From Dendrophyllia cribrosa (lineage: Eukaryota; Cnidaria; Anthozoa; Scleractinia; Dendrophylliidae): DNA of 64,000 nt. The notes below the pieces were generated by a model. That model did not search any database, was not told where the DNA came from, and was given only the letters and a program-made list of their open reading frames with translations. Made by a program: the position numbers and the translations under genes. This document shows positions 1 to 64,000 of this stretch, piece after piece (position 1 is the first letter of the stretch; every line of letters starts with the position of its first letter). The stretch spans positions 4,517,558 through 4,581,557 of the forward strand of contig JAJLRJ010000007.1 of the NCBI GenBank assembly GCA_024195265.1. Reading direction: 5' to 3'.

Positions 1-536
1 AAATGTCAACTGACAGTATCTGTATGTGAAAAAAAAAAATTCTAAAGAAACGATTCGAAGATAAATCTTAACTAGTAGGCAATCTAATATACCTATTTCT
101 TTTCCATGGATGACCGAATTTCTGAGCCAAACCTTCTGAAGGATCTCGTTTCTTGACAGCGCCTCGAGCCTTCGGCGGCGTTGCTTAGAAAACGTATCAG
201 TAACGATGGAAAATAAAAGAAAACATACAAAAACAAGATACAATGCCTTGAATATGAACTAAATATTTGAACGAAATCATCTTGAAGCCAATAGACGATA
301 CAGATTCCCCAATGTAAACGGATTATTTTAGGAATTAAACTTCCCCGCCACAAAACGGTTTTTCATGGACCACGAAATTCAAGATCGCCCGCAATGCATC
401 AGGAAAAGTGACAATGGGTCTTTAAGTCTCTCCCAAACTGACTTCCTAGTCTACATGAACAATTGGCTCGTGTCAAAAAGAGAACTACATGTAAATATAT
501 CGCAACCTAATTTCCAGTAAGCCAACTCCTCCATAC

Positions 537-1889
537 CTGGAAACCCACTGACCTCCAAGATCCCATCTATCAGTTCCCTTCACAGTCTTCAGCTCTGCAC
601 TGTCAAGTCTACCTCCTACTCTGTCTGTTTGAAGGAAACAATGAACTGTTACATTTTATAAAAATTTTGTAAGACACATTATAAATTAATAAATAAATAC
701 CTTTATTTGAGTGTCAAACTAAAATAGCAGTAAAAGAACCACTAAATGGGGACACTATGAATTAAATAATGTTACAACCAGAATTAATAAAACTATTACA
801 TGACTATCTATGATTATTAAATAGAGACCTGGGTGACTATGTATTTATAATACATGTATTTGAAAATTATGTATATAAGCTTAATAATGGAAATCTTTGC
901 ATCATTTAAAAAAACAACAACTGAATATGAGGGTAATTTTCCATTGGCTGAGTGAAACAAAATTGGTGAAAAATGTTTTTTTTTTCTCACACAACGCTAG
1001 GACCTGAAAACATATATGTCATGTGACCTAAAAGGTGGGCAGTTACTTTTGTTATATCCGCCATTACTGGCTATTAACATCGTATGGCACTCTTCAGGCC
1101 AAAATATATTTTTTGAGATGAAAAATCATGTGGAAATGGTGGGTGGGAGGGGGGGGGGGGGGGGGGGGGGGGCGGGGAATTCCTATCTCATCCAAAATTA
1201 GTCACTGAAGACAATCCAGTTTAATAAACAGGAAGATCCAGGGGAATTTGACACCCTGAGGGGAGCCAGAGAACAATTCCCTACCACTGGGCAAGTAATG
1301 AATATCAAAATCCTGCTGATATTATGGTCATTCTTTCTGTGGCATTCAAATACGGTAATTGCACCCAAATTCCCTACCCTTGGGGCAACAAGTTAAGTAA
1401 TGTCAAAATCCCTACCCAGGTGACCGTCAAAATCCCCTGGGTGGCCCACACTGGAGCTAATGATAAGTCATGGGCTAAATTGGTGTCGGGTTACATCACA
1501 TGATTCTTTATTTTTCGAAGTAAAATAAAAAAAAAGATTTAGTTTCTTATATATCCACATTCCTTGAAACCGAAAACGTTATGTTTATTAAAAGAAACCG
1601 AAACTGAGCTTAAGCTTAGTTAACTAAAGCTTAAGTTTATTAGCTTACTTCAACTTTATAAAATATAATTATCTCTGTTTTCGCCTAATTTAGGCCGGTT
1701 GTCGGCCGGGACCAAATCATGTTGGCACATTAGTTAAATCCCCATTACACTTGCTTCGCACTTACCTTTTGCTTCAAGGACGACAAGTTTTGTTTGGGGT
1801 CGCCTTTTCATCAATTCGTGCGCGGCAGATAGCCCTGAAATCCCAGCTCCGATCACAACAACATCCACGCACTCCAGGGAGGCAGCCAT
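537..1889 (-). CDS. Flavin-dependent amine oxidase, first two coding exons (3' end off-window)
   Basis: Two exons on the minus strand, too short to stand out as ORFs. Exon 1 is 1889-1766: ATG at 1889, 41 codons plus one base, ending in a GTAAG donor. It encodes the N-terminal FAD-binding Rossmann motif (residues about 8-26, VDVVVIGAGISGLSAAHEL) and a beta strand ending LVVLEAK. Exon 2 is 624-537, with a CAG acceptor at 627-625 and a GTATGG donor. It completes the split codon to give D-RVGGR and then a WDLGGQWVS segment. This order is the hallmark of the monoamine/polyamine/L-amino-acid oxidase superfamily, which oxidises amines with FAD and yields hydrogen peroxide. Phases 1 then 2 join without a stop. 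No further exon was recognised between 1 and 530, so the gene should continue left of the window. Which substrate class it belongs to cannot be told from 70 residues. MITEs at 2150 and 2208 lie upstream of the start. Confidence 0.85.
1236..1450. repeat. Degenerate GGGAATTTGAC/CCCTACC repeat
   Basis: Short motifs such as GGGGAATTTGAC and AATTCCCTACC recur in both orientations within intron 1 of the amine-oxidase gene. A related patch is seen at 4160-4245. A poly-G run lies just upstream (about 1149-1172). Confidence 0.5.
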
Positions 1890-2149
1890 ATTTGCTCTTA
1901 TGGATTTTAAAGGAAAAATTTGTTCAGTCGCTGCAGCCGACCCATGTAAAAATCGTCAGAAAAAGAAGGTTACGATGTGTAATACAAAGAAGCACTGAAG
2001 AATTATAGACTAGTTACCACTGTCAAACATAGCACAAAAAAATTTTTTTGCTTGCTCATTTGCAACGCCGACCATGACCGTGAGAAGTATGGAACTAATC
2101 ATGTTGAAAGTAGAGGGAAACTGGGGCCAAGACATTCTCCAGCTTAGGT

Positions 2150-2186
2150 CAACCTCGTTCCCATGGTCTCTGGGGAACGAGGTTGA
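2150..2186. repeat. Mini-hairpin CAACCTCGTTCCC / GGGGAACGAGGTTG
   Basis: A near-perfect 37-bp hairpin with the same termini as the flanked element at 5079-5152. It lies just outside the amine-oxidase start and is probably a deletion derivative of the same micro-MITE. Confidence 0.6.
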
Positions 2187-2207
2187 GCTTAGATGTTAAA
2201 GTGCCTA

Positions 2208-2597
2208 TCACCCCCAAAAAGTTATTTTCAGAATCAACTTTATGTACATTGAATAGTTGCATGGTAAAATATTTCTTGTTTTGAACGTCGTGTTAGTGAG
2301 TTATAGAGATTTGAATTTACAAAATGCTAATTAGATGACGTCAACCCGGGAATCATTTATTAGACAACTACTTGTTTTCACCTCCAAGTAATATATATAT
2401 ATATATATATATTTCTTTTACGAATCAATTGACTATCCACAGTTTATTTTTAGTATTTATCAAATTAATTATCCTGAAGCTGTAAACTGCGTATTGTAAA
2501 TTGGTGAAGAAACAATGGCAAATTCCCGGGTTGACGTCATCTATTCAACTATTCAATGTACATAGAGTTGATTCAAAAAATAACTTGCTAGGGGTGA
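2208..2597. mobile_element. TA-flanked MITE, TIR TCACCCC...AAGTTATTTT
   Basis: Terminal inverted repeats start TCACCCC and continue through AAGTTATTTT, GAATCAACT and TGTACATTGAATAGTTG on both sides. The element is flanked by TA on both sides (2206-2207 and 2598-2599), as in Tc1/mariner elements. An inner pair of arms (TGACGTCAACCCGGGAAT and its complement) and an AT microsatellite at about 2391-2411 lie inside. There is no transposase, so it is non-autonomous. Confidence 0.75.
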
Positions 2598-2599
2598 TA

Positions 2600-5040
2600 G
2601 AGCTTACGTGTAGCCGCTGGCAAGTAGCTAGCTTTCCACAGTATACAGACTACACTCGAGCTTTAACCTGCGGTCAGGCCCAATTTTAGGAGGGGGGGGG
2701 GGGGGGGGGGGGGGGCTTTTAGTTCCTCTTATGTCAGGACGCTACTTCGTTTCCCGTTTCCCGCGGGAATAGTTCCTGACCAAGCGAAACGAAAAAGGAA
2801 CCTTGGTTATAACCGCTGAACAAACGAAACGAGGACTCTGGGAACGAGAATGACGCGGTCCTGTAAAATGGATTTACCTCTCCACACGCATTTCGAATTT
2901 ACCTGGGTAAAGTTGATACGTGTAACCGCGGCTGTTATAACCGCAATTGAAACAACAGCGCCTGTTGAAGTAACTTAACAAAGACAGGTGGGGACAAAGA
3001 AGGCCGCAGAGAGAAGTGCATGCTGAATAGACGGGGAAAGCCCTGCTCAAGAGCCGACAGAAAAAAGAAACATCACGGCAAAAGTTATGCGGAAAAAAGC
3101 AAATTAAAAAACTTTGAAAACTGCGATCAGACCTTATTATTTCCCTATGTTCTTGTTTATTCTAACATAAGACGCTAAAAAGGTAAAGTTGTGCACGAGT
3201 CACAGGCAGCCCACAAAGCCGGAGCTTAACCCGGTTTATGTGGCATAAAGCAACTAGGAGTATTGCTTCCCCCCCCCCCCCCCCCATAAAAGATTTTAAC
3301 TCAAGACGACTGAAAAGGACTGACATACAAGCTATGAAGATGGAGACGAAGTTTTACTTTTAAAGAACAATGCTTCTCCTCGAGAAACGAACCTACGAAC
3401 TAAATGCTTCACTTGCGTGATAAAAACTGCTGTCATCTCTACGAAAATTGCTGACTGTTGCTGTTTGCGATACACAGTGTGTATGGAACTTGGAGCAAAT
3501 TACTTAAGCATTTTCATTTTAACATTACAGTTTAAGCGCTGTATTTGAGTGCAGGTTTATACGATAGGGAATTCGCAACACATGTAACGCGCATTTTCTC
3601 AACGTTCCTTTGTTTGTGTAATTTCCTAATTATTCTATTTGAATTTTTAGGACAAGAGCCACTAAGACGCATTAATAAAGCGTTATATGTTACATTTCAG
3701 TGATGTCAAGACACTGTTAAAACTGTTTACTAATGTTTCTCAATAACGGGTGATGTATTTTTTGTTGTGTAAAATACTGTATGTCTTATCTCTAAATATT
3801 TTAGGCAAGCTTTCCCTACTTTCTTTGTATCAGCGGCTAAAAGAAATAGCTCAAAAACCATGCCGAAGAATTGCAAAATTTTGGCGTAACAATGGCGCGA
3901 CAACAGGCACATGCCACGTACTACTCGCGGGTTACGCCTCTCATTATCACGGCCACCGCAGTAATTTTACCATCACGCCCGGACTATACCGCTACTTCAG
4001 CTACGCAGTCTTTTTCTACCGGTTTCCGCCAAGTTAGGTGTCAACCTTTTTTGATAGTTCTATCCTTTGCAGTCTTCCGAAACTAAATTTCCACTACATA
4101 AAGTCTTGTCAGCTCTTAGGTACTCCCTTTTCGGAACAATCCTTGCTCGCAAGTTCTCGGGATCAGGGGGGTAGGGAATTTGACGTAAAAGGCCCTTCCC
4201 GTGGGTGGGGAATTTGAACTTTTCCTGGGTGTGGTAGGGAATTTGAACAAGCCAATCATCAAAAGTTCACTGTGTTCGGGGGTAGCCCTGGGGGATGTTG
4301 AATTTCGAATTGATCGGCGCATTACGGTTGAATCTGTTCAGACTCATTTCCTCTGCACGCGACTTCCTAAAAAGCAAATATAATTAATTAACAGTTGTCA
4401 TAGCTTGTGAACAGGCCTTCTGGTCGTTCGAGCGAGCGAGCGAGCGAAGCGAGCGGGGAGCGCGAGCCGAGGGAAAACTGGGGAGAGAGGAAGGGGAGGG
4501 GAACACCGGTGTAATACATGCTTCTATCATGTATTTATTCACAACACGGTCTGGTAGAGTTTTCAGTCTGTCACCATCACTGAAGGTCTGAAATATATCT
4601 CGAGGCGATTGAGGGGTCTTGAAAAAAGGATTAACAGTTGGGGCGGGGGGCAGGAAATTAAAATGTTTCTTGGTATTTAATTTTCCTCCATCCTACCTAT
4701 TAATGAACGGTCCCTTTATAATTGTAGTGTTCCTGTTTTGACCGATCCATGGTAAACAGCCCCCATCTTAAATCTTTGCGTTAGACGTTCGTAAATTTTT
4801 AAAGGTTTAGTTCTGTATATTTTACGATTTAAAGCGTATATCTTATATCTGATTGAGGATTTCATACCGGTGGAGCGGTGACTGCAGTGGATGTTGCTGC
4901 AGGTGAAGCGTTATTGTCGGATGTCTCAAAGAAGCATACAGGACGTTAGAAAGCACAACTCGCATTGCAAATACAAAATGATTGGATTTTACCTGTCTTT
5001 AGACCTACCTGACGTTGCGACAAACCCATAGATTGGTTGA
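2600..5040. other. No recognisable gene; poly-G/C runs and MITE scraps
   Basis: Homopolymer G (about 2691-2715) and C (about 3270-3286) runs and a fragment of the GAACGAGAATG micro-MITE family (about 2835-2860) are present. A GGGAATTTGA-type patch lies at 4160-4245 and a GAGC-rich simple repeat at 4428-4455. Overlapping open frames at 3750-4086 have no conserved motif or clear splice context, so they were not called as genes. Confidence 0.5.
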
Positions 5041-5078
5041 TCATGATGGCACGAGAAACAGCATCGCAAATTGTACGT

Positions 5079-5152
5079 CAACCTCGTTCCCAGGGTCTCT
5101 CATCTTCTCGCTCCAGGGGGCGGGAAGATGACAGACTCTGGGAACGAGGTTG
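5079..5152. mobile_element. 74-bp micro-MITE with 9-bp target duplication
   Basis: The ends CAACCTCGTTCCCAG and CTGGGAACGAGGTTG are exact inverted repeats. The element is flanked by perfect 9-bp direct repeats ATTGTACGT (5070-5078 and 5153-5161). A 9-bp duplication is typical of Mutator-like transposons. A second flanked member lies at 43562-43616, and unflanked relatives at 2150, 42590, 43740, 56960 and 63945. Confidence 0.8.
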
Positions 5153-5251
5153 ATTGTACGTGATAGATCCACCATTTTTAGGTGTTTTCGTAGAACTTGG
5201 TATCCAGGCCTTCCTGCTTTTTCTGCGCTCACCGACCACACCTGGCACAGA

Positions 5252-5619
5252 AATGGTTATTTCTGATAACCATTTTTTTTTGGGCAGAAATCGGTTATTT
5301 GAAATAACAATTTTTGGCAATAGGCGAGAAATTGGTTGTTTGAAATAACCATTTTTTGGCAAGGCAAGAGCTTGGTTATCCACGATAAAAAATGGAAACC
5401 TCTACTTCCATTAATACAACAGTAGCTGCTATCCAAACCTCGTTTTTAAAGATGCCCTTAATAATTACTTTTTGTTTATTTACTTATTTATTTATTTATT
5501 TATTTATATTTTAAGTCTAGTGTAGCGCTTTTTCTTTGTAAAATTGAGTTGTGTATTGTATATTGATGCATGTAAAATCTGTGATGTATCTTGTGTACCT
5601 GTGTACTTGTAAAACTGTA

Positions 5620-5651
<32 letters not shown>

Positions 5652-5657
5652 TATATA

Positions 5658-5692
<35 letters not shown>

Positions 5693-5830
5693 TTGGTTAT
5701 TTGAAATAACCATTTTTGGCAATGGTAATAAATCGGTTATTTGAAATAACCATTTTTAGCAATTGGCGATTAGTTGGATTTTTGAAATAACCGTTTTGGG
5801 GATTTCACCTTCAATTGGTTATTTTAAACT
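5252..5830. repeat. Tandem about 47-bp repeat built on palindrome GGTTATTTGAAATAACC
   Basis: At least five copies of a unit containing GGTTATTTGAAATAACC followed by ATTTTTGGCAA. One copy is split by the poly-A-tailed insertion at 5380-5690. Each unit can form its own hairpin. Confidence 0.7.
5380..5690 (+). mobile_element. 5'-truncated retroelement 3' end with poly-A and target duplication
   Basis: The segment ends in about 28 A residues and is flanked by identical 10-bp direct repeats GCTTGGTTAT (5370-5379 and 5691-5700). This is the signature of target-primed reverse transcription. The tail region (TGTGTACTTGTAAAACTG, AATAAAATAC) resembles the 3' end of the LINE ending at 10044. No coding part remains. 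Confidence 0.75.
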
Positions 5831-5984
5831 GAACCAACTAAAAGAACTTCCATAATGATGGTTATATCAAATAACCAAACTTAATACCTGTTAACAAATT
5901 TTAATTATTTGATATACACATTTTGGCATGTTTGGTTATATGATATAACCAAATAGCAATAGCTGTCTCCGAAATTCATAATAT

Positions 5985-6357
5985 TAATAATATAACCATT
6001 TAAATAATGATAAAAAGCCCTCAAACACTTGACTCGTAAACTTTGGTGTCCGTATTGGAGAGGTTCACTGTATTTCATTTCTCCAAAACCTGTTATATAA
6101 ACATTTTTATTGGTTAAATATTTCCACGAATTGTTAATTAGAGCACTTTGCAGCAATTTACGTCTCAATCCAAGTTAAAAACACTTCAGCTGTTTATATT
6201 TTAATATGCAATCATAAACGGTTCTCAAAAATAATTAAGGTCAAATAAACATTCTTCCTCAAGAAAACAGTTAAAACAAATCAATCACTCAACTATCAAA
6301 CAAAAATATTTAAGTTGAACTTTGTCACTGTTTCCACATGGATGCTTTTTAAAGTGT
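5985..6357 (+). repeat. Distal upstream block of secreted-peptide gene 1
   Basis: This stretch matches 19960-20180 and 34885-35160 (shared motifs GTGTCCGTATTGGAGAGGTT and GCAGCAATTTACGTC). In the other copies the match continues directly into the proximal promoter block. Here the proximal part resumes only at 10045, so the LINE at 6358-10044 has split it. Confidence 0.7.
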
Positions 6358-6377
6358 TTCGGTTTATTAACTTGTGC

Positions 6378-6637
6378 CAGAAACCCATAAGTGGGTTGAA
6401 ACGTGTAACGCGCATTCACAGCTTCCGAATATTCATTTTTTGCTTAGTACCATATTTGGAAACCCCTCGGTCCAGGGAGATTGGAAGCAAGTTGTTCTAG
6501 CGAATTGATTGGTTAATATTTTTATCTTGATTTTCCAAATATGGCTGTAACAACTTCTTAGCAAATTGAATAATCGGAAGCTTGTTTTAAAGCGTACAAG
6601 AGACAGTTGCACGTTTCAACCCACTTATGGGTTTCTG
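6378..6637. mobile_element. 260-bp MITE, TIR CAGAAACCCATAAGTGGGTT, 7-bp duplication
   Basis: The ends are inverted repeats CAGAAACCCATAAGTGGGTT, flanked by CTTGTGC on both sides (6371-6377 and 6638-6644). It lies in the LINE remnant. A second copy at about 15978-17314 carries a nested element, so this one is the empty version. Confidence 0.8.
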
Positions 6638-6757
6638 CTTGTGCGTTTAAGCATTACGACTAGCATGGATCCCTAGACTCTTAAAGAAAGGACATTTTAA
6701 TTGGAAGACAATCCCAGACTATCATTTTAAGAAATGTGGTGGCCTTGACTTTCTACT

Positions 6758-7879
6758 AGGCCAGTTCTCACTAGGGCTCTTAAGTGCACTTGAGGTGCAC
6801 TTGGTACGTACTTGTAGTGTGAACTCCTTTCTGAGAGCATTTTCTAAGTCAGACTTACATTTCAATAGAAGCACTCATCTGATTTATTTACACGTTTAAA
6901 TCTCATTGTAAAATGTATCAAAGAGGTAAAAATTAATATCAGCTGAATGTAATTAGGAAGTTAAATAATTTCCAGTAGTTCGTTTTCGAAAAGCTCCATA
7001 TTTCCCTTCTTTTTTATCAAAAACGTATTTTGGAATGGCACGTGCTGTTAGTTTGTGCGGAATCACCCAAGTGTAGCTCGCGTACTTGGAGTGTGAACGT
7101 TTTAATGACCGCACTTATTGGATTCTTTGTTGCCCTGGCGATACGCGTAAAACAAAAGAATCCAAGTGCACTTCAAAGTAAGGTCCACCCCTTACTTGGG
7201 AGCGCACTTGACCAATGACAGTAAAGCCGTGCAGCCGTGCAGCTAAAAGCACGTGTGCGTGCAACAACTTTGAATTCCACAGGGAACGAGCTCTTTACGT
7301 TTTGGTTTACGATTCGCAGTCACGGACGACTTCTAAAAGACTCTCAAGCAGGATCTCGAGTTTTACTTTAGCTGTTGTATTGGAAGGCGTATTTCAAGCC
7401 GACTTAGGGTAAAAAATTTTACGTTGAGAAAAAAAGGTTGTAGTCTAATTCTCAGGTTTAGCCAATCAAAAACACTACAGCCATGCGCGCATTCAATACT
7501 CATAAGATACAAAAACATGTTTTTATGACGAGCACGAAAAAGTTCCCAAAAATTAACAAAAAGTGAGCATAGCGTTACCCCAGGCTCTGAGACGATGTTT
7601 TGCTGAATCAAGTTCAAATAAAACTTGACGTGATAAGAAAAAATATTTTACTATCGACTTAGCGTTTTATGCATATCGTACTTTTGTGCTTCAACTTTGT
7701 TTATCACGGCTAATCAACTGCATACCAACTTGCGATCGCAAGTAATTTGCATCTAAATACGCACGCTGTGCGTAGTCATGCCTGAAAATCTATTGTCTCG
7801 TCTTTCCTAAGTAGACCTTAAGTCTACTTGATTATCAAGTGCACTTCAAGTGCACTTTGGCCCTAGTGTGAACCGGCCT
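6758..7879. mobile_element. 1.1-kb MITE-like element, TIR AGGCCRGTTCNCACTAGGGC, 3-bp duplication ACT
   Basis: The long inverted ends contain repeated AAGTGCACTT motifs, also found subterminally near 7050-7090 and 7160-7205. It is flanked by ACT (6755-6757 and 7880-7882). Removing the element and one ACT restores the LINE reading frame through LDFLLSCNYRV, which fixes the boundary. There is no transposase. Confidence 0.8.
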
Positions 7880-8028
7880 ACTATCTTGCAACTATCGAGT
7901 GAAAGACTTTGAATACCTACCTCGCTTTTATAAGGATATTCTACTCTTTTTGATGATCTGAAAACCCTATACGGTAATACAGACTTGCGTGATACGATTC
8001 TCTATCATAATAAAGAGATATTTGTAAT

Positions 8029-8271
8029 CCACCGTAGGAAAAAAGATGGCGGCTGTTCATTTTACCACAATGCCTTGCGGACCTAACACAGCACATAAGG
8101 CACAAAGAAAGCCAAATTTCTACAATATTTGTTCCAGTACTAAGGACAATGTGTAGACTAGGTTTGAAGATTTTATAACTTTTCTTTACATTTTTATGAA
8201 CGTTGTTAAGGTTTTTATGCGCTAAGAATTATGGGTAAATGTACCAGTCGCCATCTTTTTTCCTACCGAGG
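8029..8271. mobile_element. 243-bp MITE, TIR CCNCGGTAGGAAAAAAGATGGCG
   Basis: The inverted ends match the second copy at 55957-56199, and the bodies are nearly identical. Flanks are AAT on both sides. Removing the element plus one AAT gives in-frame NKEIFV-NEPFFF in the LINE, so the 3-bp duplication is well supported. Confidence 0.85.
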
Positions 8272-8895
8272 AATGAGCCTTTCTTTTTTCATGAATGTTT
8301 TAGTAAGGGAGTTAAGACGATTGTAGACGAATTCAAATCTCAGTATTCTTTGGAAAAGACCAACTTTCTTCAATACTATCAAGTTGTTAGCGCTATTATT
8401 CCAAACCATCTTTTACAAAAAGCTAGAGAACTGATAGCTTTTTCTGATGGAAATATAATGAATGATGACTTAACTTGCTTTCCTCTCGATGAAAATATTA
8501 ATATAAACTTATTAAGACCCCTATTAAAAACAAAATCAAGACTTTTACTGGCTGCTTGTCAACAAATCACATACAAATCCACAAACCGGCCCTAAACGGT
8601 CGATTAAATCGATCAAACCTGAAAACATATGCTGGAAAGAAATTTCCCAATCAGTTCATAGAACGTGTGTAGAAAACAAATTACGCGAGTTTCATTTTAA
8701 ATTTATTCATAGAATTATTGTGACCAAGAAGGAACTTCAGGTTTAAGATTAAGGAAGATAGTGATTGTATTTATGGTGGAGAAGAGGATTCTATTGATCA
8801 CAGCTTTATAAGTTGTCAGTTCACTGTGTCTTTCGTTCAGAAGGTGTTGGTGATTCCTCAGTATTGCACTGCGCATCCTGTACTGCGCATAACAC
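8239..8895 (+). pseudogene. LINE ORF2 C-terminal remnant
   Basis: The real LINE frame resumes at about 8272 (NEPFFFHECFSKGVKTIV, NFLQYYQVVSAI). It runs to about 8540, where a frameshift moves it to the frame reading FYWLLVNK, then ICWKEISQSV and KLREFHFKFIHRI. It then enters a zinc-finger-like stretch with GEEDSIDHSF near 8780. This is the usual order downstream of the reverse transcriptase in L1/Tx1-type proteins. The first codons of the open frame (8239-8271) belong to the MITE. Confidence 0.7.
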
Positions 8896-9540
8896 ACGTA
8901 ATTCGCAACATCGGCAGCATTAAAACATGGCTGCTTTTTTGGCCGGAAACCTCACCAGGCATAAAAATGGGCGCTTCATAAAATCATCAGTGATAAAAAG
9001 AACTGAAATTTTGTTTCAAGATCTAGAGAGAAAAAGAAAATCAAACGACAGTGTAAGCGCCTGCAAGGCCTGCAAGCTCGTTAGAAAATACGACCGTCTT
9101 TTTCTCTCTAACGAGCATGGTGACCTATATTTTTTACTGCATCATTTTGATGTTAAATTAATGCTTTTTAAGTTGAAAAAGTTAAAAAAAAATTCCTCGA
9201 CAGGAAAAAAAGATATCGCTAAAAACGTTCTCAAATCAGTTACTCGTGGGAGCAAATTGATGACCTTGAAAACATGGACGCGAGGAATGTTTTGAGTCCG
9301 TGTCATTTGAAGATATGTGACTTTTTTATAACTTTTATTTCAAAGTGTTTCCATATGGTGGAGACTTTAACCTATCAAGTTTTTTTGAAGAATTGTAAAC
9401 TTTGCTTTCACGGGTTACCGGGAAAAGAAACATGAACCGATCAAATAATGACGTGCGTGATCGGTATTGCTATAGGCATAAATGGGGCAACATTGGTCCA
9501 TCATATCTCTTTACCGAGCATGGTGACCTATCTTTCTTAT
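8872..9540 (+). other. Unresolved insertion in the LINE, with a 122-codon open frame
   Basis: The LINE coding sequence is interrupted between its zinc-finger-like part (about 8860) and its C-terminal part (from about 9540). The inserted segment holds an open frame at 8927-9295 starting MAAFLAGNLTRHKNGRF and containing a CKACKL motif. The motif CGAGCATGGTGACCTAT occurs twice (about 9110 and 9517). I do not recognise the protein. It could be a captured exon or the start of another transposon protein. Confidence 0.35.
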
Positions 9541-10044
9541 TGAATTTTTCGAAACAACTTATGGTAGGGAGCTGTTAGGGAAAATTTTAAAAAAATCGTT
9601 CGACAACTTTTATTTCTGAGGAATACAACTGACAATTCTGCATTCACTGATCTTAACACCGAGAAATTTTTATTTGGGCTATCAACTGTATCTGATGTAT
9701 TACAGAAAAAAATTAAATTACACTCTACTGTTTTTGCGCTACTACATTTATAAGAGAAAACTCCAGAATGATTCATTACTGATCTCTGATTTTATATAAA
9801 AAGTAATGTACAAATATAGAATTGAACTCCTTCCATAAGTCAATAAATTCTGATCTGTATACTAATTAAAAAATCCAATCTCTTATTTACACCCTCTATA
9901 TCAATGCGTACTTCAATCAAAATGTTGTAAACCATATTTCTCTTCTTTTTTTGTTTTTGTTTGTACTTGTAATGTATCTTGTTCGTAAGTTTTGTTTTGT
10001 AAAATGCAAAAAAATAAAAATAAAATAAATAAAATAAAAGAAAT

Positions 10045-11203
10045 TGTGCGTTTTCATTGAAAATGGAACAAAAGTTCAGCGTCCAGACGATCGTTTCGGA
10101 TGGTCAGTTTCACTGTCCAATGGAAAACAACACGAATATGATTCAAACGTTAAAAAGGCAAACTGAGGATTCACATATCATCCGCCGAATTTCAATACTG
10201 TACTGATAACATGAAAATAGCCCATCAATTAAGAACAGTTTTAGAAATAATCCTTATTTTCTCATTTAACCATCAAGAGCTGTTGTGTTTGTTTTTAATC
10301 TTCGTAGTTTCAGCGGTAGTTTCACCAGCTGTCGAAAGCTGCCAATATTAATTAGCAACGAGCACGAAATGGCGATGTAAAATATCGTGGATTGCAAGAT
10401 CTCTGTTATTCAGTGTTATACGCGACCGCTGTTTGGACTGAATTTGATCTTCATCAACCCTTCTTCTAACATCAAAGCTTGGTAAGTCACGTAAAATACT
10501 CAAGTGTCAACTATACTTTGTATTTCGAATGGAGCAGTTGTTTCCTAAACTGAGGTCTGGAATTGGTCTCACACGGAGATGTAACCTTTTTTACTCCTGA
10601 AGTGACCCTCGGTGTCAGAGGCTTTTCTAGTGCCCTCATCTATCTTACGCGGATTGCACGCTTCTTATGTGTCGTTTTAAATTCACGCCGCGTCTTTTGA
10701 TCGGCGTCCGGCTGACCCATATTGCTCACAAAAGCGTACTACGAGAAAACCTCTGGTAACCAGGGTATCCTAAAGTCAAGCCGTGGTCTTATTTTTAATT
10801 TTTTTTCTTTGGCCCTAACTTTTGAGTTTGTGGATAAAAAGCATCAGCGTGACCATTCAAATTATTAAAACTCTCGGGCAGTATTTTCTTGTAGCGTTAT
10901 TTGTTTGAAGGTAGTAGAAAATTAAGTTATGAAATTTTCGCAAACAGTTTTGTTTGCGCTCTCTTAGGAATAAAACGGTTTCAACCGCGCCCCCATGTTT
11001 TCGTTCTGGCCGAAAAAGGTGGTTACAATAACGAGCTGGTGCAGGGGCGTATTACGGAGTGATTGTATGGCGGGGTTCTACTGCAGTTAGTTCAACTAGG
11101 ACGGTGAATGAAGTATAAGAAATTAAATATTTAGATGCATTGAATGTAGCTGACTTATTTGTTTATGTATTTGCCAGTTGACTTCTGAGGAGTGAGAACA
11201 AAA
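10045..11203 (+). promoter_or_regulatory. Proximal promoter, 5'UTR exon and intron 1 of secreted-peptide gene 1
   Basis: Conserved with 35160-36638 at the second locus and in part with 20280-20670. A donor (AAGCTTG|GTAAGTC, exon end 10481) is conserved at 35937. An acceptor-like TTTGCCAG lies about 26 bases before the ATG in both genes, which implies an untranslated first exon. Intron 1 holds one diverged unit (about 10815-10900) of the 88-bp repeat found in the element at 21097-21566. No clear TATA box was identified. Confidence 0.5.
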
Positions 11204-13255
11204 ATGTTTGGCGTGAAGTTTGTGTTGGCTTTTGCCTTAATTTTCTTGATCAGTTCCAGTTATACTAACCAGGTAACGTTTTACAATACGATACGTTTTA
11301 CTTTTCTTGTCTTTTTCTAAATCTGTTTGCAGTATCTTCAAAGGAAGAAAGCCATCGGAATCTTTGGGAAGAAAACAAACTGCTTCGTGTTTCAAGTTAC
11401 CCTTTTTCCATCGATTTACTCAAGTTTTCTTGAAGTTTTATCTGGCATATGATGGTTAACTATACAACTACAAAAAATCAAATTGTTTAATAACGGTTTC
11501 GTGATAGAGCAAGGAAATGGTAACTCCGTGCCTTTCTTCGTGCTTATGAATCTTACGCCAGTTTATTAAATATATAGAAATAATTTACCTGAGAACAAAA
11601 ATAAACTCAGTACATATCTCCAAGCTTCATATATTACGGTATTTCTAATACACGGTTATCATATACATTTTATTATAGTTCTTGGAAGATCATGCCATAA
11701 AAGTTGATGCTCTGAAAAGGAAAATCCAGGTGACAAAAAATAAAAAAATAGATGATAGTATGATTCATGGACGCGTGAAAATCAGTATTATTAACCTTTT
11801 ATTCAGATACCTCACAAGTTACACGGACTAGTTACAGACTTTTATAATTCAGCTATCATGAAAACATTACATTAGTGAAATCGCATCGATTTTGCAGAGA
11901 TTATGCCATATTTCCAACACGTTTATTTACAGCAAGCAAACGGTTAGACTGAAAAAAGAAATTGAAATTTACAAATTAAATTGGGCAAAAGGTTCACTAT
12001 CATGAACTAAACTCTTACCGTTTTCTCGCACGGAATGGAAAATTTCTTGTTAACATTGCCAAGCTGGAATATGTGGGCATCTCTCCCCTCCGCAGAGGCT
12101 CCCACCGGTATTCCAAAAAGGAAATGTAAAGAAAAAAGTGAGCGCGCGGGGGACGATGGGAAGGGGGAAGGCGCGCTTTCTTTTCTCCTCTCCCCAGCCT
12201 CCTTGTGGCACATAGGTGTGGGCATAGTGTTCATGATAAACGCGTAAAAATATTATTAACCTTTATTTGCTAGCGCTTTATAACAAGAGAGCGAGATGTT
12301 CAGTCGAGAAGAAAAAATCTCTTTCAAAATTACTGTGTATACAGAAAATTACTGACTAAGCGGTCGAATAACTCAGTATATAAAATTATCTCCAAGCTTT
12401 ATGTATAACCGCATTTCTAATTACACGGTTATCAATTTATGATAAATTTGTGTTTCTTTTTAGCTCTTGAAAGCGAAAGTCAATACTCCGATACAGCAAG
12501 ATAAGGTAACAAAAAATAGAGAATAGTTCATGGACGCGTGAAAATCAGTTATTATTATTTTTTTTACATAACTCACAAGGTTTTACAGGCCAGTCAGAGT
12601 GCTTTTATAATTTACCTATCATCAAAACCTTTGGCAATAGGATATGTTCAGTTTTCCAGTGGTTCCCAAATCATGAAAAACGCGATTTTTTGTGACCATT
12701 CTGCATATTCTTATTCCGGGATACTGAAAATCGAACGCACCCTTGGTGCTTAATGGCCCCCTTCGGGACAAAGACTAATATAACACTTGCAAAGAGACTG
12801 AAATAGTTCTTTGGAAATTACGGTGTATAATAGCTGTAATTGTAGTATATGATCTATTTACTTTTCATGTGGTGCCTAGGTGATTATAAAGCTCAAACAT
12901 AGTTAATAGAACAAACTGGTTATGAAGCTCAACAAATTTCAAAAAGAGTGTACAAAGCTGCTTTGTTTTATGTTGAACGAACCGTGACCCTGCACATTGT
13001 TTTGTTTAACACGTGAGCCCAAATGTTTCTACTGGTCAGTTGCTCATATGCATTTCAATACCTTTTGTGTTTTGTGCAGGGTCAAGGCAAACGAACAAAA
13101 GAAATGGAGAACAAAAACATATAACAAAGGACTGACTGAGTTTCATAACCAGTTTGTTCTATTAACTATGGCTCAAATAAGCAACAGTACTTACCTTTAA
13201 TTATCTTCTTTTTTAGCCGAGTTTTAGAGGATGGCGCCGGCGGCGCCGGCGGTAG
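11204..13255 (+). CDS. Short secreted coiled-coil-type peptide, gene 1 (arginine-tail paralogue)
   Basis: Four coding exons, all phase 0: 11204-11272, 11679-11729, 12464-12505 and 13217-13255. Exon 1 (23 codons) is a signal peptide, MFGVKFVLAFALIF with an ISSSYTNQ end. Exon 2 (17 codons, FLEDHAIKVDALKRKIQ) and exon 3 (14 codons, LLKAKVNTPIQQDK) align with the coiled-coil heptads of the second locus but have lost several core residues. Exon 4 encodes PSFRGW and six arginines, then TAG. The total is 66 residues without cysteines. The donor after exon 2 is GTGACA, weaker than the GTAACA of the paralogue. The family is not recognised. A secreted cationic peptide, perhaps antimicrobial or matrix-binding, is conceivable but unproven. 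The arginines come from a GGCGCCGGC simple repeat, so the tail may be a recent accident. Splicing is inferred from paralogue conservation, not transcript data. Confidence 0.6.
12898..13170. mobile_element. 273-bp MITE in the last intron of gene 1, 7-bp duplication
   Basis: Inverted ends CATAGTTAATAGAACAAACT (and further to GGTTATGAA) are flanked by GCTCAAA at 12891-12897 and 13171-13177. The second locus lacks the element at the equivalent point (near 45480-45510), giving an empty site. Confidence 0.85.
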
Positions 13256-13640
13256 ACTGTTAGCCGTCCCTTTTCAGTCAGCCGAGCGGGCGAGATAATC
13301 ATCGTTGCTTTGGGCCTTCCTATTTCTTTGGTAGTTAATACTAGGAATCCTCTTCAGAGAGTTCATGTAGTAAATAAACCCCTTTTGGTGGCTGGTATAT
13401 CGGAGGATATTGGTCGCGGCTGAGGGAAAGTCCTAAAAATGAAGAGTTGGCTGAGAAAGCCTCATGGGCAACTGTTAAATTTTGAGGGCCATCTTTCAGC
13501 CAAGGGAATGATCCTCCTATACCAGCAAGCAAATTTTAGGCGATTAATGAAACAATGTTAATGGGTCTTTTGGTTAATAGAAATTGTATGAAAATGTTCG
13601 CATTATCAATATAATAAACGTATATACAACTGCAAGTTCT
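13256..13640 (+). other. 3'UTR of secreted-peptide gene 1 with poly-A signal
   Basis: Highly conserved with 45575-45960. AATAAA lies at 13613-13618, matching AATAAA at 45933-45938 in the second gene and about 360 bases after the stop in each. The strong conservation of this untranslated part supports the chosen last exons. Confidence 0.6.
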
Positions 13641-13821
13641 TTGAGGCAATTTCTTCAAGTTCAGTGTTGTTACTTGCGGATTTGAATGAGATTCATTCCT
13701 GGGTGGAGCCCTATTGGATATTGGATTGAGGATATGCCTATGTTGATGCATTGTGACAGCTCTTTTGGAAACTTTTAGACTATTTGAGTATTTTACTGAC
13801 ATTAGAAACTTGGAGAAGTTT

Positions 13822-14780
13822 TACAGCTTTGCCCGAAGCACGCTCATAGAAGTTAATAGGGAAGATATCAATGACGTCACCAATTGTTATTAATGTGCCA
13901 ACCAGAGCCCTATTGGCTGCCGAAACAAAGGGTTCTTTTGTTCCAGTGGTTGACACATTTGATCGAATAACAAAAAGAATGTTTGTAAACAGACTGATCA
14001 TCCCTATTAACAATTGGTGCATTTTCACAAGAGCGCGCTCCCAACGTTCTTTGCCCTCCAAAGCTCGTATGCCTCCAAAATGTCTGAGATAGCCTAGCGT
14101 TGCAGGCTGCATAACGCTCTCGATGTTTAGCCAAGGGAATGGTTTTGAGTACAGTACATGCAAACAAGAACCAGTTTATAAATGTAGGGTGCAATTTCAA
14201 GGACGCACCCTCTTCTTTACTGGCGCCTGTTACGTAGGTTTATTTCATTTCTGTTTATAATATATTTGATCTTCTTTACATTTGGATTTGCTCTGCCTGT
14301 ATTTACTGACTAAAGATGGTTAATACATAGCGGTCATTCAGCGAGAACTTGTGTAAAACGGCTGGGTATTTTTACGAGTCAGATTTTATTTTTTCGAGCC
14401 TTTAAGGTAGGTCCAAGTAGTTTTTTTGGGGGGTCACACTTCCCCTTTTGAATGCGCTCATATATAATCTTATTTTAGCTCAATGAATCTGAATTTGATA
14501 TCAGTTGTTAGGCTTGGATGAAAATTTTGGACGACGCTCTTTTTATTCTAATCAGCGTTTCCATAGCAACGGTAAACAAACATGGCGAAAAACGTTAATT
14601 AAAATCGTTAAGGTAGCTAATTAATTTTGTCGGTGGGGCTAGTTTAAATCCCCAAACCCTTTTTTTATTCTTATGGCCGTATTTGTTTTCATCACTTCGA
14701 GTTGAAAACATTATCACAAAGTTGAAAATCAGCTAAACTTTTAAAAATCGGTTTTACTCCAGCAATTTCTTGTCGCGATA
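13822..14780. other. Insertion relative to locus 2, then sequence without recognisable genes
   Basis: About 13822-14005 is absent between GGAGAAGTT and ACAATTGGTGCATTTTCA at the second locus (about 46175-46200). The two loci stop matching a few tens of bases later. The rest to 14780 shows no conserved coding signal or clear repeat ends. Confidence 0.45.
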
Positions 14781-15105
14781 AGTAGTATAGGGAGGGGGTG
14801 ATCCTGGCTCATCACAAATAAGCATTCGTGTGCCCCAACGAAGCCTTCCTAGAATACTTGTCAACTTTAATCTTTAATCATTATTTATACACGGTAAAAA
14901 TCATCAGGTACAATAAATTCCTATACAATGACTAACATACTAAAACCTTAAAATCCTAATCTAAATATTATCACTCCCCCAAAGACTCAGGAAGGCACTG
15001 AGTGGGGCTTGGGGGGAGGGATGGCAAGTATTCTAGGAAGGCTTTGTTGGGGCACACGAATGCTTATTTGTGATGAGCCAGGATGCACCCACTCCCTATA
15101 CTACT
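14781..15105. mobile_element. Foldback MITE, TIR about 80 bp, 5-bp duplication CGATA
   Basis: Arms starting AGTAGTATAGGGAG and running through CATCACAAATAAGCATTCGT and CTTCCTAGAATACTTG are near-identical at 14781-14860 and 15026-15105. CGATA flanks both ends (14776-14780 and 15106-15110). The spacer has no coding potential. Confidence 0.8.
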
Positions 15106-15489
15106 CGATACCTGTTTACATGTTGCAATTTGTCGCCGCTAGTTTATTTGTTGGTTCCTTGATTGCATGATGCAATTTGTCTGCACGAAATTTTGTTCCG
15201 AAGTGGTTTCTGCGAGAAAAATTGCCTTCAGTCCCCGGGTGTTTACCATTTAGCCATGAAAACCGGTATTTTCAGTTGGAAAGCAAATGGTATGGTTGAT
15301 TTTCCGGGAATTTCGGTCGGAACTTAACTAGTGAACAAAAAATTCAGCGATTTATCAGTAGCGTGTGAATTATTCATTTTGTTTTATAATTAATTGTTGG
15401 TTGTGGAAATAAGAGGGACAAGTTTCCGAATCTAGCATGTTTTTGTTTTTGTTAAAAAAAAACGGAAAGGTCAGAAAGGTCGACACTTA

Positions 15490-15506
15490 GTAATAGTAAT
15501 TGGACT

Positions 15507-15546
<40 letters not shown>

Positions 15547-15908
15547 AAAATCGGCCGAGCGCGTAGCGCGAGGACGATTTGAAATTACGAGCACGATTAC
15601 CCCTGAATTGTACGACACGAAGTTCAATTGCTAATTAATCGAATCAATAACAAAATTCGAGTTTTAAAAGTCTATGTGGAGTTTTTTTGTACTCAAAACG
15701 TTAAGGATATTTTCTATCAGTTTGAAAGCAGGAGGAAACAGCGAGAAAAAGAACCCATTTAAGTGCACCTGATTGACGCGCGCGCAACGTAGGTGTCCAA
15801 TTAATTAAGTAATTGGATACCCACGTGACCGCGCGCCAATTACTTAAGAAGTAGGCGCATGGCCATGGTGACCAATCACAATCGAGAATTATTTTGTTAT
15901 TGACACGA
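15490..15908. mobile_element. 419-bp repeat element, TTA-flanked, copy A
   Basis: Begins GTAATAGTAATTGGACTGAG and ends with GTTATTGACACGA, flanked by TTA on both sides. A closely related 429-bp copy at 44992-45420 also sits between TTA and TTA, and locus 1 lacks it there. Internal complementary arms (ATCAATAACAAAATTC region against the right end) allow folding. It is non-coding and of unknown superfamily. Confidence 0.65.
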
Positions 15909-15977
15909 TTAAAGCTAAGGTAAAATAGAACAGTTGCTTGTCTTGCTGTGTGCGAGCCACACTCACTGATCAGACTG

Positions 15978-17314
15978 AGAAAACCATAAGTGAGTTGAAA
16001 ACGTGTAACGCGCATTCTCAGCTTCCGGATATTCATTTTTTGCTTAGGGGCCGACCATCTAACTTTTGAGGGGGGGGGGGGGGATTTCTGGTCAGCAAGA
16101 ATTTTTTTTCTAGAAACCTGTTGGACAGGATTTTTTTTTCCTTTCTCAATGCTTTGCAGGATATTTTTTTCCTTTCTCAGTTCTCTGCAGCATTTTTTTT
16201 TCTCAAGAAGGGTCAGTCCAAGTTTTCCAAAAATTGATTTACATTTACAAAATGTATTCACATTTACATTGTGGCTATTGCAGCAATCACTTACAATTTA
16301 AAAGTGGACTGAAAAAATACCTCCAAAAAAGGTGTGAAAGCAGAATTGAAATTAAATGTTATAGTCCTATTATAAAGGAATCATGGTTTGTATATACATG
16401 TATGTGAAAAATTATAGCTCTAATACTTTTTACTTAACCTTTTATCAGTCCACTTTTTAATTGAGTACCTCATAGCTGAACATAAAGACAATGGGAAGGT
16501 GTTCCTTGTGCTTTTTGCTGGGAAAACAGGCCACTTCCTGGGCACTGATTCTCTTTGAGGCCATCATAGTGCACCCATTTTCCACAGTAATTAATTTTGC
16601 ATGTATAATGCTATGCTGCCTGGCATAAAATGTGAGACCATAAAGTGTGTAACTGCAATAAAAGGAGGGAAATAAATGTCAATACCTTGTAAGCAACAAA
16701 ACATGCTGTGCTGACCAAAAAGAAACTGAAAAAAAAAAACAGGAAGCCCGACATTCTTAACCACAGAAAACCCGGAAACGACACTGATTGCTTGATATGT
16801 CAATATTAATAACATTGTAATACATTGCATATATGAAGCAATAATTCAGACTGCAGCACCACCAAATCCAGAGTTTAAAAGGAAGCAAGAGAAGAATGAC
16901 AAGAATAGTTGCAGTTTCGCTGGTGATTTTGTACAGCTCTCAGTCTAAATAATAAAATAGCTTTGTAACATTTTTTTTCTTCCTTACAGCACTGCAAGAA
17001 TTTTTCTTCTATTCTATTTGTGCTGCATGCAATTTTTTTCTTCCGACAAGCGCTTGCAGGAAATTTGTTTTCAAAATCACCCCTCCCCCCCCTTTCAAAA
17101 GTTAAATGGTCGGCCCCTTAGTACAATATTTGGAAACCCCTCTGTCCCTCGAGATTGGAAGCAAGTTGTTCTTGCGAATTGATTGGGTAATATTTTTATC
17201 TTGATTTTTTTTCAAATATGGCTGTAACAACTTCTTAGCAAATTGAATAATAGGAAGCTTGTTTTGAAGCGTGCAAGAGACAGTTGCACGTTTAAACCCA
17301 CTTATAGGTTTCTG
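15978..17314. mobile_element. Second copy of the CAGAAACCC MITE, split by a nested element
   Basis: The outer sequence matches 6378-6637 (AGTTGAAAACGTGTAACGCG at the left, GCACGTTTAAACCCACTTAT at the right), but 1.07 kb is inserted at its centre. Confidence 0.8.
16047..17117. mobile_element. 1,071-bp Harbinger-like MITE, TIR GGGGCCGACCATNTAACTTT, TTA duplication
   Basis: The ends GGGGCCGACCAT and ATGGTCGGCCCC are inverted, followed by a TTTTGAGGGGGG/CCCCCCTTTCAAAA part and irregular poly-T and TGCAGG arms. TTA at 16044-16046 is repeated at 17118-17120. The empty site in the copy at 6378-6637 reads GCTTAGTACCAT, confirming a 3-bp TTA duplication, as in PIF/Harbinger elements. Open frames inside (15701-16261 and 16591-16830, minus) are low-complexity and not called. 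Confidence 0.85.
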
Positions 17315-17789
17315 ATATTATATATACAGCTCTTGTAAATTTAAAGTACAAATAAACGTTGTTGTTGTTGTTGAATGTCTTCAGTTCTGTTGTTATTTAA
17401 TCATATATACCCACATCAAGGACACTGGAAACGAAGCCGCTAACCATTTGGTTGCAATTGTAGGCGTGAAGGCTTCTGCATTAAAGCTTTATTGTGCGTT
17501 TGTCTGAAAAATAATATTCAGTACAATGCAAGAAAATAAATCCATCGATTCGACGGGTGGAATACTTTCCTTTCTCAACTTTTCGGCTGGGATGAAAAGC
17601 GGCCCTATCGATTCTGATCCCAAAACGTTTTCCAAGATATTACACTTTACCTTGCCTTCGAGATTTTAGCCATCCATTATTTGACAGCATCGAAGGCTCG
17701 ATTTCTGTTGTCTCAGTCATCATTTTGATTACGTCAGTCCTCCAACATGGCCGCCGGTAATTTTGTGACGTCATGCGCGCACATTTCAA

Positions 17790-18480
17790 CAGTTTTTAGA
17801 ATGCATTTTTATTAGACTGTGGGATTACCGTCTTCTTCTAAAAGCGCGTTTTCTGGTAAAAAAATAATAAAACGTAATACACAGTGGCGGATCCAGGGGG
17901 AGGGTTGGGAGGGGGGGGGGGGAGGGGAGGGGTCCGGACCTCCCCCCTATCAGACCTGTGTCTCCCATGTCGTTCATAAAAATAATAGAACAAAATTGTT
18001 TTATACGTAGTTGTTTCACTTCCACCAATTGACTGATTGTCAAGTTTTTCGAATTTCAGGAATGGCGTTTTAGATGGTAAAATCGGTAAAAATTTCCGGG
18101 GAACATGTACCCGGACTCCTCTTACAGAAATTCCTGGATCCGCTCCCGATACAGACATTTGCAAACAAGGTTTATGAGTTAAAATGTAATGAAATCAGTA
18201 CGTGTGGGTATTCTTGGCTTGCACATGACGTCATAAAAATTAAAAAATCTAAACTTTACATCGTACAAAGCTGTTTGATGTTGATACCAGTGTTACAATC
18301 CTTCACAAAAAGTTACAGGTTCAGACGATGTTTTGCTTCTAATTTGTGAATCAGTTAAAAGTTATTTTTGCATTATAGATGCTTAGAAGCCGATATAAAT
18401 GTACTCTCCAATCTTCTGTGATCAGTTTTTTTCTATAATTATGACTTTTGCATAATTATGCATAATTATGTTGGTGGCAT
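17790..18480. repeat. Dispersed duplicate block, related to 47610-48390
   Basis: Shared runs include ATGCATTTTTATTAGACTGT, TTGGCTTGCACATGACGTCA and AGTTAAAAGTTATTTTTGC. Each copy carries a different MITE (17884-18148 here, about 47963-48300 there), so each serves as the other's empty site. Confidence 0.75.
17884..18148. mobile_element. 265-bp MITE, TIR GTGGCGGATCCAGG
   Basis: The left end GTGGCGGATCCAGGGGGAGG faces the right end CCTGGATCCGCTCCCG. Flanks are ATACACA (17877-17883) and ATACAGA (18149-18155), one mismatch. The empty site at about 47685-47695 reads AATACAGACATTTG. The 7-8-bp duplication suggests a hAT-type mover. It contains a G-rich, C-rich core. Confidence 0.75.
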
Positions 18481-18594
18481 GTTTTAACTGCAGCTGACAT
18501 CTATCGACCACAGCAATATGACAATCTTTCACCTCGATCAGATTTCTCGCTATCATGGATACTAGTAGCTTATGGTGTTACTATGGTAACTCAC

Positions 18595-18690
18595 TTCAGA
18601 GGAGTCCGTATTGTTAAATAGCTGCTTACGCAAATTCATGGCCGTTGCCACGAGGACAACAAAAAGCAGTCTCTGCAGTACGAGAATTTG
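18595..18690 (-). pseudogene. Decayed paralogue of the secreted-peptide exon at 56598-56696
   Basis: Reads LLFVVLVATAMNLRKQLF then NNTDSSE before a GTGAGT donor, matching the exon at 56598-56696 nearly residue for residue. The upstream Met-Asn-Met start is lost (the aligned bases read VLQILVLQR). Flanking intron sequence to about 18490 is shared too (CTGCAGCTGACATCTATCGA). It is a partial duplicate, probably not expressed as a secreted protein. Confidence 0.6.
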
Positions 18691-18699
18691 CAACACGTC

Positions 18700-19875
18700 G
18701 ACATCTTGTGAATCTGTCATATCAGCCATAACTTTGTGTCACATAGAACACGTACTGTGAAAGGTGCATTTTCAGGCACAAAAACAACGAAATTTCACAT
18801 TAATTGGTTCCGCTCGTATCTCCCTTTTGACTGTGGTTTTAGGATAAAGTCCACGATTGCACCGATTAGTCACTTTCGGCAATTTGCATATTCTTCAGTG
18901 TAGCAACAAATGTTTCGTTATGTGAAATCATACTAATATAAGCGTGACGGGGGGTTTGAAAACCCGTTCTTAATTTGCATAGATTTTGGCGATTTTATTC
19001 CTTCGTTTTCAGTCTACATTTAACTGATCAGTTTGAGAAGCTAAATGATATCAAACACTCGAAAGAGTGTTTCATCAGGAATCCAAACACCTCGCAGTAA
19101 GATAAAACCTCGGCCGCGCCTCGTTTTTATATACACAAATGATGGCACAAAAATTAACAATTACAACAACAGGTTTTACTAAATCTAACGGTATTTTCAA
19201 CAATTCAAACTGATCAATTTGATATACCCTACATCGGCTACCTGACGGTACATTTATATTAACAATTGCTTCCATGAGGTGTGACAACCCCTGGACGCTT
19301 GGCTAAAATTTTGTACGCACAAAAATGAGAGATTTTTGCGGAGCTCGAAAAGTTATTTGTGTTCAAGGCGGATTTTATTATTAGGTAGGATAAAATACGG
19401 GGTTTTTGATTAGTTTTTAAGGCACCCGCTCGTTACGCAAACTGAAAAAGGTAGAGTATCGCATAAATTCACTAAAAGCTCGTTTCTCGAAATAAGGATG
19501 ATCTGTAATTTTAGAAACGACACAAATCTAATGTGATTAATTACTTAGAAATCTAAGACCACCCGTGTCTGGGTACTACCGCAATATGTGGCGAAATTAA
19601 TTTAGCGAATTAATTTTTATTGTATTTTATTATTTTTCGAGTGTGTCTTCCTTTTCGAGTGGGGGTCTTCGTTTTTCAGTCTTTGGTCTACGTTTTAATT
19701 TAGGGGTCTTCGTTTTCGACAATACCGATTCCAAATGGAGCAATATCAAAGACCGATATTCCAACATGATCGCGGTTGGCGCGGAGCAAATATGTGGCCT
19801 AGCTGGTGACGCTTTTCTTCTTCCTCGACGCCCAACAGCGTTTTTTATGACCACGAGGTCGCCATTCGCCGGGTA
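18700..19875. other. No recognisable gene
   Basis: Contains a short degenerate repeat of GGGTCTTCGTTTTT / CAGTCTTTGGTCTACG type at about 19640-19715. No splice-supported exon or clear element ends were seen. Confidence 0.5.
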
Positions 19876-20670
19876 ACGCTAAGAGTAACACAGGTTGGTA
19901 GCTTTTAAAATTCCGTCATACTGTATCTATGGTAACCTCTACGAACACTTGGCTCAGTCCCTTGGGTGTCCGTATTGGAGAGGTTAAACTGTATTTCATT
20001 TCTCCAAAACCTGGTATATAAACCGTAATTTTTATTCTTGGCCAATTGTTAATTAGAGCACTCTGCAGCAATTTACGTCGCAATCCAACTTGAAACACTT
20101 CAGCAGTAAACAGTTCTCATTGAATAAACATTCTTCCTTAAGAAAACAGTTTAAACAAACCAATTACAATATTTATGTTGAACTTTGCCACTGTTTCCGC
20201 AACGTTTTTAAATGCTCGCGATTTTTAAATTGTGTGTTATCACCAATTTTCAATTATCACTAATATGGAAGACTTAAAAAGTTCAGCGTCCAGATGATCG
20301 TTTTTGGATGGTTTTGCTGCACACAGGAAAACGGTACTAATATGATGCAAGCATTAAAAAAGGAAAAACTGAGGAATTAGATGTCATCCGCCGAATTTCA
20401 TCCAGATACTCAAAATTAAAGAAAATTAAAGAAAATTAAAATTAGTTATAAAGATAACATGAAAATAAGTTAACCCATCAATTTAGAACGGTTTTAGAAA
20501 TAATCCTTATTATTTTCATTTAACTATCAATCAACCTTTTCTAAAATAACAGCAGTTGTGTTTGTTTTTAGTTTCCGTAGTTTCAACAGCTGTTAGTATT
20601 GACATCTACGCATGTCTACGAGCACGAAAACCGTGTTATACGTGACACTGTTTGGACTGAATTCGATCTC
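19876..20670 (+). pseudogene. Third, truncated copy of the secreted-peptide promoter/5'UTR block
   Basis: Matches 34803-35880 and the split 5985-6357 plus 10045-10460: CTAAGAGTAACACAGG, GTGTCCGTATTGGAGAGGTT, TTCAGCGTCCAGAYGATCGT, CATCCGCCGAATTTCA, ACTGTTTGGACTGAATT. Similarity ends before the conserved donor, and no signal-peptide exon follows. This is the relic of a third family member. Confidence 0.65.
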
Positions 20671-20679
20671 ATAACACTC

Positions 20680-21092
20680 TTCTTCCTTCTTCTTTATTCC
20701 TGATTTACGCTGTTACGCGAACAGATTCTCACACAAAGCACCGCTTTGACCGTTATGCATATAACTAAACACACAACGAGACACTCAAATTACGGTTTCT
20801 TACACTAGGAGCATGGGTTACCTGTGTTTTAAGATGTAAAATTGATGAAAAATTGGCCGAAGAAGTTCAGAGCAGAGGATATAAATAAAGGCCGCACGTG
20901 AGAGCCGCGTGGATTAAGAATATAATTGCTGCCCATCGTCCTGGCCCGTCCTATAGCGTGTTGGCCTACAACTTAGAAAGCAAAAAGGGATCCACATGCA
21001 AAATTTCTAAAGAAGAAAGGTTGAATAAACTGACATCCAAAAATTTAGCATCGTTTTAACAGTAGACACATACTCCCAAACGAAGCCTATTT
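20680..21092. other. No recognisable gene
   Basis: AT-rich sequence without splice-supported exons or detectable inverted ends. Confidence 0.5.
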
Positions 21093-21096
21093 TTAA

Positions 21097-21566
21097 CCCT
21101 TTCACTCCCAGAGTCAATCATGGAGACATGTGGTGTAGTTCTAACTTTTGAGTCTGTGGACGAAATCCTATGGTGTGACCATTCAAATGAAACCTCTTCA
21201 GCAGTACTTTTGCATGGTACCATTTGTTCTAACTTTTGAGTCTGTGGACGAAATCCTATGGTGTGACCATTCAAATGAAACCTCTTCAGCAGTACTTTTG
21301 CATGGTACCATTTGTTCTAACTTTTGAGTCTGTTGATGAAATCCTATGGTGTGACCATTCAAATGAAACTTCTTCAGCAGTACTTTTGCATGGTACCATT
21401 TGTTCTAACTTTTGAGTCTGTGGACGAAATCCTATGGTGTGACCATTCAAATGAAATCTCTTCAGCAGTACTTTTGCATGGTACCATTTGTTTTTCAATA
21501 TTTTACAAAATGAAATTTGGAAGTTTTCTCCAATTTTGATTTTTGGCACTCTTGGGAGGTAAAGGG
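21097..21566. mobile_element. piggyBac-like MITE, TTAA-flanked, with four 88-bp tandem units
   Basis: Imperfect inverted ends (CCCTTTCACTCCCAGAGT at the left; CCCTTTACCTCCCAAGAGT at the right, reverse strand) lie between TTAA at 21093-21096 and 21567-21570. Inside are four near-identical 88-bp units starting at 21139, 21227, 21315 and 21403 (key motifs CTTTTGAGTCTGTGGACGAA and CAGTACTTTTGCATGGTACC). Open frames over the array follow from its repetition and are not genes. Confidence 0.8.
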
Positions 21567-21615
21567 TTAATTAGCCTGTGTACAGCCGCCTCATCCAACA
21601 GGCTATAGTTACTCA

Positions 21616-21934
21616 GGCCCCGTCCACACGTATACGTTTACGTCTGTAAACGCATATGTTTTTCTCTAAAACGCTCCCGTCCACAAGTACACGTTTACGT
21701 TCGTAAACGTATGCGTTTAGGCCTCCCGTCCACACGTAAACGCTAATAATCTGCATTGAGTATGTGTAGTATGTAGTGATCTACGTAAGCGTTTTCGAAA
21801 ATATCCACTTTGGAGAGCGTTTTTGAAAATGCCCGTTTAGGTGACCGTTTTCATCGTTTACGGGTGGACGGGAGGCCTAAACGCATAAAAACATATACGT
21901 TTGCGAACATAAACGTATACGTGTGGACGGGGCC
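21616..21934. mobile_element. MITE with TIR GGCCCCGTCCACACGTATAC, TCA-flanked
   Basis: The two ends are inverted repeats of GGCCCCGTCCACACGTATAC and extend into GTTTACG-type repeats. TCA flanks both ends (21613-21615 and 21935-21937). Interior copies of CGTTTACG and CCGTCCAC form several sub-hairpins. A relative lies at 61865-62409. Confidence 0.7.
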
Positions 21935-22060
21935 TCAGCTGAGCAAACATGTTTTTTTTGTCACCTTTTTTTAGTCTAGTCAGCGATTTCTTCATCTTTG
22001 AGCACTTTTTTTTTTTTTTTTTTTAACTTGAACAGCTAATTTTTATTTACAATAAAGTGC

Positions 22061-25000
22061 GACTACTTACAATACAGTACAGCTAATTACATACTACACA
22101 ATACTAATATGACTACATACAATACAGTACAGCTAATTACATACTACACAATACTAATATGACTACATACAATACAGTACAGCTAATTACATACTACACA
22201 ATACTAATATGACTACATACAATACAGTACAGCTAATTACATACTACACAATACTAATATGACTACTTACAATACAGTACAGCTAATTACATACTACACA
22301 ATACTAATATGACTACATACAATACAGTACAGCTAATTACATACTACACAATACTAATATGACTACATACAATACAGTACAGCTAATTACATACTACACA
22401 ATACTAATATGACTACATACAATACAGTACAGCTAATTACATACTACACAATACTAATATGACTACATACAATACAGTACAGCTAATTACATACTACACA
22501 ATACTAATATGACTACATACAATACAGTACAGCTAATTACATACTACACAATACTAATATGACTACATACAATACAGTACAGCTAATTACATACTACACA
22601 ATACTAATATGACTACTTACAATACAGTACAGCTAATTACATACTACACAATACTAATATGACTACATACAATACAGTACAGCTAATTACATACTACACA
22701 ATACTAATATGACTACATACAATACAGTACAGCTAATTACATACTACACAATACTAATATGACTACATACAATACAGTACAGCTAATTACATACTACACA
22801 ATACTAATATGACTACATACAATACAGTACAGCTAATTACATACTACACAATACTAATATGACTACATACAATACAGTACAGCTAATTACATACTACACA
22901 ATACTAATATGACTACATACAATACAGTACAGCTAATTACATACTACACAATACTAATATGACTACATACAATACAGTACAGCTAATTACATACTACACA
23001 ATACTAATATGACTACATACAATACAGTACAGCTAATTACATACTACACAATACTAATATGACTACATACAATACAGTACAGCTAATTACATACTACACA
23101 ATACTAATATGACTACATACAATACAGTACAGCTAATTACATACTACACAATACTAATATGACTACATACAATACAGTACAGCTAATTACATACTACACA
23201 ATACTAATATGACTACATACAATACAGTACAGCTAATTACATACTACACAATACTAATATGACTACATACAATACAGTACAGCTAATTACATACTACACA
23301 ATACTAATATGACTACATACAATACAGTACAGCTAATTACATACTACACAATACTAATATGACTACATACAATACAGTACAGCTAATTACATACTACACA
23401 ATACTAATATGACTACATACAATACAGTACAGCTAATTACATACTACACAATACTAATATGACTACATACAATACAGTACAGCTAATTACATACTACACA
23501 ATACTAATATGACTACATACAATACAGTACAGCTAATTACATACTACACAATACTAATATGACTACATACAATACAGTACAGCTAATTACATACTACACA
23601 ATACTAATATGACTACATACAATACAGTACAGCTAATTACATACTACACAATACTAATATGACTACATACAATACAGTACAGCTAATTACATACTACACA
23701 ATACTAATATGACTACATACAATACAGTACAGCTAATTACATACTACACAATACTAATATGACTACATACAATACAGTACAGCTAATTACATACTACACA
23801 ATACTAATATGACTACATACAATACAGTACAGCTAATTACATACTACACAATACTAATATGACTACATACAATACAGTACAGCTAATTACATACTACACA
23901 ATACTAATATGACTACATACAATACAGTACAGCTAATTACATACTACACAATACTAATATGACTACATACAATACAGTACAGCTAATTACATACTACACA
24001 ATACTAATATGACTACATACAATACAGTACAGCTAATTACATACTACACAATACTAATATGACTACATACAATACAGTACAGCTAATTACATACTACACA
24101 ATACTAATATGACTACATACAATACAGTACAGCTAATTACATACTACACAATACTAATATGACTACATACAATACAGTACAGCTAATTACATACTACACA
24201 ATACTAATATGACTACATACAATACAGTACAGCTAATTACATACTACACAATACTAATATGACTACATACAATACAGTACAGCTAATTACATACTACACA
24301 ATACTAATATGACTACATACAATACAGTACAGCTAATTACATACTACACAATACTAATATGACTACATACAATACAGTACAGCTAATTACATACTACACA
24401 ATACTAATATGACTACATACAATACAGTACAGCTAATTACATACTACACAATACTAATATGACTACATACAATACAGTACAGCTAATTACATACTACACA
24501 ATACTAATATGACTACATACAATACAGTACAGCTAATTACATACTACACAATACTAATATGACTACATACAATACAGTACAGCTAATTACATACTACACA
24601 ATACTAATATGACTACATACAATACAGTACAGCTAATTACATACTACACAATACTAATATGACTACATACAATACAGTACAGCTAATTACATACTACACA
24701 ATACTAATATGACTACATACAATACAGTACAGCTAATTACATACTACACAATACTAATATGACTACATACAATACAGTACAGCTAATTACATACTACACA
24801 ATACTAATATGACTACATACAATACAGTACAGCTAATTACATACTACACAATACTAATATGACTACATACAATACAGTACAGCTAATTACATACTACACA
24901 ATACTAATATGACTACATACAATACAGTACAGCTAATTACATACTACACAATACTAATATGACTACATACAATACAGTACAGCTAATTACATACTACACA

Positions 25001-27945
25001 ATACTAATATGACTACATACAATACAGTACAGCTAATTACATACTACACAATACTAATATGACTACATACAATACAGTACAGCTAATTACATACTACACA
25101 ATACTAATATGACTACATACAATACAGTACAGCTAATTACATACTACACAATACTAATATGACTACATACAATACAGTACAGCTAATTACATACTACACA
25201 ATACTAATATGACTACATACAATACAGTACAGCTAATTACATACTACACAATACTAATATGACTACATACAATACAGTACAGCTAATTACATACTACACA
25301 ATACTAATATGACTACATACAATACAGTACAGCTAATTACATACTACACAATACTAATATGACTACATACAATACAGTACAGCTAATTACATACTACACA
25401 ATACTAATATGACTACATACAATACAGTACAGCTAATTACATACTACACAATACTAATATGACTACATACAATACAGTACAGCTAATTACATACTACACA
25501 ATACTAATATGACTACATACAATACAGTACAGCTAATTACATACTACACAATACTAATATGACTACATACAATACAGTACAGCTAATTACATACTACACA
25601 ATACTAATATGACTACATACAATACAGTACAGCTAATTACATACTACACAATACTAATATGACTACATACAATACAGTACAGCTAATTACATACTACACA
25701 ATACTAATATGACTACATACAATACAGTACAGCTAATTACATACTACACAATACTAATATGACTACATACAATACAGTACAGCTAATTACATACTACACA
25801 ATACTAATATGACTACATACAATACAGTACAGCTAATTACATACTACACAATACTAATATGACTACATACAATACAGTACAGCTAATTACATACTACACA
25901 ATACTAATATGACTACATACAATACAGTACAGCTAATTACATACTACACAATACTAATATGACTACATACAATACAGTACAGCTAATTACATACTACACA
26001 ATACTAATATGACTACATACAATACAGTACAGCTAATTACATACTACACAATACTAATATGACTACATACAATACAGTACAGCTAATTACATACTACACA
26101 ATACTAATATGACTACATACAATACAGTACAGCTAATTACATACTACACAATACTAATATGACTACATACAATACAGTACAGCTAATTACATACTACACA
26201 ATACTAATATGACTACATACAATACAGTACAGCTAATTACATACTACACAATACTAATATGACTACATACAATACAGTACAGCTAATTACATACTACACA
26301 ATACTAATATGACTACATACAATACAGTACAGCTAATTACATACTACACAATACTAATATGACTACATACAATACAGTACAGCTAATTACATACTACACA
26401 ATACTAATATGACTACATACAATACAGTACAGCTAATTACATACTACACAATACTAATATGACTACATACAATACAGTACAGCTAATTACATACTACACA
26501 ATACTAATATGACTACATACAATACAGTACAGCTAATTACATACTACACAATACTAATATGACTACATACAATACAGTACAGCTAATTACATACTACACA
26601 ATACTAATATGACTACATACAATACAGTACAGCTAATTACATACTACACAATACTAATATGACTACATACAATACAGTACAGCTAATTACATACTACACA
26701 ATACTAATATGACTACATACAATACAGTACAGCTAATTACATACTACACAATACTAATATGACTACATACAATACAGTACAGCTAATTACATACTACACA
26801 ATACTAATATGACTACATACAATACAGTACAGCTAATTACATACTACACAATACTAATATGACTACATACAATACAGTACAGCTAATTACATACTACACA
26901 ATACTAATATGACTACATACAATACAGTACAGCTAATTACATACTACACAATACTAATATGACTACATACAATACAGTACAGCTAATTACATACTACACA
27001 ATACTAATATGACTACATACAATACAGTACAGCTAATTACATACTACACAATACTAATATGACTACATACAATACAGTACAGCTAATTACATACTACACA
27101 ATACTAATATGACTACATACAATACAGTACAGCTAATTACATACTACACAATACTAATATGACTACATACAATACAGTACAGCTAATTACATACTACACA
27201 ATACTAATATGACTACATACAATACAGTACAGCTAATTACATACTACACAATACTAATATGACTACATACAATACAGTACAGCTAATTACATACTACACA
27301 ATACTAATATGACTACATACAATACAGTACAGCTAATTACATACTACACAATACTAATATGACTACATACAATACAGTACAGCTAATTACATACTACACA
27401 ATACTAATATGACTACATACAATACAGTACAGCTAATTACATACTACACAATACTAATATGACTACATACAATACAGTACAGCTAATTACATACTACACA
27501 ATACTAATATGACTACATACAATACAGTACAGCTAATTACATACTACACAATACTAATATGACTACATACAATACAGTACAGCTAATTACATACTACACA
27601 ATACTAATATGACTACATACAATACAGTACAGCTAATTACATACTACACAATACTAATATGACTACATACAATACAGTACAGCTAATTACATACTACACA
27701 ATACTAATATGACTACATACAATACAGTACAGCTAATTACATACTACACAATACTAATATGACTACATACAATACAGTACAGCTAATTACATACTACACA
27801 ATACTAATATGACTACATACAATACAGTACAGCTAATTACATACTACACAATACTAATATGACTACATACAATACAGTACAGCTAATTACATACTACACA
27901 ATACTAATATGACTACATACAATACAGTACAGCTAATTACATACT
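22061..27945. repeat. 50-bp minisatellite, about 117.7 copies, nearly perfect
   Basis: Unit GACTACATACAATACAGTAC followed by AGCTAATTACATACTACACA and ATACTAATAT. Complete units start every 50 bases from 22061 to 27861, and a 35-base partial unit starts at 27911. The only differences noticed are three units reading GACTACTTAC (22061, 22261, 22611). The right flank (27946-28060) holds degenerate relatives such as CTACTTACAATACTA, the likely seed. The array lies between the LINE coding end and its poly-A. Confidence 0.95.
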
Positions 27946-28131
27946 CAAGATACTTACACTATTTACAATAACAATCACGACAGATACTTACAATACTAAA
28001 GCTACTTACACTATTTACAATACTAATAAAACTACTTACAATACTAACCCAGTTACTTGCTATTAGTTTCGATACTTAAAATAAAATAAAGATTACATCC
28101 ACACCATTTCAAACTCATTACTAGGATCTAT

Positions 28132-28599
28132 TTACACGGGTGCAAAGCCCATGCACGGAGCCCACTTTTTATTGAATTTATCCATGCTATTAGTTTTAAC
28201 ACATATAAACTTTTCTGTTTCATACTTAGTTTTAACCTTTAGTTTAAAGGCAGTTATGCTAGGAAGTGTCTGATTTCTTCTGCAATCCCATATATACAAT
28301 TTAGCATTCAGTGACAGATAGTTTAGTAAAGGGCACTTTGCGTATATTATTCCAATTATAACGTCTTGCAGGGTGAGATGGAAGAATTCTCTTGTCAAAA
28401 AGTAGAAATAGTATTCAAAATCTTTCCAAAAGCGTTGTACGTGGCGACAATCAAAAAGAACGTGGTGGAGGGTTTCCAGTTCCGATTTACAGAATGAACA
28501 TTTATCATCTAAGATGTATCCTATCTTACACAACTTTGTATTGGTAAATAATATTGAATTCAGGACTTTGTATTGAAATGCTTTTAAGTATGGTTCAAA
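28132..28599 (-). pseudogene. LINE ORF2, C-terminal zinc-finger part
   Basis: Reads from 28599 through PYLKAFQYKVLNSILF into a zinc-finger-like CSFCKSELETLHHVLFDC (pattern C-x2-C ... HH ... C), ending at a stop at 28132. This part is the direct continuation of the frame that ends at 30872 on the far side of the foldback element. The Phe-Glu codons (TTTGAA) are the duplicated target. The zinc-finger module is typical of L1/Tx1-type ORF2 proteins, where it assists target-primed reverse transcription. Confidence 0.8.
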
Positions 28600-30871
28600 T
28601 ACGGAAGCCGATAAGGGCCAATCCTAAAATAATTTTCAAATCTCGAAAAAAGTTTCAAATCTAAGTAATTTATTCAAATCCTTGTCCACTATTCTTTTCC
28701 AATCCGAAAATATTTTTCCAAATCCGAAAATGTTTTTCCAAATCCGAAAATGTTTTGCAAATCCGAAAATAATTTTCCAAATCCGAAAATCGTTTTCAAT
28801 TCCCGAAGAGATTTTGAAATCCGAAAATGTTTTCCAAATCTGAAAATAATTTTCCAAATCCGAAAATCGTTTACAAATCCCAAAAAGTTTATCCAATCCA
28901 AAAATCGTTTTCAAATCCGAAAATGTTTTTCAAATCTAAAAATAATTTTCCAAATCCGAAAATCGTTTACAAATCCCAAAAAGTTTATCCAATCCGAAAA
29001 TCATTTTCAAATCCGAAAATATTCTCCAAATCCGAAAATGTTTAACAGCCGGAAAACGTTTTCAAATCGGTCAGTATAAAGCATGAACTGCGGACTGCGG
29101 ACTACTGACTGCGGACTACGGACTGGGTATAAAACATGGACTAGGGCATAAAACGTGGACTGAGAATCATGGAATCGGTATAAAACGCAGACTGGGTGTA
29201 AAATAACGAGGACCGAAGCTGTGAACATAAAATAATGATTTACCTCTGTCGATAAATACGTAGATTTTTAATACGTAGGGGTCGCAGGGTATCTTCTTTA
29301 CAGCGGTTCATAAATAAAGGCCAAATTTCACAAAATGCTGGTAGACAATTAACTCTGATAAAATGCGCAGCAACACGTTTCTGGCTATTACTGATAATGG
29401 CAACGATATGAAATATTTTCAAATTTGCGAGGCAGTACATTTTGCTGTTCTGTAGTCCAAGGGACCCGTTTCTCGAAAGTCCCGAGAACTTTTCGGGCCC
29501 GGAACTGCAATTTAAAATCAGAATCTATAGAATGGTGAAGTATTGTTTAACCCTCAAACCAGCCCGACTTGTTTTGTCAACTTATAATGTTTTATTGCCT
29601 AGCTTTCAAAACCAACAAAATTTTAATCTTTAATGTAAACATTGGCTTTCAGGGCCCGATAACTTTTCGCAAATTTGAAAAATAGTTCATATCGTTGCCA
29701 TTATCAGTAATATCCAGAAAAGTGTTGCTACGGATTAAATCAGAGTTAATTGTCTACCAGCATTTTGTGAAATATAGACCTTTATTTATGAACCGCTGTA
29801 AAGCAGATACCCTGCGAGCAGAGCCTGTAAAGTTTGAACTGGGCTCTGCTCGTAGGGTATAAAGCAGATTAAAAATGAGAAAAATTGCGAGAATTAAGAT
29901 AATATTTCTGCTTTACTTTATTTGAATTTTTTTTTCAAATATCAAAAGAGAAAACGTTTGTAAAGTAACATGCCGTGACCCCCACGTATTATAAATCACG
30001 TATTTATCGACAGAGGTAAATCAATATTTTATGTTCACAGCTTCGGTACTCGTTACTTTACACCCAGTCCGCGTTTTATACCGAGTCCATGATTCTCAGT
30101 CCGCGTTTTATACCCAGTCCGTAGTCCGCAGTCCGCAGTCCGCAGTCCGCAGTCCGTAGTCCGTAGTCCGTAGTCCGTAGTCCGCAGTCCGCAGTCCGCA
30201 GTCCGTAGTCCGCAGTCCGTAGTCCGCAGTCCATGTTTTATACTGACCGATTTAAAAACGTTTTCCGGTTGGAAAACATTTTCGGATTTGGAGAATATTT
30301 TCGGATTTGAAAAAGTTTTAGGGATTTAAAAATGATTTTCGGATTGGATAAACTTTTTGGGATTTGTAAACGATTTTCGGATTTGGAAAATTATTTTCAG
30401 ATTTGAAAAACATTTTCGGATTTGAAAACGATTTTCGGATTTGGAAAATTATTTTCAGATTTGGAAAACATTTTCGGATTTCAAAAACTCTTCGGGATTT
30501 GAAAACGATTTTCGGATTTGGAAAATTATTTTCGGATTTGCAAAACATTTTCGGATTTGGAAAAATATATTCGGATTTGGAAAACATTTTCGGATTTCAA
30601 AAACTCTTCGGGATTTGAAAACGATTTTCGGATTTGGAAAATTATTTTCGGATTTGCAAAACATTTTCGGATTTGGAAAAATATATTCGGATTTGGAAAA
30701 CATTTTCGGATTTCAAAAACTCTTCGGGATTTGAAAACGATTTTCGGATTTGGAAAATTATTTTCGGATTGGAAAAGAATAGTGGACAAGGATTTGAACA
30801 AATTATTTAGATTTGAAACTTTTTTCGAGATTTGAAAATTATTTTAGGATTGGCCCTTATCGGCTTCCGTA
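28600..30871. mobile_element. 2.27-kb foldback element with satellite-like arms, 6-bp duplication TTCAAA
   Basis: The ends TACGGAAGCCGATAAGGGCC and their exact inverse are flanked by TTCAAA (28594-28599 and 30872-30877). Arms of about 0.8 kb (left) and 1.2 kb (right) are built from many copies of TTTTCGGATTTGGAAAA-type units in opposite orientation, with a 116-bp higher-order period in the right arm (30463, 30579, 30695). A run of about sixteen 7-bp CAGTCCG/TAGTCCG units lies at 30120-30232. The inner arms extend to about 29425 and 29665 around a small central insert. It has no transposase. Long repetitive open frames here are artefacts of the units. Confidence 0.9.
29455..29665. repeat. Degenerate GGGCCCGTTTCTCGAAAG MITE at the foldback centre
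   Basis: Carries CCCGTTTCTCGAAAGTCCCG and TTTTCGGGCCCGGAA, as in the intact element at 54128-54367, but its right end is rearranged. It sits where the two foldback arms meet, so it probably entered the palindrome centre. Confidence 0.5.
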
Positions 30872-32837
30872 TTCAAAGGACACCTTATGAAGCAACCAAA
30901 AAACACTTTTCCAGTCGTCTTCTGATAAATTAAAAGTTTGTCTCAAATGTTGAAAATAATTTGGGAACTGGGCTTTTGTCCTTTTGATTAATGTATAGTA
31001 ATCCTTAGATTTCTTTTTTAACACGTCAAAGTCATTGTTATCTATCGTCAAAGATAGTGAAATTTCCGAAGGGGCACTGGCCCCATTGTTTGTTTTTAAG
31101 TGTGGTGGTACAGAATGACGAAGTCCTGCCCAAATTAAAAAATTAATTTTACTGATTTTACTCGAAATAATCTTAAGCGAGGTTGAAGTATCTGTGTCAA
31201 ATAAAAGATCCTTTACATAAATAATGCCGTTTTCAAAAAAATTCCGATAAAAGATAGGCCTGTTGTTTATACGTATTTCTTTGTTGTTCCACACTACCAG
31301 TTGCCATTCTTTTCCAGTGTCAAAACCGTCACGGAATTCTGACCACCACTGAAGGAGCTCGGAATAAAATTGGGAAGGAATAGCGAGATCTTTGATATCA
31401 TAATTGCAATAAAATAAAAAAAGCCCTCCGAAACGCTCCAATGTCACGCGTAAATAGTTTTTCCAAGGACCCTCATTGTTCCCAAAGATTCTTTTCAGCC
31501 AGGCTAGCCGTAATGATTTGATCATACTTTCAAGGTCAATCATTTTTAATCCACCGTTCTCATATTCATTTATCGTGGACAGTCTTGTTACTTTATCCGT
31601 TCCTTTCCATAAAAATTTAAATAATAATCGGTTTAACTCTTGAACGATTTCCTTAGGGGCAGGCAGAAGTGACAGAATATAAACAAATTTAGGAATAAGT
31701 AATGACTTGATAATTGTCGCTTTGCCATAAACAGAAAGACCTCTGGAAGACCAGATATTTATAAGTTTTTTAACACTATCTAACCTCTCGATGAAATTTT
31801 TCTCGTGTAGCAATTTAATATCATACGAATAATAAACTCCGAGGGCTCTGATAGGTTCGTCAGGCCACTTAATACCGAAGGGTTTTGACTTGTTACTTCT
31901 GGAAGATCCTACCCACATACCCTCAGTTTTGGATGTATTGATCCTGAGTCCTGACAATTTTCTGAAAACATCTAAAAGTTTGAAAAGAACGCGTGCCGAT
32001 TCTGTGTCTGACAAAACTGCTGTTGTATCGTCAGCGTATTCAGAGAAGCTTTGTTTCTTCTTTGCCAATTGCAATGCCTTTTATCGCTATATTTTGTCGA
32101 ATTGCTATAGCAAGAGTTTCAACTACAACCACGAATAGATATGGAGAGAGGGGATCACCCTGTCTTACTCCTCGTTCCAGAGCAAAATAGTCTGTTGTAA
32201 GACCATTATTAATAACACAGCTTTGTATATTTTTATACAGTGTCTTAACCCATCGGATAAAATCAGGACCAAACCGAAATGCCTCCAAACAGCTAACAAG
32301 ATAATTCCACTCTACGCCATCAAATGCTTTATGAAAGTCTATAAAAATCATAAGACCTGGGATGTTTTCTTTAAGAGTAAAATCCATTAAATCGAAGATC
32401 GAACGTACAGTTTCACCTATATAGCGATCTTTAATGAAGCCACTTTGGTTGTGATGGATAATATTTGGAAGAACATTTTTTATCCTGGTCGCTAAGACCT
32501 TAGACATAATTTTTGCATCTACGTTAACAAGGGAGATTGGTCTCCAATTTTCTAAAAACGAACGATCCTTACCTTTTTTTTCGATAAGAGTAATTACTGC
32601 TTGTTTCTGGGAACACGACATTTCGCCTTTTTCAAAACACTCATTCGCACAATGAATGAAAGGTTCGCTAATAAGTGGCCAAAATGTATTATAGAATTCA
32701 ACTGGAATTCCGTCATTTCCCGGGGATTTGTTACGTTGAAAACTTTCCAGAACCTTAGCACATTCTTCTGGAGTTATTTTGCCCTCACACGATAACGTTT
32801 GTTGTTCTGTAAGTGTAGGAATGTTTAAATTGTTCAA
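30872..32837 (-). pseudogene. LINE ORF2 reverse-transcriptase region (two frames)
   Basis: From 32837 the frame reads KSPGNDGIPVEFY, then a NWRPISLVNVDAKIMSKVLA block, NQSGFIKDRYI, the motif-A core FIDFHKAFDGV with its catalytic aspartate, and GVRQGDPLSPYLF. Near 32050 a frameshift moves to the next frame, which carries the catalytic motif YADDTT and the thumb/connection region (NRLLFKFLWKG, GGLKMIDLESMIKSLRLAWL). The frame is broken at 30872 by the foldback element after KVSFE. The family performs target-primed reverse transcription of its own RNA; this copy cannot, because of the breaks. The clade assignment (L1/Tx1-like) rests on motif style, not on a tree. Confidence 0.85.
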
Positions 32838-34156
32838 GAAAATTCCGTCGCTTGCGTGTTATCTGCATTCTTATTCTTGCTTGTGTATAATTCTTGGTAA
32901 AAACGTTTTTGTTCGGAGAGTATATTAAAGGGATCTGTGACGATCGCACCACTAGTTTTCAATTTTCGCACATGTTTTTTAACATGGTTTCTTTTCTCCA
33001 AATTAAGAAAATATTTTGTACTCTTTTCACCATGTTCCCACCAACGCGCGCGTGCGCGAATAATAATACCTTGAAGTTTTTCTTCATAAAGAAGTTCTAA
33101 TTTTTCTTTAGCCGAATTGAGAACGTTTGCATTGTTGTCATTAGGGTCGGAATCAAATATTTTCTTTGCTTTATCAAATTCCTTTTGAAGTTTCATCTCT
33201 TTTTCTTTTCTTTCCATTGCTTTTCGTTTTGAATGCTGAATTGCGTGAACTCGGATATTATACTTAGTCCAATCCCAGATACTTCTATTGTCTGTCAATT
33301 CATTACGACCTTCTCTCAGCCACATAGGTATTTTAGCTGTTACTTCTCTAACATAGTCTTCATCTTCCAAAAGCGAGCAGTTCATTTTCCAATGGCCAGG
33401 ACCTTTGATATTTTTATCACTGATACAGAACTCTATAGAAATGGCTGCATGGTCAGTTTTTATGGCTGGAGTAATATCCGTCGTTGTAACTAAATCTTGT
33501 AAGTTATTTGAAATAAGCCAGTAGTCTAAGCGGCACAGAATCATTGGCGAGTTTTGACTCCACGTAAAGCTTTTTGTGGTGGGATTTTTCACTCTCCAAA
33601 TATCAATCAAGTCAAGATCATCACATAAACAATCAATGGTTGATATGACCGATTTCCTCGGTAAAAGTATGCCTCCTTTCTTGTCTAGCACCGGATTAAT
33701 TGGGCAATTAAAGTCCCCTCCAAGAATTATATTTTCTTCCTCGTCCAAATTCTCCTTTTGTAGAATAGTTTGTAAATTATTTAAGAAATCAATAATATAT
33801 GTACCCTTATTTGGTGCATAAATATTGATCAATACATACATTTTATCTTTAATCTCCGCCTTCAGGATAACATAGCGTCCTAACGGGTCTAAGATTTTTG
33901 AATGGATAACACAGTCAACACCCTTCCTAAAAAGAATGGCAACTCCGCGTGAATTTGGACTACCGTGTGACATAATTATCTCACCTCCCCATTCATTTTT
34001 CCACTGTCTTTCGGTATCTTTTTTTGAATGAGTTTCCTGCAAAAATATGAAATCTGCCTTTTGTTTTCGACACCAAGTATAAATCATTCTCCTTTTTCGA
34101 AAGTTGTTAATGCCCCTCACATTCAAGGAGACCAATTTACATGTATCCAATATCAT
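32834..34156 (-). pseudogene. LINE ORF2 apurinic/apyrimidinic-type endonuclease domain
   Basis: The 440-codon frame starts MILDTCKLVSLNVRG. Exonuclease-endonuclease-phosphatase motifs are in order: LNVRG (Asn12), FLQETH (Glu41), INIYAPN, GGDFNCP (Asp148, Asn150), FTWSQ, LDYWLIS (Asp211) and TDHAAI (Asp235, His236). All expected catalytic residues are present. The tail is a basic, coiled region (KRKAMERKEKEM) leading to RWWEHGEKSTKYFLNLEKR, a segment just before the reverse transcriptase. A frameshift at about 32840 separates it from the reverse-transcriptase frame. The domain nicks target DNA in this family. Confidence 0.85.
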
Positions 34157-34745
34157 CTAAATCCCAGTAGACCTCAAATAACCGAGATTGCAGAAGTTTT
34201 ATCAGAAAGGTGGACAAAAGTAAACAATACATCTCTACAAATTGGGCCGTGATTTGGGCTTTGCTCCTGAAATCGAAGACAAAAGAGATATAAATAACAT
34301 TACACGTACTAGTTTGAAAGTATAACAAGTCAAAGTTAGTAAATAGTAGCTTAATTAGATAACAATGGGCCAAAAAACCTTTAAACACCTTAAAAGACGG
34401 AAAACGAATACTAATCCACAGTAAAAACACTAAACAAAAAAGTGGGAGATACATAATTGAAACCCTTACCTTGTGCTCCAAAACGAAATATAATCGATCC
34501 TTCATCCAGAAAAAAAAAAAAAATAATAAAATACCCTCCGTAACTTCCAACTTATCACTCAGCCCTCAGCTCCTTCACCGTAATTTATGAATACAGCGTT
34601 CAAAATGGAAGGAAAAGTGACAATGGACTGGTAAATTCAGAAACTTTACTACCCTCAAAATTATATGTAGATGTCGAAAAATAAAGAAGCATGGCTCAGT
34701 ACTAATAGAAATATTATAACTTAACATATTTCCCGTCAATATATA
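34157..34745 (-). other. LINE sequence upstream of ORF2, no ORF1 recognised
   Basis: AT-rich, with a 13-base A run at about 34510. Phe-rich open frames here are low-complexity. The probable LINE 5' boundary is set by the TTGAGCACTTT match at 34746. Confidence 0.45.
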
Positions 34746-34802
34746 TTGAGCACTTTCCATTACTACAAAGATGTAATTTGTTTTCAGAGAAACAAATGAC
34801 AA

Positions 34803-36638
34803 AGACTAAGAGTAACACAGGTTTTGTAGCTCTTAAAATTCCGTCATATCTATGGAAGCCTCTACGAACACTTGACTCGTAAACTTTGGTGTCCGTATTG
34901 GAGAGGTTCACTGTATTTCATTTCTCCAAAACCTGTTATATAAACATTTTATTCTTTAAATATTTCTCACCAATTCTTAATTATAGCATGCACTCTGCAG
35001 CAATTTACGTCTCAATCCAACTTAAAACACTTCAGGTCCTTCAGCTGTTTATATTTTAATAATTATGCAATCATAATAAAAAGACGAAGAACAGTTCTCA
35101 TAAATAAACTGATTCTTCCTCAAGAAAACAGTTAAAACATGAATGCGTTTTTAAATGTTTTTTTTTAACTTGATTTTTATGTGCGTTTTCATTGAAAATT
35201 GAACAAACGTTCAGCGTCCAGACGATCGTTTTCGGATATGTCATCCGCCGAATTTCAATACTGTAAGGATAACATGAAAATAGCTCATCAATTTAAAACG
35301 GTTTTAGAAATAATTATCTTTTCCTCATTCAACTATCAATCAACATTTTCTAAAATAATAGCAACTGTAACATAAACGAAATAGCATCTTAACTCAGAAA
35401 AAATTCCGAGTTCCAGATGGAATTCGAACCCACGACCCTCCGTGATCTACCACTGAGCTACTAGAACTCTGTGGCGAGCAAGGGTGAAATGTGGTCATCG
35501 CGCGGTCACACAGCCAAATAACTTAACACATATGACTCATAACTGCATCGCGCAGTCACATTAAGGCATAACGAGGATGTAACCAACCAACCTCCTAAGT
35601 GAGTCTTTTAAGAAATGAAACATAAACGAAATAGCATCTTAATCATTCGTGGGTTCGAATCCCATCTGGAACTCGGAATTTTTTTCTGAGTTAAGATGCT
35701 ATTTCGTTTATGTTTCATTTCTTAAAAGACTCACTTAGGAAATAGCAACTGTGTTTGTTTTTAATTTTTGTAGTTTCACCAGCTGTCTGAAGCTGCCAAT
35801 TGTAATTATCTACGAGCACGAAATGGCGATGTAAAATATCATGGATTGCAAGGTCTCTGTTATTCAGTGATATTCGCGACCGCTGTTTGGACTGAATTTG
35901 ATCTTCGTCAGCACCCTTCTTCTGGCATCAAAGCTTGGTAAGTCAGTCATGTAATAGATTAAAGTGTCAACTGCAGCAGTTTTTTTTCCTAAACTGAGGT
36001 CTGGAATTGGTCTCACGGAGATGTAACCCTTTTTACTCCTGAAGTTACTCTCGGTGTCAGAGGCTTTTCTCGCGCTCTTATCTCTCTTACGATTGCACGC
36101 TTCTTATTTGTCGTTTTAAATTTACGCCGCGTCGTTTGATCGGCGTCCTGCTAACCCATACTGCTCACAAAAGCGTACTACGAGAAAACCTCTGGTACCC
36201 AGAGTATCCTTAATCTAAGCCGTGGTTTAATTTTTTTTCTCTCTCTCTGCTCCTAGCTTTTGAGTTTGTGGATAAAAAGCGTGACCATTCTAATCAAATT
36301 ATCAAAACTCTCGTGCAGTACTTTCTTGTAGGCGTTGTTTGTTTGAAGGTAGCTAGTAGAAAATTAAGTTATGGATTTTTCGTAAACAGTTTTGTTTTGC
36401 GCTCTCTTAGGAATAAAACGGTTTCAACCGCGCCCCCAATTTTCGTTCTGGCCGAAAAAGGTGTTTGTAATAACGAGCTAGTGCAGGGGCCTATTACGGG
36501 GTGATTGAATGACGGGGTTCTACTATAGTTCAACTAGGACGTTGGATGAAGTATAAGAAAATTAATTTTCAGATGCAATGTAGCTGACTTCATTTGTTTA
36601 TGTATTTGCCAGTTGACTTCTGAGGAGTGAGAACAAAA
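34803..36638 (+). promoter_or_regulatory. Upstream region, 5'UTR exon and intron 1 of secreted-peptide gene 2
   Basis: Starts at CTAAGAGTAACACAGG and is conserved with loci 1 and 3. The 5'UTR exon ends at 35937 (AAGCTTG|GTAAGTC). Intron 1 holds one diverged 88-bp unit (about 36250-36335) shared with the element at 21097. The segment 35368-35740 is a tRNA-derived insertion absent from the other copies. Confidence 0.55.
35368..35740. mobile_element. Inverted pair of tRNA-derived SINE-like sequences with 11-bp duplication
   Basis: Flanked by identical AATAGCAACTG (35357-35367 and 35741-35751). On the minus strand, 35395-35475 reads TAGCTCAGTGGTAGATC (A-box-like) and GTGGGTTCGAATTCCATC (B-box-like), too short between boxes for a working tRNA. 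The right half repeats the B-box part in the other orientation (GTGGGTTCGAATCCCATC at about 35647). Both halves share a TTAAGATGCTATTTCGTTTA end. The long direct repeat suggests retroposition. Confidence 0.7.
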
Positions 36639-39600
36639 ATGTTTGGCGTGAAGTTTGTGTTGGTTTTTGCCTTAATTTTCTTGGTCAGTTCCAGTTCTGC
36701 TAACCAGGTAACGTTTTACGATACGATACGTTTCACTTTTCATGTCTTTTTCTAAATCTGTTTGCAGTATCTTCAAAGGAGGAAAGCCATCGGAATCTTT
36801 GGGAAAAAAAAAACAAGTGCTTCGTGTTTAAAAGTTACCCTTTTTTCATCGATTTACTCAAGTTTTCTTGAAGTTTTATCTGGCATGTGATGGTTAACTA
36901 TAGAACTGAAAAAAAATCAAATTGTTTAATAACGGTTTCGTGATAGAGCAAGGAAATGGTAACTCCGTGCCATTCTTCGTGCTTAGTGAATCTTGCGCAA
37001 GTTTATTATATAGAAACAATTCACCTGAGAACAAAAATAAACTCATTATATATCTTCAAGCTTCATATATTACCGTATTTCTAATCTGCTAATTCACGGT
37101 TATCATATAATTGTTTTTATAGCTCTTGGAAGATCTTGCTATCAAAGTCGATGCTCTGGGAAAGAGAGTCGAGGTAACAAAAACATAGAAACTAGAGAAT
37201 GATATTTATGGACGCGTGAAAATCAGTATTCTTAACCTTTTATTCCGATACCTATGGCGTTTCGTTGCGGACAAAAATAACTCCTCAAAAAAGAAGTCAC
37301 TTACTTCGAAAATCTAAACGATGAGATTAAAAAAATGGGGTCGACTAAATAAAATTTTACTTCAAAAAAATAATAATGGTCCACGATTTAAAAAAAAATG
37401 TGGTTTAAAGTGCCTATAAAGTGAAAAATCACTGAAGCTTATTTGAAAGACCTTTTGAAGACAAGAAGAAGAGTGCTTTCTGTTTTGAAATGTTGCCTCT
37501 CATTCCGGAGATATTCAAGTTTTTGTGTAAAAAGAGATGACGTCATAAATGCTGGGTCTTTCTGCATGTACCGGAACCCATGAACCACTCATTGTCTTCT
37601 ATTGTTTGTGAGGCATTGTATTTTTGGTCTTGTTTTGCATTTGTATTGTTGTCGATCTTTGTTCCTTTTGTTTTACGTAATATGTGCTCCGGTACATGCA
37701 GAAGGAACCTAAATGCTTCTAAAGGAAGACAAATTTACAAAATATAGAATATCTTTAGAACTATTAGAGCGGTGCTCTTCAAACTTGGCACCAGCAATGT
37801 ACATCAGACAAGGCATAAAATGACACCCATTGTGCTGTTACCATGGCAACAGTTTTGCTTCCAGATTAAGTTTTTGCAGAACTGACCTTCCCATTTTTTG
37901 TGTTAACCAAACATCATTCACTCTAAATGAGTTTATTAGGAGACCTACAGCAACATGGGCTCTATGTGTGTTTCGAGCAGGTCTTTCTGTCTCGCCTGAT
38001 TTGATAGGAAATTAAGATATATGGTTTACAACAGAAAGGGACTGGAGCCATTAGTGTTGCCATGGTTACAATATGCTCCACGACATGTTGTACCTTTTTT
38101 GAAGGTCATTATTGGTGCCAAGTTTGAATAATATCACTCTTATATTTTCAGAGATATTCTTAATTTTGTGATCTATCTTCTCAATGGAAGCATTTATGAC
38201 GTCATCAATTTGCTAATTTTCATAACCCAAAAACTCAAATATTTATGAGGAGAAAAAAGATATTTCAAATCAGAAAACGCCACACTTCATTATTTTGAAA
38301 CGCCTTTCAAATGAGCATCAATAATTTTTTACTTCATAGCCACTTTAAGTTCAAAAATTGAGTCGAGTTTTGAAAAAAATGAGACTGACGCAAAAGTGCA
38401 GTCAACCGGAAAAATTAACATCGAAAAAAAAAAACAGTAGTCAAGAGGAAGCAGAAACTGTTAGCGCGTCAACCGGATGAAGTAGTGTGCAGGCTACGCG
38501 CGGTCTTGCGCGTGGTCAGAAACAAAATGGCGCGATGGCTTCCAATTTCTCTCCTTGGGAAGGCTGATCGAAAGTTCAGAAGAACAGTTCCATCCAACGA
38601 TATTGCTCGGATTCTGAGAGTTTCGGATAGAACTTTGCGACGACGGCGACATGGTAGATCCTGTTTCAACCACCCTGAGAAATGCAAGGAGGATAATCCG
38701 TAGAAGCTACAGTGTCACCTGCCCAAACTCCCTCTGGTAAGCTTTGCCATTTCATTTCCGACTGCGTATGGAGTGAAGCACGCGAATCCTCTGAACTACC
38801 AGCCCACGTTGTCTCAGTGATCCTTGAACCATTCTAAGGCCTGCTGATGGAGTTTCTTCCCGTACTTGGCGTACCATGTTGTCTAGCTCAGTATCTGATA
38901 TGTTTAAATTCTCTTCTAACGACACGCATACCAAACTGTCATGTCGCCGTCGTCGCAAAGTTCTATCCGAAACTCTCAGAATCCGAGCAATATCGTTCCA
39001 GCGGAATCCACAATCTCCGTAAAATGCATCTAATTGTTCTCGATATATTGCTAGCCGAAGACCCCCTTGTGAATGAGATTGTTCATGATAAAGAATCTTA
39101 CTTTGCCCTTCATTCTCATCCTTTTCATCCCAACAGACAAAGCAACGTTGCTGAAAATGAGCTCGTAGAGTGGTTGTTCGGCTGAGCAGGTGGTTTAACT
39201 AAACTATGCAGGTCTGTTGAGAATCTGCTTGCCTATACACCTCACAAAAAACGGGCTATCAACGTCGACAGCCGGTTCGCTCGTATTCTTCTAATCGACG
39301 GACCAAACATTCTGAAGTATCACAAAAAGCTGAATGGAACTGTTCTTCTGAACTTTCTATCAGCCTTCGGCTTCCCAAGGAGAGTAAAAAGTCTTCAAAC
39401 TTTGGAAGCCATCACGCCATTTTGTTTCGGATCGCGCGCAAGACCGTACGTAGCCTGCACACTACTACCTGTGATGCCATATACGGACATGCCCCATTAC
39501 ATCCGGTTGAGGCGCTAACAGTTTCCGCTTCCTCACGAGTAGTGTTTTTTTTCGATGTTAATTTTCCCGCTTAACTGCACTTTTTGCGTCAATCTTATTT

Positions 39601-42600
39601 TTTTCGAAACTCGGCTCAATTTTTGAACTTGAAACCACATTTTTTTTAAATTGTGGACCATTATTTTTTTTTAAGTAAAATTTTATTTAGTCGACTCAGG
39701 AGCCTCTCCTGGTCGACCCCATTTTTTTAATCTCATCGTTTAGTTTTTCGAAGGGGGGGGGGGGGGGGGGTATTTTTGTCCGCAACGAAACGCCGTCCAC
39801 AGACGCGTGAAAATATTCAATTCGTTAACCTTTATTTGCTAGCGCTTTATAACAAGAGAGCGAGATATTCAGTTGAGAAGACCACCAACTATTGTTATTT
39901 TGTTTCATTTATCAACAGTTTAAGTTCAAGTTTTGGGACTGTTCCTCAGTTCCCGAAAATTGTTCGAAACACTTTTGATAATTTTGATTCTTTAATAATT
40001 TAACCCCACTACAGGAGTTGTAACAACCCTTTCAAAGTTACAGTATGTTGCCCAGTTTCCGGCCACTTTAGTTTGTAATCGCTATAACTCCTTTGTTTTG
40101 CACGGAAAATTTCTCAATTTCCTTTCAAAGACAGTTCATTTACTTACCTTTAAAACGTTAAATGGTTGGCGACCTTCCCCAAGTATTAAAGAAATTATAC
40201 CATTTTTCGCAAAACTAGTAAGTTGCCCAGTTTCCGGCCAGCTAGCCCAGTTTCCGGCCACCGACTTAAAGTAAATTTTCCTTGAAACCGCTCGACGTAA
40301 ACCGACTTGTAAGTCCCTTGATAATAGTGGTCGCCTAGTTATAAATATCAGGTAAGTTTCAATATTAAGCTTTGTCGCCTACTGTTTTACTATTCAAAAT
40401 ACGTATGACCTTAGTGACCCGGAAGCGTGTCTTCCGCAGTTTGTTGACAGACTACTACAAAAACAAATCATGACTTACGTACTTTAGTCACGCTATACAT
40501 GCATAAGCTGTTGTTAATTCGTAATCTTTGTTACACTAACACATGTATCTTTAATTTCTCGACCAGGAAATTTTAATATTCGGTTCTTTCACTTAATAAG
40601 AAATAGGTTTTGAGCAATGTGTCTTTTAGTGGCCGGAAACTGGCACACTAGGTCGAAATCTTCGCTGAGAGTTGACTGCTAAAATTTCAGGAACAGCCCT
40701 ATTCCAGCTGACGATGATAGATTCCCTAATCACTTTCATCTTTAATCTAATATTTGTCCAAAAATTATGAAGCTCCTTGAGATATTTCCTGTGAAACGAG
40801 CTATTTGTTTATCTACGGTAGTTTTGATGTGCAGTGAAACGAGCCAAAATTAATCGCTAAACGTTCAATCACCTGGACAAAACATTTCCTTCCTCAGCCG
40901 TTCCTTGTTCAAAAAGAACGCCAAAACCACCAATGTGTAGCGGAAATGTTCGTCTTTCTTTCGGAACGCTTCGGTGGACGAAAATTTAAAACTCCGACGA
41001 ACATAACCGACGTAATTGTTTTTTGGCCGGAAACTGGTACTGGCCGGAAACTGGGCAACACACTGTACTGTGTAAAAAGAAAATAACGTAAATAACGTGT
41101 ATAAAATTATCTCCAAGCTTTATGTATAACCGTATTTTTACTGCGCCTTTCAATAACATGCGGAATTTGAAATTCAAATTTCCACCAACGGTTGCGTTTT
41201 ACACTGCTGTCAATCATCTCAGCTTACCTCTTAGGAAACAGATCTTCACTTCAATGAGTTCAAAAGGTCACGTCCGTGCATTATGATTGGTAGATTTCGA
41301 TCCATTTGTTTGTTTCTTTTTTACATGGTCCGTTGGCTTTCGTATTAATTATGATTGACGGCAGGGAATAACGCAACCGTTGGTGGAGATTTGAATTTCA
41401 AATTCCGCGCGTTATTGAAAGGCGCAGTAATTGTAAACATGGTTGTTAATTTATGATAAATTTTTGTTGCTTTTTAGTCCTTGGAAACGAAAGTCGGTTC
41501 TCTGATACAGCAAGTTGAGGTAACAAAACATAGAGAATAGTATTCATGGATGCGTGAAAATATGATTCAAGGTTTTACAGGCTAGTCAGGGTGCATTTAT
41601 AATTTACCTATCATAAAAACCTTTCATTGGTTCTTTTTTTATAAAAGCTATAAGCCATTAGCTTACAAAATTCTTCTTGCAAGTCAGCACTAACAAATTA
41701 TAAGAATTAAGACCTGAATTAACACTATAGACTTGATCAACTGAAACTAGATCTGGGACAAGAAGAAGGAGAAACGTTGGTGACCAAACTGAGCCCATAT
41801 GATATCAAACAAGGTAGTGGAAACGAACCAAGCATTCAACCAAAATTTGAATTATTTCACCCCACTAGCTACAACAGCAAGTTGTAATAACTGTTTGAAA
41901 ATGACTGTGTAGAAAAAAATACACAATTTAGCCGAAAACTGAGAAAGACTTGGAACAAGAAGAAACGTTAGTGATATTTTACAAACCATCGAAAAAACTG
42001 AGCCCATATAAAATTAAATAAAAAAATATAAATTGAATTGGGTATAGTATAGTAAACGAAACAAGCATTATCCAAAATTTTAATTGCGCCGAAAGGTTTA
42101 CTAAACTAAACTAAACTCTTCCCGTTTTCTCGCACGGCCTGAAAAAAATTCTTGTCCTTTGAACATTGCCGAGCTGGGCCGGAAATTTCAAGGCCCGTTT
42201 ACACAATTTTTTGTGCAATTTTTGTCGCACATGTCGATGCAATTTTTGTCGCGCGCAAGTTGCATCTTCAAATCGCATGTGTAAACGGGCGGCGATTTCA
42301 GTGCGATTTAGGCGCGATTTGTCGCGCGATGTCGCAGAGGTTCTGATGTTCGAAACCTGATGCAATTGGCTTGTTGTAAAATACGCTACGCAACGCAACG
42401 CAATATTACGCAATATACGCCCATGACAATTTGTAAAATACGCAATATACGCAATATCCCCAAATGTCAATTTGTAAAATACGCAATATCGGGCGCAATA
42501 TTCGCAAAACGGTTCGTTTCAACAGCGGTCGACTTGCAAAAAGTCATATTGCGCATGCTCACCATTACTACGAGGTTTCTCCATTCCATTCTCGTCCCCA

Positions 42601-44808
42601 GAGCTCCACGGTTTTTTTTTAATTGCGTCTCGTGTAGCTCTGGTAACGGACAAAAATTTGAATTTTTTGATTGGCCGTTTAAAAATGAATGCGCAACAAG
42701 GTAAAAAAAAATCACGCTTCTACGCATAAGGTTTTACTTTCGGTTGAATTTCAAATGTTCAAGTCCAATGACGACTCCATCAACAAAACCAACGTTTTAA
42801 TTTCAACGCATTCAACGACCAATGTCACCCAGTTTTGTTTGGTTTAGCAGGTAACGATACGGCTGCTAAATTTCAAAGTATGATTGTCGCTAAATATGAG
42901 CGATTCGTTTCCGAAAATAATCAGTATGTGTCTTGGAAGACAAAGCTATAAGCGGCCACGAATATTAAAGAAGTATGTTGTTTGCAACAGGAACGAGTAT
43001 TAATTAAAGGAGAGGCAGAAATCCTGAAGAAAGCCCACGGGTGAAAAGAAATATTACCACTAGGTTACCCATTTTAAATAACAACAACAACAACAACGCT
43101 ATCAGCACTCTCGTAAGCAAGTTATATTTTCTTTATTATAGGTACAGTACTCTTTGCTACAATCTAGGGAAACGAAGGTCACTCGAAGCCCAATTAAAAT
43201 AACATGAAACGAATGCAAAACAAAAATTCCTCGATATTTCTTACCACTGTTCGATGAAATAAGCCTAATCAATGACCATAGCGTGTCCATCAACAAACTT
43301 AGCTGTCCCATCAACTGATTTGGTCGGATATGATAGCGTTCAGTGGCGAAACGATAAATACACAGCTCCCAAACGAAAGAAATCGGTTGACTTATCGAGG
43401 ATTTTCTAAAACCAGCAGGCAAAATACAAAGACAATCTTTCTTCTAAATAACAGCAGCACGTAAAGCTTTTCTTCTTTCTTTTTCAGCGCGATGTTTTCC
43501 TGTAATTGTAATAGGCTCCTGGTCTTGTACAGTCCTTTCGAACGCCATTCCACACACACAACATTCTCGTCTCCAGAGCTCAACCAAACGAAACGAGAGC
43601 TCTGGGGACGAGAATGCACACACGAAAGGTTTTATTATTTCCGGTTTCTGGTATTGAGCAAGCGCAATAGTACATTAATGCATTAGGCATGCGCTAACGG
43701 ATGTCGTGGATTTTACGACATCCGGAAGGCACTGTTACCAGAGCCCTTCGTTTTTTCCGCTGACCAAACGAAACGAAGGCTCTGGGGACGAGAATGGTGC
43801 CTCGTAGGAATGTTGAGCATGCGCAATGTGACCTTTTGCAAGTCGACCGCTGTTGAAACGAACCGTTTTGCGAATATTGCGTATATTGCGTATTTTACAA
43901 ATTGACATTTGGGGATATTGCGTATATTGCGTATTTTACAAATTGTCATGGGCGTATATTGCGTACATTGCGTATATTGCGTTGCGTATATTGCGTAATA
44001 TTGCGTTGCGTTGCGTTGCGTATTTTACAACAAGCCGATGCAATTTGGCGGCAATTTTTGAGAAATCACAGCAAATCAAAGCAAATGTCGCACTCTGTGT
44101 CGCACCCGAATCGCACAGGAAATCGCCCTAGTTTACACTTGCGACAAAAGTTGCATTGGAGAGCGCGACAAAAATCGCAACAAAAATCGCATTAAACGGG
44201 CCTTTAGGTAAGAAAAAATAAATAGGGAATAGTGTTCATGGACGCGTGAAAATATTGTTAAACTATATTATTTTGCTAGCGCTAAAACAAGAGAGCGAGA
44301 TATTTAGTTGAGAAGAAAACCACCAACCATTGATATTTTGAAACTTAACGCATAGACTGCTGTTTAAGCAGTCGCGACAATTCAGCTGAATATATCTCCA
44401 AGCTTCATTTAATTTATCTCATTGTATTTCTAATTGAATGGCTGTCATATCTTTGTTGCCTTGTTAGAAACTGAACAAGCAAGTCTTTCCTAAACTGGTA
44501 AGAAAAAAATCAATAGAGAATAATATTCATGGACAAGTGAAATATTACTAACCTTTTATTGCTGGCGCTATTTAAGGGTTAGGGTTGAGTAAGCAAAATA
44601 TTAGGTTTTGAGAAGAAAGCCGTTTGTTACGGTATTTTGTTAAAGTGTTTTAGTTCAAGTTTTGAGACTATTTTCGGAGACTTAAATACTTTATAAAAAT
44701 GTACTGTTCCTAAGAATTGTTCGAAACTCATAAACATGCGAATGGTTTTCTTCGTTCTCCGCGAGTTCCTTAAAAATACTTTGATAGCAATTGATAATAA
44801 TGAGATTA

Positions 44809-44841
<33 letters not shown>

Positions 44842-45574
44842 ATTTATATAGCGCACATATCCATAGTTCAAGGCGCTTTACAATCAGCAAATAGCAAAAT
44901 ATAAAAAACTTAACGTCTAATCCTTCGGGACATTGTAGCACTTTCATGTTCAAAGAGACTGAAATAGTTCTTTGGAAATTACGGTGTATTAGTAATAGTA
45001 ATTGGACTGAGTGGAGAACAATTCATTTCATGGAGTAATCGGGCGAGTAATTCAAATCGGCCGAGCGCGTAGCGCGAGGACGATTTGAAATTACGAGTAC
45101 GATTACCCCTGAATTGTACGACACGAAGTTCAATTACTAATTAATCGCATCAATAACCAAATTCGAGATTAAAAAGTCTATGTCGACTCTTTTGTACTAA
45201 AAACGTCTAGGATATTTTTTATCAGTTTGAAAGTAGAAGGAAAACAGCAAAAAAGAACCCATTGAAGTGTAACTGATTGACGCGCGCAACTTAGGTGTCC
45301 AATTACAGCTATCCAATTACAAAAAGTTTCAATTGGATACCTACGTGACCGCGTGCCAATTACGTGAGAAATAGGCGCGTGGATGACCAATCACAATCGA
45401 GAATTTTGTTATTGATACGATTATAACTGTAATTGTAGTATATGATCTACTTACTTTTCATGTGGTGCCTAGGTCATCATAAAAGCTCAAAAACGTTCTC
45501 AAATAAGCAACAGTACTTAACTTTAATTATCTTCTTTTTTTAAGCCGGAAATAGAATTTCCGGGTGGATGGTAA
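36639..45574 (+). CDS. Short secreted coiled-coil peptide, gene 2 (acidic/Gly-Trp tail paralogue)
   Basis: Five coding exons, all phase 0: 36639-36707, 37123-37173, 41478-41519, 44468-44497 and 45545-45574. Exon 1 is a signal peptide (MFGVKFVLVFALIFLVSSSS, cleavage likely before NQ). Exons 2-4 join into a regular coiled coil with Val at one core position and Leu at the other: LLEDLAI, KVDALGK, RVESLET, KVGSLIQ, QVEKLNK. Exon 5 encodes PEIEFPGGW and TAA, giving 73 residues without cysteine. Each short exon sits in a similar intron cassette (CTCCAAGCTT upstream; a GTAA donor then GGACGCGTGAAAAT downstream). An alternative donor in exon 5 (GGATG|GTAAAC) could extend the protein to unseen exons; if so, a coiled-coil stalk on a larger secreted protein such as a short collagen is possible. 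The family is not recognised. Introns are enlarged by transposons. Confidence 0.6.
37409..38344. mobile_element. 936-bp MITE nested in the foldback arm, TTAA duplication
   Basis: The ends AGTGCCTATAAAGTG and CTTCATAGCCACT are inverted, flanked by TTAA (37405-37408 and 38345-38348). The opposite arm of the host palindrome (about 39610-39640) is the empty site, reading GTGGTTTCAAGTTC on its reverse strand. TTAA targets fit piggyBac or Kolobok types. Confidence 0.75.
38752..39075 (-). pseudogene. N-terminal fragment of an integrase-core (rve-type) transposon protein
   Basis: Reads on the minus strand GGLRLAIYREQLDAF, then FRWNDIARILRVSDRTLRRR (helix-turn-helix), ISDTELDNMVRQVREE, and AGLRMVQGSLRQRGLVVQR before RVLHSIRSRK and a stop. 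This order (recognition helix followed by a GxRMxxGxLxxxG module) precedes the catalytic core in a group of metazoan integrase-domain proteins. The catalytic core is missing. An inverted partial copy of the helix-turn-helix lies at 38590-38660 on the plus strand. It may be the source of the foldback's mobility or captured cargo. Confidence 0.6.
39795..40038 (+). repeat. Orphan intron cassette of the secreted-peptide gene
   Basis: GACGCGTGAAAATATT, TTAACCTTTATTTGCTAGCG and ACAAGAGAGCGAGATATTCA recur here as they do after the other short exons and at 12235-12315 in gene 1. The exon that should precede it is absent, replaced by the foldback element. Confidence 0.6.
40041..41065. mobile_element. 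1,025-bp Tc1/mariner-like MITE with six copies of GCCCAGTTTCCGGCCA motif
   Basis: The ends CAGTATGTTGCCCAGTTTCC and, inverted, CAGTGTGTTGCCCAGTTTCC are flanked by TA (40039-40040 and 41066-41067). The CAGTTTCCGGCCA motif occurs three times in direct orientation at the left (about 40050, 40225, 40247) and three times inverted at the right (about 40630, 41023, 41040). These are candidate transposase-binding sites. There is no transposase gene. Confidence 0.85.
41141..41427. mobile_element. 287-bp MITE, TIR CTGCGCCTTTCAATAAC, TA duplication
   Basis: The inverted ends start CTGCGCCTTTCAATAAC and extend through GGAATTTGAAATTCAAAT and CCACCAACGGTTGCGTT. TA flanks both sides (41139-41140 and 41428-41429). 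Locus 1 shows the empty site near 12418 (ATTTCTAATTACACGG). Confidence 0.9.
42191..44203. mobile_element. 2.0-kb foldback element, TIR AGGCCCGTTTACAC
   Basis: The ends AGGCCCGTTT are inverted; the flanks are TCA (42188-42190) and TTA (44204-44206), perhaps a mutated 3-bp duplication. The arms contain repeats of GCGATTTTTGTCGC and then ACGCAATATACGCAATATCC-type repeats mirrored at 43860-44030. A loop of about 1 kb contains a flanked micro-MITE (43562-43616) and a related one at about 43738-43797. Its insertion removed the exon expected before the donor at 44208. Confidence 0.75.
43562..43616. mobile_element. 55-bp micro-MITE with 9-bp duplication
   Basis: CATTCTCGTCTCCAGAGCTC faces GAGCTCTGGGGACGAGAATG. 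It is flanked by CACACACAA and CACACACGA (one mismatch). The size class and duplication length match 5079-5152. Confidence 0.75.
44207..44467 (+). repeat. Orphan donor and intron cassette before exon 4 of gene 2
   Basis: GGTAAGAAAAAATAAATAGG with the cassette signature GGACGCGTGAAAATATTG follows directly after the foldback element, without an exon. Then come the CTCCAAGCTT and acceptor region of exon 4. This points to a lost cassette exon. Confidence 0.55.
44811..44838. repeat. ATT microsatellite
   Basis: About nine ATT units, followed by TATATAGCGCACATATCC and CAAGGCGCTTTACA, a short repeat end often seen in marine invertebrate genomes. Confidence 0.7.
44992..45420. mobile_element. 429-bp TTA-flanked repeat element, copy B
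   Basis: Close relative of 15490-15908. Locus 1 (near 12830) lacks it, and TTA is present on both sides. Confidence 0.7.
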
Positions 45575-45960
45575 ACTGCTAGCCGTCCCTTTTCAGTCAA
45601 CCGAGCTGGCGAGCTAATCATCGTTGCTTTGGACCTTCCTATTTCTTTGGTTGTTAATACTGGGAATCCTCTTCAGAGAGTACATGTAGTAAATAAACCC
45701 CTTTCGGTGGCTGGTATATCGGAGGATATTGGTCGCGGCTGAGGGAAAGTCCGAAAAATGAAGAGTTGGCTAGGAAAGCCTCAAGGGCAACTGCTAAATT
45801 TTAAGGGCCATCTTTCAGCCAAGGGCATTATCCTCCTATTTACCAGCAAGCCAACTTCAGGCGATTAATGAAACAATGATAATGGGTCTTTTGGTTGATA
45901 GAACTGTATGAAAATGTACATATTATCAATACAATAAACGTAAATACAACTGCAAGTTCT
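45575..45960 (+). other. 3'UTR of secreted-peptide gene 2
   Basis: Conserved with gene 1 downstream of its stop; AATAAA at 45933-45938. Confidence 0.6.
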
Positions 45961-46209
45961 TTGTTTCTTCAAGTTCAGTGTTGTTTCTTGGGGATTTGAA
46001 TGAGATTCCGTGGGGAGCCCTATTGGATATTGGATTGGGGATATCAGGCCGATTATACCTCAAAGTTGTACAGTGGAACCTGTATTTAGTGTACACCCTA
46101 TGTTGATGCATTTTCACAGCTCGTTTGGAAACTTTTAGACTCTGAGTATTTTACTGACATTAGAAACTTGGAGAAGTTAATAAACAATTGGTGCATTTTC
46201 ATAGGAGCG

Positions 46210-47605
46210 CGCTCGTTAGTTGATTTGGAATTTGGAATTCGCGTGATGTGTTGTACGCATTGGAGTTAGGATTGTCTTAACCATCAACCATAGGGACTGG
46301 GACTGGTGGGTAGAAACTCGCTGAATGTTTTATTGTTTTCATGATCCCACGAAGCGGTCACTTATCAAATGCCCGGAAATCGCTTCCCATATTTAGGTCT
46401 ATTTACTGTAAACTTGACTTCTGTTAAGCGTTCACCTCTATAAAGCGGAAGCGGTCACTGTTTAGATTTCCCAATTGGCGAATTTTATTGTTTAATTTCC
46501 CATCTATTAAACTATGGTCAGGAAGAACTTACATTAGTACCAAACAAAGTATATGGCTTACTTCACAAAATTGAGCTACGCGCGGCTTATAATCACAGAC
46601 AACCATATAAATGATTTCTTCGTTTCATGTTGAATGTAATGACAAAACTTCTGATGATGTGGTTTACAACAAATACTTGACTTTAGTATATACTGAAACA
46701 GTGGATAGCATTGTTGGCGCGCTCTGATTGGCTACGCTTCGCGGCTCGGTAAATATCCACCACTACCCATCTCCACTTCGGTGAATAGTTGTTAAATAAA
46801 CGGACAAAAACATCCGATAGCCTGGCATGCACTCCCTTGAATATGCGATTACTAAATTTCCATGTATCACATTTTGTGTTACTGTTGCTGTTAGCAATAA
46901 AATATACATTATGTGAGCAATTTCGCAGTCTAGTTCAATTTTTACCATTTTACATTCTAATAGTGAAAACCGGTTTGACCACCTCTAAACTTGACTGACT
47001 CATCCAATTCCTTGGATGAGCGGCAAATCAAAGAATGTCGAGGCCGTTAGCAGAGTCTCCTTCCTCTTCCTGGTTTTTCAAGGAAGATTGAGGGAGACTC
47101 TGCAAGCAGGGTAGCTAAATTTTAGAACACCTCTATTAAGCGGTCAGTTGGCTATTCCCCGAGGGTGCACGGCTTGATAGAGGTTTAACTGCAGTTGATC
47201 AAAATATGTTTATCCTTAGCGTTACATTGACTGTTCTTCATTACAGCTGTTCTACTAGTCTGCGCTACAGCCGTTAGAAAGGTGAGAGGGAGGTGGTGTT
47301 CGGCGCGCGTACGAAGCACGTCGAAAGAGCTCTCTCTGCGCTCTTCGAGCTTTGGGAATCCCCTTCCCTCTCTTTTCTAGCGCCTGACGCGCAAGGAGTG
47401 CCGTGAAACCAAAAAGTAATTAGTCTGGCCAATCACAACAGACGTAGACGCAGAACAATGAAAACTCAGAGCAGATACAGCGAAACCTGTATTAAGCGGA
47501 CCCCATATTAAGCGGACACCAGCTTGGGTCCCTAAATTTTCATCCCATACCAAAATTAGGCCATTTTGTTACACGAAGCCTGTATTAAGCGGACATTTCA
47601 AGAGT
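46210..47605. other. No recognisable gene; dispersed TATTAAGCGGAC repeats and a hairpin
   Basis: TTAAGCGG-type motifs recur at about 46430-46460, 47130-47150, 47485-47520 and 47575-47595. A hairpin (CAGAGTCTCC / GGAGACTCTG) lies at about 47053-47103. No splice-supported exon was found. Confidence 0.5.
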
Positions 47606-47609
47606 TTTT

Positions 47610-48390
47610 ATAATGCATTTTTATTAGACTGTGGGATTACCATCTTCTAAAAGCGCGTTTTCTGGTAAAAAGTAATTCAACGCAATACAGACATTTGCGA
47701 ATAAAGTTTATGAGTTAAAATGTAATGAAATCAGTACGTTTGGGTATTCTTGGCTTGCACATGACGTCATAAAAAATCGAAAATCTAAACTTTACATCCG
47801 GCGTACAAAGCTGTTTTTAACATGGTATGTTGATTTAGTACAATCCTTCACAAAAAGTTCCAGGTTTAAACGATGTTTTGCTTCCGATTTGTGAACCGCA
47901 GTTAAAAGTTATTTTTGCGATTATAGATACTTATAAGCCGATACTTATAATGTAACTTATAGGTTGTTTACCATTTACCCAAAAAATCCGGAAATTTCGG
48001 TTGAAATGTAAATGAAAAGGCTAATTTGGTCTTCTCAAACGGAAAATTTCCGGAGAAAACGGGATTTCTTCAAAGGTAGTCCAAATTTCTGAACGGAAAG
48101 TGTGTTCCATTTGCTTTTATCTACCAGTTCCAGGCCCTGCGCCAGTTTTGATGCGTAAGCGTGGTTACTCAGCTCGTTTCTGGTGCCAATGGTAAATGGT
48201 ACACGCCAATCTCAAACGGAATTTCCCTTTCTGGAGTTTTGCTTACCATTTACACAAACCGTGGACCAACCGGTTTTCCCGTGTAAATGGTAAACACTCA
48301 TAGTGTTTTCTTTCGTGATCAGATTTTTTGCGTAATTATGACTTTGAAGTTTTGGCCGCCATGTTGGTGTACCAGATTAATTGTCGCCAC
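47610..48390. repeat. Second copy of the block at 17790-18480
   Basis: Same order of shared motifs, but lacking the GTGGCGGATCC MITE. It instead contains an element with inverted ends GTTTACCATTTACCC / GTGTAAATGGTAAAC at about 47967-48298. A related GTTTACCATTTA sequence lies at 15240. Confidence 0.7.
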
Positions 48391-48819
48391 ATACAATTTT
48401 ACTAAAAGTACCTAATACTCGTCTGCCTATATATAACTTTTGAACGAAATGCTATCTCTCGCTTCAAAATTTGACCCAGATATGTAGTTTTAAACTGTCT
48501 ACAATTCCATAAACATTATTGGGTCGAAATCTGTTTTTTTTTAATGCTTCTGAATTTTGATATCATAGGATATGACGTAAGTGCAAGCCAAGAATAATAA
48601 ATGTGGAGATATAAGAGGGTCAATACAAGTCAAACCTGTATTAAAGGCCCATTAATTGATTTTTCCGCGCGTTGCTAAGGAAGTGAAAAATGGCGTCAGT
48701 CTCCGCGAAAAAGCCATTTTTATCGCGCGAGCCCGGGAAATTTAAACAATTAAATGGCTCGGAAATTGTTTACATTTTAGATGTTGTTTCGTTTCGTTTC
48801 ACAACATTCAAGTCAATAA

Positions 48820-48982
48820 GGGCCTGGTCGCACTACAGTCAAAAACAAAAATCCGCCCGTGCAAAAATCGAGGAAAACAAAAGAAACCGCTCCGGTGGGA
48901 CACGCTTTTTGTGGAATGTTTTTGTTTTTATGTCATTTTGCACGGGCTAATTTTTGTTTTTGACTGTAGTGCGACCAGGCCC
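48820..48982. mobile_element. 163-bp MITE, TIR GGGCCTGGTCGCACTACAGT, TAA duplication
   Basis: The inverted ends run GGGCCTGGTCGCACTACAGT then CAAAAACAAAAAT and are nearly perfect. TAA flanks at 48817-48819 and 48983-48985 fit a Harbinger-type 3-bp duplication. An 86-codon open frame across it is not a gene. Confidence 0.85.
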
Positions 48983-49344
48983 TAAGTACTAGGGAGCTAG
49001 CGAGAACGGCACAAAACAATAGGTTTAATGAGCGAAAACAATGCCTCTGCACGTGTTGCACGTGCGTTTTACATTTTCGTACATTTCTTGGCCGTTCCCT
49101 GCAAAACAACAACGTCAAATGATCAAATTATAGGTTTTGTGGAGAACGTGAACACACGACGATCAATTTTCCTTTTTTTTTAACTGGAAAGCCATCCCTT
49201 CAAATTCAGCTGCTGGACAATCCAGTCACATTAAACAAACTAAACAAATTGGAGCAACTGCAAAGTAGTTTAAAAAAGCGCGAATTATTTTTTCAAGTGA
49301 CGTTTTCAATGACGTTGTCTCGTCGTTGCTTAAGCTCTCTATTA

Positions 49345-49572
49345 GCGACCTTTAGATTTGACTACGAGTACGAAAGCGAGTACGAGTACGAGTTTTCAAA
49401 CCAAATTCGTGTGCCTCATATACTTAATTATCACACCAATCTTATCCCTAACGTTTATTTACGTGTTAGTCAGCAACAGGAAGGAGTTACAGTTCGGTGG
49501 ATACAATTATCTCGAAATTCCAAAGTCGTACTCGTACTCGATTTCGTACTCGTAGTCAAATCTGAAGGTCGC
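49345..49572. mobile_element. 228-bp MITE, TIR GCGACCTTNAGATTTGACTA, TA-flanked
   Basis: The ends GCGACCTTTAGATTTGACTA and the inverse of GCGACCTTCAGATTTGACTA extend into CGAGTACGA-type repeats on both sides. TA lies at 49343-49344 and 49573-49574. Confidence 0.8.
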
Positions 49573-49639
49573 TATTATTGCAACACAGACGGAATGGCAG
49601 TCAGGAGACAGTCAGGAGATCGTTTCCGTCTGGTCGAGT

Positions 49640-50865
49640 GAGCTGCGCATGCGTTGAAAGAGTAACTTCCGGTTGACTTGTGGGACACTTCCGGTTTTCT
49701 TTAAACTCTAAAGGAAATGTGATTTTTCATAAAATACACTTTTTTTCATCGAGCTACCATTTAAATCACGGTTGGAAACAAAGCAATGCATTGCTTTTGA
49801 GGAATCACGTCTTTTCCAGAAAATTACGAATTCTCCAAAATTTTGCACTTCTGTCAAAATTTGACCTTTTGGAAATTAAACACAATCTATGCATAACGAA
49901 AAGGGAATATAAATTAAAAAATTAAATTACTGAACAAAATTCCGATAAAGTAATAAGCTGACAAGCCTTTAGATTTTTTCGAAATAAGTCACGTGACCAT
50001 GGGCATGGCCTAATGACGTCATCATTGGTATTGTCAATGAGAAACAAGTTAAAACCCATGAAATAACTCTGATATGACTAAATGTGACAAAGTTATTTTA
50101 CAAGAAATTTTCCTTAGCAACGGGTCAAAAAGATCAGTTAATGGGCCCTTAAGGTCGCGGGGGACATGTTCCGCTCATCGTCATGCATTTATGAAAAGAG
50201 TATGCACGAAGTGCGACGGCTGATACCGAAAATGCGCGAAATATTTACGAACTGGCTCTGTTATGTTTCTGCATCAATAATTGCACGTGCAAAGCGTGTC
50301 AACGCTTTATTCTTTCTGCATGAAGTTTGACAATAGCCCGTGGATTAAAATTAGCAAAATTACCATAAATTAATATATTTTTTTGTATTCGTGTTTGCTC
50401 GGGAAGCCTTCGGAAGCGTAAAATGAGCAATTTTGTGTCCAAGAATTCAGCGCGGATAGAGAATTTCATGAGTTGACACTGCAGGGAGGTAAACTAGATG
50501 TATTGTAGATTGTCATATCTGGCTCAAAATCTTCAAATTCTAACATGGACAATTTCACTCCCTTAAAAGCTAATAACTTTTAATTAAAGTTGAAATAAAA
50601 AAAATCGGAGTCAGATGTGACACAATAGACGTTTTGACGGATCAGTTAGTGGTGAAATCAACTTGCTTTGTGTTCTTCTCGAGGAGCAAACTTGGACACA
50701 AAACCACGTTTTAAAAAAAGCTAACTTTAGTGGCTTACAGCATTGACGCAAAGCGCGATCTTCAATAAAAAACAATCCTTATGCACTTCCATTATTCGCC
50801 AACATCTCTGTTAAATTTTAACGAAATCGGCTTTCAAACGTTCACGATATATTAATATATTAATA
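49640..50865. other. No recognisable gene
   Basis: AT-rich; the open frame at 49680-49925 has no conserved motif and no convincing splice context. Confidence 0.5.
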
Positions 50866-50869
50866 AGAA

Positions 50870-50974
50870 CAGGCGTTATTTTTTTAAGCGTTTCAGGCGA
50901 GCGCGGCCTTCCGCGCTCGCCTTTTGCTCCGCGCGCGCCCGCCTCAAAAACGCAAAAAAAATTACGCCTGTTCT
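50870..50974. repeat. Hairpin MITE, GAACAGGCGTTATTTTTTT / AAAAAATTACGCCTGTTC
   Basis: Inverted ends of about 25 bp enclose a GC-rich core with a second small hairpin (GGCGAGCGCGGCC / GCGCTCGCC). Confidence 0.65.
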
Positions 50975-50992
50975 GCAGGCTAAAAATGATGG

Positions 50993-51136
50993 GAATAGTT
51001 GATAAGTAGTTATAAGTGTGATAATTTAAGTGTGATAAGTGTGATATTTAAAAAAGAAGGGAACAGTTGATAAGTAGTTATAAAGTGTGATAATTGAAAG
51101 AAGGGAATAGCTGATAAGTAGTTATAAGTGTGATAA
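50993..51136. repeat. Three-copy tandem repeat (GATAAGTAGTTATAAGTGTG)
   Basis: GGGAATAGTTGATAAGTAGT and relatives recur three times at irregular spacing of about 45-65 bases, with extra AAGTGTGATAA copies between. Confidence 0.75.
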
Positions 51137-51139
51137 TCG

Positions 51140-51635
51140 GACAATCCCATTCCGGAATGCAGCGCCCTCTTGTAATTTTTTTCCGCTAAAAGATCACATA
51201 TAACAGTCTATTTGCATATTTTGTTTACATCCCAACCCGAAACTGGAGCACATTTCGCATCACCCAGTTTCACTACCCCTACCCCTCCCCGAGAGCTTGC
51301 TTCTTGACGCAGGGAAACAAAATGATGAGAATGATGATGACAACCTTTTTAAGTAACCCGCAGTTTATTTGATCGCCTGCTACATGCAACGTTACAATTA
51401 CAATTTAACCTTTAACCCCGTTACATCAGTGTAATTCCCCCGTGTCATGTCATGTCATGTGTTTCATATGTGACGTGATGTTGACGACGTGTAGCGTTTT
51501 ACTTGTACCCTCCTGTGATGAAATAAAGAGAAAGAGAAAAGTTACGCGTGAAAAGGAATCTCTCGCATCTATTCAGAGGACACACGGTTTAACGTGGTTA
51601 TTTTTTTTAATTGTAATTATGGTTTATTCCTTTTA
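51140..51635. other. No recognisable gene
   Basis: The open frame at 51442-51636 starts within a TCATGTCATGTCATGT repeat and runs into the MITE edge; it is not supported as a gene. Confidence 0.45.
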
Positions 51636-51917
51636 GAGCAGTTTTCAATTGAGTGTCGAAAGTAATTACACAATTGCTTTGGTTTTGCATTGCTACGCTT
51701 TGTGATTGGCTAAAAAATCTCGCGCCACTTTTTCGACCAATCAGAAGTAAAACCAAAACCAATCGTGACTTGCTCGCACGCGTTTTCCCGCGCTTGGCGC
51801 CCGCGACATGTAATTGCTTCGAGCTCTGATTGGTTTATTGGATTGTTTACGACTGCTGTGATTGGTCAGAGTAATTACTTTGGTTTTGGTTTTACGACAC
51901 TCAATTGAAAACTGCTC
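51636..51917. mobile_element. CCAAT-rich MITE, TIR GAGCAGTTTTCAATTGAGTG, TA-flanked, copy 1
   Basis: The inverted ends GAGCAGTTTTCAATTGAGTG then TCG are followed by AAGTAATTAC/GTAATTACTT and CCAAAACC arms. TA lies at 51634-51635 and 51918-51919. At least five CCAAT/ATTGG pentamers occur inside. Copies 2 and 3 lie at 55350-55635 and 55703-56213. Confidence 0.8.
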
Positions 51918-51919
51918 TA

Positions 51920-52900
51920 TCAATAAAGTGTTTAAATGTAAAACAAACAAATCATTTCAAGAGTTGTACATCTCGGGTTACAATCAAATTACCTAACGAC
52001 TATTTTACAAACAAAACTTGACAAAAGAAAAAAAAAACACTAAACTACACTAAGCAAATACAGGAAACGCTATATTACAGATATGATACTAATAACAAAG
52101 AAGTGATCATAAATATAATTACACCCACATACCCACTTGGTTACCAACGGTTTTACGTTACCCGCACCCATGACGCGATCATCTGGTCAAAGCTAGGCAA
52201 CACAACACAGCTAGTATGATCTTAATATATATAGATAGGCAGAGTCTAACAGCGTCGCTCACTGAACAAGCTTAACTAAGGTGAAACTTAACTAAGGTAA
52301 AAGGTCGGAAGCACAAGAATTAAGATTCAGTTGACGACCGGGCTATTTTTCAATTTTAGCAATTCTCAAAAAACAGTATTACCCGACCGTCTGCACAGTA
52401 CATTTAGACCGTACAAAAGTTCACAAAAACAACTTTTCTCTGTCTAGAATAACTAGTACGACTACTTTCCGAATAAAATACAGTTTTTCTTTGTCAAAAA
52501 TTGCCCGAGAAACTGATTTGGAAATCAAAATTGCAAAAATACACAAACATATTTGCATAAGGCGACGCGAGTGAAGACAGAAAATCTAAGTCTTGTTTTG
52601 TTTACATAAAATCAGTTTTCAATCTATGTAATGAATGAACAAACACATAAAAATGGACAACACAATCTTCTTTCGAAAAATTTTATTCAAATCTCCATTA
52701 CTTTATGTTTAAAAGCAAAACATGTACCATTTATAGCGCATCAAGGCAGAGCTGTCCTCGATGAAATTCAAGATAACAACACGACTTAATTTAAGCACGT
52801 TTCATAAATGTCTCCAAAACTTAAGAGAACACAAAGGAAAAGTCAATCAAAAATTGATATCAACATAAATTCCCATCGAAAAATGTGATTTATTTTACCT
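51920..52900. other. No recognisable gene
   Basis: AT-rich sequence with no strong inverted ends or splice-supported exons. Confidence 0.5.
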
Positions 52901-52908
52901 TTAAGTCA

Positions 52909-53154
52909 CTGGACTGCTTGGAAATTCGTTAAAACTCCGCTTCTTCGGTTCTGAAATCCGTAATAAAAGCAAGGCATCTCCCCGCATTGCCCTGCATTGA
53001 TCAAAACGTATGAGGGTTCCTCGAAGCAAGATTTTATCCCTGAAAGCTCTTCTTTTTCCACTAACGACTTTACTGCTCCGCTTAACACTGCGAAAGATCC
53101 AACTTTTAAAGTGTTTACCGAGCTGACGGCTGTGTAGCCGCATGTGTGGCATCA
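52909..53154 (-). CDS. Candidate terminal exon, unknown protein
   Basis: One minus-strand frame is open for about 80 codons, from a stop near 53154 to TGA at 52909. It reads VNTLKVGSFAVLSGAVKSL, then CFEEPSYVLINAGQCGEMPC and FYYGFQNRR. An AATAAA lies within about 25 bases after the stop, fitting a last exon. The composition looks protein-like, but I recognise no family, and a competing open frame overlaps it (52901-53155). No acceptor or upstream exon could be confirmed. Confidence 0.25.
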
Positions 53155-53159
53155 TACGC

Positions 53160-54120
53160 GCATGTTTTCAGACGAAATACGCGCCCGCGAGCTAGCCATG
53201 CCCAACAGCGTGGCGCGGACGGACCGACGCGCCCGCGAAACATTCCGCTAGCCATGACCATGAAAAATGACGGGCATGGGTTCTATGAGTATGGGGCTGC
53301 GCAGCCGGGCCTTCGGCCCGGCGAGTGCTCCGCTACAAATATTTAACTAGAAATACGTGTCCCGCAGAACCTCACGAAGCTTGGGGGAGGATTCACTGCA
53401 AAATTTTAACGATGTGGGAGGGAGAGATGGAATTTCTGGTTTGACTGGAAAGTTTGGGTTGCTTGCTGGCAATAGCCCCAAAAGTTGAGACATTTTTGTT
53501 CCCAGTCTCTTCCATTTAACTTGCACTTTGTGCCCTGTCTTCCTAAAATAAAATAAATGGGAGCTGGTACTGGTCAGTTTTGGGTTTTGAGCTGTGGTTT
53601 GCTGTAACTGCTATGGGACTGGGGACTGGGTACCAAACGATCCTCAGGCCCTTCCTCCCCCTCCCACCTACCTTCATTAATTTTTGTCAGAAGGAAAACT
53701 GGTCTGAAAGTGGATGTATTTACAGTTGTGGACATGGTCCAGGACAATATGCAGTGGCGTTCTGTTTATTTCGATTGTTTCAATTAAATTCCATTTTTGA
53801 AGTTTGTGAGTGCAATCTCCCAAATTAACCTGTTCCCTTTAGATACTGCTATAGCTTTTGTTCTATATACTGGGTATCAAATAATTGGTAACCCAATTCT
53901 CAATTCGCTTGAATGGTTGAGATAACAGGAGTTTACTGCGGCTGAAAAGTGATGTTGTCCAAAAAATAACAACTCAATGGTGAAAGTGGCATGGGATTCT
54001 CCCAGCAGTAACAATACTATATTTTGGATACAGGTCATGCAAATTACAAAATTGGCTACAAAACATGAATATTCAAGATGAAGCAACAGATTCTCTGCAA
54101 ATACCATAAGCAATGTATAG
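53160..54120. other. No recognisable gene; GC-rich patch at the left
   Basis: 53150-53340 is unusually CpG-rich (GCGCCCGCGAGCTAGCCATG twice in related form), perhaps a promoter or repeat. The rest is ordinary AT-rich sequence. Confidence 0.4.
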
Positions 54121-54127
54121 ACACCAG

Positions 54128-54367
54128 GGGCCCGTTTCTCGAAAGTCCCGATAACTTTTCGGGCCCGGAAAGCTATTTTATGCTCGCAATATTTACATTA
54201 AAGATTCAAATTTTGCTGGCTTTGAAAGCTAAGCAATAAAATTCTAGGTTGATGAAACAAGTCGGGCTGGTTTTTAGGCAAAAAACTACACTAAAATTCT
54301 ATAAATTCTTATTTTAAAATATAGCTCCGGGCCCGAAAAATTATCGGGACCTTTGAGAAACGGGCCC
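54128..54367. mobile_element. 240-bp MITE, TIR GGGCCCGTTTCTCRAAAG, CAG duplication
   Basis: The ends GGGCCCGTTTCTC and GAGAAACGGGCCC are inverted, with a second inner pair of GGGCCCGGA type. CAG flanks lie at 54125-54127 and 54368-54370. A rearranged relative lies at 29455-29665. Confidence 0.75.
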
Positions 54368-54848
54368 CAGGATAGAGAACTTAGGCCTTCAAGACCAGTT
54401 AACCCCTTTAAAAATCTCGAAATCAAAATAGGCCTTATCACGGTTTTTCCAAATTTTTATATTGGCCAGATAGCAAAAATCCATCGACACTACTGGAAAA
54501 AGCATCTCAAAATTAGTAAAGTGGCCGAGTTTAAAAGCGATATCTTTTAAAATAGTGGAGATATAGCTCCGCAAAGTCGGCAAATTTCACAGACGTTTGT
54601 ATTGCGCAGCCAAATTTTTTGCCTACCGGTAAACATCAATTTACAGTGTGTACTAAGAGAATTATTTTTCAGTATTTGAGTATCCTCTCAGTAGTTTAGC
54701 TACTTAAAATATATATATAAAGTCAACCCGAGATTCTATCGCCCTACAGCGATCCACGCGCGATCCCCACGCGCGACAAATTTATAAACCTCGCTACGCT
54801 CGGGCCTTCGGCCCTCGCTTCGCGAGGAAAAACCCTGAGTGTCGATCT

Positions 54849-54953
54849 GGCGGGATTCGTGCTCACGACCTCCCGGAAATACCTCCCGAAACCTCCCGGG
54901 ACCTCCCGCGATCTCCTGCGACGCAGGCTGATGCTCTACCAACTGAGCAAACC
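54849..54953 (-). repeat. tRNA-derived sequence with expanded variable region
   Basis: On the minus strand GGTTTGCTCAGTTGGTAGAG fits an A box and GAGCACGAATCCCGCC a degenerate B box. They are about 70-80 bases apart because of a CGGGAGGT-type repeat between them. The anticodon arm does not fold normally (CCTGCGTCGCAGG), so this is a SINE head or tRNA pseudogene, not a working tRNA. Confidence 0.5.
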
Positions 54954-55148
54954 TTAGTTAACCAGGGGTTCCTTGCGTCCCCTAACATGTTTGATGTAAA
55001 AGATTTCTTCTGACTTACAATGTTTGCAGAAGTAGGTGCCCGGTTGATCAGAGCAGGGGGCACCCCAACAATCAGGAAGACATAGATCGGCCCGAGGTCT
55101 TGCTCCCGGTCTTTGTCCACGTGCCGGGTCACTGTATGGGCTGTTAAA
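54954..55148 (-). CDS. Candidate terminal exon with Cys-rich segment
   Basis: A good acceptor (pyrimidine tract TTTCTTTTTTTCTAG at 55163-55149) precedes a 64-codon frame ending in TAA at 54954. It reads FNSPYSDPARGQRP, then ADLCLPDCWGAPC, then GTYFCKHCKSEEIFYIKHVR. The cysteine spacing (C-x3-C-x4-C ... C-x2-C) looks like a small zinc-binding segment. The family is not recognised; another reading frame is also open, and the stop touches the tRNA-like repeat. It may belong to a mobile element. Confidence 0.25.
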   Translation of the reverse strand, partial: FNSPYSDPARGQRPGARPRADLCLPDCWGAPCSDQPGTYFCKHCKSEEIFYIKHVRGRKEPLVN

Positions 55149-55349
55149 CTAGAAAAAAAGAAATAGAAATGTAAAATGTTATGAAGTTTGTCAGCTCTCA
55201 ACTTGGGACGCGGACGGAGGTACTGTAGAATTGATGAACATTATTACATCTTTCTCATTTCATTACCGAGCTTATATAATTAACAGTTACCATCTTCTTT
55301 ATTTATCGAGTTAACCATTGTTATTTACCTTCTATGTAGGTAAGGATAA

Positions 55350-55635
55350 AGCGGTTTTCATTGAGTGTCGCAAGTAATTTCGCGATTACCTTGGTTTTGC
55401 ATTGTTACGCTTTGTGACTGTTTAAAAAATTTAAATTTCGCGACACTTTTTAAACCAATCAGAAATAAAACAGAAGCCAATCGTGATTGACTCGCACGCG
55501 TTTTCCCGCGCTTGGCGCCTGCTTCCTGTATTTGCTTTGAGTCCTGATTGGTTCATTGGATTGTCTTCGTCTGTTGTGATTGGTCAGAGTTATTACTTTG
55601 GTTTTGGATTTACAACACTCAACTGAAAACTGCTC
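55350..55635. mobile_element. CCAAT-rich MITE, copy 2
   Basis: Matches 51636-51917, with GCGGTTTTCATTGAGTGTCG at the left and CTGAAAACTGCTC at the right, followed by TA. Left flank GGATAAA; internal ATTGG/CCAAT motifs are conserved. Confidence 0.75.
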
Positions 55636-55702
55636 TATTGGAATCTCAATTACTGAGGATTTGAGTGCTACTTTAATGTCAAAATCGCGAGCTTCGAGCC
55701 AT

Positions 55703-56213
55703 ACCAAATGAGTGTTGAAAGTAATTTCACAATTGCTTTGGTTTTGCATTGCTACACTTTGTGATTGGCTAAAAAATCTTGCGCCACTTTATTAACCAAT
55801 CAGAAAACCAATCGTGACTTGCTTGCACGCGTTTTCCCGCGCTTGGCGCCGGCTACATGTATTTGGTTCGAGTTCTGATTGGTTTATCGGATTGTATGCG
55901 ATCGAGTTCTGTGATTGGTCTGTAATTGTTTTGGTTTTGGTTTTACGACACTCAATCCACCGTAGGAAAAAAGATGGCGGCTGTCCATTTTACCACAATA
56001 CCTTGCGGACCTAACACAGCACATAAGGCACAAAGAAAGCCAATTTTTTACAATATTTGTTCCAGTACTAAGGACAATGTGTAGACTAGGTTTGAAGATT
56101 TTATAACTTTTCTTTACATTTTTATGAACGTTGTGAAGGTTTTTGTGCGCTAAGAATTATGGGTAAATGTACCAGTCGCCATCTTTTTTCCTACCGAGGA
56201 TTGAAAACCGCTC
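55703..56213. mobile_element. CCAAT-rich MITE, copy 3, carrying a nested MITE
   Basis: Starts with GAGTGTTGAAAGTAATTTC (outer end lost) and ends TTGAAAACCGCTC followed by TA. The right arm is split by 55957-56199 between ACACTCAAT and ATTGAAAACC. Confidence 0.8.
55957..56199. mobile_element. Second copy of the CCNCGGTAGGAAAAAAGATGGCG MITE (nested)
   Basis: 243 bp, nearly identical to 8029-8271. The insertion interrupts the arm of a CCAAT-rich MITE; the uninterrupted sequence in copy 1 reads CACTCAATTGAAAAC. Confidence 0.85.
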
Positions 56214-56215
56214 TA

Positions 56216-56490
56216 TATACAAGTCATATTCAGTGACTTTATTAATTTGATTGCATGATACTACTGTATTCTAAATAACGGAAATAAAGTTCAGTCGTTA
56301 TTTTTCAGATATTTGTGGCTTTTGTCCATGTTTCTAGGGCTTATATTTAATGCGAGAGCTCCCAGTGATTCCTTACTGAAGATGACTTTATATAAGTATT
56401 AGTCGGAAAGTGATCATAGAAAATTATCATACATGGAAAATGCGAATGAGATATTTATGAGTGAAAGATCCTCCATCTCTGGTGTTACCA
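56216..56490. other. No recognisable gene
   Basis: Presumed intron downstream of the minus-strand signal-peptide exon; no second exon could be identified. Confidence 0.4.
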
Positions 56491-56597
56491 ACAAAAGGTT
56501 CATCTGCAGCTGACATCTATCGATCACAGCAATATGACGATCTTTCACCCAAGATTTCTCGTTACCATGGTTACGGTAGCTTATGGTGGTAACTCAC

Positions 56598-56696
56598 CTC
56601 AGAGGAGTCCGCATTGTTAAATAGCCGCTTACGCAAATTCATGGCCGTTGCCACGGAGACAACAAAAAGCAGAATCAAAACCACGCGCATGTTCAT
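56598..56696 (-). CDS. Signal-peptide exon of an unknown secreted protein (partial)
   Basis: A strong acceptor (poly-T then CAG, 56705-56703) is followed by ACAGCT and ATG at 56696. The 33 codons encode an 18-residue signal peptide (MNMRVVLILLFVVSVATA) and then MNLRKRLFNNADSSE, ending in a phase-0 GTGAGT donor. The acceptor six bases before the ATG implies a separate 5'UTR exon. The RKR may be a processing site, as in secreted peptide precursors. Downstream exons, expected to the left, were not recognised. A decayed paralogue lies at 18595-18690, sharing both exon and intron sequence, so the gene belongs to a duplicated family. The mature product is unknown. Confidence 0.6.
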
Positions 56697-56709
56697 AGCT
56701 GTCTGAAAA

Positions 56710-57030
56710 AAAAAATAAGATAACATTTCCAAGAGGATTTCAGTTTGGATTTTTTCTCTACTGAACTGCATAGCGATGAAAGCGCTGTCAGAGTTGCAGA
56801 GACAAATTCGTGCCAACCAACCCTTTGCTAAGAATGAAGTCAACGCTTGAATTCCTTAATTTTTAATTTACGCTTTTGTTGAAACACATTTTTGTCCCCA
56901 GGACGCTCGGCATTCTAAGGCCGCGGAGCCTTAGTACAAAAGACAAGTCCTTGTGTTCAACCTCGTCTCGAGGATCTTCTCCGCTATCAAAATGGCTGAC
57001 CGATGAAGAAACCTCTGGACAAGCCAGGCT
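56710..57030. other. Upstream of the signal-peptide exon; micro-MITE scrap
   Basis: CAACCTCGTCTCGAGGATCTTCTCCGC near 56960 matches the family seen at 63945. There is otherwise no clear signal. Confidence 0.4.
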
Positions 57031-57830
57031 CTTAGGTCCTGTTCACACTTATGCTTTTTTAATTTCAAAACGCATAAATTTAAACCAACAGAAACGAAGG
57101 AAGTGGATAAATTTAAGAATGCCGGCTAAGCTCTTTTTATTTCATACTTATTGAGTTTTTCTATTAAAATTTGGCGTGTGAAAACCCCGCTCGGAGTTGG
57201 CAGCCAATCAGAATGGCGAAACGACTTTCTCACACGTGAAAAAAGCGTTTCGTACAATCACAAATGTATAAAATAAACAAATTACAGTATGGGCAGTGCT
57301 TTGTACGGCATTTACGCACTCGTTGGTTTGTATCAGAAATCTCACTCGTTCGCTGCGCTCACTCGTTCGATTTCTGATGCATCACCAACTCGTGCGTAAA
57401 TACCGTACGCCCGCACTGCCCATGAAGTAATCTCTATATTGTGGATGGCAAAAAAACATGTTTTCAAAAAAGCTGACGTCTTTACGCAATCAGGAAGATC
57501 TGTGTGCGGTAGTCAAAAACACTGTATCCGTGTAGACCATGAGCGAAAATGCATTTAGTTAACATTTATACGTTGTTAAACGAAATACCTTAGGGTGGAC
57601 GGAAAATTTTTCATATGCATGTTGTCGATGCGAAAACGAAAACGCCATTTTCAAATAAAAACGGATTTCGCTGTAACTGGAAACCTCTCCTACTGGACTT
57701 CCACTTGTTTGCAGCTTATCTCGGCCTAAAATATAAATGTACGTGGTACCCTCCGGGTATCTTGTTGGTATTTCTAAGATACCGAAAAAGTTCGCCAGAA
57801 TGTATCTCCGATGTTTAGCCTCCAAAGTGC
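57030..57830. repeat. Duplicated block, copy 1 (second at 61010-61440)
   Basis: Shared segments include AACGGAGGAAGTGGA-type sequence, GATATGCATGTTGTYGATGC, and ACCCTCCGGGTRTCTTGTTG followed by GTATTTCTAAGATACC. A hairpin with arms ATGGGCAGTGC / GCACTGCCCAT lies inside at about 57290-57425. Confidence 0.65.
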
Positions 57831-57834
57831 AACG

Positions 57835-59000
57835 GCTGAGATGTCTTCAGGACTAGGCACGCAATCCATTCCATTCATTCGCTTCATGATTATAATATTT
57901 CTTGGCAACTTGCTATGAATATTTCATGATATTCTTTAATTCGGTTACGATAGTATTATTCAATGATCATGATTTTGCGTCCATGCATTCTGATATGATA
58001 TGATATTTTTGGGGCTCGTCCATGCACACTAATGCATTTCGTATGCGTTGTTGTATATCGTCTAGCCTGATACGGCGTGTTCACGAAAGAAAAAAATATT
58101 TTTTAAAACGCTCTCCAGAGTGGACACATTTGAAAGCGCCAGCGATGCATTTTAGTGTGGATGAAGTAAACGAATCTTTTCGCAAACGCAGACTTCACAA
58201 CACAGTCGCATGTTTCAAAAATAACAGTTTGCGCACTAATTTTTATGCGGACACGTATGCGTTTTCAAAGGAAAACGCACAGGTATGAATAAAAAACGTT
58301 AGATGCATGCGTTTTCCATACGAAAACGCCTTTTTCAAATTCAAGTGGATTAATTTAGACATGGCAAATGTAGACATATTTATTTAAAACAACATTTCGA
58401 CTGGCCAGAACAAGCTTTCGTTAGGTTAATGGTACTAGCTGAAAAACTGGACATGTACGTAAACTATTTAATTTTATTGAAATAAATGAACACAACCTTA
58501 TGAGAATGTATTTTTCTGAAACATTAAGATTCACAACCACTGATGTGCGTTGTTGTTCATCGACGGTTTATAAAATAATTATAAACATTTCTTTTTACAT
58601 GTAGAAAAATGTCTTGAATGCCCAAAACATTGTTTTCTGTGTAACGGAGATTCTGTTCTTTCAATTCAGAACAACCGAAGAAAATTAACGGCCAGTTGGC
58701 TTATAAAAAAACTCAAACGTTTTAATAACAACTTAACGATCTAAAAAAGACTTTAAGGTGAAAGATTATTACACAAACTTGAAAAAAAAACCGAATCGTC
58801 ATAATTAAAACAAAAACACTTACCTTCTTATCTCTCTTGTCCTTCAAAGTAAATAGTCAGTGAGTTAGTCCAAACTGATACCTGTTTGTTATTGATCAAC
58901 GTTATTTAAAATGTTCGGTCTTATCACATGGACAAGGGTTTGTCAATCAATTATAATTTTCAATTGCATAATAATGTGTCTGTTGTTATTAGCAATCTTA
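57835..59000. other. No recognisable gene; degenerate GCGTTTTC-type repeat scraps
   Basis: 58020-58330 carries CATGCGTTTTCCATACGAAAACGC-like pieces from a decayed inverted-repeat element. 58330-59000 shows nothing identifiable. Confidence 0.45.
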
Positions 59001-59003
59001 TTT

Positions 59004-59230
59004 ACTGAGTGGGAGGAAGGCCGGAGGGGAAACTGTTTGGGTCCTTTCGTACCAGGAGCGAGAGCCAAACATCTTAGAAATTCGTAAATTATGAAAACTT
59101 AACAATTGCAAAATACCTGTCAGCTGCTATTAGTAATCTGAGGAATATAGATTGTATAAATTGACTGAGCGGGAAGGCCGCACGGAAAACTGTTTGAGTC
59201 CGTTCAAATCTCGCCAGGATCGAGAACAAA
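59004..59230. repeat. Two copies of a GGGAAACTGTTTGAGTCC motif (third at about 61808-61862)
   Basis: AAGGCCGGAGGGGAAACTGT then TTGGGTCCTTTCGTACCAGG at 59017-59050, and AAGGCCGCACGGAAAACTGT at about 59170. AAGGCCAGAGGGGAAACTCT then TTGAGTCCTTTCGTGCCAGG follows at 61812. These are unexplained short dispersed repeats. Confidence 0.6.
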
Positions 59231-59715
59231 TATTTTCCTAACTCAGTCAATACCATAAAATTTCTGCTAGAATAAATTTGCACACATAGAATACATTTGC
59301 GTAAATCTAAATTACTCATGATCGCCTCCTGTCACCTTGACAATTTTTCAAAGATGCCTAAGAACTGGCTTCAAAATATTTTTTGGCGACTAGCAATTGA
59401 TTATGAATAATTTGTGTGAAGATGACTGTAGAGACAGACTGTAAATTTAAATATAATTTGTTAGCCCGCGTAAAACTCAAAAACTCAGTCGTTCAAATGT
59501 GTACGATAGAATTGGAAATGTGTCGTCCTCTCTTGGAGTCTAATCCGGACCTTATTTGTGCCTTCCCCCAGATCCGCCATACATGCACCTCTTCCAATAA
59601 AAACTATTTTTCATCTTTTATTTGTTGGGTGTCATATTGCGTGGGGTAGCGTGGTTAAGACCGACACGTGATTGGTCAGTTTGAATGACGCCATGTTATT
59701 TTAGAGTTGGCGGTT

Positions 59716-60480
59716 TTATAGATTTTCGCAGCCTCTCACACAACACGCGATTTTCCTTCGCTGTACAAGCAAAATACCTCCAGCAATTTCATTCAAACGT
59801 GACAAAAACATAGGCAACTTTCTAGTGACGAGCACACTGAAATCTGACGATGAACCAGGAACTTTTAAATGCGCACGCACACGATGCAACACTTGTCCTT
59901 TCATTCATAACGCGGACAAAATAACGGGACCTAAACGATCTATTAAAATCACTGATCGTTTCACATGCACCTCCGTAAATGTTATCTACTGCATAACATG
60001 TACTTTTTGCAAAAAGATATACATTGGCGAAACAGGGAGGAGATTGGGCGACCGTTTTCGTGAACATCTCCGAGACGTCGAAAAAAATGACAAAGACGGC
60101 ATCCAAACCAGTCGCGCGTCATTTCAATCTTACTAACCATTCTAAACAACACATGACAATCTGTGGCCTTTCCCTACACCAGGGTAACACAGAACGCCGT
60201 AAAAACTTAGAACAAAAAATCATCTTTCAAATCGGCACTCTCAAACCCCACGGAATCAACGAACGCTTTTCATTCAACTAATTTACATTTGTTTTTCACG
60301 TCACCAAATTTCCACCAATAGCGTAGCTTCACCTACTATATTAAACCACACACTACCCACAATCCCTTGATTCGCTCCGACGAAGGGCTGGCGCTCGAAA
60401 CGTCAGCTTTCTCGAATCTTTTTACGGTGGCTAATTTACCTTATCGATTCAGTCGATAAAACCAAACTCTTATACCTCCA
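59716..60480 (+). mobile_element. 5'-truncated Penelope-like element (endonuclease end)
   Basis: Contains the C-terminal GIY-YIG-type endonuclease coding region, then about 200 bases of 3' sequence including CGACGAAGGGCTGGCGCTCG then AAACGTCAGC (60379-60407). That motif is a familiar feature of the 3' end of these elements. No reverse-transcriptase catalytic motif remains. No clean target duplication was found. Confidence 0.7.
59777..60281 (+). pseudogene. Penelope-like GIY-YIG endonuclease domain, frameshifted
   Basis: The frame is open from about 59777 (PPAISFKRDKNIGNFLV). A cysteine cluster follows (CARTRCNTCPF), then ITDRFTCTSVNVIYCITC, then the nuclease core KKIYIGETGRRLGDRFREH. Between about 60088 and 60110 the frame shifts by one base and continues KPVARHFNLTNHS, MTICGLSLHQGNTERRKNLE and QKIIFQIGTLKPHGINERFS before a stop at 60281. 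This matches the usual layout of Penelope-like endonucleases, which nick the target for integration. The break leaves the copy inactive. Confidence 0.8.
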
Positions 60481-60481
60481 G

Positions 60482-61005
60482 CAATGATGAGAGCTATATG
60501 ATATATGATATCTGATCTCTGTGGAATAGTGACCGTGCGGTCATGGTAACGAGAATGCAAATAACCTTCGCAGCATGGGCGTAAGCTAATATTAGATTGA
60601 AAATAATTATCATGGGGCACGGAGTTCTGTTCTCTTAAATCATTTTCTCTTGGGAACCATATTTTTTTCTGGGTAAAGATGATATCACTAATTTGTTGAA
60701 ACATCATCGATCACGAATACATTCTTTTTTGGCGCAACACGTTACATTAAATATTTGTCACCTGGACAAAAACTGTTTAAAAATCGAGCAGTTGTGTACT
60801 CCCAGATCCTGGTAAAATGCGGGCTGCGAGTTTTTCTTTTTTGGAACGGCTTTAAAAAGATTTCCTGAAAGGAGTGTGTCTACAGAGTTCAAACAATTTT
60901 ACTTTTTGCGTTGAGGAAAATAAGCGTATAATCAAAACAAGTGGACTGGTTAGCATACAAAAAATATGCTACATGTACACTGGCCTAAGAAAAAAAAAAT
61001 CACGC
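60482..61005. other. No recognisable gene
   Basis: AT-rich sequence without splice-supported exons or clear element ends. Confidence 0.5.
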
Positions 61006-61009
61006 TTTT

Positions 61010-61790
61010 GAATCTGCTTATACTAATACTGTTTAGTTTGAAAACGCAATAATTTAGACCAACGGAAACGGAGGAAGTGGACATATTCAGAAGAACGTTG
61101 GCTAAGCCTATTATTGTGGATGGCGATTTTTTCGAAAGAACTGACGTCTTGACGTAGTCGCAGTATTAGTGTGGACAATGAGTGAACATGCATACAAATT
61201 TAGGTGTTTTCAAACGAAATACCCAAGCGTGGACGCAAAACTTTTGATATGCATGTTGTTGATGCGAAAACGAAAGCGCTGTTTGCAAATACAATCGGAT
61301 TAGTGTGGAATGGCCTTCAGTGAAAACCTCTTGTTTGCCGCGTTATTACCTCAGCCTAAAAATATACGTGGGACCCTCCGGGTGTCTTGTTGGTATTTCT
61401 AAGATACCAAAACATTTTGCGAGAATTAATATTTGCTTCCCCTGTATTTTGTTATCTTTTTATGGTATAGACGATATTTTGGAAATCGAAGATACAATTG
61501 ACAACTGAGGTTGATTTTGCGTTATTGCATACTCGACTCCTCAGCGAGCAAGATTGCAAAACAGATATGTTTCTACTGTTTCCTTTTTTTGAGGAAAGTC
61601 TCTCTTCCATATGACCTCCTTCAGTGTTGCGACGACTATAGTATAAAATATGCTTTGATGATCTCGGGAGGTGTTTATATGTGGTTTTCATCTGACCACC
61701 TAGTTTGAAATGTTCCCTTCATGATCATAATTTGTCTTTGCAACTTATCATGAATATTTCATGTAATTCTTTCGGTACATGCACTGATGT
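61010..61790. repeat. Duplicated block, copy 2
   Basis: Matches 57050-57830 to about 61440. After a gap it matches again at 61715-61790 (TTCATGATCATAATTTGTCT against 57885-57960). Confidence 0.6.
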
Positions 61791-61864
61791 CAGTTCAGTT
61801 GCTATTAGAGAAGGCCAGAGGGGAAACTCTTTGAGTCCTTTCGTGCCAGGAGCGTCAGCCCTCA

Positions 61865-62409
61865 GGTCCCGTCCACACGAATTCGGATATTTTTTAATTA
61901 ATCCGCAACTTTTTTGTTGCGGATTAGAATATTCGCGTCCACACGTAGCGTATTCAGATCGTATTTGCCCGTCCACACGTATCCGGATTCGCTCCTCTTT
62001 AAATGTTGTCAACAGAACATGCGCAAAGGCCAACATTTTGTGCGCCGCGTAATGCGAATTTGGCGGCAAATTCGTTTGCTTTCGCCAAGTTCAACTGTAA
62101 ACACGTTATTAGACTTGAAATAAGTCCAAGTAGAAGTGAAGCGATAACATTTTGGTCGGCCATGTTGAATATTCGCGCGGCTAAAGACTGGATCCGATAC
62201 TGTTACGTCAGCGTATTAAAAAATATCCGGATTCGACCGTCCACACGATGCCGTACTCGTAGCGTATTCAAACATTTTCACTCTGGAGAGCGGATTAAAA
62301 AAGATGCGGATTCGTAAGCCGAATTCGCCGGATACGTGTGGACGGAAGGCCAAACCCGCAACAAAAAAGTTGCGGATTCAAAAATATCCGGACACGTGTG
62401 GATGGGGCC
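61865..62409. mobile_element. 545-bp MITE, TIR GGYCCCGTCCACACG
   Basis: The ends GGTCCCGTCCACACGAATTC and, inverted, GGCCCCATCCACACGTGTCC, with inner CGGATATTTTT arms and several CGTCCACACG copies. The flanks are TCA (61862-61864) and TCC, perhaps a mutated 3-bp duplication. Related to 21616-21934. The overlapping open frames are not genes. Confidence 0.7.
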
Positions 62410-62749
62410 TCCAAGGAGCACCAATCATTTTCGCAACTTCGGATACGTGTCAAGCAATAAAATGCCCGCCCATAAAGTAAATATAATTTTAGTATTTTGC
62501 AGCTTTACACTCCTGTGATCAACACAAAGCGAAAATATTCCATTCCATCGTGCTCAACTTTGAGAATGCAATTTTGAAGGCAAGGACCAAAGTAACAAAA
62601 CAGAAGCACCGGATCCAAATTGAGGATCTAATCAGCTATAAATAATAATAATAAACGAAAACAAGGCTGATTCGACAGTGAAGGAATATAATGAAATTTG
62701 TCCAATATTTCAATATTTCAACTTTGAGAGTAGGTTTACACGTCAATTG

Positions 62750-62928
62750 AATAGGCCATCCGAGTTACGTTATGCCTCATTGTCAAAGCGAGGCTAGGTG
62801 CACAACCTTTCATAATAATGGAAATGAGCTTTTATTCAAATGCAAATAAAACTCATTCCCATATGAAAGGTTGTGCACCTAGCCTCGCTTTGACAACGAG
62901 GCATAACGTAACTCGGAAATGGCCTATT
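62750..62928. mobile_element. Near-perfect 179-bp foldback, AATAGGCCATNTCCGAGTTA-type ends
   Basis: Arms of about 85 bp (AATAGGCCAT, CGAGTTACGTTATGCCTC, GTCAAAGCGAGGCTAGGTGC, ACAACCTTTCAT) pair around a short AT-rich loop at about 62835-62850. It is non-coding. No clear target duplication. Confidence 0.8.
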
Positions 62929-62929
62929 C

Positions 62930-64000
62930 GCGCTCTCTGATTGGCCAACTTGTAAACAATTTTGTTGGGTGCTCACTGTAAGTCTCGTCGCACTGAGGCG
63001 GCTAAAATGATATGAAAAACATTACAAGACCATTCCAAGCGTTTCCCTAAAAATTCCTTATTGGGTGCCCTGTGCATTCCTCGTTGGATTTGAAGAAGAG
63101 CAAATTAAAGAACAAAGAACGATCGAATAAAACGAACGATGGATCTTTCTTGATACGGAATATGATTTGTGCTATGGCCGCCATTTTTTCCAATCTCCCC
63201 TCGCCTGTATGCGAACCTGAGTGGGAGAAGACTAAGAGCACTAACACGAAAAAAGCAAGTGACAGGTCTTTTTCCCTCTGATCCTTGGCGAAAAACTAAT
63301 AATTATGCAAATTGGGTGTAAAAACGAGGAGGGATTGGGGAGGTCTCTCTTTCTCCTCCGCGATCGTCGCATCTCGCGCCCCAGAAAGATTGAGAAAAGA
63401 AAGAGATTTCTCACAGTCTACAGCTGAAGGGAAATTCAACGACAACAGAGCTCCAGTGTCCTATTTGGTAGAGAATTGGCGTTCCCGCTAGTTTTTCTAT
63501 CTTTTTGCTGCTACACCGTGCTGACGAGACCCAACCCGGTCGAAACAGCTGTCCACGGTTGCATTTTGGCTTTCAGTTTGAGCTCTATCATGTCGTTGTC
63601 GCGTTAAATGTTCTACGTAGTATCAGCCTTGCTTTATGCTTTGATAGGCGAGTCCTGCTCGACGACATTTTTACTTCGCGACGAAAATTTTTCATGAACG
63701 CCTCTGAGCGCCTAAACGATTTTTTAAGGTGCAAGAAACCTTCATGATAATTTTAGTGACGTTATCATGGATATGTAATCAAGACGACTTATGAACAGAC
63801 TATTTTTCCACGGTACAGGTGGTTTCAGGGTTTTGTGTCACGTAATGCTGTAAATTCGCACGTTTGTAAGCTACGCTGGGCATGCGCGCGATGACGGTCA
63901 TTGATCGTGAGTCATCTCGACTTCGTTGAACTAGCACTGGACAAAACCTCGTCCCCAGGGTCTTCTCCGCTTTTTCAATGGGGGCCATTTTGGAAGGCCC
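62930..64000. other. No confirmed gene; possible promoter-like sequence
   Basis: GCTATGGCCGCCATTTTTTC (63171-63190) and a pyrimidine-rich CpG patch (63340-63375) look promoter-like. Open frames at 63072-63281 and 63505-63747 lack recognisable motifs. A micro-MITE end (CCTCGTCCCCAGGGTCTTCT) lies at about 63945. Confidence 0.35.

What the first reader, a model, noticed from the sequence alone, without database searches (positions are those of the whole stretch)
11204..45574. Paralogous mini-genes for secreted coiled-coil peptides built from tandem exon cassettes
Two loci encode 66- and 73-residue secreted proteins through exons of 17, 14, 10 and 9-12 codons, all phase 0. Each short exon is embedded in a similar intron cassette (upstream CTCCAAGCTT, downstream GGACGCGTGAAAAT), so protein length can change by adding or losing whole heptad exons. 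In gene 2 the exons join into five regular heptads. Orphan cassettes without exons (12235, 39795, 44207) show past gains and losses. I know of no named family with this layout.
Basis: partly seen in the sequence, partly recalled or inferred. Interest (0 to 1): 0.8.

Follow-up and report, generated by a model that had tools for sequence, protein, structure and literature searches.

The report
Head-less paralogs of coral coiled-coil proteins
The two small genes look like copies of a coral family of secreted proteins that kept the signal peptide and the rod-like stalk but lost the globular head; the intact family has no name, and may build a three-part head by joining three chains.

Summary
The interpretation changes. 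On the same contig g3, g4 and g5 share the signal-peptide and stalk exons; p6 and p7 are diverged relatives. In g3, g4, p6 and p7 a last exon encodes a ~65-70-residue head. Joined g4 matches Acropora digitifera LOC107334994 over its whole length (50%); a profile finds members in Acropora, Porites and Montipora, without a Pfam family. g1 and g2 lack the head exon (so does g5, apart from a 5-kb unread gap), and their stop codon lies in a ~50-bp high-copy repeat. The orphan cassettes adjoin transposon-like insertions. The head is homologous to one unit of three-unit proteins, some from marine bacteria; a three-unit model's best Foldseek match is the PCSK9 C-terminal domain. Trimer motifs occur in coral stalks, strict in 4 of 21, loose in 14. 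Best reading: intact members are secreted trimers with one head per chain; g1 and g2 are head-less derivatives under relaxed constraint. No transcript data for g1 or g2.

The parts
10424..10481 (+). g1 5' non-coding exon (donor GT at 10482; its start is not known)
   Evidence: 62-bp query matches g1-g5 at 89-100% identity; donor read
11178..11272 (+). g1 exon with start codon at 11204: signal peptide MFGVKFVLAFALIFLISSSYTNQ
   Evidence: one search finds five copies on C20
11679..11729 (+). g1 stalk exon C1 (FLEDHAIKVDALKRKIQ, 17 codons)
   Evidence: same exon in g2-g5
12464..12505 (+). g1 stalk exon C2 (LLKAKVNTPIQQDK, 14 codons)
13217..13255 (+). g1 last exon PSFRGWRRRRRR*; stop inside a high-copy repeat segment (about 13251-13301)
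13256..13640 (+). g1 3' untranslated region (end approximate), AATAAA at 13613
   Evidence: 7.3% divergence from g2; parts shared with g4 and g5
35878..35937 (+). g2 5' non-coding exon (start not known)
36613..36707 (+). g2 exon with start codon at 36639: signal peptide MFGVKFVLVFALIFLVSSSSANQ; its 69 coding bases are identical to those of g3 and g4
37123..37173 (+). g2 stalk exon C1 (LLEDLAIKVDALGKRVE)
41478..41519 (+). g2 stalk exon C2 (SLETKVGSLIQQVE)
44468..44497 (+). g2 stalk exon C3 (KLNKQVFPKL)
45545..45574 (+). g2 last exon PEIEFPGGW*; stop inside a high-copy repeat segment (about 45570-45620)
45575..45950 (+). g2 3' untranslated region (end approximate), AATAAA at 45933
37256..39794 (.). 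inverted-repeat, transposon-like insertion; orphan cassette 39795 starts at its right end
   Evidence: outer arms 37256-37284/39766-39794, 93% complementary
41138..41430 (.). short inverted-repeat element splitting the g2 C2 cassette
   Evidence: 80-nt arms, 91% complementary
42190..44204 (.). inverted-repeat insertion splitting a cassette; explains orphan 44207
   Evidence: outer arms 25 nt, 76% complementary; sequence left (42047-42193) and right (44203-44326) of it adjoin in two places of the C20 paralog region
12072..12225 (.). short insert between 9-bp direct repeats; precedes orphan 12235
   Evidence: sequence read directly

Best explanation
g1 and g2 are head-less paralogs of a family of secreted anthozoan proteins. 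Intact members (g3, g4, p7 here; relatives in Acropora, Porites, Montipora) consist of a signal peptide, a short coiled-coil stalk and one head of about 65-70 residues with four cysteines. Inferred mechanism: the stalk joins three chains, so three single-unit heads sit together like the three-unit block that some marine bacteria make in one chain; the trimer is secreted and binds a surface ligand, most likely a glycan. In the line leading to g1, g2 and probably g5 the head exon was lost, the coding end was replaced (by repeat-derived sequence in g1 and g2), and stalk exons were added or decayed. If still expressed, g1 and g2 give short secreted coils that could join head-bearing chains through the shared stalk exon; the sequence shows relaxed constraint. 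Shown: exon relationships, absence of the head exon from the window, homology of the head to the repeats. Inferred: direction of change, trimerisation, ligand binding, co-assembly, expression.
For: Head exon found downstream of g3, g4, p6 and p7, with no significant match in the window (DNA profile). Joined g4 aligns to Acropora digitifera LOC107334994, 110 aa, 50% identity over 100%. Joined p7 is 84% identical over 119/119 residues to P0005, a 119-aa protein on a 1743-base contig, which supports the junctions of that gene (how the source predicted P0005 is not given). Profile search: 60 proteins at E<=1. The head equals one repeat of three-repeat proteins: hhalign E 1.5e-16, 58 columns; three-repeat secreted proteins in Algicola and Pseudoalteromonas, 6 loci confirmed of 27 stretches, one with a Ricin_B_lectin domain (E 3.1e-17). 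Model of the three-repeat P0038 (organism not given): pLDDT 86, pTM 0.84; Foldseek best PCSK9 C-terminal domain, E 4.7e-4. Coral model: helix 25-55, then strands. Motif [RK]hxxh[ED] in 14 of 21 stalks against 1.1 expected from shuffles; strict RhxxhE in 4 of 21 against 0.24. In the 3' region g1, g2 and g5 are 7.5-9.0% apart and g4 17.5-19.4% away. Relaxed constraint: C1+C2 of g1/g2 differ by 18 nonsynonymous and 3 synonymous changes.
Confidence: 0.6

Rival explanations
1. g1 and g2 are dead relics: no stable spliced transcript or protein is made.
For: No purifying selection visible between g1 and g2 (C1 11/51, C2 10/42 differences, mostly nonsynonymous); g1 coil is weak; last exons end in repeat sequence and differ by 59% of aligned bases; transposon-like inserts lie in the introns; related p6 has a disturbed head frame.
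Against: Splice sites, start codons and frames are intact in both; no indel in the 162 coding nt of SP, C1 and C2 (2.2 expected, P(0)=0.11, weak; the automatic alignment puts a 4-nt gap in the last exon).
Confidence: 0.22
2. g1, g2 and g5 are selected coil-only effectors: they diversify under positive selection and either act alone or poison head-bearing trimers.
For: Coil exons of g1/g2 exceed non-coding DNA in nonsynonymous change: 18/72 sites against 115/1212 intron sites (one-sided p=1.9e-4) and 19/155 sites of immediate cassette flanks (p=0.015). g2 has RVESLE across the C1/C2 junction and joined g5 has RVDALE and RVSDLE.
Against: Gene conversion of the 5' half could lower intron divergence; C1 flanks alone are 15.4% divergent against 21.6% in the exon. 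Nonsynonymous against synonymous is not significant (p=0.24).
Confidence: 0.13
3. One reading: a self-standing new family of secreted coil peptides whose length changes by whole heptad exons.
For: Exons, phases and cassettes are as described; g1, g2 and, as far as read, g5 lack the head.
Against: The same signal-peptide and stalk exons precede a head exon in g3 and g4, the form also found in other corals.
Confidence: 0.05

Closest known systems
Unnamed coral proteins LOC107334994 / LOC107350756 (Acropora digitifera), LOC114952086 / LOC114949969 (A. millepora), ABFA07_021778 (Porites harrisoni)
   Same: signal peptide, stalk and head in the same order
   Different: g1 and g2 lack the head and have more stalk exons than g4
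Three-repeat secreted proteins of Pseudoalteromonas and Algicola
   Same: same LDRxxVxC repeats; the coral head aligns to one repeat of three-repeat proteins
   Different: three repeats in one chain, no coil seen
PCSK9 C-terminal domain and resistin
   Same: best Foldseek match of the three-repeat model; entry 2qtw is titled as showing structural homology to resistin in that domain; resistin is a coil-trimerised single head (recalled)
   Different: no sequence match; resistin head is far richer in cysteines (recalled)
Coral small cysteine-rich proteins (SCRiPs)
   Same: a taxonomically restricted coral family (PMC2652719, title and start of abstract in a search listing); short and secreted (recalled)
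   Different: g1 and g2 have no cysteine; heads have four

Membership tests
Coral signal peptide-stalk-head family | conserved signal-peptide exon joined in phase 0 to a stalk exon | tested here: met
   g1-g5, (exon boundaries predicted, not seen in cDNA for g1 or g2)
Coral signal peptide-stalk-head family | C-terminal head LDRxxVxCP...YxYRCCKF | tested here: not met
   g1, g2: no significant head match in the window by tblastn or DNA profile; so head-less paralogs, not full members
Coral signal peptide-stalk-head family | regular coiled-coil stalk | tested here: met
   g2 100% a/d hydrophobic, shuffle 0.0002; g1 only 67%, 0.046
Trimeric coiled coils with RhxxhE motif | strict R-h-x-x-h-E | tested here: inconclusive
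   4 of 21 head-bearing stalks, g2 once, joined g5 twice, g1 none; motif as described in PMC5940361 (passages)
Resistin (FIZZ/RELM) | Pfam match to the family | tested here: not met
   no Pfam family for g4 at E<=1; none for P0001 and two heads, and only a sub-cut-off leucine-zipper match for P0002, at E<=10
PCSK9 C-terminal domain fold | three-module beta fold | tested here: inconclusive
SCRiPs | cysteine-rich mature peptide (definition recalled) | tested here: not met
   0 cysteines in g1 and g2 translations

The most novel reading that the evidence does not exclude
Corals rebuilt a three-unit extracellular binding head, which some bacteria encode as three tandem repeats in one chain, by giving a single unit a coiled-coil stalk so that three chains assemble it; the cassette exons set stalk length, and head-less paralogs such as g2 and g5 act as natural dominant-negative or dose-tuning subunits.
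Probability: 0.2. Interest if true: 0.75.

Novelty: new variant of a known kind. Interest (0 to 1): 0.5.

Why it matters
The head domain had no Pfam or NCBIfam family and no significant PDB sequence match in the searches here, yet it joins coral secreted proteins to marine bacterial ones. If the coral proteins are trimers, this is a clear case of a repeat protein turned into an oligomer, with stalk length set by exon copies and with head-less copies as by-products. It also gives coral genes of unknown function a structural hypothesis that can be tested.

Tried and rejected
g2 as a protein query found no relative (no candidate with three shared words); this says little, because g4 of the same genome was not returned by its own query either. 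Pfam hits of g2 (13 at E<=1) are all below cut-off and look like coiled-coil cross-matches. PDB by sequence: nothing significant for the head, the profile or P0046. Foldseek with the coral monomer: nothing at E<=0.001, and no resistin entry among the 50 rows shown; none among the rows either. Pseudogene test by indels was weak (P=0.11). Cassettes as a dispersed repeat: not supported. Literature (open-licence PMC library only; listings seen, not papers, unless said): no paper holds any of six locus names; searches for coil families, lectin/beta-prism, resistin/PCSK9 and coral restricted genes listed nothing that I recognised as this family. PMC13044578 (coral genes of unknown function; abstract, section list and a term search of the main text) has no occurrence of resistin, PCSK9, coiled, lectin, signal peptide or proprotein convertase. 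I at first took the trimer motif as lost in g2; one search showed a strict one across its C1/C2 junction. A scripted search for the stalk exon of the C16 gene gave none that passed my filter; frames there were listed and not pursued.
Full report
WHAT IS THERE. The window lies at C20:4517558-4581557 of a 627-Mb genome in 22 contigs. g1 and g2 also share a 5' non-coding exon and a 3' untranslated region.

MORE LOCI. A protein search of the genome with g2 gave 6 matches, all on C20, five of them the signal-peptide exon. I fetched C20:4250001-4520000; 5000 bases (4264558-4269557) read N. The overlap with the window was identical. Signal-peptide exons of g3 (4322219, -), g4 (4290566, -) and g5 (4286286, -) are complete; p8 (4256790, -) is a fragment; p6 (4357333, -) and p7 (4369915, +) are diverged. 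A cassette profile found 15 full or partial copies, 8 of them its own seeds. A whole-genome search with one cassette found 7, all on C20 between 4.27 and 4.56 Mb.

THE MISSING HEAD. g4's last exon encodes 71 residues with four cysteines. The joined g4 protein matches Acropora digitifera LOC107334994 over its full length at 50% identity. tblastn puts the same exon after g3, p6 (frame disturbed) and p7 as well. Genome-wide there are 8 matches to the head, 8 of 8 candidates scored: C20 x4, C16, C3, C19 x2. The C16 gene has a signal-peptide-like start upstream. No significant head match lies in the window. Joined p7 is 84% identical over 119 of 119 residues to P0005, a protein on a 1743-base contig, which supports the phase-0 junctions of that gene. 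A profile of five members found 60 proteins at E<=1, among them Acropora, Porites and Montipora proteins with the full layout. Of those I scanned, none has a Pfam family above cut-off; NCBIfam gave 0 for 8 proteins.

HOW g1 AND g2 AROSE. g5 also lacks the head as far as it can be read; its N run lies between its stalk exons and its last exon, so a head exon there is not excluded. Its last exon reads QLAAHIAGK*, which I compare by eye with the first residues of the head exon (ALTTRMNGA in g4); this is inference. In g1 and g2 the stop codon and following bases belong to a ~50-bp repeat: 34 of the 42 rows are such matches, on 13 of 22 contigs, with 40 of 310 candidates scored, so a lower bound. 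The 3' region places g1, g2 and g5 7.5-9.0% apart and g4 17.5-19.4% away (g3 has no alignable 3' region), which fits one head loss; the 5' region instead joins g1, g2 and g3 (10-11%), with weak tree support (64-84), so exchange between copies is likely. The orphan cassettes adjoin insertions: arms 37256-37284/39766-39794 (93%), 42190-42214/44180-44204 (76%), and, in the g2 C2 cassette, 41138-41217/41351-41430 (91%); in g1, 9-bp direct repeats at 12072-12080 and 12217-12225.

STALK. C1 (17 codons) runs g to b of the heptad, C2-type exons (14 codons) run c to b, and head exons start at c with Leu at d, so a 14-codon exon can be added without changing register (read from the sequences). a/d hydrophobicity: g2 1.00, g4 1.00, g3 0.91, g5 0.82, p7 0.78, g1 0.67. 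The trimer motif RhxxhE (described in PMC5940361, passages read) occurs strictly in 4 of 21 head-bearing stalks (0.24 expected from shuffles); the looser [RK]hxxh[ED] occurs in 14 of 21 (1.1 expected). The 21 are four genes of this genome (g3, g4, p6, p7) and 17 of the 60 proteins, those I judged to have a usable N-terminus; the rest, many with a probable intron-derived start, were left out, and related sequences count more than once. Joined g5 has two strict motifs, g2 one across its C1/C2 junction, g1 none.

SELECTION. Between g1 and g2: 5' intron 11.4%, intron 1 5.8%, intron after C1 16.2%, sequence before and after C2 12.2% and 5.0%, 3' untranslated region 7.3%, downstream 7.1%, signal peptide 5.8%; but C1 21.6%, C2 23.8% and the last exon 59%. 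C1+C2 carry 18 nonsynonymous and 3 synonymous changes. One-sided tests: against all introns p=1.9e-4; against immediate flanks p=0.015; nonsynonymous against synonymous p=0.24. C1 flanks themselves are 15.4% divergent, so part of the contrast may be conversion of the 5' half. In the four comparisons with g4 the C1 exon is less divergent than its flanks (0.12-0.18 against 0.23-0.30), as expected if that gene is constrained; but the head-bearing g3 does not show this against g1, g2 and g5 (0.18-0.24 in the exon, 0.09-0.17 in short flanks). Safe statement: no purifying selection is visible on the g1/g2 coil.

VERDICT. A real and well-observed structure, wrongly taken for a stand-alone family. It leads to an unnamed coral family whose head links it to bacterial three-repeat proteins.

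Noticed in passing
63515-63559: Type I hammerhead ribozyme, 44 bits against a gathering score of 34.
   Followed up: no
22061-27945: Satellite of a 50-bp unit, about 118 copies, 99% matches, strongly strand-skewed composition.
   Followed up: no
30857-34156 (-): Long frames resembling an endonuclease plus reverse transcriptase of a non-LTR retrotransposon (recognised by eye, not searched).
   Followed up: no
19875-21616: Partial copy of the family's upstream region, with an 88-bp unit repeated four times, matching sequence upstream of g3 and g5.
   Followed up: partly
45570-45620 and 13251-13301: A ~50-bp segment present in at least 34 further places of the genome; its identity is unknown.
   Followed up: partly
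L035 1501-2043: Algicola frame with three head-type repeats followed by a Ricin_B_lectin domain.
   Followed up: partly
C19:38589727-38596007: Two diverged head-type matches (34-36% identity) on another contig; may belong to other genes with this domain.
   Followed up: no
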